Origin: Bryobacterales bacterium
GTDB lineage: Bacteria > Acidobacteriota > Terriglobia > Bryobacterales > Bryobacteraceae
Length of the DNA: 42,553 nucleotides
NCBI GenBank assembly: GCA_019261985.1
Contig: JAFAQY010000014.1
Span: 1-42,553, forward strand
Reading direction: 5' to 3'
Part shown: positions 1 to 42,553 of the stretch, one piece after another
Layout of the letters: every line of letters begins with the position of its first letter
How positions within the stretch are numbered: the first letter of the stretch is position 1
The notes under the pieces: generated by a model
Databases searched by the model: none
What the model was told of the DNA's origin: nothing
What the model saw: only the letters and a program-made list of their open reading frames with translations
Position numbers and translations under genes: made by a program

Positions 1-59
1 CGACGACGATTACGAGATCTCTCTATTCAAAACCAAAAACCAAGAAAGGACGTCGGCCG

Positions 60-1022
60 CTACGCGGCCTCCTTCCCGATTTTCATGCTCATCTTGCATT
101 GGAAACGGAATCCCATTTCATGCTCATTCTTCGATTGGAAAATGCTCAGACTCGTGACCTCGTTAAGGACGAGTGTTTTAAGGATATCTTTCGCATAGAA
201 TCGCGAGTAGTTGTACGCGAACACGGTCGCGCCCGCGTTCCATGGAGCGAAAAAGCAGCTCCATGCGTGTTTGGCCCAACCCGGTGAACTGATGTTCCAG
301 TGGACGTCGGTTTCCTGAAGCCCAAGCCAGTACATCGTGGTCAAGTGTCCCACGGGATAGCTGGCGTGCGAATGCTCCACGAGCTTCGGCTGCGCCGTCG
401 TGCCCGATGTGAAATAGAGCAGCAGTGGATCGCTGGCTCGCGTGGGGGCATCGGGCGAGTAAGATTCCGATTCGGTATTGGCTTCGTCGAGGCTGCGCCA
501 TTCCTCGGTTTCCGCTCCGGTCGTGATGCGGCAAAACGAGCCGCGAACGCCGGCGAACTTGGTAATTTGAGACGGCGTCGCGATCACATACCTGACGCCC
601 CCGCGGTCCAGCCGATCTTGCAGGTCTGGTGGCGACAGCAAGGTGGTGGCAGGGACGATGACAGCACCCGCCTTACACGCGCCCAGCATCACCTCCCACA
701 GCGGGACCTCGTTCGCGAGCATGACTAGGATCCGGTCGCCGCGCCGGGCGCCGATCCGCCGAAGATAGTTCGCGACCCGGTTGGATTGCGCGGACAGCTC
801 AGCAAAGGTCCGAAACGCCGGGGCGCCGGATTCGTCCAGAACTCGGAGCGCGGGCCGGTGATTGTCTTTCGCTATGTGATCGAAGTAGTCGAGCGCCCAA
901 TTGAATTCATTGAGCCTCGGCCATTGGAAGCTCTCGTATGCAGCCCGATAATCGATGCGATGACGCAGCAGAAAATCGCGCGCCTTCAGGAATTCGAAGC
1001 TTCCGGTCAAACCGCGTTCCAC
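60..1022 (-). pseudogene. C-terminally truncated acyl-CoA synthetase (AMP-dependent ligase)
   Basis: The product (320 aa, GTG start) is the N-terminal half of an ANL-superfamily acyl-CoA synthetase, closest in style to medium-chain acyl-CoA ligases. These enzymes activate a carboxylic acid as an acyl-AMP and pass it to CoA. The adenylate-binding loop YFTSGTTAQPK is at residues 203-213, and family sequence continues to about residue 291 (LNEVTSL). The last 28 residues do not resemble the family, and roughly 220 expected residues are missing, including the hinge and the C-terminal lysine domain. The switch to unrelated sequence is near position 147, next to two imperfect 25-bp direct repeats (81-141). 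None of the other minus-strand frames in 1-146 resumes the family. I therefore read it as a broken gene; a rearrangement with the rest outside the window is possible. Confidence 0.75.
81..141. repeat. Two imperfect direct repeats, period 35
   Basis: TTTCATGCTCAT, then a few variable bases, then ATTGGAAA occurs at 81-105 and again at 116-141. The pair lies exactly where the acyl-CoA synthetase reading frame loses its family resemblance. Only two copies are visible, and the left window edge is 80 bp away. Confidence 0.7.
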
Positions 1023-1326
1023 GATCTCCGATCATACGACGCCGCCACTCAAAAGTTATGTCATTTGGGCTCGCCTTTAAGCCCGCGTTTCGATCTTCCT
1101 CAGTCCCTAAGTCGTCGTGCTGCAATCCTGCCCAGTAGGCGCATATCGGCGTTTGTTCGGGAGCACAAGCCGGACTTCAAAGAGTGAAGAGGCCGAAACA
1201 ATTGAGACGGGGAGGAGCTTTTGATGCGGAGGTCTTCCGGCGCGAGAGCTGGCCCCACTTTGAACGCTCTGGAATACTGGCAGGCTTGCGTGGATGTTAT
1301 CCTGCCTCTAAAGAGCCCCCCGCAGT
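1023..1326. other. Intergenic region between divergent acyl-CoA synthetase and trpEG
   Basis: This 304-bp stretch separates two divergent genes. I see no convincing protein, RNA gene or attenuator, and no Trp-codon-rich leader peptide. A TATCCT hexamer at 1298-1303 preceded by TG could be an extended -10 box for trpEG, but no good -35 is present. Confidence 0.4.
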
Positions 1327-3486
1327 ATGCGCAAGGAAACTTACATTACGCCCTCTGGAATTGTCGTTGAACGAACTCATTCCGTCGTGCCGTATCAGCG
1401 CGGATTGGAAAACGTTCTACACAAGCTCGACACGCAGCGGGGAATTTACCTCTCGTCCGGTTATGAATATCCGGGGCGTTACTCGCGATGGGATATCGCC
1501 AGCACCGCACCGCCTTTGGAGATTGTTGCGGGGGACCGCGAAGTCGTTTTTCAACCTTTAAACGGCCGCGGCGAAGTGCTGAACCGCCTTTTGGAACCCG
1601 TGCTTGCGCCGCATCCTCATTGGGACTCATTTTCGAATGACAACGGCGTTCTTCGTGGCATGCTCCAGCCTCTTCCCGGGCTTTTCCCGGAAGAAGAGCG
1701 CAGCAAGCAGCCTTCGGTGTTTTCCATAATTCGCGCGCTGATCGGCGAATTCAGCCATCCTTTCGCGTCCCGCCTGGCGCTGGTGGGGGCTTTTGGTTTC
1801 GACTTGCTTTTCCGCTTCGACCCTATCGAACAACGGCTACCGAGGACAGGAGTTAAAGACATTCGCTTGTTCCTTTGCGATGACATTTGTTTTATGGACC
1901 GCAAGAAGGAGCAGATCGAGCGATTTCAGTTCGAGTTTTCGCGCGGCGATTACACAACGAAAGGACTTCCGCGCACAGCGGAGAAGCTCAAGCGCCGCGG
2001 GAAATCAGAGCAAGGTCCAATCGTGAGCGATCATGAGCCGGAGGAGTATGCGGCCGGAGTTGAGAAGGTCCGAGGGGGCATGCGCCGGGGCGACTACTAC
2101 GAAGTGGTGCTGCGGCAGACTTTCTCCGCTCCCTACACGGACAGCCCCTCGGAGCTGTTCCGCCGAATTCAGAAAGCCAGTCCCAGCCCCTATGAACTTT
2201 TGCTTCAATTCGGAGACGAGCAATTAATCGGAGCCTCACCGGAGATGTTCGTGCGAGTAGAAGGGCAGCGCGTCCAATCCTGCCCGATTGCCGGAACGGC
2301 TCGCCGCACCGGCGATCCATTGGGCGATGCCGATAATATCCGGGACTTACTCAATTCGCTGAAAGATGAATCCGAACTGACCATGTGCACCGACGTCGAC
2401 CGCAACGACAAATCTCGCGTGTGTGTGCCGGGGTCAGTGCACGTTACAGACCGGCGCCTTATCGAATCGTATGCGGGTCTGTTTCATACGGTCGATCAGG
2501 TGGAAGGAACTCTCCAGGAGGGGTTCGATTCGCTGGACGCGTTCCTCACGCATATGTGGGCTGTGACGGTCATCGGTGCTCCCAAAAAATGGGCGGCGCG
2601 CGCAATTGAAAGTATCGAAAAAGACGCGCGGGGTTGGTATGGCGGCGCTGTGGGAATGATTTCTCTGGACGGCGACATTAATACGGGCATTACCATCCGG
2701 ACCATTCACGTGCGCGATGGAGTGGCTCGTTACGCCGCGGGAGCAACGCTTTTGTATGACTCCATTCCGGCGAATGAGGACGCCGAGTGCCGGCTCAAAG
2801 CCACTGGATTTTTCCGGGCGTTGCGCGCGCCCGCGGCGGCTTCGGTAGAAGCGGCTGCGGCCGTAAAGACAGACAACGCCGTGAAGCTACTGCTGGTGGA
2901 TAACGAAGACTGCTTTATCCACACGCTCGCGAACTACGCTCGCCAGACCGGCGCCGATGTGATGACCTATCGCGCCGGCTTTCCCCTTGATCTGATCGAG
3001 AAAATCGCGCCATCGCTGATTCTGGTCTCTCCGGGTCCGGGCCGGCCTGAAGATTTTGGCGTCCCCACTTTAATTCGCCACGCTGCAAAGCTCGAAGTGG
3101 CCGTCTTTGGCGTTTGCCTCGGCTTGCAAGGCATGGTGGAGGCTTTTGGCGGCGAGCTGGGCGTCCTCGACTATCCCATGCATGGCAAGCCTTCGCTGAT
3201 CCATCATCGGGGCGTTGGTGTTTTCGAGGGGTTACCGGAAACATTCCGAGTCGGCCGCTATCATTCTCTTTACGCCATCCGCGAGAAGTTTCCCTCATGC
3301 CTGGAGGTCACCGCGGAGACGGAAGACGGCGTCATCATGGGGGTGCGTCATCGCGACCTGCCGATGGAAGCCGTGCAATTTCATCCCGAGTCGATTCTGA
3401 CGCTGGAGGGCCAGTGCGGATTGAAGTTGATGACGAACGTCGTGAACACGCTTGGCGCGGGCTTCAGTTTGCAGCGAGGGCGCTAA
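1327..3486 (+). CDS. trpE: Anthranilate synthase, fused TrpE-TrpG
   Basis: The product (719 aa) is a single-chain anthranilate synthase that converts chorismate and glutamine to anthranilate, the first committed step of tryptophan synthesis. Residues 1 to about 510 are the chorismate-binding TrpE part, with the family motifs IAGTARRTGDP and ESELTMCTDVDRND. From about residue 519 (VKLLLVDNED) follows a class I glutamine amidotransferase domain with nucleophile Cys597 in GVCLGLQ and His686/Glu688 in VQFHPES. Length and domain order match the fused TrpE(G) enzymes of rhizobia and Azospirillum, so no separate trpG is needed. The ATG has only a weak ribosome-binding site. The gene is not beside other trp genes here. 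2-Amino-2-deoxyisochorismate synthases share this architecture but usually sit in phenazine clusters, which are absent. Confidence 0.93.
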   Translation: MRKETYITPSGIVVERTHSVVPYQRGLENVLHKLDTQRGIYLSSGYEYPGRYSRWDIASTAPPLEIVAGDREVVFQPLNGRGEVLNRLLEPVLAPHPHWDSFSNDNGVLRGMLQPLPGLFPEEERSKQPSVFSIIRALIGEFSHPFASRLALVGAFGFDLLFRFDPIEQRLPRTGVKDIRLFLCDDICFMDRKKEQIERFQFEFSRGDYTTKGLPRTAEKLKRRGKSEQGPIVSDHEPEEYAAGVEKVRGGMRRGDYYEVVLRQTFSAPYTDSPSELFRRIQKASPSPYELLLQFGDEQLIGASPEMFVRVEGQRVQSCPIAGTARRTGDPLGDADNIRDLLNSLKDESELTMCTDVDRNDKSRVCVPGSVHVTDRRLIESYAGLFHTVDQVEGTLQEGFDSLDAFLTHMWAVTVIGAPKKWAARAIESIEKDARGWYGGAVGMISLDGDINTGITIRTIHVRDGVARYAAGATLLYDSIPANEDAECRLKATGFFRALRAPAAASVEAAAAVKTDNAVKLLLVDNEDCFIHTLANYARQTGADVMTYRAGFPLDLIEKIAPSLILVSPGPGRPEDFGVPTLIRHAAKLEVAVFGVCLGLQGMVEAFGGELGVLDYPMHGKPSLIHHRGVGVFEGLPETFRVGRYHSLYAIREKFPSCLEVTAETEDGVIMGVRHRDLPMEAVQFHPESILTLEGQCGLKLMTNVVNTLGAGFSLQRGR

Positions 3487-3504
3487 TTTGTACCAAACTA
3501 TTTT

Positions 3505-3672
3505 GTGGGGCAGGTTGCCAACCTGCGGCCGATTGCCAATCGGCCTGCTCGCGCGCAGAGAAGAGCCGGCTCTTGCTAGATTTCGTTGCGGCTCTGGAAC
3601 CGTGCCGGCCTTTGACAGCGTTCGCCGCCTAGCGCGATTGGCAATCGCGCGCAGGTTGGCAACCTGCCCCAC
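3505..3672. repeat. 168-bp MITE-like palindromic element
   Basis: Perfect 22-bp terminal inverted repeats begin GTGGGGCAGG (3505-3526 and 3651-3672). The element is built from nested palindromes: 17 bp at 3510-3526, 19 bp at 3527-3545 (centre ATTGCCAAT), 14 bp at 3561-3574 (AAGAGCCGGCTCTT), 19 bp at 3632-3650 and 17 bp at 3651-3667. It contains no reading frame of note. Its right end directly touches the hpnE start codon at 3673. The same terminal motif bounds the element at 41585-41694. Confidence 0.85.
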
Positions 3673-4959
3673 ATGGAAGTAATCATCTTAGGTGGTGGCC
3701 TGGCCGGCCTTTCCGCCGCTGCCGCGCTCGGTAGCGCGGGTCACCGCATTCGAGTTTTGGAAGCCCGTCCCTATCTCGGGGGCCGCGCCGCATCCTACGA
3801 CTCGGGCGGAGAAACGATCGACAACTGCCAGCACATCCTGATGCGCTGCTGTGTCAACTTGCTGGATTTTTACAGCCGGCTGGGTGTCGATAAGGAAATC
3901 GCGTTTTATCGCGACTTCGTGATCATTGAGCCGGGCGGCAGGCGCAGCGTTTTGACGCGCGGATTCCTTCCCGCTCCATTCCACTTCTCCGCCTCTTTGC
4001 TCGGACTGAAATTTCTTACGTTTTCGGAGAAAGTGGCCCTCATACGGGGCATGCTTGCGATACGCCGGGAATACGGATGTCGGGACGATCTGGACAAGAT
4101 CTCGATGCAGCGGTGGCTGGAAGAGAAACGCCAGCCTAAGCGGGCGATCGAGCGTTTTTGGAGCCAAGTGCTGATCAGCGCGCTCAGCGAAGAAGCCGAT
4201 CGCGTGGCCGCCGCGCACGGTTTTCAAGTCTTCTGGCTGGGATTTATGGCCCGCGCGGATTCTTATGAGATGGGTGTTCCGGCGGTGCCACTCGGAAAAC
4301 TGTACGGCGCGGATTCCTGGCGCGCGCTCGGTGACGTCGATATCCGCCTCCGCATGCCTGTCGAGAAAGTAAATTTTGAAAACGGAAAGGTGCAATCGGT
4401 GATGGCAGGGGGCGAGGAATTGCACGCCGATCATTTCGTTTGCGCGCTTCCGTTCGACCGGCTTCCGGCGCTGGGGATTCCAATTGACGTGAGTGCGTTC
4501 GAGTACTCGCCGATAACCGGGATTCACTTGTGGTTTGACCGCAAAGTAATCGATGTACAGCAAGCCGCTATGCTCGACCGGACGATTCAATGGGTCTTCA
4601 ATAAGAGCGACGGTCGCTATGTGCAGGTTGTTGTAAGCGCCTCCCGAACCTTGATCGAAATGCCGCGCGCCGACGTAATTGCGCTTGCGGTTCGGGAACT
4701 GGCGGAGTTTTTTCCCGCTGTGCGGGAGGCGAATCTTCAGAAGGCGCACGTGGTAAAGGAGGTGCGCGCGGTGTTTTCCGCGCGGCCTGGTTTGGAGCCG
4801 TACCGTCCGCCAACTCGCACCGCTATTCCGAACCTGTTCCTGGCCGGCGACTGGACGCGGTCGGGTTGGCCCGCCACCATGGAGAGCGCCGTTCGCAGTG
4901 GATATCTCGCGGCAGAAGCGATCACGGGCCAAAAGTTCCTGTTATCGGATGTTGGGTAG
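3673..4959 (+). CDS. hpnE: Hydroxysqualene dehydroxylase (HpnE), FAD-dependent
   Basis: The product (428 aa) is a flavin amine-oxidase-type protein of the squalene-associated HpnE family. HpnE reduces hydroxysqualene to squalene, which supplies hopanoid synthesis. The N-terminus has the dinucleotide fold IILGGGLAGLSAAAAL followed by the LEARPYLGGRAAS second FAD motif. The C-terminus has the diagnostic LFLAGDWTRSGWPATMESA. Length is normal. The ATG abuts the repeat element at 3505-3672, so no Shine-Dalgarno sequence is visible. The stop codon TAG lies inside the palindrome at 4956-4981. The partner genes hpnC and hpnD are not in the window. Confidence 0.88.
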   Translation: MEVIILGGGLAGLSAAAALGSAGHRIRVLEARPYLGGRAASYDSGGETIDNCQHILMRCCVNLLDFYSRLGVDKEIAFYRDFVIIEPGGRRSVLTRGFLPAPFHFSASLLGLKFLTFSEKVALIRGMLAIRREYGCRDDLDKISMQRWLEEKRQPKRAIERFWSQVLISALSEEADRVAAAHGFQVFWLGFMARADSYEMGVPAVPLGKLYGADSWRALGDVDIRLRMPVEKVNFENGKVQSVMAGGEELHADHFVCALPFDRLPALGIPIDVSAFEYSPITGIHLWFDRKVIDVQQAAMLDRTIQWVFNKSDGRYVQVVVSASRTLIEMPRADVIALAVRELAEFFPAVREANLQKAHVVKEVRAVFSARPGLEPYRPPTRTAIPNLFLAGDWTRSGWPATMESAVRSGYLAAEAITGQKFLLSDVG

Positions 4960-4981
4960 GACAAGCTTAAGCTTGTCCTAC
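4956..4981. repeat. 26-bp palindrome copy 1, shared 3' end of convergent genes
   Basis: This is a perfect palindrome of half-site GTAGGACAAGCTT and its reverse complement. On the plus strand TAG at 4957-4959 ends hpnE. On the minus strand TAA at 4969-4967 ends the glycosyltransferase gene, whose last residues VGQA are encoded by the repeat. It can form a strong hairpin in either transcript but has no T-tract. Confidence 0.95.
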
Positions 4982-6061
4982 AACAGCACGAAAGAACCGC
5001 AAGGACTCCTCTGCGCACCGCGCCCAGCGATATCTCTCGGCTTGCTGCCGTCCACGCGCAGACAAATCCGCTCGCAGGCTTTCGGTTTCAAGCAATCGGG
5101 TCAGAGCCGACGCAAGCTCGGCGGGGCTGCGCGGATCGATGAGTAGCGCTGCGCCGCCGGTGATCTCGGGCAGGCATGAAGTATTCGAAGTGACCACGGG
5201 AGTGCGCGCGGCCATCGCTTGCGCCACGGGGAAGCCGAAGCCCTCGTATAAAGATGGATACGCAAAAGCCGTTGCGCCGGCGATCAAGCCCGGCAAGTCG
5301 CGCTCGGGGATATACCCCAAATACACAGCTTCGGCGCGCAGGCGGTCCAGCGCAGACGCTGCCGACCACCCAGAAGGCCCGGCGAATACCAAATCGAATT
5401 GTTGGCGCAGCCCGGCCTTCAGTTGGCGCCACGCATCCAGCAGCACCCCAAGATTTTTTCGCGGCTCAATCGTCCCGACATACAACACATACGGCCGCGT
5501 TCGCGACGTGGGCCGCGCGTCGAAGTATTCGTCGGGGACGCCGGAATGAATTGTGGTGATGCGCTCCGGGGCAAGCCCCAGGAGCCGGATCGCATCTTGC
5601 CGCGTATTCTCCGAAACAGCGATAAGGCCGTGCGCGCGAAGCAAGATCCGCTTGGCGAAGTACCGGTCGGCTTGAATGTTGCCGGGCGTGTGAAGCTCGG
5701 GCATGGTTCGTGTGGTCAGATCGTGAAGTGTCGCCGTCAGGCGCGCGCGGGGCGGCGCGCAGTGAACCTGATTCGATGCGTGGAAAACGTCCACTTTTCC
5801 AGCTAGCATACCGACCGCGCCCGTACCCAGCCGGTTGGCCAAATGGATTGCGGCAAGCCGGGAATACGTCGTCCACGCCGAAAAATCGGAGGCATCGTGA
5901 TGGAGAGTCCCGAGATCGTTCAACAGCGGAAAAGCGCCGAGCTCCTCGCCGGGCGCGGCGCAGCGGCGTAGATTTGAAAACCAGTAGTAGAGATAATTCT
6001 TCACGCCTGCGCTTCGCATCAACACGGGCGTGGCGTCGATGGCAACACGAAGCGTCTTCAC
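4967..6061 (-). CDS. GT4-family glycosyltransferase
   Basis: The product (364 aa) is a GT-B fold glycosyltransferase of family 4. It has an N-terminal acceptor domain, an inter-domain stretch with YVLYVGTIEPRKNLGVLLDA, and a donor-binding domain with FAYPSLYEGFGFPVAQAMAA and TPVVTSNTSCLPE. In the EX7E motif the second glutamate is replaced by glutamine (VAQ rather than the usual VLE), which is unusual and may affect activity or donor choice. It is the third gene of a minus-strand operon with asnB and an ArnT-like transferase. Its GTG start overlaps the previous stop as GTGA (6061-6058), implying translational coupling. The last residues VGQA come from the palindrome at 4956-4981. The probable role is sugar transfer in an exported glycan; the substrate is unknown. 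Confidence 0.85.
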   Translation of the reverse strand: MKTLRVAIDATPVLMRSAGVKNYLYYWFSNLRRCAAPGEELGAFPLLNDLGTLHHDASDFSAWTTYSRLAAIHLANRLGTGAVGMLAGKVDVFHASNQVHCAPPRARLTATLHDLTTRTMPELHTPGNIQADRYFAKRILLRAHGLIAVSENTRQDAIRLLGLAPERITTIHSGVPDEYFDARPTSRTRPYVLYVGTIEPRKNLGVLLDAWRQLKAGLRQQFDLVFAGPSGWSAASALDRLRAEAVYLGYIPERDLPGLIAGATAFAYPSLYEGFGFPVAQAMAARTPVVTSNTSCLPEITGGAALLIDPRSPAELASALTRLLETESLRADLSARGRQQAERYRWARCAEESLRFFRAVVGQA

Positions 6062-7926
6062 ACGACTGGCCGGTTCGAAAAGACCAATTTGCCGCCGCTC
6101 TCGATTATGGTATGAAGCATTGATGGTCCGACCAACTTACGCAAGCGCTCCACCTGCGGCTGCTCCACGCAGATGTAGTACAGGTTCGGCGAACGCCAGC
6201 GCTGTTGAAAGCCGGAATCGTCGATAAAAACGTCCCGTGGCGCGTCCGGCGCATAAGAGCCGTACTCCAAATTGTTGACTCGGCCATTCAGCAGCAGAAT
6301 GCGCTTGCCGTGGTATGCGTCGGCGTAAAACACGACCGACGAAAACGTGTAGTACTGGTCATCAAGTATGAGCGATCCGGCCGGGGCCTTATTTAATGCC
6401 GTGGCGAGCGGGCGCGAGGAAAGGTACGGATCGAACGCCACCAGAGCCAGCCGGGCCGCGTGTACGAACAACAGCATCATAATGGCGGCTCCAACAATCG
6501 GCGCTCGCCAGATGCAAAGCGCGCCAACTGCAAATCCGATCCCAGCGACAATCAGGGGCAGCTTTAAATACGCAAATGAAGCCAGCGTCAAATCTCCCAT
6601 GTGGGCGAGTGATAGTGTGTAAGCGCTCGGGTCCTGCTGCGCCAGCGCTTGGGAGATATCGCCGGGCGCGGGCAAATGCCACACCCCGATCAAGATCCCT
6701 CCGATGACCAGAGCCGCGACAGCGGCGATCCCCGTCAACGCCAGCTTTGCGTATCGCCGGTCCGTACTCTCCGCGAGCGCCGAGCCTATCAATAACGCCA
6801 ATGCGGGATAGCACGGCATCGAGTAATACTCCTGTGTCGATGAAAACGTAAAAAACAGCAGCAGAAAGCCGGTCCAGCACAGGCACAACAGGCGCATGCG
6901 CCGGGCGCGCCCGGTTGCCCCGAACGAAAGCTTGGCTACGGAGGGCAAATACACGCTCCAAGGGAACAACCAGAGCAAATGCAATAACCAGAAGTAAAGG
7001 CGCGGAACGGTGTTGTAATCCCGCGGGTAGCGCAGATTCAGGAAGCGCAGCACGTGCTCGTTTATGAAATAGAACCAAAAGAATCCGCGATACTCGCCCG
7101 GACCGCTATGCAGTGTGAAATCGAGGTAGGGCGGATTGCGAATCGTGGCCAGCACGTGCCAAGGGACCGCGATCGCCAGCGCGATCATAGCGCCGCGAAA
7201 GACGTGCAGCCTACGCCATGTTTTACGCGAGCGAATCTCGCCCGTGGCGCCAAGGAAAATCAAAGCCGCCGCGATTGGAAACAATGCCGCGATCAGCCCT
7301 TTGAGTAAGAGGCCAGTTCCGATCGCCGCGGCCATAATGGTCGCCCACAACTCTGGCCGGCGCTCCTCGGGATCGAGCGCTCGTAGAAACGACCACAACG
7401 CCAGCGCGATGGTGGTGGTTATGGTTACATCGGGAATTTGAATCCGTGTGAACAGAAACATTCCGGCGCAAGTGGCCAAAATAAGACCTGTGTAGACGCC
7501 TGCTCGCACAGAGAATGCCCACGCGCCGATGCGAAACGCCAGCCAACACAGGACCACGGCGGAAAGCGCCACGGGAAGCCGCGCGACCCAATCGTGTACG
7601 CCGAGAGTTTTGAACGCAATCGCGATCGACCAATACTTAAGCGGCGATTTTTCCAGGTAGGCGATGCCATCCAATCGCGCCGTGACCCAATCGCCCGAAT
7701 CCAGCATGTTCCGCGCGATTTGCGCCTGCACCGCATCGACATCGTCCATCAAAGCGGGCGGGCTGATAATGCAACCCAGAAAGACGGCGCAAGCGACAGC
7801 GACAACGGCCAACTGCCCTAGGATGAACTGGCGCTGACTGTTACCGGCTCTGCTTCCCGATATATCTTTGGCGGCGCGGTTATTCCCCAGTACCTCATCC
7901 ACTGGAAGAGAACCAGAAGACCCCAT
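6058..7926 (-). CDS. ArnT/PMT-like membrane glycosyltransferase (GT83-type)
   Basis: The product (622 aa as drawn) is a polytopic membrane protein with a dozen or so hydrophobic segments. It has the N-terminal periplasmic loop pattern of ArnT-like lipid-linked sugar transferases: MDDVDAVQAQIARNMLDSGDW followed by LEKSPLKYWSIA. Such enzymes move a sugar from a polyprenyl-phosphate carrier onto lipid A, protein or glycan outside the inner membrane. The ATG at 7926 gives a 109-bp overlap with asnB, and the first roughly 36 residues are hydrophilic and unlike the family. A start near the end of asnB (for example TTG of LAVVAVACAVFLG) is equally possible. Middle gene of the asnB-GT operon; the acceptor is unknown. 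Confidence 0.8.
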   Translation of the reverse strand: MGSSGSLPVDEVLGNNRAAKDISGSRAGNSQRQFILGQLAVVAVACAVFLGCIISPPALMDDVDAVQAQIARNMLDSGDWVTARLDGIAYLEKSPLKYWSIAIAFKTLGVHDWVARLPVALSAVVLCWLAFRIGAWAFSVRAGVYTGLILATCAGMFLFTRIQIPDVTITTTIALALWSFLRALDPEERRPELWATIMAAAIGTGLLLKGLIAALFPIAAALIFLGATGEIRSRKTWRRLHVFRGAMIALAIAVPWHVLATIRNPPYLDFTLHSGPGEYRGFFWFYFINEHVLRFLNLRYPRDYNTVPRLYFWLLHLLWLFPWSVYLPSVAKLSFGATGRARRMRLLCLCWTGFLLLFFTFSSTQEYYSMPCYPALALLIGSALAESTDRRYAKLALTGIAAVAALVIGGILIGVWHLPAPGDISQALAQQDPSAYTLSLAHMGDLTLASFAYLKLPLIVAGIGFAVGALCIWRAPIVGAAIMMLLFVHAARLALVAFDPYLSSRPLATALNKAPAGSLILDDQYYTFSSVVFYADAYHGKRILLLNGRVNNLEYGSYAPDAPRDVFIDDSGFQQRWRSPNLYYICVEQPQVERLRKLVGPSMLHTIIESGGKLVFSNRPVV

Positions 7927-9737
7927 AAATGATACCCGAGGTTAGCACGGCGGTCGAGATGATCGCGCAAAACCGTTTCGATTGCAGGCCAGGAAAAAAT
8001 CCCCGATTCCTTAACGGCACGTTCGTCCAATGTATCGAGCAGAAGCGGCCGCAGAACTGTCCGAAGCCAGTGATGCGCGGGGATGTCAAACCCTTCCTTG
8101 CGGCGCTTCACCACGGGCCGGGGAAGCCGGTCTTTCATCAGGTCACGCAGGAGAAATTTCAATGTTCCGCCGCGAATTTTCAGGTTTTCCGGAAGACGCG
8201 CCGCGAATTCCACGATTCGATGATCCAAGAATGGGGGCCGCACTTCCAAAGAATGCGCCATGCTCATGCGGTCTGACTTGTAGAGAATATCGTCGGGCAA
8301 ATAATACAACTGATCGAGCCACAAAAACCGGTTGAGATATCCAACGTCTTTACCCGGCAATTCGAGCGGTGCAAATCCATTCAGAAGATGGATTCCAGCC
8401 GCGTTCAGAAGCCCGCGTTTTTCACTGCGGGAGAACGTGCCATTCCAATATAGGTGTGCATCCAGTGGAGGCAACTGTGAGCCGGCCAGCAGCCTTGAAA
8501 TCTTGTAATCCAGCCCGATCTTTTCGTCGGTTACGGGCAATAAACGCGCAACATCGCCCAGCCAGCGGCGCAATGGAGCGGGAACAGCGCGCAGGCGGCG
8601 CGCGTATCTGTCCGCAAGATATGTTATGTACCCGCCGAACACTTCGTCCGCTCCCTCGCCGGATAAAGTCACGGTCACGAAATCGCGACTGATCTTCGAG
8701 AGAAACCAGACGGGCAATGCGCCCGCATCGGCGCTCGGCTCGTCCGAGTAGTGCGCCATCTCCAGAACGGCGTCGGCGAGCCCGGAATCGGGGTTCAGAT
8801 CGAATTCGTGATGATCGGTTTGATATTGCCGTGCGATTTCCCTGAAATAAGGGCTCTCATCGAATCGCCGGCCATTAAACGAAACAGAAAACGTTTTCAG
8901 ATTGCGGGTGAATTCGGACGCGTAATGAACGATGGTCGATGAATCCAATCCGCCGCTGGACCACACTCCCACGGGAACGTCCGCTACAAGTTGCTCGCGT
9001 ACTGCCTCGCGGAGCAGCACGTCGAGTTCTTCTTTGGCTTCCGCGCGCTTCCGTCGGCGATCGGGCTGGAAGTCCAGGCGCCAATAGGCTTGCTTCGAAA
9101 TTCGTCCATCTCGCCATTCCAGCCAGTGGCCGGGCTGCAGCTTCTCGATCCCTTCCACCAAGGTGGACGGACCCGGGACGTAGTTCAGCGACAGATAATG
9201 ATGCAGGCCCGCGCCGCTTAACCGCCGGTCAAAACCGGGGTGAAGCAAAATGGCTTTGAGCTCCGAGCCGAAATAAATGTCGTCATGCTGACGAGCAAAG
9301 TAAACCGGCTTTATTCCGAGCCGGTCGCGCACGAGCACCAGGCGTCTTTCAGATTGGTTCCAGAAGGCGGCCCCGAACATTCCGCGGAGCCGCTTGAATG
9401 CTTCCACGTCCCATTCGAGGAAGGCGTGCAGCAACGTCTCCGTATCGCATTGGGTGCGGAAACGATGGCCTAGCTGAATCAGCTCGCGGCGCAGATCACC
9501 GTGGTTGTAGATTTCGCCGTTGAAGACCAGAACCGCGCGGCCGTCGTCGCTGACCATCGGCTGCGCCCCGTTTTCGAGGTCGATAATCTTGAGGCGAACC
9601 GCCCCCAAGGAGACATCAGGAGATTCCCAAACATCTTGTTGGTCCGGGCCGCGATGCGTCAGCGACCGCGTGATGTGCCAGATTCGCTCCGGATCGGAGA
9701 AGCCGTTAAGGTGCGTAAAACCGGCTATGCCGCACAA
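7818..9737 (-). CDS. asnB: Asparagine synthase, glutamine-hydrolysing (AsnB type)
   Basis: The product (639 aa) has an N-terminal class II glutamine amidotransferase domain that starts MCGIAGF, with Cys2 as nucleophile, and a C-terminal ATP-pyrophosphatase domain with SGGLDS at 261-266. The start codon is TTG at 9737, chosen because Cys2 must be exposed by removal of Met1; a GGGGA lies upstream. AsnB makes asparagine from aspartate and glutamine. Paralogues in exopolysaccharide clusters are thought to amidate sugars or sugar acids. Being first in an operon with two glycosyltransferase genes favours the latter role, but this is inference. Confidence 0.88.
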   Translation of the reverse strand: MCGIAGFTHLNGFSDPERIWHITRSLTHRGPDQQDVWESPDVSLGAVRLKIIDLENGAQPMVSDDGRAVLVFNGEIYNHGDLRRELIQLGHRFRTQCDTETLLHAFLEWDVEAFKRLRGMFGAAFWNQSERRLVLVRDRLGIKPVYFARQHDDIYFGSELKAILLHPGFDRRLSGAGLHHYLSLNYVPGPSTLVEGIEKLQPGHWLEWRDGRISKQAYWRLDFQPDRRRKRAEAKEELDVLLREAVREQLVADVPVGVWSSGGLDSSTIVHYASEFTRNLKTFSVSFNGRRFDESPYFREIARQYQTDHHEFDLNPDSGLADAVLEMAHYSDEPSADAGALPVWFLSKISRDFVTVTLSGEGADEVFGGYITYLADRYARRLRAVPAPLRRWLGDVARLLPVTDEKIGLDYKISRLLAGSQLPPLDAHLYWNGTFSRSEKRGLLNAAGIHLLNGFAPLELPGKDVGYLNRFLWLDQLYYLPDDILYKSDRMSMAHSLEVRPPFLDHRIVEFAARLPENLKIRGGTLKFLLRDLMKDRLPRPVVKRRKEGFDIPAHHWLRTVLRPLLLDTLDERAVKESGIFSWPAIETVLRDHLDRRANLGYHLWGLLVLFQWMRYWGITAPPKIYREAEPVTVSASSS

Positions 9738-9875
9738 GTTACATTAATCCCCGAGAACCGCTGCTTGCAGATGAAAATGCACGGCGATTCTGCCTTTGCC
9801 TTTTATATCCAGCAAATATAGCACAACGAATTTGGATGGGGCGTTTCCCTGCCCAGCGCGTAAAATGATGATTAC
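9738..9875. promoter_or_regulatory. Divergent promoter region asnB / thiolase
   Basis: This 138-bp AT-richer gap separates two divergent genes and must carry promoters for both. A run with TTTTATAT and AAATATAG lies at 9801-9820, but I could not fit a good -35/-10 pair to either gene. Confidence 0.35.
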
Positions 9876-11081
9876 ATGATGACTGCTTATGTTTGCGAGG
9901 GGGTGCGTACCCCGATAGGCCGCTATGGAGGCGCGCTTTCGATGGTTCGCACCGACGATTTAGCGGCCCATCCTCTGACCGTGCTGCGCCAGCGATTTCC
10001 CATCGCCGATTGGGAAAGCATCGACGAGGTAATCCTCGGATGCGTGAATCAGGCCGGCGAGGACAACCGGAACGTTGCGCGAATGGCGTCGCTGCTGGCG
10101 GGCATTCCTCATAGCGTTCCCGCGATGACCGTGAACCGTTTGTGCGCTTCCGGGATGGAAGCAGTGGCAGTAGCTTCAAGGGCAATCGCGACAGGCGAGA
10201 TATCGCTTGCAATTGCGGGCGGCGTTGAGAGCATGAGCCGCTCGCCCTTCGTGATGCCTAAGGCGGCTTCCGCATTTTCCAGAACCGCCGAACTCTACGA
10301 TACGACCCTGGGTTGGCGTTTCATAAATCCGAAAATGCAGGAACAGTACGGCACGGACTCGATGGCCGAGACCGGCGAAAATGTCGCCTTCGCGCATGGA
10401 GTCGATCGCGAGTCGCAGGATAAGTTTGCCCTGGGCTCCCAACAGAAGGCGGCCGCGGCGAAGAAGGCGGGCTTCTTTGCCGAGGAAATCGTGCCGGTAA
10501 ACATTCCAGGGCCAAAGGGATCGGTTAAGGCGGTCTGTGAAGACGAGCATATCCGGCCGGATACGAGCCTGGAGGCGCTGGCGAAACTGCCCACGCCATT
10601 CCGGAAAGGCGGCACTGTGACGGCGGGAAATGCTTCCGGGATTAATGACGGCGCGTGCGCGATGTTCGTCGCGTCCGAAGCTGCTGCCGCGAAGTTCGGG
10701 CTGACTCCCGTCGCACGGATTCTCGGTTCTTCCTCCGCGGGCGTTGAGCCGCGAGTGATGGGCGTCGGCCCAATTCCGGCGATTCAAAAGCTCCTGGACC
10801 GGCTGAAAATGCAAATCGCGGATTTCGATACCATCGAGCTGAACGAAGCGTTCGCCGCGCAAGCTCTCGCGGTGACTCGGGCATTTGGATTGCCCGATGA
10901 TTACGAAAAGGTAAACCCGAACGGGGGCGCGATCGCGCTTGGGCACCCGCTCGGGATGAGCGGCGCGCGATTGGTCCTCACCGCCGCGCACCAACTTCAG
11001 CGCATCAAAGCGCGCTACGCGCTCGCGTCGATGTGCGTCGGCGTGGGGCAGGGGATGGCGATTGCTTTGGAGCGCGTATAG
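9876..11081 (+). CDS. Thiolase, 3-oxoadipyl-CoA (PcaF/PaaJ) type
   Basis: The product (401 aa) is a thiolase II-fold acyltransferase. Cys90 (NRLCASG) is the acylated nucleophile, His357 lies in [11 protein letters not shown], and Cys387 (SMCVGVGQG) is the acid/base cysteine. The N-terminal block [12 protein letters not shown], and [17 protein letters not shown], are very close to the PcaF/PaaJ thiolases. Those cleave 3-oxoadipyl-CoA to succinyl-CoA and acetyl-CoA in aromatic-compound degradation. No other pca or paa genes are beside it, so a role as a general acetyl-CoA acetyltransferase cannot be excluded. Two adjacent ATGs (9876, 9879) could both serve as start. Confidence 0.85.
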
Positions 11082-11145
11082 CGCACAGCCCGATTGGGAA
11101 CTGGGCGGCCACGGGCACGATGTGCTCAGCCGCGGCCTGCGTTGT

Positions 11146-11161
11146 GCGCTGCCGGCAGCGC
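11146..11161. terminator. 16-bp perfect palindrome between convergent genes
   Basis: GCGCTGCC and its reverse complement lie between the thiolase stop (11081) and the stop of the convergent GlcG-like gene (11163). The GC-rich hairpin could aid termination in both directions, but no T-tract follows. Confidence 0.4.
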
Positions 11162-11162
11162 C

Positions 11163-11630
11163 TTATTTGAACTTCGATACGGCGGAGAGCCCGGCCGCGG
11201 CGACTTGCCCATCTTGCGGACTCGTTCCGCCGCTTACGCCGATAGCGCCGATCAGTTCATTGCCGGCCATAATGGGCAGCCCGCCTTCGATAGGGGTCGC
11301 GCCCGGCAGGCGAAGCATTACTTGCCGTCCGCCGGCCACCGTGTCTTCCAGCGCTTTCGTGGGCCGCTTGAAACGGACGGCCGTCGCCGCCTTTTCCTGA
11401 GCCACCTCCACGCTTCCAATCTGGGTGCCATCCATGCGTTCGAGGTACAGCAGGTGGCCGCCGTCATCGACCACGGAAATCACCATGGTCCAGTTATTCT
11501 TCTTTGCTTCTGCTTCAGCCGAGGCAGCGATCTGCTTCGCAGCCTCAAGCGTGAGCGCTTTCTTGGTTGCCAGTTGTGCATTTGCCATAAAGGTTGCCGA
11601 AAGAGCAGCTAGCACCAGCAGCTTCTTCAT
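11163..11630 (-). CDS. Secreted GlcG/HbpS-like (DUF336) protein
   Basis: The product (155 aa) has an N-terminal signal peptide (MKKLLVLAALSATFMANA, cleavage before QLATKK) and one GlcG/HbpS domain. Typical segments are VVDDGGHLLYLERMDG, RPTKALED, GGLPIMAGNELIGAIGVSGG and the final AAAGLSAV. HbpS in Streptomyces binds haem and senses redox stress. For most members, including this one, ligand and function are unknown. The signal peptide points to a periplasmic location. GGAGGGACG just upstream of the ATG is a good ribosome-binding site. Confidence 0.85.
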   Translation of the reverse strand: MKKLLVLAALSATFMANAQLATKKALTLEAAKQIAASAEAEAKKNNWTMVISVVDDGGHLLYLERMDGTQIGSVEVAQEKAATAVRFKRPTKALEDTVAGGRQVMLRLPGATPIEGGLPIMAGNELIGAIGVSGGTSPQDGQVAAAGLSAVSKFK

Positions 11631-11810
11631 CGTCCCTCCTGAGAGATATGTACCAGATGGAGTTCTTGAACCTTACGAGACTAACACGGCGGTGAGGGGC
11701 GTGACTTTAATGCGTGCGTAAGTCCTGGCAAGAGCCGGCGCACTCGACCGGCCGTTGCGGCCGGCGGGGCAAAAGGCGGCGTTGCTGTTGGTTTTACGCG
11801 CTTCCTTTGC

Positions 11811-11840
11811 TTGACGGTTTAGCAGGATTGGTTATATACT
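11811..11840 (+). promoter_or_regulatory. Predicted sigma70-type promoter for the first Oar-like receptor
   Basis: TTGACG at 11811-11816 and TATACT at 11835-11840 are separated by 18 bp. The receptor ATG follows 46 bp later, preceded by the G-rich ribosome-binding site GGGGGG at 11876-11881. Confidence 0.6.
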
Positions 11841-11886
11841 GCGGCCCAGGGTCTAAGGTCTGCTCCACACAAATTGGGGGGTTCAT

Positions 11887-14800
11887 ATGCGTTGGTTTCT
11901 TTCGTTAGCATTGGTTCTCGCTTCCGGCATCGCCCTCGCGCAAAGCGATCGCGGCACCATTACAGGAACGGTTACGGATCCGGCGGGCGCGGTCGTCGCG
12001 AGCGCGCCGGTCCAAGCCCGGAATATCGATACGGCGGTCATCTACACGGGCGAAACGTCCACGACCGGCAACTACACGATCGCGCAGTTGCCGGCCGGGA
12101 ATTACGAAGTGTCTGTAACCGTCATGGGGTTCAAAAAGTTTGTGCGGACTGGCCTCCAAATTCAGGCGACCGCAACCGTTCGCGTCGATATCGCGCTCGA
12201 AGTCGGGGCGGCGACCGAGTCAGTGACCATCACCGAAGCCGCTCCGCTGCTGAATACCGAAAGCGGCGAATTGAGCCATAACGTGGATGTCCGCAAGATG
12301 GACGAGTTGCCCATCCTTGGAATCGGCGGCACGCTCTCCGGCAGCGCGGGGATTCGCAATCCGTACAACATGGTGCTCACGATCCCCGGCGTGAACTACA
12401 CGCCGAATTCGTTGATGCGCGTGAACGGCACGCCCGCGAATTCGCAATCGATTCGCATTGAGGGGCAAGACGCAACCAATACGGGCACGCCCGGCGTGCC
12501 ACAGCAGAACCAGCCCAGCGTGGATGCGATTCAGGAGACTGCGATTCAGACCAGCAATTATGCGGCTGAATACGGGCAAGTGGGCGGCGGCCTGTTCAAC
12601 GTGACCATGCGGTCCGGCACCAACCAGTACCATGGCAGCGGCTACGACTACTTCGTGAACGAAGTTTTTAACGCCGGAAATCCATTCGTCACGGGAAGCC
12701 CGCAGGGCAACCCGCGGCCTCGCGCGCGCAGGAACGATTACGGGTTTACAGTAGGCGGCCCGGTCTGGATTCCCAAGGTTTGGAACGGCCATGACAAGAC
12801 ATTTTTCTTCTTCAATTGGGAGCAGTTCCGCGAGGCGACCAAGGTCAACAATCAGTTTCAAACCATTCCCACCAATGCATACCGGAATGGCGATTTCAGC
12901 GCTGCGATTCTTCCGAACGCGCGCGTGATTGGCACGGACCCAACCGGCGCGCCCATGCTGGAGGGAATGATCTACGATCCGCAGACGCAGGCGGTTGCGG
13001 GGAACGGGCAGGTTTACAGGCTGCAGTTTCCCGGAAATAAAATCCCGATCTCCAGATTCGATCCGGTGGCGGCCAAAATCCAGGCATTATTCCCGGCTCC
13101 CATTGGACCGAACGCGAATGCTCTTACGAATAACTTCGTGAATTCGTACGATACGAACCGCGTTACCGATATTCCATCCGTCAAGATCGATCAGGTTATC
13201 GGTAAAAACGGCCGGCTCTCATTTTTTTGGCAACGGACCAAGACGACCAACCCCAACGGCAATACGATCTTCGGGCGTTCGGATGGCTTGCCCGATCCCC
13301 TCACAGGCGCTCTGGGGACATTCCAGCAGGCGCCGCTGTACCGCCTGAATTACGATCACACGCTGACTCCGACCATTCTGCTTCACTTCGGAGCGGGGTA
13401 CCGCAGCAATTATTTCTTAGTGCCTTCGGTAACCACCACGGGGCAAATCACGAACTATGATGCCAGGGCGCAGCTCGGTCTGCAGGGAGGCTTGGAATAT
13501 AAATGGTTCCCGACCATCACGGGTTTGAACGCATCGAGCGGCGCCGGAGGCGGACCGGTGGCAGGCATCGGCTCGGAAGCCGGCACGAATTCAATTACGC
13601 AGAGCCCTTCCTTCAATTCCAGCCTGACGTGGGTGAAGGGTAACCACACGTATAAGTACGGCGCGGAATTTCGGACCGAAGGCTATCCGCCGAGGGTTGA
13701 CGGCAACACCCTCGGTGTCTACAATTTCTCTCCCGCTGAAACGGGACAGCCGTTCCAAACCACGAGCGTGAACGGCTCGAACGTGGGCTTGGGCTATGCC
13801 AGCTTTCTTTTGGGCTTGGTCGACAACATCAGCATCAGCCGGCCCACGACTCCACGCATGGGCAAAAAGCAGCTAGGCCTATATGTCCAGGACTCCTGGA
13901 AGATTACCCGCAAGTTCACCTTGGATTACGGACTGCGGTACGACTATTCCACCTACTTGCAGGAACAGTACGGACGCGCGCCGGAGTTTTCCGCGACCAC
14001 GCCGAATCCGTCGGTGGGCGGAATTCTCGGGGCTGCGATTTTCGATGGGTCGGGGCCAGGCCGCTGCAATTGCAATATCGCGCATAATTACCCTTTCGCG
14101 TTCGGCCCCAGGATGGGCTTGGCATATCAAATCGATCCAAAGACCGTGCTCCGCGCGGGATTCGGAATTGTGTATGCGGGAACGGAAACCAACAACAACG
14201 CCGCGGGCGGACTGGCCGCTTCCACGGCGAGCAATTTCCCGACGACTTTCGGTTCGCCCGTTACTACACTTGCGGCTGGTTATCCCGCGAACGACTACCC
14301 GCCGGTCTGGCCCAATTTCAATCCTGGCCTGTACCCTTCGTCCGCGCCGGTTCCCGGACCGTTTGGCGGCGCGATGATGGACCCGAACGCCGGCCGGCCC
14401 GCCCGGCAATATCAATGGAGCATTGGTTTCCAGCGCGAGATCGCGCGCGATATGGTGGCGGAGGTCTCCTACGTCGGCAATCGCGGCGTGTGGTGGCAGG
14501 CGCCCGGGTTGCTCAATCTCGATGCAATCACGCCTACGATTTTGGCTGCGCATGGCTTGAATCTTAGCGATCCGAACACGCGGACGTTGCTGACGTCCAC
14601 GCTCAGTTCGCCGATCGCGAAGCAGATGGGGTTCAGCAATCCTCCCTACCCTGGTTTCCCCGCCGGCCAGTTGGTCGCGCAAGCCCTTCGCCCATTTCCC
14701 CAATTTACTTCCATTCCGGTTTATTGGGACCCCCTCGGCAAGAGCTGGTACGATTCGCTGCAAATGAAGCTGACCAAGCGTTTGTCTCGCGGGCTGTTCT

Positions 14801-15573
14801 TTCTAAGCACGTTTACATGGTCTAAGGCGCTGACGCTCGGCTCGGAGATCGGCGAGCCGAACCCCGGCACCAGCGGCGGAGCGCTGGTGAACGACGTGTT
14901 CAACCGGAATCAGAACAAGTACATCTCGGCGTATGACCGGCCGTTCGATTTCAATACTTCGCTGACCTACACGACGCCAGGTTTTTCGGGCGGCAAGAAA
15001 GTTTTCTCGTACGCGATAAAGGACTGGACCATCGGCGCGAATCTTGAATACGCAAGCGGCGTGCCGCTTCAGGTTCCGAACGCGCAGAGCAACCTGAACA
15101 GCTACCTGTTCCAGGGCGCGAGCTTCGCGAACCGCGTCCCCGGAGTGCCTCTATATACGGTGGACCTCAACTGCCACTGCTACGACCCGAATAAGACGTT
15201 CGTGTTGAATCCGGCCGCGTGGGTCGATCCCGCGCCGGGTCAATGGGGCGCATCGCCCGCTTATTACAGCGACTACCGCGCCCAGCGCCGTCCGCGCGAG
15301 AACATGAGCTTCGGCCGAACTTTCCCGTTTGGCGCCGAGCGCCGGTACGCGTTCAGCATCCGCATGGAGTTCTCAAATATATTCAACCGCGCGTTCTGGG
15401 GCGATCCGAGTGGAACGTCGATCACCAACGCGAAGCTTCTGCAAGCCTATCTGCCGAACGGCAACACGTCGGCTGGATTCGGCCGTGTGCTTACCACGGC
15501 TCCGAGCGCGTTCGGCAGTGTGTTCAATTTGTATCCGCGCCAAGGCGTGCTGGTAGGCAGGTTTACATTTTGA
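11887..15573 (+). CDS. Oar-like TonB-dependent receptor with carboxypeptidase-regulatory-like domain
   Basis: The product (1228 aa) has a signal peptide (residues 1-18, cleavage ALA before Gln19). A CarboxypepD_reg-like beta-sandwich follows at about 22-105 (GTITGTVTDPAGAVV), then a plug-like region at about 110-250 (MRVNGTPANSQSIRIEG, VGGGLFNVTMRSGTNQYHG). The rest is a very long outer-membrane beta-barrel ending in phenylalanine (VLVGRFTF), as outer-membrane barrels do. This architecture is abundant in Acidobacteria and related to Myxococcus Oar. Ligands are mostly unknown; uptake of large glycans or peptides is often proposed. A clear promoter and a strong ribosome-binding site precede it. 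The stop codon is followed directly by the palindrome at 15574. Confidence 0.9.
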   Translation: MRWFLSLALVLASGIALAQSDRGTITGTVTDPAGAVVASAPVQARNIDTAVIYTGETSTTGNYTIAQLPAGNYEVSVTVMGFKKFVRTGLQIQATATVRVDIALEVGAATESVTITEAAPLLNTESGELSHNVDVRKMDELPILGIGGTLSGSAGIRNPYNMVLTIPGVNYTPNSLMRVNGTPANSQSIRIEGQDATNTGTPGVPQQNQPSVDAIQETAIQTSNYAAEYGQVGGGLFNVTMRSGTNQYHGSGYDYFVNEVFNAGNPFVTGSPQGNPRPRARRNDYGFTVGGPVWIPKVWNGHDKTFFFFNWEQFREATKVNNQFQTIPTNAYRNGDFSAAILPNARVIGTDPTGAPMLEGMIYDPQTQAVAGNGQVYRLQFPGNKIPISRFDPVAAKIQALFPAPIGPNANALTNNFVNSYDTNRVTDIPSVKIDQVIGKNGRLSFFWQRTKTTNPNGNTIFGRSDGLPDPLTGALGTFQQAPLYRLNYDHTLTPTILLHFGAGYRSNYFLVPSVTTTGQITNYDARAQLGLQGGLEYKWFPTITGLNASSGAGGGPVAGIGSEAGTNSITQSPSFNSSLTWVKGNHTYKYGAEFRTEGYPPRVDGNTLGVYNFSPAETGQPFQTTSVNGSNVGLGYASFLLGLVDNISISRPTTPRMGKKQLGLYVQDSWKITRKFTLDYGLRYDYSTYLQEQYGRAPEFSATTPNPSVGGILGAAIFDGSGPGRCNCNIAHNYPFAFGPRMGLAYQIDPKTVLRAGFGIVYAGTETNNNAAGGLAASTASNFPTTFGSPVTTLAAGYPANDYPPVWPNFNPGLYPSSAPVPGPFGGAMMDPNAGRPARQYQWSIGFQREIARDMVAEVSYVGNRGVWWQAPGLLNLDAITPTILAAHGLNLSDPNTRTLLTSTLSSPIAKQMGFSNPPYPGFPAGQLVAQALRPFPQFTSIPVYWDPLGKSWYDSLQMKLTKRLSRGLFFLSTFTWSKALTLGSEIGEPNPGTSGGALVNDVFNRNQNKYISAYDRPFDFNTSLTYTTPGFSGGKKVFSYAIKDWTIGANLEYASGVPLQVPNAQSNLNSYLFQGASFANRVPGVPLYTVDLNCHCYDPNKTFVLNPAAWVDPAPGQWGASPAYYSDYRAQRRPRENMSFGRTFPFGAERRYAFSIRMEFSNIFNRAFWGDPSGTSITNAKLLQAYLPNGNTSAGFGRVLTTAPSAFGSVFNLYPRQGVLVGRFTF

Positions 15574-15599
15574 GTAGGACAAGCTTAAGCTTGTCCTAC
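15574..15599. repeat. 26-bp palindrome copy 2
   Basis: This is a perfect second copy of half-site GTAGGACAAGCTT plus reverse complement. It starts immediately after the receptor TGA and ends 2 bp before the rsmB ATG, filling essentially the whole intergenic space. Confidence 0.95.
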
Positions 15600-15601
15600 C
15601 G

Positions 15602-16660
15602 ATGTCTCCCGCCCGCGAGGCTGCGTTCCGTATACTCAAGCGCGTGCACGGCGGCGGCTACGCCTCAGACCTTCTTCGGACGGAGACCGCCGCGCTCGAT
15701 CCGCGCGATGCCGCTCTCGCCGAAACGCTCGTCTTCGGATGCCTCCGCTTTCAGGCGCAACTCGATTATTTGATCGAACATTTCTCGGGCCGGTCGCAGA
15801 CCAAGCTAGACGAAGAAGTTCGAATCGCTTTGCGCATGGCCATATATCAGCTTCGGTACCTGCAGCGCATCCCTTCGCATGCAGCGGTTACGGAGAGCGT
15901 GGAACTGGTGAAGCGAGCGCACAAACGGTCGGCGGCGGGCTTTGTCAATGCAGTGCTTCGAAAAGTGCATCAAAAGCCAGTGAAGTGGCCCGACAAAGCT
16001 ACTGAACTGAGCATCCCCTCCTGGATGCTCGAACGCTGGGAACAATTCTACGGTTCAGAAACGGCCGAGACGGTTGCGCGAGCGGCACTCGAAGAGCCGA
16101 AGGCCATAACCAGCGCCGAAACAGGGCGCCTGCAAGACCCTGCCTCGCGAGAAATTGTCCCGCTGCTTCGGATCGAACCGGGCTTGTCGCTGCTCGATAT
16201 CTGCGCCGCTCCGGGCAATAAAACCGCCCAAGCAGCGGCCGCCGGCGCGCGTGTGTTCGCGTGCGACCGGTATCTGAAGCGCCTCCAAGATGTCCCCTCG
16301 GAGGCGCACCGAATTGTGGTTGACGCGACAGAAGCACTGCCGCTCAGCGCGAAGTTCGATCGGATTTTGGTCGACGCTCCCTGCTCCGGCACCGGCACAT
16401 TATCGCGAAATCCTGAAATAAAATGGCGGCTTCAGCCATCGCATCTACAGAGGTTTGCTCGGATACAGAGAAGCATCCTGGAACGGTCTTTCGAGCGCCT
16501 GAAGCCCGGGGGACTGCTGGTTTATTCTACATGCTCGCTCGAACGCGAGGAAAACGAGGAGGTTGTTACAGGTTTTCCCGTTCAAATCACGCAAGCGTGG
16601 CTTCCGGGGCATAGCAGCGCTGGGGATGGTTTTTTTGCTGCCGTGATAACATCGGCTTAG
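15602..16660 (+). CDS. rsmB: 16S rRNA (cytosine-967-C5)-methyltransferase RsmB, short form
   Basis: The product (352 aa) has an N-terminal NusB-like domain (about 1-135) and a SAM-dependent RNA cytosine methyltransferase domain. SAM motif I is LDICAAPGNKT. The two functional cysteines are in DAPCSGTGT and STCSLEREEN, followed by the expected NPEIKWR. Usual RsmB proteins are near 430 aa. Here the linker between the NusB part and motif I is reduced to a short piece ending LQDPASREIVPLL, and the segment after motif I is also short. Catalytic residues are retained, so it may still be active. No Shine-Dalgarno is visible because the palindrome abuts the start. Confidence 0.85.
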   Translation: MSPAREAAFRILKRVHGGGYASDLLRTETAALDPRDAALAETLVFGCLRFQAQLDYLIEHFSGRSQTKLDEEVRIALRMAIYQLRYLQRIPSHAAVTESVELVKRAHKRSAAGFVNAVLRKVHQKPVKWPDKATELSIPSWMLERWEQFYGSETAETVARAALEEPKAITSAETGRLQDPASREIVPLLRIEPGLSLLDICAAPGNKTAQAAAAGARVFACDRYLKRLQDVPSEAHRIVVDATEALPLSAKFDRILVDAPCSGTGTLSRNPEIKWRLQPSHLQRFARIQRSILERSFERLKPGGLLVYSTCSLEREENEEVVTGFPVQITQAWLPGHSSAGDGFFAAVITSA

Positions 16661-16682
16661 CGTCAGCAGTCCGTAGACAGAG

Positions 16683-17363
16683 ATGTCGCAGATCGAGATT
16701 CTCCCGTCCATTCTTGCGGCCGATTTCTCCCGTTTGGGCGAGCAAATTCGGTTGCTCGAAGATGCCGGATGCCGCATGCTGCACATAGATGTGATGGACG
16801 GCCATTTCGTTCCAAATCTGACGGTAGGGCCGCCGCTGGTGGAGTCGCTTCGAAAGGCGACCAAGCTCAGGTTCGACGTTCACCTGATGATCGAGGACCC
16901 CGACACGTACGCGCCCATTTTCATTCAAGCCGGGGCCGACCAGGTTTCGGTGCACCAGGAGGCTTGCCGTCACCTGGATCGCACCTTGCATATGATTCGG
17001 AGCGAGGGAGCCAAGGCGGGAGTTGTAATAAATCCCGCCACTCCGGTTTCTACCTTGGACGAAGTGCTCGATATCGCCGAGTACGTGCTAGTGATGAGCG
17101 TGAACCCGGGTTTTGGAGGCCAGGAATTCATCCCCAATTCGGTTCACAAAGTTGCTCAGCTTGCCCGGCGCAAAAAGGAACGGGGATTGCAATTCGCCAT
17201 TGAGATCGACGGCGGGATTACGAACGAAAACGTGGGAGATGCGATTCGCGCGGGGGTGGAATGGGTTGTAGCGGGGTCGTCTATTTTTCACACTGTGAAT
17301 CCGCTGGCCGCTTTCCGGCAATTGAGGGAAACAGCCCGCGAAGCTACTCTGGTTCGGGTGTAG
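16683..17363 (+). CDS. rpe: Ribulose-phosphate 3-epimerase
   Basis: The product (226 aa) is a TIM-barrel enzyme that interconverts D-ribulose 5-phosphate and D-xylulose 5-phosphate in the pentose phosphate pathway. Family signatures are ILPSILAADFSRLGEQI at the start, LHIDVMDGHFVPNLTVGP with the metal-binding His and Asp, FDVHLMIEDP, VMSVNPGFGGQEF, and EIDGGITNENV with AGSSIF near the C-terminus. The length is standard. It lies 22 bp after rsmB on the same strand, an arrangement compatible with co-transcription. Confidence 0.95.
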   Translation: MSQIEILPSILAADFSRLGEQIRLLEDAGCRMLHIDVMDGHFVPNLTVGPPLVESLRKATKLRFDVHLMIEDPDTYAPIFIQAGADQVSVHQEACRHLDRTLHMIRSEGAKAGVVINPATPVSTLDEVLDIAEYVLVMSVNPGFGGQEFIPNSVHKVAQLARRKKERGLQFAIEIDGGITNENVGDAIRAGVEWVVAGSSIFHTVNPLAAFRQLRETAREATLVRV

Positions 17364-17489
17364 CGAGCGACGGGCGGATCAGGCGCTTACGGCGACAGGC
17401 GGCTGTCCAGGGCTGCCGAAAAAGGATGCGTAGCCAAGATTGGCCGCTCCATACCCTTATTCGGGGTAAAATTTAAGGATCGAGGTATC

Positions 17490-18746
17490 ATGTTGCACAA
17501 ATGGATTTCCGGGACTGCACTTGCAGCCGCCCTGTTGATGTCGGCTTGCGGGTTCAAGCATGCGAAATACGAAAACCCGATCACGAAAGACACGCAGCAA
17601 CCCGACAAGATACTTTTCGACAAAGCGGTGAAGGATATCGAAAAGGGGCGGTACGAAGTCGCCCGGCTAACGCTGAATACGCTCATCAATACGTACGACA
17701 CCAGCGAGTATCTCGCGAAGGCTAAACTGGCGATCGCCGATAGCTGGTATCGCGAGGGCGGCATTCAGGGGCTGACCCAAGCGGAGGCCGAATACAAGGA
17801 TTTCATCCTGTTCTACCCGACCATGGAAGAAGCCGCCGAGTCGCAAAAGAAGCTGTGCGATATCCACTATAAACAGATGGAAAAGCCGGACCGTGATCAA
17901 AACCAGGTTTTGCGCGCCGAACAGGAATGCAAACAGCTTCTAACGCAGTTCCCGAACTCGAAGTATGTTCCGGCGACAGAACAGGAATTGCGCAACATCC
18001 AGGAAGTGCTGGCGGAATCGGAGATGGGCGCCGGCGCCTTCTATTACAAGAAAGGCAGTTGGGCCGCCGCTGCCAACCGCATGCAGGGACTTTCAGAAAC
18101 CTACCCGCTGTACAGCCGCGCGGATGAGGCGCTATGGCTGGAAGCAGACGCTTATAGCCACATGGGCCCGCGCTTCCGTCAAAAGTCGGGAGACGCGCTG
18201 GCATCGCTGGTCCGGAACTATCCTCTTAGTTCTTACTCCGACGACGCAAAAAAGAAGCTGAAGGATATGGAATTGGAAGTTCCCGAAGCCGATCCGGCCG
18301 CCGTGGCGCGGATGAAGTTCGACCAGGAGAACCGTACGAAGGCCGGAATGGTGCATCGCGCAACCGGCTGGGTGCGGTCGAGCCCGGAGACCAGCGTAGC
18401 CGCGAAATCCGGCGCGCCGCAGATGAATAATCCTAAACAGAATATTCCCGCCAATGTTCCGGTTCCAATCGCCGATAACGGCGGATTCGCCGGTGACGTT
18501 ACGGTGGCGCCTGTGACCGACACATCCGCGCTCGATACCAAGCCGGATGCCCGTGCCGCACAAGCAGCGGCGGACGGGTCGTCAACGGGATCCGCTCCGG
18601 CGGCCTCTACCGCGACTGCGCAAACTCCAGAAGACAACGCCAACACCAAGGGCAAGGCGAAGAAGAAATCGAAGCAACAAAAGCCTGCGCAAAATCAGCA
18701 GGCCGCGCCTCAGGCTCAGCAACAGCAGCCTTCGCCGCAGCAGTAG
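17490..18746 (+). CDS. bamD: Outer-membrane assembly lipoprotein BamD with a long low-complexity tail
   Basis: The product (418 aa) has a lipoprotein signal (LLMSACG, Cys20) and TPR-like repeats over roughly residues 40-265 characteristic of BamD/YfiO: FDKAVKDIEKGRYEVARLTL, then LAIADSWYREGG, AEAEYKDFILFYP and later YSDDAKKKLK. BamD works with BamA to insert beta-barrels such as the two giant receptors in this window. Typical BamD is about 245-280 aa. Here about 150 extra residues end in a Lys/Gln/Ala/Pro-rich tail, probably disordered and periplasmic. A GGATCGAGGT ribosome-binding site precedes the ATG. Confidence 0.85.
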   Translation: MLHKWISGTALAAALLMSACGFKHAKYENPITKDTQQPDKILFDKAVKDIEKGRYEVARLTLNTLINTYDTSEYLAKAKLAIADSWYREGGIQGLTQAEAEYKDFILFYPTMEEAAESQKKLCDIHYKQMEKPDRDQNQVLRAEQECKQLLTQFPNSKYVPATEQELRNIQEVLAESEMGAGAFYYKKGSWAAAANRMQGLSETYPLYSRADEALWLEADAYSHMGPRFRQKSGDALASLVRNYPLSSYSDDAKKKLKDMELEVPEADPAAVARMKFDQENRTKAGMVHRATGWVRSSPETSVAAKSGAPQMNNPKQNIPANVPVPIADNGGFAGDVTVAPVTDTSALDTKPDARAAQAAADGSSTGSAPAASTATAQTPEDNANTKGKAKKKSKQQKPAQNQQAAPQAQQQQPSPQQ

Positions 18747-18778
18747 TTGGCCTTCAGTTTTCAACTCCGGCCATCCGC

Positions 18779-19336
18779 ATGAGCGTCATTCTGCTTGCGG
18801 ACGATAGCGCGCACGCGCAGCGCATGGGCGAGCGCATTTTGCGTGAAGAAGGCTACGAGGTGGTTAGCCTCACGGACGGCGTTACGACGGTGATGCGCTT
18901 GGCGGACGTCGACCCGGATTTGGTCATCGCCGACGTTTTTCTTCCGGGCCGCAACGGTGTTGACCTGTGCCGGTACATAAAGGCGCACCACCGCCATGCT
19001 CGCGTGGTTCTGACCGCCGGTCTTCTCGAAAAGTTTAACGAAGAGGATGCGCGTCAAGCGGGCTGCGATGCGATCCTGCGAAAGCCGTTCGAGGCTTCGG
19101 TGGTGATGCAGACCATCCGTCCGTTGCTCGACGATGCTCAATCGGCGCGCGGAACGATTGCGGAAGGCGTGCCCGCCGCCGCCCCGGCCCCGATATCGGA
19201 TGGTCCTCCGCGACCCCCTGGTCCACTTCCCGATCCCCGTAGAATCGAAGCCGCCGTTACATTAGCGCTTGACGCGGCGCTTCCCGCGTTGGTCCGCGAG
19301 ATCACCGAGAAGGTATTGATCGCGTTGGGGCATTAA
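18779..19336 (+). CDS. CheY-like response regulator with a C-terminal extension
   Basis: The product (185 aa) has one receiver domain (1 to about 118) with the full set of conserved residues: acidic pair Asp8-Asp9, phospho-acceptor Asp52 (VIADVFLPG), Thr79 (VLTAG) and Lys102 (RKPF). A Pro/Ala-rich linker follows, then a short helix ending ITEKVLIALGH. No DNA-binding or enzymatic output domain is present. No histidine kinase gene is adjacent, so its partner is unknown. It lies 32 bp after bamD. Confidence 0.85.
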   Translation: MSVILLADDSAHAQRMGERILREEGYEVVSLTDGVTTVMRLADVDPDLVIADVFLPGRNGVDLCRYIKAHHRHARVVLTAGLLEKFNEEDARQAGCDAILRKPFEASVVMQTIRPLLDDAQSARGTIAEGVPAAAPAPISDGPPRPPGPLPDPRRIEAAVTLALDAALPALVREITEKVLIALGH

Positions 19337-19364
19337 CGGCGCGTAACGTATTATAGTTGCAGGT

Positions 19365-19931
19365 ATGGCGACGACTCCGGCATTGCTCACTGTCGAAGAG
19401 TTCGACAAACTTTCTTGGCCAGACGGCAGAAAGCGCGAATTAAGACACGGCGAGATTGTGGAGAAAAAGGTGGCGCGCTTTACGCATGAGGTGGTAAAGG
19501 CCAAGGCGACTAAGATTCTTGTACTTTGGGCCGCGCAATCCGATGCCGGGGAGGTGCTTCCGGAAAGTGAGTACAAGCTGGATGCCTCCATCGCATATTT
19601 CCCCGACCTTTCGTTCTTGACGAAGGCGCGCTTTGCCGCCGCGGCAGCGGAAGGAAATAGAGCGGCGCGTGGCGCGCCGGAGTTGGCGATTGAAGTCGTC
19701 TCTTCCGAAGAAGCAAAAGATCTGGAGACCAAAATCGAGGACTACCTCACATTCGGAAGCCGGGCCGTATGGGTCCTGTACCCCGAACTGCGCGTAATGC
19801 GGGTGCACGATCAGACCGGCGCATCGCGGCTCCTGCGCGAGACGGACACTCTGGAAGATCCCGAGTTACTCCCAGGTTTTCGTGTGAACGTGGCAAAGTT
19901 TTTCGAGGGCCTGCCGCCTCGCGAGCGCTGA
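19365..19931 (+). CDS. Uma2-family putative restriction-like endonuclease
   Basis: The product (188 aa) belongs to the Uma2 (DUF820) family, with the family beginning LLTVEEFDKLSWPDGRKRELRHGEIV. The PD-(D/E)XK-type core is visible as FPDLSFL, APELAIEVVSS and the lysine in DLETKIEDYLTFGSRAVWVLYP. The family is expanded in cyanobacteria and Acidobacteria. A nuclease fold is established, but the biological role is unclear. Length is normal and nothing suggests decay. Confidence 0.85.
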   Translation: MATTPALLTVEEFDKLSWPDGRKRELRHGEIVEKKVARFTHEVVKAKATKILVLWAAQSDAGEVLPESEYKLDASIAYFPDLSFLTKARFAAAAAEGNRAARGAPELAIEVVSSEEAKDLETKIEDYLTFGSRAVWVLYPELRVMRVHDQTGASRLLRETDTLEDPELLPGFRVNVAKFFEGLPPRER

Positions 19932-19938
19932 CGCGCAC

Positions 19939-21087
19939 TCAGCCCCGGCATTTACAACTGCTTAAGATCGAACAGTAGTACTCGATATAGCGGCACACGC
20001 TCTTCTCCGCCGAAAACTCCTGCTGTGCACGCTCGCGCGCGGCGTCGCCCATCCGCTTGGCTAGCTCGGGATCGGCGGCAAGCTTCAGGATGTCGCGCGC
20101 CATCGCGCCGATGTCTCCGAGTTTGACCAGGAATCCAGTTCTGCGGTCTTGCACGATTTCAGAAACGCCGCCGACCCCGGTTGCGATTACGGGTTTGCCG
20201 AAACTCATGGTTTCGAGCACTCCCATACCGAAGCTCTCTTTCTCGGAAGTGTAAAGACCCGTGTCCGCGGCGTTAATGTAGTTCTCGATGTCGACGACGT
20301 TGTTGCGGACAATGAGCCGGTTCGAGATTCCCAGTTCCTTTGCGAGCGGGCGATATTCGTCGAAAGGTCCGCCGGCGAGAATCAGCAACTTGATTCTCCG
20401 GTCGTTGGTGTCGGCAAGAACATGAAGAACATCCGGCACACGCTTTACCGGCCTCAAGTTCGACATGTGAATTAGCAGAAAATCGCGATCGGCTACGCGC
20501 AGCGAATGACGAACCTCCGTGCGATCGCGGCGCGGCGGCATGGGCCGGTAGAAATTATGGACAACGTGAATTGGCTTGCGCGTGCGCAGGACCTGCACAG
20601 TTTCTTTCCGCAGACTCTCGGATACCGCCGTTACGCCGCACGAATTCTCAATGGAATATTTGATGATCGGCCTCAGGTTGGGATCGCGGCCGAGCAGCGT
20701 GATATCCGTGCCATGCAAGGTGGTCACGACATGCGGCGTCCGCTGGCGCTCCGTTTGGGCGATGTGCGTGGCCAACAGCGCTGCCGTGGCGTGCGGGACC
20801 GCATAGTGAACGTGGAGAATATCCAGCTTGTGGCGCTGCGCAACTTCCACCATCTTTACGGCGAGGGGAAGCGTGTAGTCGGGATATTTGAACAACTGGT
20901 ATTGATTGATTTCGACCTGATGAAATTGGATATTCGGCTGCGCGATATCCAGCCGGAACGGTGGCTCGTAGCTGATGAAGTGGACTTTGTGGCCCAATTT
21001 CGCCAGTTCGCTGCCAAGCTGCGAGGCGACGATCCCGCTGCCGCCGATCGACGGGTAGCACGTAATCCCGATCGCAAGCCTTCTCAT
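19939..21087 (-). CDS. bshA: Bacillithiol synthesis glycosyltransferase BshA
   Basis: The product (382 aa) is a GT4 enzyme strongly resembling BshA, which joins UDP-GlcNAc and L-malate to form GlcNAc-malate, the first step of bacillithiol synthesis. Hallmarks are the N-terminal LAIGITCYPSIGGSGIVAS, HVVTTLHGTDITLLGRDPNL, NFYRP, and the intact EX7E motif in KESFGMGVLETM followed by GKPVIATGVGGVSEIV. The gene starts 1 bp after bshB1 and is third in a minus-strand operon. The C-terminal CSILSSCKC is unusually cysteine-rich. Confidence 0.92.
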   Translation of the reverse strand: MRRLAIGITCYPSIGGSGIVASQLGSELAKLGHKVHFISYEPPFRLDIAQPNIQFHQVEINQYQLFKYPDYTLPLAVKMVEVAQRHKLDILHVHYAVPHATAALLATHIAQTERQRTPHVVTTLHGTDITLLGRDPNLRPIIKYSIENSCGVTAVSESLRKETVQVLRTRKPIHVVHNFYRPMPPRRDRTEVRHSLRVADRDFLLIHMSNLRPVKRVPDVLHVLADTNDRRIKLLILAGGPFDEYRPLAKELGISNRLIVRNNVVDIENYINAADTGLYTSEKESFGMGVLETMSFGKPVIATGVGGVSEIVQDRRTGFLVKLGDIGAMARDILKLAADPELAKRMGDAARERAQQEFSAEKSVCRYIEYYCSILSSCKCRG

Positions 21088-21088
21088 G

Positions 21089-21781
21089 TCAATAGTTGCG
21101 GGACGACAGCGTAAGATCCGATATCGACGTGATTCGAACGGGATCGTTCACCCAGAGGCCGATCGCGGACGACGTTCCGATCGCTGTGCCAAGGGCGCGG
21201 GCGCGAGCCATAACCAGGTTGATGTAAGCCTTCGTTTTCATTTGCGTCTTGTGGCACCTCATCGCCGCTTGCCACTGCTCCTCAACATCGCTCGTGTCGA
21301 CAATAATGTGCGGCCGCTCGCCGAAGCTTTGGGTGATCGAATACAAGTACAAGTTTGAGATGCTGTGGACTGGCAATGGACGCAACTCTTCCAGCCCTCC
21401 GTAGCGGGCCAAACGCGCTGCATCGCGGACCATGCGCGCCGTGGCGAGATGATCCGGGTGCTGATTCTCGTCGAAATTCGGAGCAAGGATAATTTCCGGC
21501 CGGTACTGCCGGATGTGGCGTGCGATCGCGATCGCGTTCTCGGGCGTATGGCGAAGATGGCAGTCGCCGCCGAGATCGATGAATTCAAGTTCGGCCCCGA
21601 TAATCTGCGCCGCCTGGCGCGTTTCTTCCACGCGCTCCTCGGGAGTGCCGGATGTCGATGCCTCCCCTTTCGACAAAACCAGAATTTTTGCGTGGTTGCC
21701 TTTGCGCAGTTCTTGAATCAACAGAGCGGCGCAGCCGAACTCCACATCGTCGGGGTGGGGACCCACGGCGAGAATTTTCAT
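21089..21781 (-). CDS. bshB1: Bacillithiol biosynthesis deacetylase BshB1
   Basis: The product (230 aa) is a LmbE/PIG-L-type zinc deacetylase. The metal-binding motif HPDD is at residues 9-12 and the second zinc ligand His lies in ENQHPDHLATA. BshB removes acetyl from GlcNAc-malate to give GlcN-malate, the second step of bacillithiol synthesis. Placement directly before bshA supports this over other PIG-L roles. BshC, which adds cysteine, is not in the window. Confidence 0.92.
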   Translation of the reverse strand: MKILAVGPHPDDVEFGCAALLIQELRKGNHAKILVLSKGEASTSGTPEERVEETRQAAQIIGAELEFIDLGGDCHLRHTPENAIAIARHIRQYRPEIILAPNFDENQHPDHLATARMVRDAARLARYGGLEELRPLPVHSISNLYLYSITQSFGERPHIIVDTSDVEEQWQAAMRCHKTQMKTKAYINLVMARARALGTAIGTSSAIGLWVNDPVRITSISDLTLSSRNY

Positions 21782-21787
21782 CAGGCC

Positions 21788-22270
21788 TTAGGATTCGGAG
21801 ATCGTAACGCTGATTAACTTATCGCCTTGCTGGACGGCATTGACTATGTCCTGCCCCTTCGTAACCTGGCCGAAAACGGTGTGCTTGGGATCCAAGTGGC
21901 CGGTCACCACATGCGTGATGAAGAATTGGCTTCCATTCGTGTTCGGACCGGCGTTCGCCATCGACAGCGAACCGATTTTGTGCTGATTCGGGCGCCCCTG
22001 GATCTCATCTTCAAAACGGTAACCAGGGCCGCCGCGGCCGGTAGCGGTGGGGTCGCCGCCCTGAATCATGAAATCGCCTATGACTCGGTGGAAGGTCGTG
22101 TTGTCATAGAACTTCTCGCGCGCCAAAAAAACAAAATTGTTTACCGTCTTGGGCTTATCCCTGGCAAAAAGATCGCACACAATGTCACCGCGTGAGGTCT
22201 TGAACGTGGCGGTGTAGTTCTTGTTCACATCGATCGACATGGGCGGCGGGGCCGAGTACTCGTTGGGCAT
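21788..22270 (-). CDS. Cyclophilin-type peptidyl-prolyl cis-trans isomerase
   Basis: The product (160 aa) is a compact cyclophilin that catalyses proline isomerisation during protein folding. Motifs include YDNTTFHRVIGDFMIQGGD with the catalytic arginine, GYRFEDE, LSMANAGPNTNGSQFFIT and LDPKHTVFGQV. No signal peptide is present, so it is probably cytosolic. It is first in a tight operon with bshB1 (6-bp gap) and bshA. A functional link between this isomerase and bacillithiol is not established. A nearer start at the second Met (residue 11, MSIDVNKNY) is possible. Confidence 0.93.
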   Translation of the reverse strand: MPNEYSAPPPMSIDVNKNYTATFKTSRGDIVCDLFARDKPKTVNNFVFLAREKFYDNTTFHRVIGDFMIQGGDPTATGRGGPGYRFEDEIQGRPNQHKIGSLSMANAGPNTNGSQFFITHVVTGHLDPKHTVFGQVTKGQDIVNAVQQGDKLISVTISES

Positions 22271-22340
22271 GCACCTTTCAGTCTAACCCGCCGCTCCAGT
22301 CTTGCCGCACCCAGCCTTGCGAAAGTGTAAAAAATCCAAG

Positions 22341-22363
22341 GGACAAGCTTAAGCGTGTCCTAC
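22341..22363. repeat. Palindrome copy 3 (imperfect)
   Basis: GGACAAGCTTAAGCGTGTCC followed by TAC matches the 26-bp palindrome with one arm base changed. Read on the minus strand it encodes the final VGHA and the TAA stop of the DHA2 exporter. Confidence 0.9.
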
Positions 22364-23986
22364 TTCCGCCACAGCGGGCTGCTTCTCGTGACTTGCCTTG
22401 AGCCGCACGTTTTTCAGCGCAAAGTGCAGAATGACCACTGCGCTCATAATCACGGCGCTCGCAAAAAAGATCGATTGCAGACCGTGAATCATCGCCGCCG
22501 GTACGGCCGACATCAGCTTGTGCAGCAAATCCAAGCCGCCCGGATATTGGCCGAACTCTTGTTCGAGCCTCGGCCGTAGCTGCGGCAGCATCAGAGGGTA
22601 CTTGACAAAGGGCGTTAGCGCTACGGCGGGCGTTCCCGGCGGGACCGCGCTAGTGAAATCCTGATGGAAGCGCGTCAGGAACACGCTGCCGAACGTCGCC
22701 ACTCCAACCGTGCTGCCGATGGCGCGAAAGAAAGTCGTAGACGAAGTTGCCGCCCCCATCTGATGCCTCGGCGCGACGTTCTGCACGGCCACGGTGTACA
22801 CCGGATTCAGCAACCCCATGCCGAATCCCGCAATGATCATGCCCAGTATTACGTAGCTGTGCGTTGTAGCCGCGTCCATGCGCGCGAACAAAATCATGCC
22901 GATGGCCACCAGCACGGAGCCCGTCACCGCCGCCAGCTTGTAGCTCCGCAGTTTCAGATTAAGTTGCCCGGAGATGATGCTCCCGGCCACCGCCCCCATC
23001 ATTAGCGGCGTCATCAAGTTCCCCGAGCGCGTCGCGGAAACGCCCAAAACGCCCTGCATGAATAGCGGCAGGTAAATGATCACCCCGAACATCCCCATGC
23101 CCAACACGAACACGCAGATCGAGCAGATGGCGATCACTGGTTGCTTGAACAACGTAAGTGGGATCAGCGGTTCCACGGCCCTAGTCTCGAAGAACAAAAA
23201 GGCGGCCAGCATCACACCCGACAAAACCAGAAGATATTCCACTCGCGGCGAGGACCATCCATATTCCGTCACCCAAGTAAGCGCGAGCAGCAGCGAAACG
23301 ATGCAGATGGTAAGCGTCACCACGCCCGCCCAGTCCAACACGCGCTTGATTCCTTCCGGGTGTAGGGCAGGGAACTGCGAGTAAATGGCCGCGATCACCA
23401 GTACGCCCACGGGAAGGTTCACGTAAAAGCAAGCGCGCCAGGAAATGTGATCGGTAAGCCAGCCGCCAAGGGTTGGGCCGAAGATGGAAGCCAAACCCCA
23501 CACGGCTGCGAAAAGCCCTTGATACCGGCCGCGCTCCGCCGGCGAGAAGATATCGCCGATGATGATGAAGATCAGCCCCATCAAAATTCCGCCGCCCAAG
23601 CCCTGCAGGCCCCGAAACACAATCAACTGATTCATCCCATCCAGTGGAAGAAACGTAAGCTCGCCCGCGGCGCCGCACAGCGCGGACGCTCCCACAAACA
23701 ATGCCGCGCCGGCCAGCAGAAACCACTTACGCCCATAAATGTCCGACAGTTTGCCGAAGATCGGCACCGCGATTGTCGAGCTGAGCAAATATGCCGTCGC
23801 GACCCATGGATAGCGGTCGAAGCCCGAAAGCGTCGCGATGATTCGCGGCTCGGCTGTGCCCACGATGGTTTGATCGAGCGCCGATAGCAGTAGCCCGAGC
23901 ATGAGGCCAGCCATCGTCCACATTAATTGCGGCCGCGTGAGCGGGATCAAGCCGGAAGTATGGTATTTGATCTCCGAGGTAGGCAC
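22349..23986 (-). CDS. DHA2-family (EmrB/QacA-type) MFS drug exporter
   Basis: The product (545 aa) is a proton-driven major facilitator with about 14 predicted membrane segments. It carries motif A as FGKLSDIYGRK, motif C as FGPTLGGWL, and the DHA2 signature LDQTIVGTAEPRI, where glutamate replaces the usual leucine. Such proteins export hydrophobic drugs or metabolites across the inner membrane. Its ATG is only 21 bp from the divergent VWA gene start, so one or both promoters must lie within coding sequence. The last residues VGHA come from the palindrome. The substrate is unknown and no adjacent membrane-fusion protein gene is seen. Confidence 0.9.
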   Translation of the reverse strand: MPTSEIKYHTSGLIPLTRPQLMWTMAGLMLGLLLSALDQTIVGTAEPRIIATLSGFDRYPWVATAYLLSSTIAVPIFGKLSDIYGRKWFLLAGAALFVGASALCGAAGELTFLPLDGMNQLIVFRGLQGLGGGILMGLIFIIIGDIFSPAERGRYQGLFAAVWGLASIFGPTLGGWLTDHISWRACFYVNLPVGVLVIAAIYSQFPALHPEGIKRVLDWAGVVTLTICIVSLLLALTWVTEYGWSSPRVEYLLVLSGVMLAAFLFFETRAVEPLIPLTLFKQPVIAICSICVFVLGMGMFGVIIYLPLFMQGVLGVSATRSGNLMTPLMMGAVAGSIISGQLNLKLRSYKLAAVTGSVLVAIGMILFARMDAATTHSYVILGMIIAGFGMGLLNPVYTVAVQNVAPRHQMGAATSSTTFFRAIGSTVGVATFGSVFLTRFHQDFTSAVPPGTPAVALTPFVKYPLMLPQLRPRLEQEFGQYPGGLDLLHKLMSAVPAAMIHGLQSIFFASAVIMSAVVILHFALKNVRLKASHEKQPAVAEVGHA

Positions 23987-24007
23987 TCCCTTTAGAATAG
24001 TGGATGG

Positions 24008-24958
24008 ATGAAGTGCTCCCGCCGCCGCTTCGTTCTCTCGGGCGCCTCGATCGTAGCGGCCCGTGTCCTGCGGGCTCAGGAGCCGGACGATAGCGGCGCA
24101 ATATTCTCCACCGGCATCAAGGTCGTCAACGTTCTGGCCACCGTGCGCGGGAAAAACGGCGCGCTTATCAACGATCTCACCAAGGACGACTTTCTTCTAA
24201 AAGAAAACGGGCGCACGCAAACCGTGCGTTACTTCTCTCGCGAAACCGACCTGCCTTTATCCATCGGCGTGCTTGTAGACACCAGCCTGAGCCAGCTCAA
24301 GGTTCTGGAGGCAGAGCTCGGCGCCAGCTTCCGCTTCCTCGACGATGTTGTCCGCGAAGACAAGGACGAAGTCTTCGTGATGCAATTCGACCTCGCCGTT
24401 ATGCTGCGGCAGTACCTTACGAATTCGCGCACGAAACTGGAAGAAGCCCTTCAGAACGTAGACACTCCTTCGCATCACGATCTGATGCTGCAGCGCGGCG
24501 GGGGGACGCTGCTGTACGACGCCGTGATCAAAGGCGCTGAGATTATGCGTGACCGTCGCAACCGCAAGGCTCTGATCCTGCTGACGGATGGCGTCGATAC
24601 GGGAAGCGAGGCGACGTTGGAGGCGTCGATCGATTCCGCCCAGCGCGCGGACACCTTGATCTACTCGATCCTGTTTTCCGATGAGGGCTATTACGGGCTT
24701 TTCGGGGGCGGAGCCGATGGCCGCCACGTTCTACAGCGTTTAGCGAAGGAAACTGGCGGCGGATTTTTCGAAGTCTCGAAGAATCGGCCAATTGAGCAGA
24801 TCTATCGCGAAATCCAGAACGAGCTGCGCAGTCAATACAATTTGGGATTCGTCTCCGATGTGCCGGTGCGCATTTCGGAATTCCGACGCCTGCAGCTCAC
24901 GGCCAAGCAGAAGGGGTTAACCGTCGAGTCGCGCGATAAATACTGGGCTCAGCGTTGA
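24008..24958 (+). CDS. VWFA-related acidobacterial domain protein, exported
   Basis: The product (316 aa) begins MKCSRRRFVLSGAS, a twin-arginine-like signal peptide ending near LRAQ. A von Willebrand factor A domain follows: the MIDAS motif is GVLVDTSLSQ (DxSxS), with the distal LILLTDGVDTGS. The N-terminal part (VNVLATVRGKNGALINDLTKDDFLLKENG) is the strand-rich lead typical of the VWFA-related acidobacterial family. These proteins are assumed to mediate metal-dependent protein contacts in the periplasm or on the surface; partners are unknown. The ORF is intact and divergent from the exporter gene. Confidence 0.87.
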   Translation: MKCSRRRFVLSGASIVAARVLRAQEPDDSGAIFSTGIKVVNVLATVRGKNGALINDLTKDDFLLKENGRTQTVRYFSRETDLPLSIGVLVDTSLSQLKVLEAELGASFRFLDDVVREDKDEVFVMQFDLAVMLRQYLTNSRTKLEEALQNVDTPSHHDLMLQRGGGTLLYDAVIKGAEIMRDRRNRKALILLTDGVDTGSEATLEASIDSAQRADTLIYSILFSDEGYYGLFGGGADGRHVLQRLAKETGGGFFEVSKNRPIEQIYREIQNELRSQYNLGFVSDVPVRISEFRRLQLTAKQKGLTVESRDKYWAQR

Positions 24959-24988
24959 CAAAAAATCCATATATGCTATCCGGGACAC

Positions 24989-25018
24989 AAAAAAGCCGCG
25001 GCTCCTCCAAGCCGCGGC
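24989..25018 (-). terminator. Rho-independent terminator of the FecR-like gene
   Basis: A 9-bp GC stem (24995-25003 with 25010-25018, GCCGCGGCT pairing) and a 6-nt loop are followed on the minus strand by six T residues (24994-24989). It sits 18 bp past the stop of the minus-strand FecR-like gene and is the cleanest intrinsic terminator in the window. Confidence 0.85.
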
Positions 25019-25036
25019 ATAGGGAGTAACTCTTAC

Positions 25037-25978
25037 CTATCGTCGTCCTCCACCGTGAAATCCGCCTCCTCCGCTAAATCCGCGGGCGCTGCCCACAAAA
25101 CCTCCTCCACGTGGCCCAACGAACACCGCTCCGCCGCGCGAACCATAGAAGCCCCGGCCATAGAAACCCGGCCGGCCGATCACGTACGGTCCGCCGCCAT
25201 ACACATAAAACGGCGAATAGAAACCCCACCCAAAGGGGTTATAAAAGAAACCATCCGCGGGCAGGAATGACCAATACCCGAATGACGGACCCCAATACCA
25301 GCCCGGCCCGTACCATCCGTTATTGACCACCACCGTGCGGGCGGCATCCAGGTTGGCTTGCGCTTCGTACCCCGAGCGCAAGCTGCTCCACCGTAGCAGA
25401 GCCGTTTCCTTCACGGGCTTGCTGTTGAAGTCCTGGGCCTTCAATTTGCCGGACTCATTCAGAATGGCTTCGTGGTTCTTGCCGACATTTACGCTCTGGT
25501 CATCGAGCGTTACTTTGGCTTTTCCATCCAGCACCTGGGCGAAAGGCTGCCCCGAATTCACCACGTATAATCCTTTCTTCAGGATGTCGGTCCGCGCGCC
25601 GGTCTGATCGATGGTTAAGCGATTATCTTTGGTCCACCAATCTGCTTCAACCGTCGCCTGACCTCGATCCAAGGCTATTTCAACGTTCGCCAGCCCGTTA
25701 GACACCATCCGTGCCTCGCTGTTCTCGCCGAGGCGAAGGAAAACTCCAGGCGTCAGCAGCATTTCTACTTTTCCATTTTGCGTGCCCAGAACCTCGCCGG
25801 GCTGAAGCACCTCATTCCCGATCGAGGAGGAATTTACAAGCGTTCCGTTCACCGTCGCCTGACCCTCCAGGTAATTCAAAGTTCCAGGCACCGGGCTTCT
25901 CGTCGGAGTTGCAAGGGCCAGCAAGCCGGAAAGGAAAACGCCGCCACCCACCCTCCAAAACCTTGCGTTCCACTTCAT
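25037..25978 (-). CDS. Exported FecR-domain-like protein with glycine/aromatic-rich tail
   Basis: The product (313 aa) has an N-terminal hydrophobic export signal and a FecR-like beta-rich segment at about 40-170 (GTLNYLEGQATVNG, LQPGEVLGTQNGKVEMLLTPGVFLRLG, VTLDDQSVNVGKNHEAIL). The tail from about residue 220 is extremely rich in Gly, Tyr, Phe and Trp and ends HGGGRR. Related proteins are frequent in Acidobacteria. They are not linked to sigma factors like true FecR, and their function is unknown. The tail looks intrinsically disordered or sticky and may associate with the surface. GGGAG lies 8 bp before the ATG. Confidence 0.75.
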   Translation of the reverse strand: MKWNARFWRVGGGVFLSGLLALATPTRSPVPGTLNYLEGQATVNGTLVNSSSIGNEVLQPGEVLGTQNGKVEMLLTPGVFLRLGENSEARMVSNGLANVEIALDRGQATVEADWWTKDNRLTIDQTGARTDILKKGLYVVNSGQPFAQVLDGKAKVTLDDQSVNVGKNHEAILNESGKLKAQDFNSKPVKETALLRWSSLRSGYEAQANLDAARTVVVNNGWYGPGWYWGPSFGYWSFLPADGFFYNPFGWGFYSPFYVYGGGPYVIGRPGFYGRGFYGSRGGAVFVGPRGGGFVGSARGFSGGGGFHGGGRR

Positions 25979-26219
25979 ATCTTTTCTCCCTATTCATTAG
26001 ACGCACGGAAAGCTATGTCGGATGCTGATGGAACTTAAGCTATCGGGCCGCTATTTCATAGAGATAGCTCCACATCGCACGCAATTTGCCTGGCAACTTC
26101 GGCGCGCGGCAAGCGTTGCGGTGCAACGATAAATTGGGCGCCTACTGCGATTGTGCGCTCATACGGGTAGCGGGAGTCTTTCTTCATCACCGGCGGCCTC
26201 CGGGCCGATCATCCTTCCA

Positions 26220-27494
26220 ATGCAGGTTTTGACTTCGCCCCAAACTGTTTTAGTTTGGGCCATCGCGGCGGCCGCCATCGCCGGAGTGATCTTCCGCCCG
26301 AGAAAATGGCCCGAGGCGGTGTGGGCTTGCGCTGGAGCTGCATTATTAGTCCTCTTCGGCTCGGTGTCACCGATGTCGGCCATCGGCGCGATTGGAAAAG
26401 GTACCAATGTTTATCTGTTCCTCACCGGTATGATGCTGCTTGCCGAACTCGCGCGCTTGAAAGGGGTGTTCGACTGGCTCGCCGCTCTTGCCGTGCGCGC
26501 GTCCAAAGGTTCGCACGCGCGTTTATTCACACTTGTGTATTGTGTCGGGGTTTTGGTTACGGTCTTCTTATCGAACGATGCTACAGCCGTCGTGCTCACG
26601 CCTGCCGTTTACGCCGCGGTAAAGAGGGCGCGCGCCCACCCGCTCACCTATCTCTTCATCTGCGCATTCGTAGCCAACGCAGCGAGCTTCGTTCTGCCCA
26701 TCTCTAATCCCGCCAACCTAATCGTGTACGGAAAAACTTTGCCTCCGCTGGGGCCTTGGCTGCGGACCTTTCTTCTTCCTTCGATCTTTTCAATAGCGGC
26801 CACTTATGCGGCGCTGCGATGGGCCTCGCGCGGCAACGTGAGTGGGACGGTAAACGACCGTTCTTGTTCGACTACCCAAATACTTTCCGTGGAAGGAAAG
26901 CGCGCGGCATCGGGAATCGCTGCATCCGCCGTGGCATTAATTCTGGCTTCGGCCTTCGGTCTGAATCTTGGCCTGCCGGCCTGCGCCGTAGCGATCGTTT
27001 CCGTTCTTATCGCCACCCGTTTTCGCTGGTCCGCGCTCCGCGACGTTACGGCCGGCGTGGCATGGAGCGTCCTGCCGCTAGTCGCGGGACTCTTCATTCT
27101 CGTCGAAGGTCTCAACCGCGCCGGTTCGCTTGCCGCAATCTCACATTCATTGCGCGTATTCGAGTCCATGCCGCGCCCAACCGGAGAACTCGCCGCTGCC
27201 TTCGGAATCGCTGCGCTATCCAACTTGGTAAATAATCTCCCCGCGGGATTGCTCGCCGGGAGCGCAATCCAAGCGGTCCAGATCGCTCCGAGAATTCGCG
27301 ATTCCGTTTTAATCGGCGTGAATCTCGGTCCCAATCTGTCGGTCACCGGTTCTCTCGCAACCGTGCTATGGCTGATCGCTCTGCGCCGCGAAGGCGTCGA
27401 GATGAGCCCTTGGCAGTTCCTGAAACTCGGAGCGACGGTCATGCCGCCGGCGCTGATTCTGGCTACTCTTGCGTTATCGTGGGCCGCCAGATGA
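26220..27494 (+). CDS. ArsB-like (SLC13/ion-transporter superfamily) permease
   Basis: The product (424 aa) is a polytopic inner-membrane protein of the arsenite/Na+ transporter superfamily. Diagnostic segments are VYLFLTGMMLLAELARLKGV, VFLSNDATAVVLTPAV and VLPISNPANLIVYG in the first half, and ALSNLVNNLPAGLLAG with GVNLGPNLSVTGSLAT in the second half. This is the inverted-repeat pattern of ArsB. I chose the ATG at 26220; an upstream TTG (26151) would add a polar, Ser-rich stretch. No arsR or arsC is adjacent, so arsenite export is possible but another anion substrate is not excluded. Confidence 0.8.
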   Translation: MQVLTSPQTVLVWAIAAAAIAGVIFRPRKWPEAVWACAGAALLVLFGSVSPMSAIGAIGKGTNVYLFLTGMMLLAELARLKGVFDWLAALAVRASKGSHARLFTLVYCVGVLVTVFLSNDATAVVLTPAVYAAVKRARAHPLTYLFICAFVANAASFVLPISNPANLIVYGKTLPPLGPWLRTFLLPSIFSIAATYAALRWASRGNVSGTVNDRSCSTTQILSVEGKRAASGIAASAVALILASAFGLNLGLPACAVAIVSVLIATRFRWSALRDVTAGVAWSVLPLVAGLFILVEGLNRAGSLAAISHSLRVFESMPRPTGELAAAFGIAALSNLVNNLPAGLLAGSAIQAVQIAPRIRDSVLIGVNLGPNLSVTGSLATVLWLIALRREGVEMSPWQFLKLGATVMPPALILATLALSWAAR

Positions 27495-27511
27495 AGAGTG
27501 TTTCAGCCCAG

Positions 27512-27853
27512 TTATTCCGGTTTCCGGCCGGCGTTGAGATATTCCCGCAATGCTTCCTGAAACTCCGCCGCGGCTTCTTTTAATAGGGCGTTGGCCCTGG
27601 CCAAACCCCGATTGGTGTCCGGATGCCCTGGCTGCAGGTCGGCGTGAAGCTCGGTCATTTTCTCCAGCTCCAGTTTCGCTGCCCTCCATTTGGCTCGTGC
27701 TTCATCGAGCCTGATACCCGCCTGCGGCAGACTCGTACGGATCGGTGGTAGACCGTCGCATGCTGTACAGACCGGCACATCCTGAACATAAAGTTCCGTT
27801 TCAGCACCGCAGTGGATACACCGTGCCAACGCTCTCACCGGCCCAAGAGACAT
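27512..27853 (-). CDS. Small zinc-ribbon protein of unknown function
   Basis: The product (113 aa) has an N-terminal CxxC...CxxC pair (ARCIHCGAETELYVQD, then VCTACDG) likely to bind one zinc ion. A helical, charged C-terminal half follows (about 45-110), perhaps a coiled coil. I do not recognise the family. It is convergent with the ArsB-like gene (17-bp gap) and divergent from the HExxH protein gene at 27960. Confidence 0.65.
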   Translation of the reverse strand: MSLGPVRALARCIHCGAETELYVQDVPVCTACDGLPPIRTSLPQAGIRLDEARAKWRAAKLELEKMTELHADLQPGHPDTNRGLARANALLKEAAAEFQEALREYLNAGRKPE

Positions 27854-27888
27854 TGTAATGCTGCCGGGCGGTCGGGACGCACGGCGTG

Positions 27889-27924
27889 CCGAGGCTGAAG
27901 CCTCGGTTGCAGGCTTAAGCCTGC
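27889..27924. repeat. Two adjacent palindromes in a divergent promoter region
   Basis: CCGAGGCT-GA-AGCCTCGG (27889-27906) is followed 2 bp later by the perfect GCAGGCTTAAGCCTGC (27909-27924). The second shares the CTTAAG centre of the 26-bp palindrome family and the GCAGG...CCTGC ends of the other family. Confidence 0.85.
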
Positions 27925-27959
27925 TCCACGATCGCGATTTGCGGTATCATTTTTCCTTA

Positions 27960-28568
27960 ATGGCCAAAATGCTGTACCTGGCAGCTGGGCTTGCCGCAGC
28001 CGCCCTTTGGTCTTTCGGGCAAGACGCACAACCGTCGCCGGCGCAACTGGCGATTCTGATGAAGTTCGATCTTCAGCCGCCGCCTTCCGTCATCGAGTCG
28101 ATGCAGCGCGAGGTGGAGGCGCTATTCGAGCCGGCGGGCATCAAAGTCGCATGGCGCCGCGTGGAGGATAACGAAGGAACCGAGCTCTTTCCGCACGTGG
28201 TTGTGATCCGCGTCCGCGGCGAGTGCCGTACGCATCCTGCAACGCTGCGTGAGCTTGAGCCGCTGGTCGACAATCTTGAGCTGGCGCACGCCGCGGTTCG
28301 CAACGGGCAGGCGCTTCCCTTCGCGGAGGTCCAGTGCGATCGCGTGTCCGCTTTTTTGCGGCCTTGGCGAAGGGCCGAGCAAGCGGCGTCTCTCGGCGTA
28401 GCCATGGGACGCGTGATCGCTCACGAGCTGTTTCACATGCTCACCAATACTCTCACCCATGGAGACGGCGCGCTGTCGAAGGCCAGTGTCACTTCGCAGG
28501 AACTCGACGTTAAGGGCGACGGTTTTTCGCAAGACGAACTCGAGCTTTTCAAAAAATCCGTCAAATGA
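27960..28568 (+). CDS. Exported small protein with HExxH metallopeptidase motif
   Basis: The product (202 aa) starts at the ATG at 27960 with a signal peptide (MAKMLYLAAGLAAAALWSFG). A longer frame from 27858 would run through palindromic repeat DNA and is rejected. Near the C-terminus VIAHELFHMLTNTLTHGDG contains HELFH, a zincin-type HExxH site, and an aspartate in a helix-loop stretch follows. The N-terminal part (KFDLQPPPSVIESMQREVEALFEPAGIKVAWR) is typical of small secreted acidobacterial proteins with this motif. Protease activity is plausible but unproven. Confidence 0.7.
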   Translation: MAKMLYLAAGLAAAALWSFGQDAQPSPAQLAILMKFDLQPPPSVIESMQREVEALFEPAGIKVAWRRVEDNEGTELFPHVVVIRVRGECRTHPATLRELEPLVDNLELAHAAVRNGQALPFAEVQCDRVSAFLRPWRRAEQAASLGVAMGRVIAHELFHMLTNTLTHGDGALSKASVTSQELDVKGDGFSQDELELFKKSVK

Positions 28569-28574
28569 CGAGGC

Positions 28575-28596
28575 GGGGCAGGCCGAGGCCTGCCCC
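28575..28596. terminator. 22-bp GC-rich palindrome between convergent genes
   Basis: Arms GGGGCAGGCC and GGCCTGCCCC are separated by GA. It lies between the HExxH gene stop (28568) and the stop of the convergent Oar-like receptor (28607). It could act as a bidirectional hairpin terminator and resembles the GTGGGGCAGG ends of the MITE-like elements. No T-tract is seen. Confidence 0.55.
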
Positions 28597-28606
28597 AATA
28601 CTCGGG

Positions 28607-31600
28607 TTAGAACAATATGCGCGCTGCAACCTGGAAGGTGCGTGGCGCGAATCCGTTCACCAGATTCGAGCTCTGCAGCGATGGGAACCCGAAGTTCGGG
28701 TTTCCTAGATTGGCGTACGGATTTCCATACACGGGCGAGTTGAGAATATTGAACCCCTCGCCGCGCAATTCCATCCGCGCCCGTTCCGCGATACGAAAGG
28801 ACTTGAACAGAGACAGATTATACGTCTGGAAATTTGGCCCGCGGAATGCGTTCCGCAGATTGGGTCCCAACGAGTCCGCCCCCGGACTGGTAAACAGCGC
28901 GGGATTGAAGCTCGCTTGGCCGTTGATGCCCACCGCTCCCACAGGCGCGGCAAACACAGCGGGTATACCAGGACAGTTGCAGGCGGTGGCGGGCGCCAAT
29001 ACAGAAAAGGGCGTGCCCGTTCCCCACTGGAACAGCCCATTCAGCGACCAACCCGCCAGAATCTGTCCCATCCATCCGGTGTTCAAGTGGTTCGTCCCAG
29101 TACCGAACGGAATCTCGAACACATGGCTGATGGTCAACATTTGCGTTCGATCCCAATCCGCCGGTCCGTAGTTGGCGGCCCGGCTGAACGGGTTAACTAG
29201 AAAGGTGCCGTGATCCAGCGCCTTGCTCCACGTGTATGCCACCGTGAACCCGAGGCCTTGCGAAAGCCGCTTGGTCAAGTTCACTTGCAGCGCATTGTAG
29301 TTGCTCGTCAGGCCTTGGCCGTACAGGTTCACGCCAGTGTTGCTGCTTACTACTGGAATAACCGGGGTTGGAGAACCACCGTCTGCCGTTGCGACCCTGT
29401 CCGCAGCGGTGAACGGCAGTCCGGCGAGTCCGGTGCCCGGGGCGGCCACGTTGAGCGCCTGAACAAATGGAAGCTGGCGCCCGACGTTGCCTACGTACGC
29501 GGCATCGAACAGGAAGCCGCGCCTGAGGTCCTGCTGGACCATGAGGTAGTAGGTCTGGAGGTAAGGAGTTTTGTTTCCTGTCGCCAGATTCAATGGAATG
29601 TTAGGAGCGGCGACGGTCGATCCGATGGGTCCAGGCGTTGTCGGCGTAACCGTGGGGATCGAGAAAGGAACCGCGGCGAACGATCCATTGATCAAACCGG
29701 TCTGAGCCCCGAATCCCGCCTGATTAATCCCAGACAATGTGAACGGTAACGGGAAGTATTGGATCGCGTAACTCGCCCGGACGACCGTGCGTTCCATTGG
29801 ATGGTACGCGAAGCCGACGCGCGGAGAGAAGTTGTTGAAATCGTAATTGTGCAGCTGGCTCCCGAACGTCACCGTTCCGGTCAGGGGGTTATATAACAGC
29901 GCGCCATTTCCGGAGCTGGTTGAAACCGGGCTGAACAGGTCATAGCGCAAGCCCAGTTCCATCGTGAACCTCGGGAATAGCCGCACGGTATCCGCGACAA
30001 ATCCGGAATATAGATTCTGCCGGTAGGTGGGAACGTTAGCGTAGTTGAACACGCCGCTGGCGACAGGCGCTCCGAGCAAGAATGCCGCGAGCGAGTTGAA
30101 CGGCGTAGTCATGAGAGGCACGCTTGCTGCTTCCGCCGTGGAGAGTGTCGCGCCGGGTCCGAAGAACAAGGTTCCGTTGGGCCCGAACAGCGAACTCCTC
30201 CATCCGTTGGCCTGAAGCGCGCGGATGTCGGTTCCGAAGCGGACGTCATGAATTCCACGCGCCCAGTGGAACACCGCCGAGCCTTCATACGTGTTGTCGA
30301 ACATCTTGCTGGGGATATTGGCGGCCGCGCCGAGCGTACCAAATCCCTCGATGTTGATGGTCGGTAGTGAGGTGAATCCATTTGCGGCCAGTAGCGGCGC
30401 AAGCGATCCAGTGACGCCGGTAGCATTGATGTTGTTCCGGTAACGGTTGTAGGTGAAGCGGAGCTCGCCAATAATGCCATGGCTATTCGCGACCAGAGCG
30501 GCGGTCGCGTGATGGTTGCGCAGCCCGGAGGCTGTGCCGCCGCCGACGATCGGGCCGAACAATGAGCCTTGGGTAGCGTTGAAGTACGAGAACTGGTAAT
30601 CCAAGAATACGGAATACGCGTCCGAGAAACGATGATCCAGGCGCCCCGTCACCACACTGCTGTTATCGGTGAACGGAATGACGGCCTGTGTGTTGTTAAA
30701 GAAGCCGGGCAGGTTGGGCGCCGGAAGCGTAGCCAGGATCGCCTGCGATAGAGGGTTGATGTCGCCCGCCGGAATGACCGTGCCAAACGCCGGGCTAAAA
30801 ATGGTGGCTCCAGTGCCGGTGAAATTTCCGTTCACGATGGCAGCGGTTGGCAGTGTGCCGAGTACAGGTGTGCCGTCTCTGTACCGCGTTGCTTCATAGT
30901 TGATAAAAAGGAAGGTGTGGTCTGGTTTGATTGCGCCTCCCACGCCTGCGCCCGTTTGCCAGTAGTGCAAAGGCGAACTAGGGTTGGCTCCGAAAAAAAG
31001 CGGATTCCTAGCCTGGAAGTAGCCGGGCGAGAAGAAGCCGTACACCTGGCCATGGAGACCATTGGTTCCCGGGCGTGTGAAGACGTTGTCGATAGAGCCG
31101 CCGGCGAAACCCTGTTCCGCGCGGTAGTTCGCGGTTTGAATTTGCAGCTCGCGAATATAATCGCGGGGCGGAATTGAAATGTTCAAATCGCCTGTAAATG
31201 GCTCGCGAACCGTGTCTCCGTCCAAGGTGCTGTCGTTGGAATACGCCGGTTGCCCGTTCGTATTCCATTGCCGGCTGCGCTGCGGATCAGCGGTAACGCC
31301 TAGGGTCGTCTGGATGGCCGAGAACGGCGGAGTTATACCCGGCATTAGATTCATCAGCTGCAGGTAGTTTCGATCGAAAACGGGTAGGTTCTCAAGGATA
31401 GCCTGACCATAGCCGCGCTGGATTTCCGGCGGAGTATCTTGCGTCTCTACTGCATCCGCATTGATTTCCACCGTTTCGACGGCTGGACCTGCTTCGAGCC
31501 TCGCCGCGATTCGAACGCTGTTGCCGGAGATAACTTGAATTTGCTCCTGCACCATGCGCTTGAATCCGGCCGTTTCCACTTCGACCCGGTAGGCTCCGGG

Positions 31601-31807
31601 CGGAATGGCGGCCATGAACGTTCCGTCCGCTCCGGTGACTACCCTTTGGGACAAATTGGTGCTCAGATTCGTAATCGTGATTACGGAATTCGGCACCGGT
31701 TTGCCGGAAGGATCGGTGATCGTACCGACTAGAGTGCCTGCTTGACCCCAACATATAAGTGCCCCAAACAGACAAAATATGAGACCCACAATAAATTTAC
31801 GATTCAT
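28607..31807 (-). CDS. Second Oar-like TonB-dependent receptor
   Basis: The product is 1066 aa from the ATG at 31807, which encodes a proper signal peptide (MNRKFIVGLIFCLFGALICW) with GAGG upstream. Upstream in-frame ATGs at 31882 and 31822 would add a hydrophilic lead and are less likely. A CarboxypepD_reg-like domain (GTLVGTITDPSGKPVPN) is followed by a plug-like region with NTNGQPAYSNDSTLDG and a long beta-barrel ending FQVAARILF. It belongs to the same family as the receptor at 11887 but is clearly diverged and 160 residues shorter. Ligand unknown. The minus-strand LPKTA protein gene lies upstream. Confidence 0.9.
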   Translation of the reverse strand: MNRKFIVGLIFCLFGALICWGQAGTLVGTITDPSGKPVPNSVITITNLSTNLSQRVVTGADGTFMAAIPPGAYRVEVETAGFKRMVQEQIQVISGNSVRIAARLEAGPAVETVEINADAVETQDTPPEIQRGYGQAILENLPVFDRNYLQLMNLMPGITPPFSAIQTTLGVTADPQRSRQWNTNGQPAYSNDSTLDGDTVREPFTGDLNISIPPRDYIRELQIQTANYRAEQGFAGGSIDNVFTRPGTNGLHGQVYGFFSPGYFQARNPLFFGANPSSPLHYWQTGAGVGGAIKPDHTFLFINYEATRYRDGTPVLGTLPTAAIVNGNFTGTGATIFSPAFGTVIPAGDINPLSQAILATLPAPNLPGFFNNTQAVIPFTDNSSVVTGRLDHRFSDAYSVFLDYQFSYFNATQGSLFGPIVGGGTASGLRNHHATAALVANSHGIIGELRFTYNRYRNNINATGVTGSLAPLLAANGFTSLPTINIEGFGTLGAAANIPSKMFDNTYEGSAVFHWARGIHDVRFGTDIRALQANGWRSSLFGPNGTLFFGPGATLSTAEAASVPLMTTPFNSLAAFLLGAPVASGVFNYANVPTYRQNLYSGFVADTVRLFPRFTMELGLRYDLFSPVSTSSGNGALLYNPLTGTVTFGSQLHNYDFNNFSPRVGFAYHPMERTVVRASYAIQYFPLPFTLSGINQAGFGAQTGLINGSFAAVPFSIPTVTPTTPGPIGSTVAAPNIPLNLATGNKTPYLQTYYLMVQQDLRRGFLFDAAYVGNVGRQLPFVQALNVAAPGTGLAGLPFTAADRVATADGGSPTPVIPVVSSNTGVNLYGQGLTSNYNALQVNLTKRLSQGLGFTVAYTWSKALDHGTFLVNPFSRAANYGPADWDRTQMLTISHVFEIPFGTGTNHLNTGWMGQILAGWSLNGLFQWGTGTPFSVLAPATACNCPGIPAVFAAPVGAVGINGQASFNPALFTSPGADSLGPNLRNAFRGPNFQTYNLSLFKSFRIAERARMELRGEGFNILNSPVYGNPYANLGNPNFGFPSLQSSNLVNGFAPRTFQVAARILF

Positions 31808-32119
31808 CGATTCTAACCTCATTTTTGGTTTATTCCACTTTGAGCGATGGATAGGCGGTATCTGGCTGCAGGTATTTTCCACCGGCCCCAGATCCAGCTT
31901 TCAGCGCGCCGAACCTCAGATTTCAACCCCGCCCGCGAGGACGGAGTCTAATGCCGCGGCATCCGGCAACACTGTTCCACGCGCCCGATGGAATCTTCTG
32001 CGCAGCAGTGGGGCGGGCATGCGCTCGAATGCCCGCCTGCCTACCGCAAACAACACGGACGGAAGACCCCAGCCGTCCGTGCAGCCGGCGCAAAATGAGC
32101 GCGGTTTAAAAGCGCTCCG
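31808..32119. other. Intergenic region upstream of the second Oar-like receptor
   Basis: About 310 bp without a recognisable gene. It holds the receptor's probable promoter and leader, and a perfect 9-bp inverted repeat at 32054-32081 that could end the upstream minus-strand gene. A short GGGCAT...ATGCCC repeat is also present near 32016-32035. Confidence 0.5.
32054..32081 (-). terminator. Putative hairpin terminator after the LPKTA protein gene
   Basis: CACGGACGG (32054-32062) and CCGTCCGTG (32073-32081) form a 9-bp stem with a 10-nt loop, 38 bp beyond the stop of the minus-strand gene at 32120. The following minus-strand sequence TTGTTTG is only a weak T-tract. Confidence 0.5.
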
Positions 32120-32821
32120 CTACATCCGGAAGCGTCCGGAAACACGTAGCGCGAACGCAGCCGCCAACGATCCGAGCCCGCCGACCAGCGCCAAAGGCCA
32201 GTCAGATGCTGTCTTCGGCAGCTCGTGTGGACCTGGAGCGGGCGCCGGAGCGGGTTGCTCTTCCGCTTGCGGAGGAGCCGGCGGAGGCGGTGTTGCTTGA
32301 GCCTCCTCTCGCGGTTGCTCCGGTGGAGCCGCTGGCGCTGGTGGCGGCGTCACTTCAGCCTGCGCCGGTGGCATCGTGAACGTCGCACTGAGTGTGAGCG
32401 GCTGTTGAAGTTCCTCGATTCGAGCCAGCACTGCATCTGGAAGCGCGAACCGATAGCCGAATTGTTTCCCCGCCACCCAGATGCGATCCAGATAATAATC
32501 GTTGCCGACCCGCTGCAGAATCACTTTCGTTTGTTGATAGGGTATGCCTCGCACAGACCTCTCGCTGATGGCCGACGCGCTGAATCTCCGGTCGGTTTTT
32601 TCGCTTACAAGGATGACGTTCGAAGCATTTCCCGCGCTGGGAAGCTGACGCATATCATACTTGCCCGCCGCGAGCTTCTGCCCGCCTACCCACGTATTCT
32701 CCGGCAGCTCAACGATGATTTTGTCGAAGGCTCTGCTTTGTGCCCAACATTGGATTGATGTGCCGGGAGCCACGATTAACAGCGCTCCCAACGTCCATTT
32801 CGAATATCTATGAAAACTCAT
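32120..32821 (-). CDS. Exported protein with C-terminal LPXTG-like sorting signal
   Basis: The product (233 aa) has an N-terminal signal peptide ending near CWAQ. A globular part of about 120 residues follows (FDKIIVELPENTWVGGQKLAAGKYDMRQLP), then a Pro/Ala/Glu-rich linker (about 155-198). It ends with LPKTA at 201-205, a hydrophobic stretch at about 209-225 and basic residues RVSGRFRM. That tripartite ending is exactly the layout of sortase substrates, unexpected in a Gram-negative cell. The globular domain resembles small acidobacterial beta-rich secreted proteins; I do not recognise a named family. Confidence 0.75.
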   Translation of the reverse strand: MSFHRYSKWTLGALLIVAPGTSIQCWAQSRAFDKIIVELPENTWVGGQKLAAGKYDMRQLPSAGNASNVILVSEKTDRRFSASAISERSVRGIPYQQTKVILQRVGNDYYLDRIWVAGKQFGYRFALPDAVLARIEELQQPLTLSATFTMPPAQAEVTPPPAPAAPPEQPREEAQATPPPPAPPQAEEQPAPAPAPGPHELPKTASDWPLALVGGLGSLAAAFALRVSGRFRM

Positions 32822-33243
32822 AATGCCTTATACGTCCTTTTCTCTTTCCGCCCCCTGATTGCAATCCCAGTTTTCGATATGAATCCAGAGCATGATGCGA
32901 CCTAGGGAGTGCAATCTCTAACCCAAACGAAGTTTCGCGACATGATGTGTTGCCGGGGCTCACCGGCGCTGGCCAACTCAAAAACTCGTTTCCCCGCCCG
33001 CCCGCAGGTCACGCCAGGCCGTGGGTTAGAAGCCACGGCAATTGTTTCAAACAATCCTGCATCGGAAAGTTCTTTCCGCGCGATTCTGAATTTCTTACAG
33101 ACTGTCATGAACAAAATGCACATGGGATTTGTAGACCGCTTTGTTTGTACGCGCGCGCGGTCTTAGTAGTGGGGGCGAAAAGTACCGGAACGATTCTGTA
33201 TTTCATAACACCCGGGTTTGCTAGCATTGGTTGTTAACACCGG
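32822..33243. other. 422-bp intergenic region between divergent genes
   Basis: It separates the LPKTA protein gene from yajQ. No coding frame here looks real. Two adjacent inverted repeats occur: GCCGTGG...CCACGGC at 33018-33039 and the palindrome ATTGTTT-C-AAACAAT at 33041-33055. It probably also holds both promoters; I could not place them confidently. Confidence 0.45.
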
Positions 33244-33744
33244 ATGCCTGAAAACACCTTCGACGTTGTTTCAAAGATCGAATTACCTGAGGTATCGAAC
33301 GCCGTGCAGCAGGCGATCAAGGAGATCCAGCAGCGCTACGACTTGAAAAATAGCCACTCGTTAATCGAGTTGCGCGAGAAGGAAAATAAAATCCTGCTAC
33401 AGAGTCAGGATGAATTCAAACTCAAGGCCGTTACGGAAGTACTCGAGCAAAAATTAGTGAAGCGCAAGGTGCCGCTGAAGGGGCTCAATTACGGGGCCAT
33501 CTTGCCTGCCGCCGGGTCCACCGTGCGGCAGGAGATTTCGTTGCAGCAGGGCATTCCGGTGGAGAAGGCGCGGGAGATCGTCCGCGTAATTAAAGACAGC
33601 AAGAAGAAGGTCCAGGCTTCGATTCAGGGAGACTTCGTGCGCATCGCCGGCAAGGATCGCGACACCTTGCAAGACGTAATCCAATTGCTGCGGAACACCG
33701 ATTTCGGCATCGACATGCAGTTCACGAATTACCGCACGAACTAA
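33244..33744 (+). CDS. yajQ: YajQ-family cyclic-di-GMP/nucleotide-binding protein
   Basis: The product (166 aa) has the conserved YajQ beginning NTFDVVSKIELPEVSNAVQQA and the middle block LKGLNYGAILPAAGSTVRQEI, ending in LLRNTDFGIDMQFTNYR. The family has a double ferredoxin-like fold. In Xanthomonas and Pseudomonas, members bind cyclic-di-GMP and act with transcription regulators; in many bacteria the role is unclear. Length is normal. It overlaps the next gene by one base (TAATG), so the two are likely co-translated. Confidence 0.93.
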   Translation: MPENTFDVVSKIELPEVSNAVQQAIKEIQQRYDLKNSHSLIELREKENKILLQSQDEFKLKAVTEVLEQKLVKRKVPLKGLNYGAILPAAGSTVRQEISLQQGIPVEKAREIVRVIKDSKKKVQASIQGDFVRIAGKDRDTLQDVIQLLRNTDFGIDMQFTNYRTN

Positions 33745-34361
33745 TGCCGCGGCGTATAGAGACGCTGTTCTTGCAAGGGCCGGCAGGCAGGTTGGAAGCT
33801 ATTCTCGAAGCGCCCGAGGATGGTGAGCCGCGCGAAACCGCTCTGGTCTGCCATCCCCATCCCCAGCACGGCGGCACCATGCACAACAAGGTGGTCCACA
33901 GAATCGCACGCGGACTGCGCCATGCGGGAGCGGCGGTGCTTCGCTTCAACTATCGGGGCGTGAATATGAGTGAAGGCGAATACGCGCATGGCGAGGGTGA
34001 GCGCGAAGACGCACATGCCGCGCTCGATTATTTACGTACCCGTTTTCCAAATCTCCCGTTCACATTGGCCGGATTTTCATTTGGTTCCCGGATCGTTCTG
34101 CGCCTGGCGTGTTCGGGCATCGGCGCGCGGCGAGCGATCGCGGTCGGTCTCCCGACCAACTGGGACCATTCGTATCTTGAAGGCTGCGCCGTGCCGAAGA
34201 TCTTTATTCAAAGCACCCACGATCAATTCGGACCGGCTGAAGATCTGCAACGCCTCGTAGACCGCTTGCCGGAACCCAAGCGGCTCGTCTTCGTCGAGGC
34301 CGCCGATCATTTTTTCTTGGGCGGCTTGGATCAATTGGAAGCCGCGGTAGGACAAGCTTAA
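33744..34361 (+). CDS. Alpha/beta hydrolase
   Basis: The product (205 aa) is a small alpha/beta hydrolase of the dienelactone-hydrolase-like type. It has LVCHPHPQHGGTMHNKVV with the oxyanion-hole region, nucleophile serine in GFSFGS, acid in THDQFGP and catalytic histidine in ADHFF. Substrate unknown. It is coupled to yajQ by a TAATG overlap. The final VGQA and the TAA stop are encoded by palindrome copy 4, so the natural C-terminus was probably altered when that repeat arrived. Confidence 0.85.
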   Translation: MPRRIETLFLQGPAGRLEAILEAPEDGEPRETALVCHPHPQHGGTMHNKVVHRIARGLRHAGAAVLRFNYRGVNMSEGEYAHGEGEREDAHAALDYLRTRFPNLPFTLAGFSFGSRIVLRLACSGIGARRAIAVGLPTNWDHSYLEGCAVPKIFIQSTHDQFGPAEDLQRLVDRLPEPKRLVFVEAADHFFLGGLDQLEAAVGQA

Positions 34362-34369
34362 GCTTGTCC
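34347..34369. repeat. Palindrome copy 4, left of the IS110 element
   Basis: GTAGGACAAGCTT plus the complementary arm as far as GTCC matches the 26-bp family; after that the sequence departs (CAGG instead of TAC). The departure lies about 10-15 bp before the likely left end of the IS110 element. Confidence 0.85.
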
Positions 34370-34410
34370 CAGGCAGGCTTATAGTAACCGTAGTGCTGTT
34401 CGGTTGGAAT

Positions 34411-34544
34411 GGAGTTTTCCACAGTCGTCGTAAACGCGGCGGCTGTGGAAATCCTCCGTGAGGGCATCCGGCGGTTACGACTTGCGCAGGCAGTCGCACG
34501 ACGACTAGCTTCAGTGTGTCGAGCCGCCGGAGCTCGGCCTTAAC
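34411..34544 (+). ncRNA. Candidate bridge RNA of the IS110 element
   Basis: Upstream of the transposase gene, 34416-34430 pairs with 34437-34451 in a 15-bp stem with two G-U pairs and a 6-nt loop; GGAG at 34411 can extend it with CTCC at 34454-34457. An 8-bp perfect stem, TCCGGCGG (34467-34474) with CCGCCGGA (34524-34531), then encloses two smaller stem-loops: CGACT/AGTCG at 34478-34496 and CGAC/GTCG at 34499-34521. A 5' hairpin followed by looped guide regions in the left-end non-coding DNA is the layout known for IS110-type bridge RNAs. No covariation evidence is available here. Confidence 0.45.
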
Positions 34545-34644
34545 GAATATTCAGATCGCGTCTGGCTTCAGACTCTACTATAAGCGTTTCGTCTTGGCAG
34601 AGCCAGCCCACCGAGCGGCCTTCCAAACTTTAAGGAGGACAACC

Positions 34645-36012
34645 ATGACGGAATCGAAGTCAGTCGGCCCTGAGCCGGAGTTCGCCGCTTTTGTGGCGCT
34701 GGACTGGGCCGATCGCGAGCACGCCTGGGCCTTGGAGGCCCCAGGCACCCGGCGGGAGCGCGGCCGGTTGGAGCAGACTCCGGAAGCCGTGGAGGCGTGG
34801 GCCGCGGGACTGGCGGAACGCTTCGGCGGCCGTCCCGTTGCGGTGGCGTTGGAGCAGTCGCGTGGAGCCTTGGTGTGCTGGCTGCAAAAGTTCGCCCACC
34901 TGGTGCTATATCCGATTCACCCCACGACGGCTTCGAAGTTTCGCGCGGCGCTGTTTCCTTCCGGCCACAAGGACGATCCTGAGGATGCCGACTTGTTGCT
35001 GGATTTTCTAATGCAGCAGCGCGGGCGCTTGCGGGCCCTGCGCCCCGACACGGAGGCGACGCGGAAACTACAAGCGCTGGTAGAGAAGCGGCGTCAGTTG
35101 GTGGACACCAGGACCGCCCACACCAACAGCATCACGGACCTGCTGAAGGTGTACTTTCCCCAAGCGCTGCGGTGGTTCGAGGATCTGGCTTCGCCCCTGG
35201 CGGCGGCGGCGCTCCAACGCTGGCCCACGCTGCGGCAACTGCAGGCTGAGGATCCCGGGCAGGTGCGCCGGTTTTTCCGGCGCCATCACTGCAGCCCGAC
35301 GCGGATCGAGGAGCGGCTGGAGGGCATCGGAAAAGCGCACCCGGCCGTCGAAGACCCCGCCATTGTTGAGCCAGGGGTATTAATGGTGGGAGCACTGTTA
35401 AAGGTAGTCGCGGCTGTGCGCGAAGGCATTGCCGGTCTGGATCGGGAGATCGAGAAAGTCTTTGCCGGACATGCCGATGCGCCATTGTTCGCCTCCTTGC
35501 CCGGGGCCGGGGCAGCGCTGGCGCCGCGTCTGCTGGCTGCTTTGGGGTCGCGGCGCGACCGCTTTGGCTCGGCCGAAGAGGTGCTGTGCTACAGCGGCAT
35601 CGCCCCGGTGATGGCCCGCAGCGGGAAAACCCAATTGTGGATCCACTTCCGTTGGGCCTGTCCCAAATTCCTGCGCCAGAGCTTTCATGAGTTCGCGGAG
35701 TGCTCGATTCCGCACTGCGAATCGGCCCGTGACTTCTACCGCCAGCAGCGCGCCAAGCAGAAAAAACACCACGCTGCCGTGCGGGCGCTGGCCTTCAAGT
35801 GGATTCGCATCTTATTTCGTTGCTGGCAGAACCATCAGCCCTATCACGAGGAATTGTACGTGGCAGCCCGGCAAAAGCGAGCCGTCCCTCTCCCCGCGCC
35901 CGCGCCGGTTTCCGCGCCTCTTCCCGCGTACGGCGCCGCCTGTGAAAAAACTGTGGATTCCGGGTTGAAAAAAATCGATGAGGTGGTGAATATTCTTTTA
36001 GCGAGGGCTTGA
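34645..36012 (+). CDS. IS110-family DEDD transposase/recombinase
   Basis: The product (455 aa) starts at the ATG at 34645, preceded by the excellent ribosome-binding site AAGGAGG; an upstream in-frame start at 34516 would run through the structured RNA region. The N-terminal RuvC-like DEDD domain shows Asp20 (FVALDWAD), Glu70 (VALEQSRG) and the aspartates in GHKDDPEDADLL (about 111 and 114). The C-terminal transposase domain has SLPGAGAALAPRLLAALG and CYSGIAPVMARSGK with the serine expected for catalysis. No frameshift is visible, so it may be active. IS110 recombinases cut and rejoin DNA guided by a bridge RNA and leave no target duplication. Confidence 0.92.
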   Translation: MTESKSVGPEPEFAAFVALDWADREHAWALEAPGTRRERGRLEQTPEAVEAWAAGLAERFGGRPVAVALEQSRGALVCWLQKFAHLVLYPIHPTTASKFRAALFPSGHKDDPEDADLLLDFLMQQRGRLRALRPDTEATRKLQALVEKRRQLVDTRTAHTNSITDLLKVYFPQALRWFEDLASPLAAAALQRWPTLRQLQAEDPGQVRRFFRRHHCSPTRIEERLEGIGKAHPAVEDPAIVEPGVLMVGALLKVVAAVREGIAGLDREIEKVFAGHADAPLFASLPGAGAALAPRLLAALGSRRDRFGSAEEVLCYSGIAPVMARSGKTQLWIHFRWACPKFLRQSFHEFAECSIPHCESARDFYRQQRAKQKKHHAAVRALAFKWIRILFRCWQNHQPYHEELYVAARQKRAVPLPAPAPVSAPLPAYGAACEKTVDSGLKKIDEVVNILLARA

Positions 36013-36176
36013 CACAGCGCCTCAGATCACTGAAGCCCGCTCGACAGCGGCTGTATGCCAACTTCTGCAATTAGGTTCTAGCTCGACCGGGCTATCGTTC
36101 AAGGCTCCACGCTTCCGCCCTAGACTGCGTCATGTACAATGTACTGGACCGAGCCATCCGCTAAGAAGGAGGGCCA

Positions 36177-37217
36177 ATGGGGAACGTCTTCCTCGGACTC
36201 GCTATCCCCGTTTTCGCCGCGGTCGCTTCAGCGCAAACCATAGAACGCGCATTTCAATTCGTTCACACCGAAACCGCCCAAAGCATGAACGAAATCGCCA
36301 CTGCCGTACGCACCATGGGCGAAATTACAGGCGTGACTGTCAACCCGGTGCAGCGATCCTTCACCGTCCAAGGGACCGCCGCTCAAATTGCATTTGCCGG
36401 TTGGCTTTTCGCCGGGCTGGATCTGAAGACGCCCGTGCCGCCTGACTCCGGAACGCACGAATACCGTTTCCAAAGCGGCGCCGATAACATCGTTCGCGTT
36501 TACTACATCGACCACGGCCAAAGCGTCCAGGAATTCCAGGAAGTTGCTACCGCCATGCGCACGGCCGGCGATATCCGCCGCGTCTACACCTACAACGCGG
36601 GAAGAGCGTTAATCGTGCGCGGTACCGAGGATCAGCTCGCGATGTGCGATTGGTACTTGAACGAGATTTGGGCGCACGGCAACCTCCCCGGTCCCCACGC
36701 GGTCTCCGCCGAATACCAAATGCAAAACATCGCCGCGCCGTATCCGAATGAAAACACCGTTCGGGTTTTGTACATGGCGAATGGAGCCAGCGTGCAGCAA
36801 TTCCAGGAGTTGGCGACTGCCATTCGAACCGTGGGCGACATTCGCCGTGTTTACACCTACAACGCTCCAAGAGCCATGCTAGTGCGAGGCACATCCGACC
36901 AGGTCGCGCTTGCCACCTGGCTATTTAACGAGATGGACCAGCCAGTGGCCGCAAGGCAGAGCACCGCGTCGTCCGGATACAAATTTCCGATTGCCGGCGA
37001 TCCAGCGGACTCGGTACGCGTGTTCTATCTCACACACAGCCGTAGCGATTCGGAGTTTCAGGATAACGCCGCAGCTATCCGGTCGCAGGTTGATACGCGG
37101 GGAATATACGCGTGCAACTCCGGGCGAGCTTTGGTCATCCGCGGCACCGGCGAGCAGATCGCGCAGGCGGAGCGCCTGATGCAGCAACTCGACGCCACGC
37201 TTCAGGCGGGCAAATAA
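36177..37217 (+). CDS. Exported protein with four secretin-N-like repeats
   Basis: The product (346 aa) has a signal peptide cleaved after ASA (residue 19) and four homologous modules at about 22-83, 104-165, 194-253 and 280-339. Repeats two and three share VQEFQEVATAMRTAGDIRRVYTYN or near copies. Each module follows the pattern VRVxYL...(A/I)xR...(R)xLxVRGTxxQ(L/I)A, which resembles secretin N-terminal (NolW-like) domains such as N1-N3 of type II/IV secretins. No secretin pore domain follows. A periplasmic scaffold or adaptor role is plausible but unproven. The ATG has a strong AAGGAGGG site. It is just right of the IS110 element and looks intact. Confidence 0.7.
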   Translation: MGNVFLGLAIPVFAAVASAQTIERAFQFVHTETAQSMNEIATAVRTMGEITGVTVNPVQRSFTVQGTAAQIAFAGWLFAGLDLKTPVPPDSGTHEYRFQSGADNIVRVYYIDHGQSVQEFQEVATAMRTAGDIRRVYTYNAGRALIVRGTEDQLAMCDWYLNEIWAHGNLPGPHAVSAEYQMQNIAAPYPNENTVRVLYMANGASVQQFQELATAIRTVGDIRRVYTYNAPRAMLVRGTSDQVALATWLFNEMDQPVAARQSTASSGYKFPIAGDPADSVRVFYLTHSRSDSEFQDNAAAIRSQVDTRGIYACNSGRALVIRGTGEQIAQAERLMQQLDATLQAGK

Positions 37218-37240
37218 ACGGGATATACTGGCCCTAACCC

Positions 37241-38038
37241 ATGCGAGTCCTTCTCGGCGCCGCGATTGCCGCCGCGCAAATCGCGTCCGCGCAGTGGGTC
37301 AATTATCCCACCGCCGGTGTGCCCAAGAATCCGGACGGCTCGCCAAGTCTGGCCGCCCCTGCTCCCCGAACGGCGGACGGGCATCCCGATCTCTCGGGCA
37401 TCTGGGCGCCCGTGCGCGACCGTCCCCTTAACGAGAGCCTGGAAGGCCAGACGAACGCGACCGGCCCCTTTTGGGATTTCGGCTCCGTAGTGCCCGGAGG
37501 CCTGCCCTACCAGCCTTGGGCGGCGCAGTTGCGCAATCAGCGTTTCGCCGACCACAGCAAAGATAATCCAGACGTCCGTTGTATGCCGCTCGGCATTCCG
37601 CAAATGAACACTCATCCGTTTCCGCGCCGGCTGGTGCAGACGCCAGGGTATCTGGCGATTCTGCACGAGCGCGATATGGAATACCGCCAAATATTCACTG
37701 ACGGCAGGCCCCTGCCCGATGATCCACAGCCGGCATGGAACGGTTATTCGACAGGCAAGTGGTCCGGCGATAAGTTGGTGGTGGAAACGATCGGCCTACG
37801 CGACGGGTTGTGGGCGGATTACGACGGAAGCCCGCTCACCACGGCCGCCAAAATCACGGAGCGCTTCCGCCGGCCCGCCTTCGGCTCCATGGAAGTCGAA
37901 ATGACGATCGACGATGCCAAGGCCTACACCAAGCCTTGGACTGTGAAGCTAAGCTGGGCGCTGCAGCTCAATTTGGACCTGCTTGAATACGTGTGTCTGG
38001 AAGGTGAAAAGGACTCCGTGCACATGGTTGGAAAGTAG
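37241..38038 (+). CDS. Exported protein of unknown function
   Basis: The product (265 aa) has a signal peptide (cleavage after IASA, before QWVN). Its pattern is frequent among Acidobacteria secreted proteins: RTADGHPDLSGIW near the start, CMPLGIPQMN, ILHERDMEYRQIFTDGRPLPDD and WSGDKLVVETIGLRDGLWAD. I cannot name the family or function. A conserved-looking WSGDKLVVET block implies a folded domain. It lies 23 bp after the secretin-N-like gene on the same strand. Confidence 0.65.
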   Translation: MRVLLGAAIAAAQIASAQWVNYPTAGVPKNPDGSPSLAAPAPRTADGHPDLSGIWAPVRDRPLNESLEGQTNATGPFWDFGSVVPGGLPYQPWAAQLRNQRFADHSKDNPDVRCMPLGIPQMNTHPFPRRLVQTPGYLAILHERDMEYRQIFTDGRPLPDDPQPAWNGYSTGKWSGDKLVVETIGLRDGLWADYDGSPLTTAAKITERFRRPAFGSMEVEMTIDDAKAYTKPWTVKLSWALQLNLDLLEYVCLEGEKDSVHMVGK

Positions 38039-38139
38039 GCGCTATCCTCAACTCTTCCCCGTCTTCTGAAGAGCCGCACAGAGCCGGAACGGCCGCGGGA
38101 GCCGGAAACGCGCCCGGTCCCGCCGCGACAGGCTCCGTT

Positions 38140-39567
38140 GTGCCGCGAGTCTCCACTGACGAGGGCTTCCTTGCCGCGGAACATGAAATCGAAGTCAAAA
38201 GCGCCGCCCTAAAAAAGGAACTGCGGCTAATCGACTTGGTGGGCATCCAGATTCTAAACATCGTCGGCCTGTTTTGGGTCGGCACCGCTGGCAAGCTAGG
38301 CTCTTCGCACGTGATGTTCTGGATTCCTGCGATGTTGCTGTTTTACATTCCGTCGGGGATCGTGGTCGCGCACCTGGTGAAGGAGATGCCGTTAGAGGGC
38401 GGCTTGTATCAATGGGCTAAGCTCCGCTTTACGCCGCTGATCGGATTCCTGGTCGCGCTAGATCTGTGGCTGTACTGTCTGCTGGTGATTTGCAAGGTCG
38501 GCCTGGTAGCCGCGGATAACGTGCAGTACGCCTTTGGCCCACAGGCCGGCTGGATTTCCACGAGCCGTCCCGCGATCCTCGCCATCAGCACGATCGCCAT
38601 ACTCGGCCTTATGCTGCTGGCCTGGCGCGGATTATCGGTTGGGAAATGGGTGAACAACTTCGGCGGTTATACGATCGTTTTTCTTTTTGCGGCTATCATC
38701 GCGGTCGCGCTCCCGCATTGGTTTCAGGGGAGCGCGGCGGTAGCTCCCCTGGCATTCACCTTCCCGGCTGTTTCGCTGCTGAATTTCAACCTCCTCGGCA
38801 AAATGGGCTTCGGAGCATTTGGCGGTTTCGATGGCGTGGGGATCTTCGCGGGCGAGTGCCGTTCCAAAGATCCGGCCAAGCCGATCCGGTTGTCGGTTTG
38901 GATCGCGGGCCCTTTGATCTCCGCGATGTTCATCGCGGGCACCGCAGGTGTCCTGACATACATTCGCCCGGAATCGATCGATCTGGTTGCGCCCATGACC
39001 CAGGTCTTGAGCTTGGGTGCTCCGCGCTTGGCCACGGCATCGGCGTTCCTGCTGATCGCCGCTTTGATGGCGCAGAATGCGCTGAGCTTCAGCACCATGA
39101 TTCGCCTTCCGATGGTCGCGGGCTGGGATCATTTGCTCCCCGGCTGGTTCAGCCGCTTGGATCCACGCCATCGCACGCCGCTCGGCTCTGTGCTTTTCGC
39201 GGGAGCGGCCGGATTGCTCTTCGTGATTCTGGCGAACGTCGGAACGGGAAATCAGGAAGCCTTTCAACTGCTGGACAACACGAGCGGCATTCTGTACGCA
39301 ATCTGTTATCTGGTGATGTTCGCGATTCCTCTCGTGGGCCCTGGTGAACGGGCATCTTGGGGCGTTCGGATCGCCGCGGTATCGGGTTTTCTGATGACGT
39401 TCTTGTATGTCGTGTTGTCCGTGTTCCCTATCATCGACGTGCAGAATCCTTGGCTCTTTACGGCCAAGATCGCCGGGGTGGTTGTCGGGGTGGAGTGCGC
39501 TGGAGCCGCGTACTATTGGCGAGTTGTCCGGAGGCGTGCGGTTCCGGCGATTGATGAGGTCGGCTAA
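38140..39567 (+). CDS. APC-superfamily amino-acid permease
   Basis: The product (475 aa) is an inner-membrane transporter with about 12 hydrophobic segments, of the amino acid-polyamine-organocation superfamily. The first segment IDLVGIQILNIVGLFWVGTAG, the EMPLEGGLYQWAKLRF motif after TM2 and GFGAFGGFDGVGIFAGE in the middle are family features. A GTG start is used at 38140; the frame is open further upstream into the preceding gene but that stretch is Pro/Ala-rich and unlikely to be coding. The substrate is not predictable. Confidence 0.83.
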   Translation: MPRVSTDEGFLAAEHEIEVKSAALKKELRLIDLVGIQILNIVGLFWVGTAGKLGSSHVMFWIPAMLLFYIPSGIVVAHLVKEMPLEGGLYQWAKLRFTPLIGFLVALDLWLYCLLVICKVGLVAADNVQYAFGPQAGWISTSRPAILAISTIAILGLMLLAWRGLSVGKWVNNFGGYTIVFLFAAIIAVALPHWFQGSAAVAPLAFTFPAVSLLNFNLLGKMGFGAFGGFDGVGIFAGECRSKDPAKPIRLSVWIAGPLISAMFIAGTAGVLTYIRPESIDLVAPMTQVLSLGAPRLATASAFLLIAALMAQNALSFSTMIRLPMVAGWDHLLPGWFSRLDPRHRTPLGSVLFAGAAGLLFVILANVGTGNQEAFQLLDNTSGILYAICYLVMFAIPLVGPGERASWGVRIAAVSGFLMTFLYVVLSVFPIIDVQNPWLFTAKIAGVVVGVECAGAAYYWRVVRRRAVPAIDEVG

Positions 39568-39654
39568 TTCGTTGGTCTTCGCCGCTTTCGCAAGCCACTC
39601 CGTCCTACGAACGGATGGTCACGGCTTCGTCCGGCAGGTGCATGACGCGTACTC

Positions 39655-40077
39655 TCAGCTGGGGGCCTCTACGAGCATCAACGCCTTCAGGCCGGCCTGC
39701 TCAAAATCGTGATCTGTTGTTAGCGCCTCGGACAAGCCGCGTCGCTCCATAACCACAAATGAGAAACAATCTGTCAGGCTCCGGGTCTTATCGGGTCTCG
39801 TCCCGTATAGCTCAACCGCGGCAGCCATCAGCTCGATTTGGAATAGGACTACTTCGATGCGTGCATCTAAGCGGACGCGCGCATAACTCTCGGCCGCCAT
39901 TCGGCGAGTGCTCACATCCGAAAGCGCGTTGAGCCACTCCAAAAGAACGGCCTCCGTTGTCACGATCGTGCTCCCTGTCGCGATGGCGCGTTGATACCAT
40001 TCGACAGCTCTATCATGATGCTGATCGCGTTTTCTCGACAGCCCGATCCAGGAGGTGTCAGCGAAGTATGCGGCCAC
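39655..40077 (-). CDS. VapC-like PIN-domain ribonuclease toxin
   Basis: The product (140 aa) is a PIN-domain protein with the acidic catalytic set: Asp7 (YFADTSW), Glu42 (VTTEAVLLEW), Asp103 (SLTDCFSF) and Asp122/124 (TTDHDFEQAG). Such toxins cleave RNA and are held inactive by a partner antitoxin. The GTG start overlaps the TAG stop of the upstream small gene by one base, so the two are coupled. The pair lies directly downstream of lysA, an arrangement that would co-express it with the lysine gene. Confidence 0.85.
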   Translation of the reverse strand: MAAYFADTSWIGLSRKRDQHHDRAVEWYQRAIATGSTIVTTEAVLLEWLNALSDVSTRRMAAESYARVRLDARIEVVLFQIELMAAAVELYGTRPDKTRSLTDCFSFVVMERRGLSEALTTDHDFEQAGLKALMLVEAPS

Positions 40078-40331
40078 TATCCCCGTGGGTCCTTTTTCGG
40101 GCGCCCGTACAGGTAATGATCGTGTTGCTCAGCCAGGTCCGCGGGTAATGCGTCACTATCGACCGCGTTAGCGACGATCCAGGCTAATGCCGATCCTTCA
40201 GTTTCGCTTTCGAGAGGCTCGATTTGGAGGAGCAAGGGTTGATTCGGGCGGAGGTCTAGCGGCTCATCTGGAACAATAACCTTACCATCTAATGCGCGTG
40301 GACCGTCATATGGAGATCCTATTTTCAGCAT
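40077..40331 (-). CDS. Putative antitoxin partner of the PIN-domain toxin
   Basis: The product (84 aa) is small and acidic, ending DHYLYGRPKKDPRG. It has no recognisable named antitoxin fold to my eye; the N-terminal part (LDGKVIVPDEPLDLRPNQPLLLQIEP) has the look of an AbrB-like or short beta-hairpin start. Its assignment rests on position: it overlaps the toxin gene by one base and starts 4 bp after the lysA stop, using GGAGAGGAG inside the end of lysA as ribosome-binding site. Confidence 0.7.
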   Translation of the reverse strand: MLKIGSPYDGPRALDGKVIVPDEPLDLRPNQPLLLQIEPLESETEGSALAWIVANAVDSDALPADLAEQHDHYLYGRPKKDPRG

Positions 40332-40335
40332 GAAC

Positions 40336-41577
40336 TTACTCCTCTCCCCGCATCAAATCCTCATAGCTCTCCCGCCGCCGGATCACCCGCCACGTCCCGT
40401 CTTCGACCATCGCTTCCGCCGCGCGCGGGCGCGCATTGTAGTTGGAGGATTGCGCAAACCCGTAGGCGCCCGCGGTGCAGACCGCCAGCAGATCGCCGGG
40501 AAAGACCTGGGGTAGATCACGGTTCCTCGCCAGGAAGTCGCCCGTTTCACACACCGGTCCAACCACGTCAGCCCGCATCGTTCCAACGGAGGTCTGCCTC
40601 AGCGGCAGAATTTCGTGATGCGCGGAATACAAGGCCGGGCGAATTAAGTCATTCATTGCGGCATCAACGATGACAAATTCCTTAGCGCCCGTTTTCTTGC
40701 GATAAAGAACGCGAGTCAGCAGCACGCCCGCGCTGGCCACGATGGAACGGCCCGGCTCGACCATGACGTGCAATCCACGGTTTGCGACGCGCTGGCGCAA
40801 GACGCCGACAAGCTCGCCGATCGCGGGGATCGAGTCTTCCGGCTTATACGCAACGCCCAACCCTCCACCGAAATCGACGTGACGGATCTCGAACTCCTTG
40901 GCGCGCAGCCGTTGGACAAGCCCGACCACGCGGTCGACAGCCTCCACCACCGGCTTCGTATTCAGCAGCTGAGATCCGATATGGCAGCTCACGCCTTCGA
41001 CGAGCAGATTCTCCCGCCGCCGGGCGCATTCATACACCGTCTCCGCATCCCCAATATCGATGCCAAACTTATGTGCCAGCCGGCCCGTAGAGATGTAGTC
41101 GTGGGTCGCCGCGTCCACGTCGGGATTGACACGCAGGGCCACTCGCGCCTTAATTCCACGCCGGTGCGCAAGTGAATCCACGAGCGCAAGTTCCGGCTCC
41201 GACTCGCAGTTGAAGGCGAAAATACCGGCCTCAAGCGCCGCATCCACCTCCGCCCCGCTCTTTCCCACGCCGGAAAAAACGATTTTGGCCGGATCGCCGC
41301 CTGCCTTAAGCACGCGAAACAGTTCGCCGGCGGAGACAATATCGAAACCCGCTCCAGCTCCGGCGAGAAGCCGCAGAATGCTCAAGTTGCTCGCCGCTTT
41401 TACCGCATAACAAACTGTGTGTGGCTGATCGCCAAATGAGTCGTCATAAGCGCGGTAATTTTTCAGGATTTCCGCCGCGGAGTAAACGTAACACGGCGTG
41501 CCGGCCTTGGACGCGATGCGCGAGAGTTCCACGCCGTCCATCGTTAAAACGTGCTCTTCGTAAGCTAGTGGTCGCAT
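40336..41577 (-). CDS. lysA: Diaminopimelate decarboxylase
   Basis: The product (413 aa) is the PLP-dependent LysA enzyme that converts meso-diaminopimelate to lysine, the last step of lysine synthesis. The PLP lysine is Lys60 in CYAVKAAS. Further motifs are HKFGID, SCHIGSQ, VDFGGGLGV, VEPGRSIVA and VGPVCETGDFLA. Length and order are normal. The upstream region is unusual: a 110-bp palindromic element lies 7 bp from the start and a copy of the first codons recurs further upstream. No Shine-Dalgarno sequence is visible. The toxin-antitoxin pair follows immediately. Confidence 0.93.
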   Translation of the reverse strand: MRPLAYEEHVLTMDGVELSRIASKAGTPCYVYSAAEILKNYRAYDDSFGDQPHTVCYAVKAASNLSILRLLAGAGAGFDIVSAGELFRVLKAGGDPAKIVFSGVGKSGAEVDAALEAGIFAFNCESEPELALVDSLAHRRGIKARVALRVNPDVDAATHDYISTGRLAHKFGIDIGDAETVYECARRRENLLVEGVSCHIGSQLLNTKPVVEAVDRVVGLVQRLRAKEFEIRHVDFGGGLGVAYKPEDSIPAIGELVGVLRQRVANRGLHVMVEPGRSIVASAGVLLTRVLYRKKTGAKEFVIVDAAMNDLIRPALYSAHHEILPLRQTSVGTMRADVVGPVCETGDFLARNRDLPQVFPGDLLAVCTAGAYGFAQSSNYNARPRAAEAMVEDGTWRVIRRRESYEDLMRGEE

Positions 41578-41584
41578 TAGTTTC

Positions 41585-41694
41585 GTGGGGCAGCATGCAA
41601 TTCTGCGCGCCGGTTGCTAGCCGGCGCTGGGCGGTTCTGTGAAAACTTCAGCTGGCGGCTTAACAAGCCGCCGCAGGCTGCCAGCCTGCCCCAC
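41585..41694. repeat. 110-bp palindromic element near the lysA start
   Basis: It is bounded by GTGGGGCAG (41585-41593) and CTGCCCCAC (41686-41694), the same ends as the element at 3505-3672. Inside are GCCGG...CCGGC and GGCGGCTT...AAGCCGCC hairpins. The 17-bp palindrome GCAGGCTGCCAGCCTGC lies at 41673-41689, and a degraded copy at 41590-41606. Confidence 0.8.
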
Positions 41695-41861
41695 ACGGTT
41701 TGTACGAACTGCCGCATTACAGGACGTTTACCACCACAATCGTACGCCGTCCATCGTCAAAACGTGCTCTTCAGACGGTCGTGGTCGCATTAGTTTACCG
41801 AGGCAGGATGCCATCCTGCACGAACCGCCACATTACAGGACGTTTACCACCACAATCGTCT
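41695..41861. repeat. Diverged tandem duplication of lysA start and phosphatase gene end
   Basis: The lysA beginning (about 41530-41584) recurs at 41743-41798 with about ten changes. Translated on the minus strand the copy reads MRPRPSEEHVLTMDGV, against MRPLAYEEHVLTMDGV in LysA, and then runs into a stop. The phosphatase gene end at about 41831-41861 has a near-identical copy at 41712-41742, still encoding TIVVVNVL and stop. The two copied pieces are fused at 41742/41743. The palindrome GCAGGATGCCATCCTGC is at 41803-41819. Confidence 0.85.
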
Positions 41862-42552
41862 GGTCGTCCGTAATCGGCGTGCCGTCCCTGAAAAGATCCA
41901 AATCCCGAATGACCGTGTCCGCAATCGATTGCGGCGACTCGTGGCAGTGGCGTTGTACGAGTTTCGACAAGCGCGCGCGAGAGTAGTCTTCCCCGGCCTC
42001 ATTCACCTGATCTTCGACTCCATCAGAGTAGAAGACCATGATATCGCCGGGCTCCATAAAATATTCCAACTCCTCATACTCGCGATCTTCCAGCAATCCG
42101 ATTGGCACGCCCTCGACGCGAGGCTTCGATATCTCGCCGCAGCGGCAAATAAGCGGCGGCTCGGCGCCCGCGTTTGCGAACAGCATGCGGCGCGTCTCGG
42201 GCTCCCACTGGGCGACTAAAAGGGTGGCGTACTGCGCATCCACTTTGCGTTCGAGCAGCAGCTCATTCAGCGATTTGATCAATTGCGCGGGACTCCGCCT
42301 GCGCGGCGCCAGTATTCGCAGCAGGCCGCTGACGAGCGCTCCATAGAGCGCCGCCGACGCCCCCTTACCGCTCACGTCGCCGAATGCGATCAACACTCGG
42401 TCTTCGCCCTGCTCGAAGAAGTCGTACACATCGCCCGAAATTTCGCGCGCCGGGCGCGAGCGGATGCCTGTACGAATGCCCCTGATCTCGGGCGCCTCCC
42501 GCGGCAACAGCACGCGTTGCAGTTTGCGGGCCGCCTTCAGATCCTGCTCCAT
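41833..42552 (-). CDS. PP2C/SpoIIE-RsbU-type serine phosphatase, probably partial
   Basis: The visible product (239 aa) is a PPM-family phosphatase domain. The lead helix EQDLKAARKLQRVLLP is followed by the metal-binding GDVYDFF and FGDVSGKGASAALYG, then the distal FYSDGVEDQ and DDQTIVVV. Such enzymes dephosphorylate anti-sigma-factor antagonists in stress signalling. The helix normally follows a sensor domain such as GAF, PAS or HAMP, so the true start very likely lies beyond the window edge at 42553. The end of this gene has been duplicated at 41712-41742. Confidence 0.85.
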   Translation of the reverse strand: MEQDLKAARKLQRVLLPREAPEIRGIRTGIRSRPAREISGDVYDFFEQGEDRVLIAFGDVSGKGASAALYGALVSGLLRILAPRRRSPAQLIKSLNELLLERKVDAQYATLLVAQWEPETRRMLFANAGAEPPLICRCGEISKPRVEGVPIGLLEDREYEELEYFMEPGDIMVFYSDGVEDQVNEAGEDYSRARLSKLVQRHCHESPQSIADTVIRDLDLFRDGTPITDDQTIVVVNVL

Positions 42553-42553
42553 C

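Follow-up and report, generated by a model that had tools for sequence, protein, structure and literature searches.

How does one short palindrome come to stand at the 3′ ends of unrelated genes, and in some of them to write the last residues of the protein? The question is raised by a 42,553-nucleotide stretch of a Bryobacterales genome (contig JAFAQY010000014.1, here called the window), for which a preliminary description had listed four copies of such a repeat; re-reading of the sequence found it at all four positions. Copy 1 (4956..4981, without strand) is a perfect 26-bp palindrome with a TA loop and GTAG on both ends. It lies between two convergent genes and meets both: the TAG stop of an hpnE-like amine oxidase family gene (3673..4959, plus strand) is within its GTAG tag, and a GT4 glycosyltransferase gene (4967..6061, minus strand) takes from it the C-terminus VGQA and the stop TAA. 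Copy 2 (15574..15599, without strand), again a perfect 26-bp palindrome with both tags, starts right after the TGA of a gene for an outer-membrane beta-barrel/TonB-type receptor (11887..15573, plus strand), and the next called gene follows 2 bp on. The other two have a TA loop and a single tag. Copy 3 (22341..22363, minus strand) carries its tag on the minus strand, has none on the plus strand and one altered arm base, and ends an MFS exporter (22349..23986, minus strand) with VGHA and TAA; copy 4 (34347..34369), tagged on the plus strand and without a second tag, ends an alpha/beta hydrolase (33744..34361, plus strand) with VGQA and TAA. Frames and coordinates thus agree with what had been described for all five genes, namely same-frame reading in three of them, the repeat's TAG as the hpnE stop and a repeat beginning at the base after the receptor's TGA. 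Pfam backs the amine oxidase, GT4, MFS, alpha/beta hydrolase and outer-membrane beta-barrel/TonB-type receptor assignments; enzyme names beyond that (HpnE, and DHA2 in the preliminary description) are readings of the sequence. A chance origin of the repeat is rejected: with up to three mismatches, the half-site matches 15 times in the window against 5.9 expected, none of 100 shuffles reached 15, and across the genome the reversed-pattern control gave 0/0.

The palindrome is a GTAG-tagged REP family. Genome-wide, its core gave at least 217 + 207 matches and the reversed pattern none; exact tagged TC-loop copies number 90 and exact 26-mers, the double-tagged form of the repeat, 11. Among the matches listed, the tagged 23-mer occurred in 1 of 61 genomes and in none of the 60 relatives. 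Placement was studied in 103 stretches picked for holding copies (416,526 bp, 6.4% of the genome), with genes called by our own script and without a standard gene finder. Their 173 cores comprised 89 intergenic ones and 22 within called genes, the remainder being at stops or edges, and 151 had one tag or both, tags having partly guided the choice of the sample. A 5′ GTAG beside a palindrome of 20–40 bp is joined here to high copy number, a mostly extragenic location and a repeat-flanked RAYT, as in other GTAG-tagged REPs. Furthermore, the copies with one tag (n = 139) formed 27 pairs with GTAG outward, spanning 47–94 bp, against none with GTAG inward and 10 in tandem. These outward pairs have the REPIN arrangement of two inverted REPs and hold 54 of the 139 copies, the other 85 being outside such pairs. 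A few outward pairs sit inside long open reading frames. The RAYT gene, on contig C119, has an intact open frame of 202 amino acids (195 from the first ATG), matches Y1_Tnp (PF01797, E = 7.7e-10) and contains the motifs NHVH, FWQ and YIRYNP, corresponding to the HUH and Y...NP motifs (a motif table for RAYT/TnpA-REP proteins is given in PMC6006769). Two repeat copies in one orientation lie upstream of it and inverted copies downstream. The suggestion of a REP-like unit with a RAYT gene is borne out by this bracketing, and the palindrome is probably mobile.

Where do the copies stand relative to stop codons? Among 163 sampled tag-ends, the tag's own TAG is the gene stop in 38 (offset −4), the tag overlaps the stop by one base in 12 (offset −1, TA|GTAG), and nine encode V-G-Q/H-A-TAA (offset −15); three of these nine are inside the window, and the class is thus over-represented there. 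Together with offset 0, these classes account for 62 of the 163 tag-ends, and the random placement that would have spoken against a preference for gene ends was not seen. Loop type and frame go together near gene ends (p = 2e-4): the TC-loop form is found 27 times at −4 and once, within 60 nt, in the GTA frame (another case, at 109 nt from its stop, was left out of the count), the TA-loop form 8 times at −4 and 9 times at −15. Since the stretches were picked for holding copies, ratios of occupied to free GTAG sites compare classes only; they were 33/1328 in coding sequence and 80/155 between genes. An A precedes 53 of the 80 occupied and 33 of the 155 free intergenic sites (p = 2e-11), and AGTAG was occupied to the same degree at stops (22/14) as between genes (53/33, p = 1). 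For all GTAG, occupancy was higher at stops than between genes (odds ratio 2.3, p = 0.003), as it was for purine-preceded GTAG (odds ratio 2.1, p = 0.03). At −1, 12 sites were occupied and none free, with about one free expected from composition, and strict targeting of existing GTAG under-predicts this class.

To compare gene ends, orthologues were taken as best matches, requiring identity of 50% or more, no more than 15 unaligned end residues and a score of 80% or more of the best, a filter that may include paralogues. This gave comparisons for 34 of 38 genes at −4 (all searched), 8 of 9 at −15 (8 searched), 4 of 12 at −1 (5 searched), 1 of 3 at offset 0 (1 searched) and, in a small control set, 10 of 13 drawn. 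The stop position of the −4 genes, two of which (on C110 and C16) are paralogues matched to the same relatives' genes, was shared with at least one orthologue in 21 of 34 (controls, 6 of 10) and with most orthologues in 17 of 34 (controls, 5 of 10). If the repeat and its GTAG were deleted in silico, 16 of the 17 genes whose stop most orthologues share lost it at the ancestral place, as did 3 of the 4 further ones with a matching orthologue. A stop that is kept as in controls, and lost on deleting the repeat with its GTAG, probably preceded the repeat; in the −4 class, the TAG looks like a landing site and not like something brought by the repeat. In the window, three of the four orthologues of the hpnE-like gene share its aligned stop position, and all four of the receptor gene share its end. 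For three of the four −1 genes compared, the orthologue stops coincide with the gene's own stop codon. In the other 17 −4 genes, whose stop position most orthologues do not share, the orthologues are mainly longer for 12, mainly shorter for 2 and mixed for 3. Some of these genes may be real truncations, and since a pre-existing in-frame TAG cannot yield a truncation, such cases count against insertion at a target TAG.

The V-G-x-A ends are real short replacements near the old protein end. Of 63 comparisons, 59 show an orthologue that extends beyond the landing point: in the window, 12 orthologues of the GT4 gene end 1–3 residues beyond it and lack VGQA, 9 of the hydrolase extend 4–10 residues, and the single counted orthologue of the exporter (L204) ends 3 residues past it without VGHA, which a second relative below the 50% identity cut (L205) lacks as well. 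Nor was the VGQA tail found in any of the 68 orthologue rows of 8 genes (some rows being one gene fetched twice), and a conserved VGQA C-terminus is rejected; the same tail in orthologues without the repeat, which would have told against a contribution of the repeat, was absent among the rows examined. The V that an in-frame GTA predicts before insertion is present in most orthologues of one of the eight genes, and V or I in a second. The idea that the repeat writes C-termini therefore stands for nine tag-ends and fails as a general statement, the 38 TAG stops matching orthologues like controls: copies that clearly rewrite a protein end are a minority only.

In our model, which we hold with slightly better than even confidence on sequence grounds, a GTAG-tagged REP/REPIN family inserts 3′ of existing GTAG by means of its cognate RAYT on C119; the data show the family and its copy number, its association with the RAYT, the statistics at stop codons, the ends of orthologues and the base preference. 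The RAYT, a Y1/HUH transposase related to the TnpA of IS200/IS605, would probably mobilize the copies. They would enter 3′ of a GTAG that the target already has, with a preference for an A (or G) before it, so that the 5′ tag of a copy would derive at least in part from the target. Genes ending in xxG-TAG would offer a GTAG at which insertion leaves the protein unchanged and could serve as landing pads, while most copies landing within genes would be purged. After an in-frame GTA near a gene end, the TA loop would give GTA-GGA-CAA-GCT-TAA and hence V-G-Q-A as last residues; a TC loop would read through, and it is nearly absent there. The 26-bp double-tagged palindrome may be two outer REPIN halves joined. 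The fuller claim, that the tag comes from the target, the RAYT inserting hairpins 3′ of existing (A/G)GTAG, and that the 26-mer arose by collapse of a REPIN and is perhaps the smallest such mobile unit, seems to us to fall just short of an even chance. If it is true, the known supply of stop codons by GTAG REPs is the reverse of what it appears to be. Relatives align at ~64–77% DNA identity among the matches listed, and target choice rests on orthologue stops and occupancy. In favor of the model, Pseudomonas REPINs on excision leave behind, at one end, about the final 6 bp of their conserved sequence, and it has been proposed that their tail pairs with the target (PMC3116915). For TnpA-REP, GTAG is described as a guide, with cleavage at CT or CA and not insertion after GTAG (PMC8266576), which, as far as that account goes, counts against our model. 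So do the −1 class, the higher occupancy of stops when all GTAG are counted, and the scarcity in orthologues of the V predicted before insertion. In E. coli K-12, none of 22 REP heads in four 50-kb stretches was at −4 (by hand, against annotated ends). One of three loci searched in E. coli, psiE, is polymorphic, with 3243 of 5426 genomes holding at least 80% of the query; in the shorter alleles of psiE and ugp, the alignment within the REP is ambiguous.

The main rival, possible and clearly less probable than our model, is that the whole tagged unit including GTAG inserts widely (after A/G) and that selection keeps the copies that supply a stop, as TAG in one frame and, for the TA-loop form, as TAA in a second. 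It was foreshadowed in the preliminary description as selection for harmless landing, and the near-end frames, almost all stop-supplying (27 TC-loop copies at −4 versus 1; 8 and 9 for the TA loop), agree with that part. Selection would also accommodate the −1 class as insertion into a TAA or TAG stop, with the tag's G restoring the stop, the −15 class as true coding insertion, and the 12 longer versus 2 shorter orthologue sets as truncation. But the −4 ends are kept as often as in controls, and with the stop gone in 16 of 17 deletions the native stop would need to have vanished simultaneously with each insertion. In addition, entry from the hairpin side into a TC-loop copy meets TGA in one frame, yet just two such cases are listed (C19:61827, C82:182340). 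On the orthologue ends, the deletions and the occupancy counts, selection alone behind the −4 peak is disfavored.

It is improbable that the hairpin is kept at gene ends for ending or protecting transcripts, with insertion history secondary. Enterobacteria offer a precedent of REPs that stabilize upstream mRNA, the computed fold of the 26-mer is strong (−17.4 kcal/mol, z −6.9), and so is the 3′-end placement; against this, AGTAG is occupied equally at stops and between genes, the family is absent from the 60 relatives among the matches listed, and a T-rich tract follows the hairpin in only 2 of 78 gene-end copies. The last count leads us to reject a classic intrinsic terminator as the general role; most copies probably do not terminate transcripts, which the preliminary description had put forward as a possibility. 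Finally, that V-G-Q-A is a functional C-terminal tag common to unrelated proteins is most improbable and finds no support, for although nine genes end in V-G-Q-A or V-G-H-A, the letters are dictated by the repeat DNA in one frame and the orthologue rows examined lack them.

The dissemination of REPs was termed poorly understood in 2021 (PMC8266576). Should the tag derive from the target, insertion sites become predictable from the genome sequence, and much of the tendency of REPs to lie at 3′ ends can be explained without regulatory selection. The family is also a clean example of mobile DNA altering protein ends, and of how limited the effect is. As in the GTAG-tagged REP families of Di Nocera, De Gregorio and Rocco (2013, PMC3733652), the palindrome is short, bears a GTAG tag, occurs in high copy number and in inverted pairs, and lies at 3′ ends. 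Compared with the families treated there, the sequence family and host are new, the double-tagged perfect palindrome with a TA loop is a distinct subset, and orthologues suggest that the TAG stop came first. With the REPINs of Pseudomonas fluorescens (PLoS Genet 2011, PMC3116915), the family shares inverted REP pairs; their asymmetric excision, which leaves part of one end, is a further likeness, and long palindromes arising by deletion inside a REPIN are mentioned there as unpublished. In contrast to those REPINs, outward pairs here take up 54 of 139 one-tag copies, further copies being single or double-tagged hairpins, and statistics on the target sites can be given. As in the TnpA-REP/RAYT systems of E. 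coli, Stenotrophomonas and Marinomonas (NAR 2021, PMC8266576), a Y1 HUH transposase adjoins GTAG REPs and GTAG is important, there in a guide-like role; the available text of that study does not mention copies inserting next to a target GTAG, and the present RAYT is known from its gene. Like the palindromic elements of Rickettsia (as reported in PMC3733652), the repeat encodes protein residues, but whereas those elements occupy many protein positions, its clear coding use, a few outward pairs within long open reading frames aside, is confined to the last four residues.

The palindrome and the reading frames reported for it in the preliminary description were borne out by sequence at all four places in the window: two perfect 26-mers carry GTAG at both ends (4956-4981 and 15574-15599), and two copies keep a single tag (22341-22363 and 34347-34369). 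The first sits amid the convergent hpnE and GT4 glycosyltransferase genes and touches both stops. In the 6.49-Mb genome, the core with ≤2 mismatches gave 217 forward and 207 reverse matches, palindromic copies scoring on both strands, and the reversed core pattern gave none; the genome has 90 exact tagged copies of the TC-loop form and 34 sites within two mismatches of the 26-mer (11 exact). Of 61 genomes examined, 22 of the others being of the same genus, only the source genome has the tagged 23-mer; its reversed control matched once, in one relative.

A RAYT/TnpA-REP-type transposase gene, which the preliminary description had proposed to look for, was found on another contig (C119), bracketed by the window-type repeat: upstream of the gene are two copies that share an orientation, and downstream of it are inverted ones. 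It is among five Y1_Tnp matches above the family cut-off in the genome; the weakest has a stop inside, and the remaining four are open frames of 178 to 202 aa, each flanked, by inspection, by its own palindrome. Against 60 other genomes, the best-scoring match of the C119 protein is 52% identical; 10 of its 33 named relatives are Acidobacteria (including one Terriglobia), as are the closest three (one Bryobacteraceae, one Bryobacterales). One of these relatives, the RAYT of a Bryobacterales genome (L440), has flanking repeats of the GTAGGACAAGCCTCCGGCTTGTCC type, GTAGGACAAGCC...GGCTTGTCC, similar in sequence to the window family. Two more RAYT-like genes lie near each other on contig C52 (L027 and L028) with GTGGAGCAGGCTTCAGCCTGC and GTGGGGCAGGCCTTAGCCTGC in their flanks, giving by inspection four RAYT-REP pairs in the genome. 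When 14 RAYT loci were scanned for tagged hairpins, 7 yielded none.

Placement was read from fetched stretches merged to 416,526 bp, with genes called by our own script, in which 173 cores with 163 tag-ends were placed. Relative to the same-strand stop, 38 tag-ends lie at offset -4, where the TAG of the tag is the stop, 12 at -1 (a one-base overlap, taG-TAG), 9 at -15 (GTA GGA CAA GCT TAA), 3 at 0 and 29 at other offsets; 72 have no such stop nearby. Genes touching a copy end in TAG (54), TAA (11) or TGA (5), and genes without one in TGA (104), TAA (79) or TAG (75).

Gene ends were compared, among the matches listed, with same-genus relatives all lacking the tagged repeat (sets of 10 and 4 genomes and extra loci). 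The repeat had been proposed to write the V-G-Q/H-A termini, and VGQA occurs in 0 of 68 orthologue rows for the eight of nine genes of this class that have orthologues; the orthologue continues 1 to 10 residues beyond the landing point in 59 of 63 comparisons (1 to 5 in 53) and ends 1 to 2 residues before it in 4. In the -4 class (orthologues for 34/38 genes), the stop position equals that of at least one orthologue in 21/34 genes and of the majority in 17/34, no different from control genes (6/10 and 5/10). In silico deletion of repeat and GTAG removed the stop from that place in 16 of the 17 majority-conserved genes and in three of four others with some matching orthologue; deletion keeping GTAG retains it by construction. 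GTAG stands at 14 of 61 conserved orthologue ends and at 32 of 258 stops of copy-free genes of this genome. In the -1 class (orthologues for 4/12 genes) the stop falls at the same codon in three, the end of the window receptor gene (offset 0) matches 4/4 orthologues, and the hpnE stop position matches 3/4.

Judging from orthologue ends and site occupancy, we lean slightly toward a model in which the repeat would insert 3' of an (A/G)GTAG already in the target. Occupancy and base preference fit this model: A precedes 53 of 80 occupied intergenic GTAG sites vs 33 of 155 free ones, and AGTAG is occupied alike at stops (22 occupied, 14 free) and between genes (53 and 33), so that availability alone explains the peak at A-preceded sites. 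Coding GTAG is about 20-fold less occupied (33 occupied, 1328 free), which we read as purging. Against the model, GTAG at all sites is 2.3 times more occupied at stops than between genes (p = 0.003), and purine-preceded GTAG 2.1 times (p = 0.03); furthermore, at -1 there are 12 occupied sites and no free ones. A less probable but tenable alternative is that GTAG arrives with the inserting unit and that stop-supplying copies are kept; it is favored, at the expense of the target model, by the -4 genes whose stop position is not that of most orthologues: of these 17 genes, 12 have mainly longer orthologues, 2 mainly shorter ones and 3 a mixture (2, 2 and 1 for the five controls of this kind). Insertion 3' of (A/G)GTAG also agrees with the available part of PMC3116915, in which the final ~6 bp of one end stay behind on REPIN excision and the authors put forward the idea of tail-target pairing.

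The two repeat forms differ in their tags: in the 416,526-bp sample, TC-loop copies have one tag (109), none (10) or two (0), and TA-loop copies two (12), one (18) or none (1), 12/18 one-tag TA-loop vs 8/109 TC-loop copies being one base short of a second tag. Since the 26-mer had served to choose part of the sample, the exact cores listed on contigs C1-C85 were recounted by eye, and both tags were present to within one base in 14/18 TA-loop vs 2/49 tagged TC-loop cores. The 26-mer corresponds to a left REP and its inverted partner, each reduced to its outer half and the two joined, and therefore a collapsed REPIN would be its natural origin; REPIN-internal deletion giving palindromes is mentioned, as unpublished, in the available part of PMC3116915.

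The 26-mer folds into an 11-bp hairpin (-17.4 kcal/mol), and copy 3 folded in context is no better than shuffles (z -0.8). The suggested transcript-end hairpin fared poorly, with a T-rich tract at just 2/78 gene-end copies, and no supporting evidence was found for V-G-Q/H-A as a C-terminal tag; mRNA stabilization is a possible role.

The window also holds another REP-like family, tagged with GTGG (GTGGGGCAGGTTGCCAACCTGC), as an inverted pair at 3504-3542 and 3635-3673, with a related stretch at 41650-41695; its sequence recurs upstream of another intact RAYT gene (contig C47). The stretch 41531-41859 contains direct repeats 79 bp (82% identity) and 43 bp (93%) long. An IS110/IS116/IS902-family transposase gene (34645-36012) begins ~275 bp past copy 4; members of this group insert in REPs elsewhere, and no REP remnant was seen beyond its far end. 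Long ORFs stay open through outward repeat pairs at C44:83531, C90:61606, C102:64992 and C103:55386 of this genome, and thus entire REPINs may code for segments within proteins. At L124 (contig C64, 10165), a UvrA-like gene, named from sequence, owes its VGQA end to a TA-loop copy; the available part of PMC3733652 singles out REPs that lie in repair genes.

In the available part of PMC8266576, TnpA-REP biochemistry has GTAG as the guide and cleavage at CT or CA. Among the titles and abstract openings listed from the open-access literature, none presents the stop codon as a REP landing site. That GTAG REP termini often supply the TAG stop was described by Di Nocera and others in 2013 (PMC3733652, in the part available).
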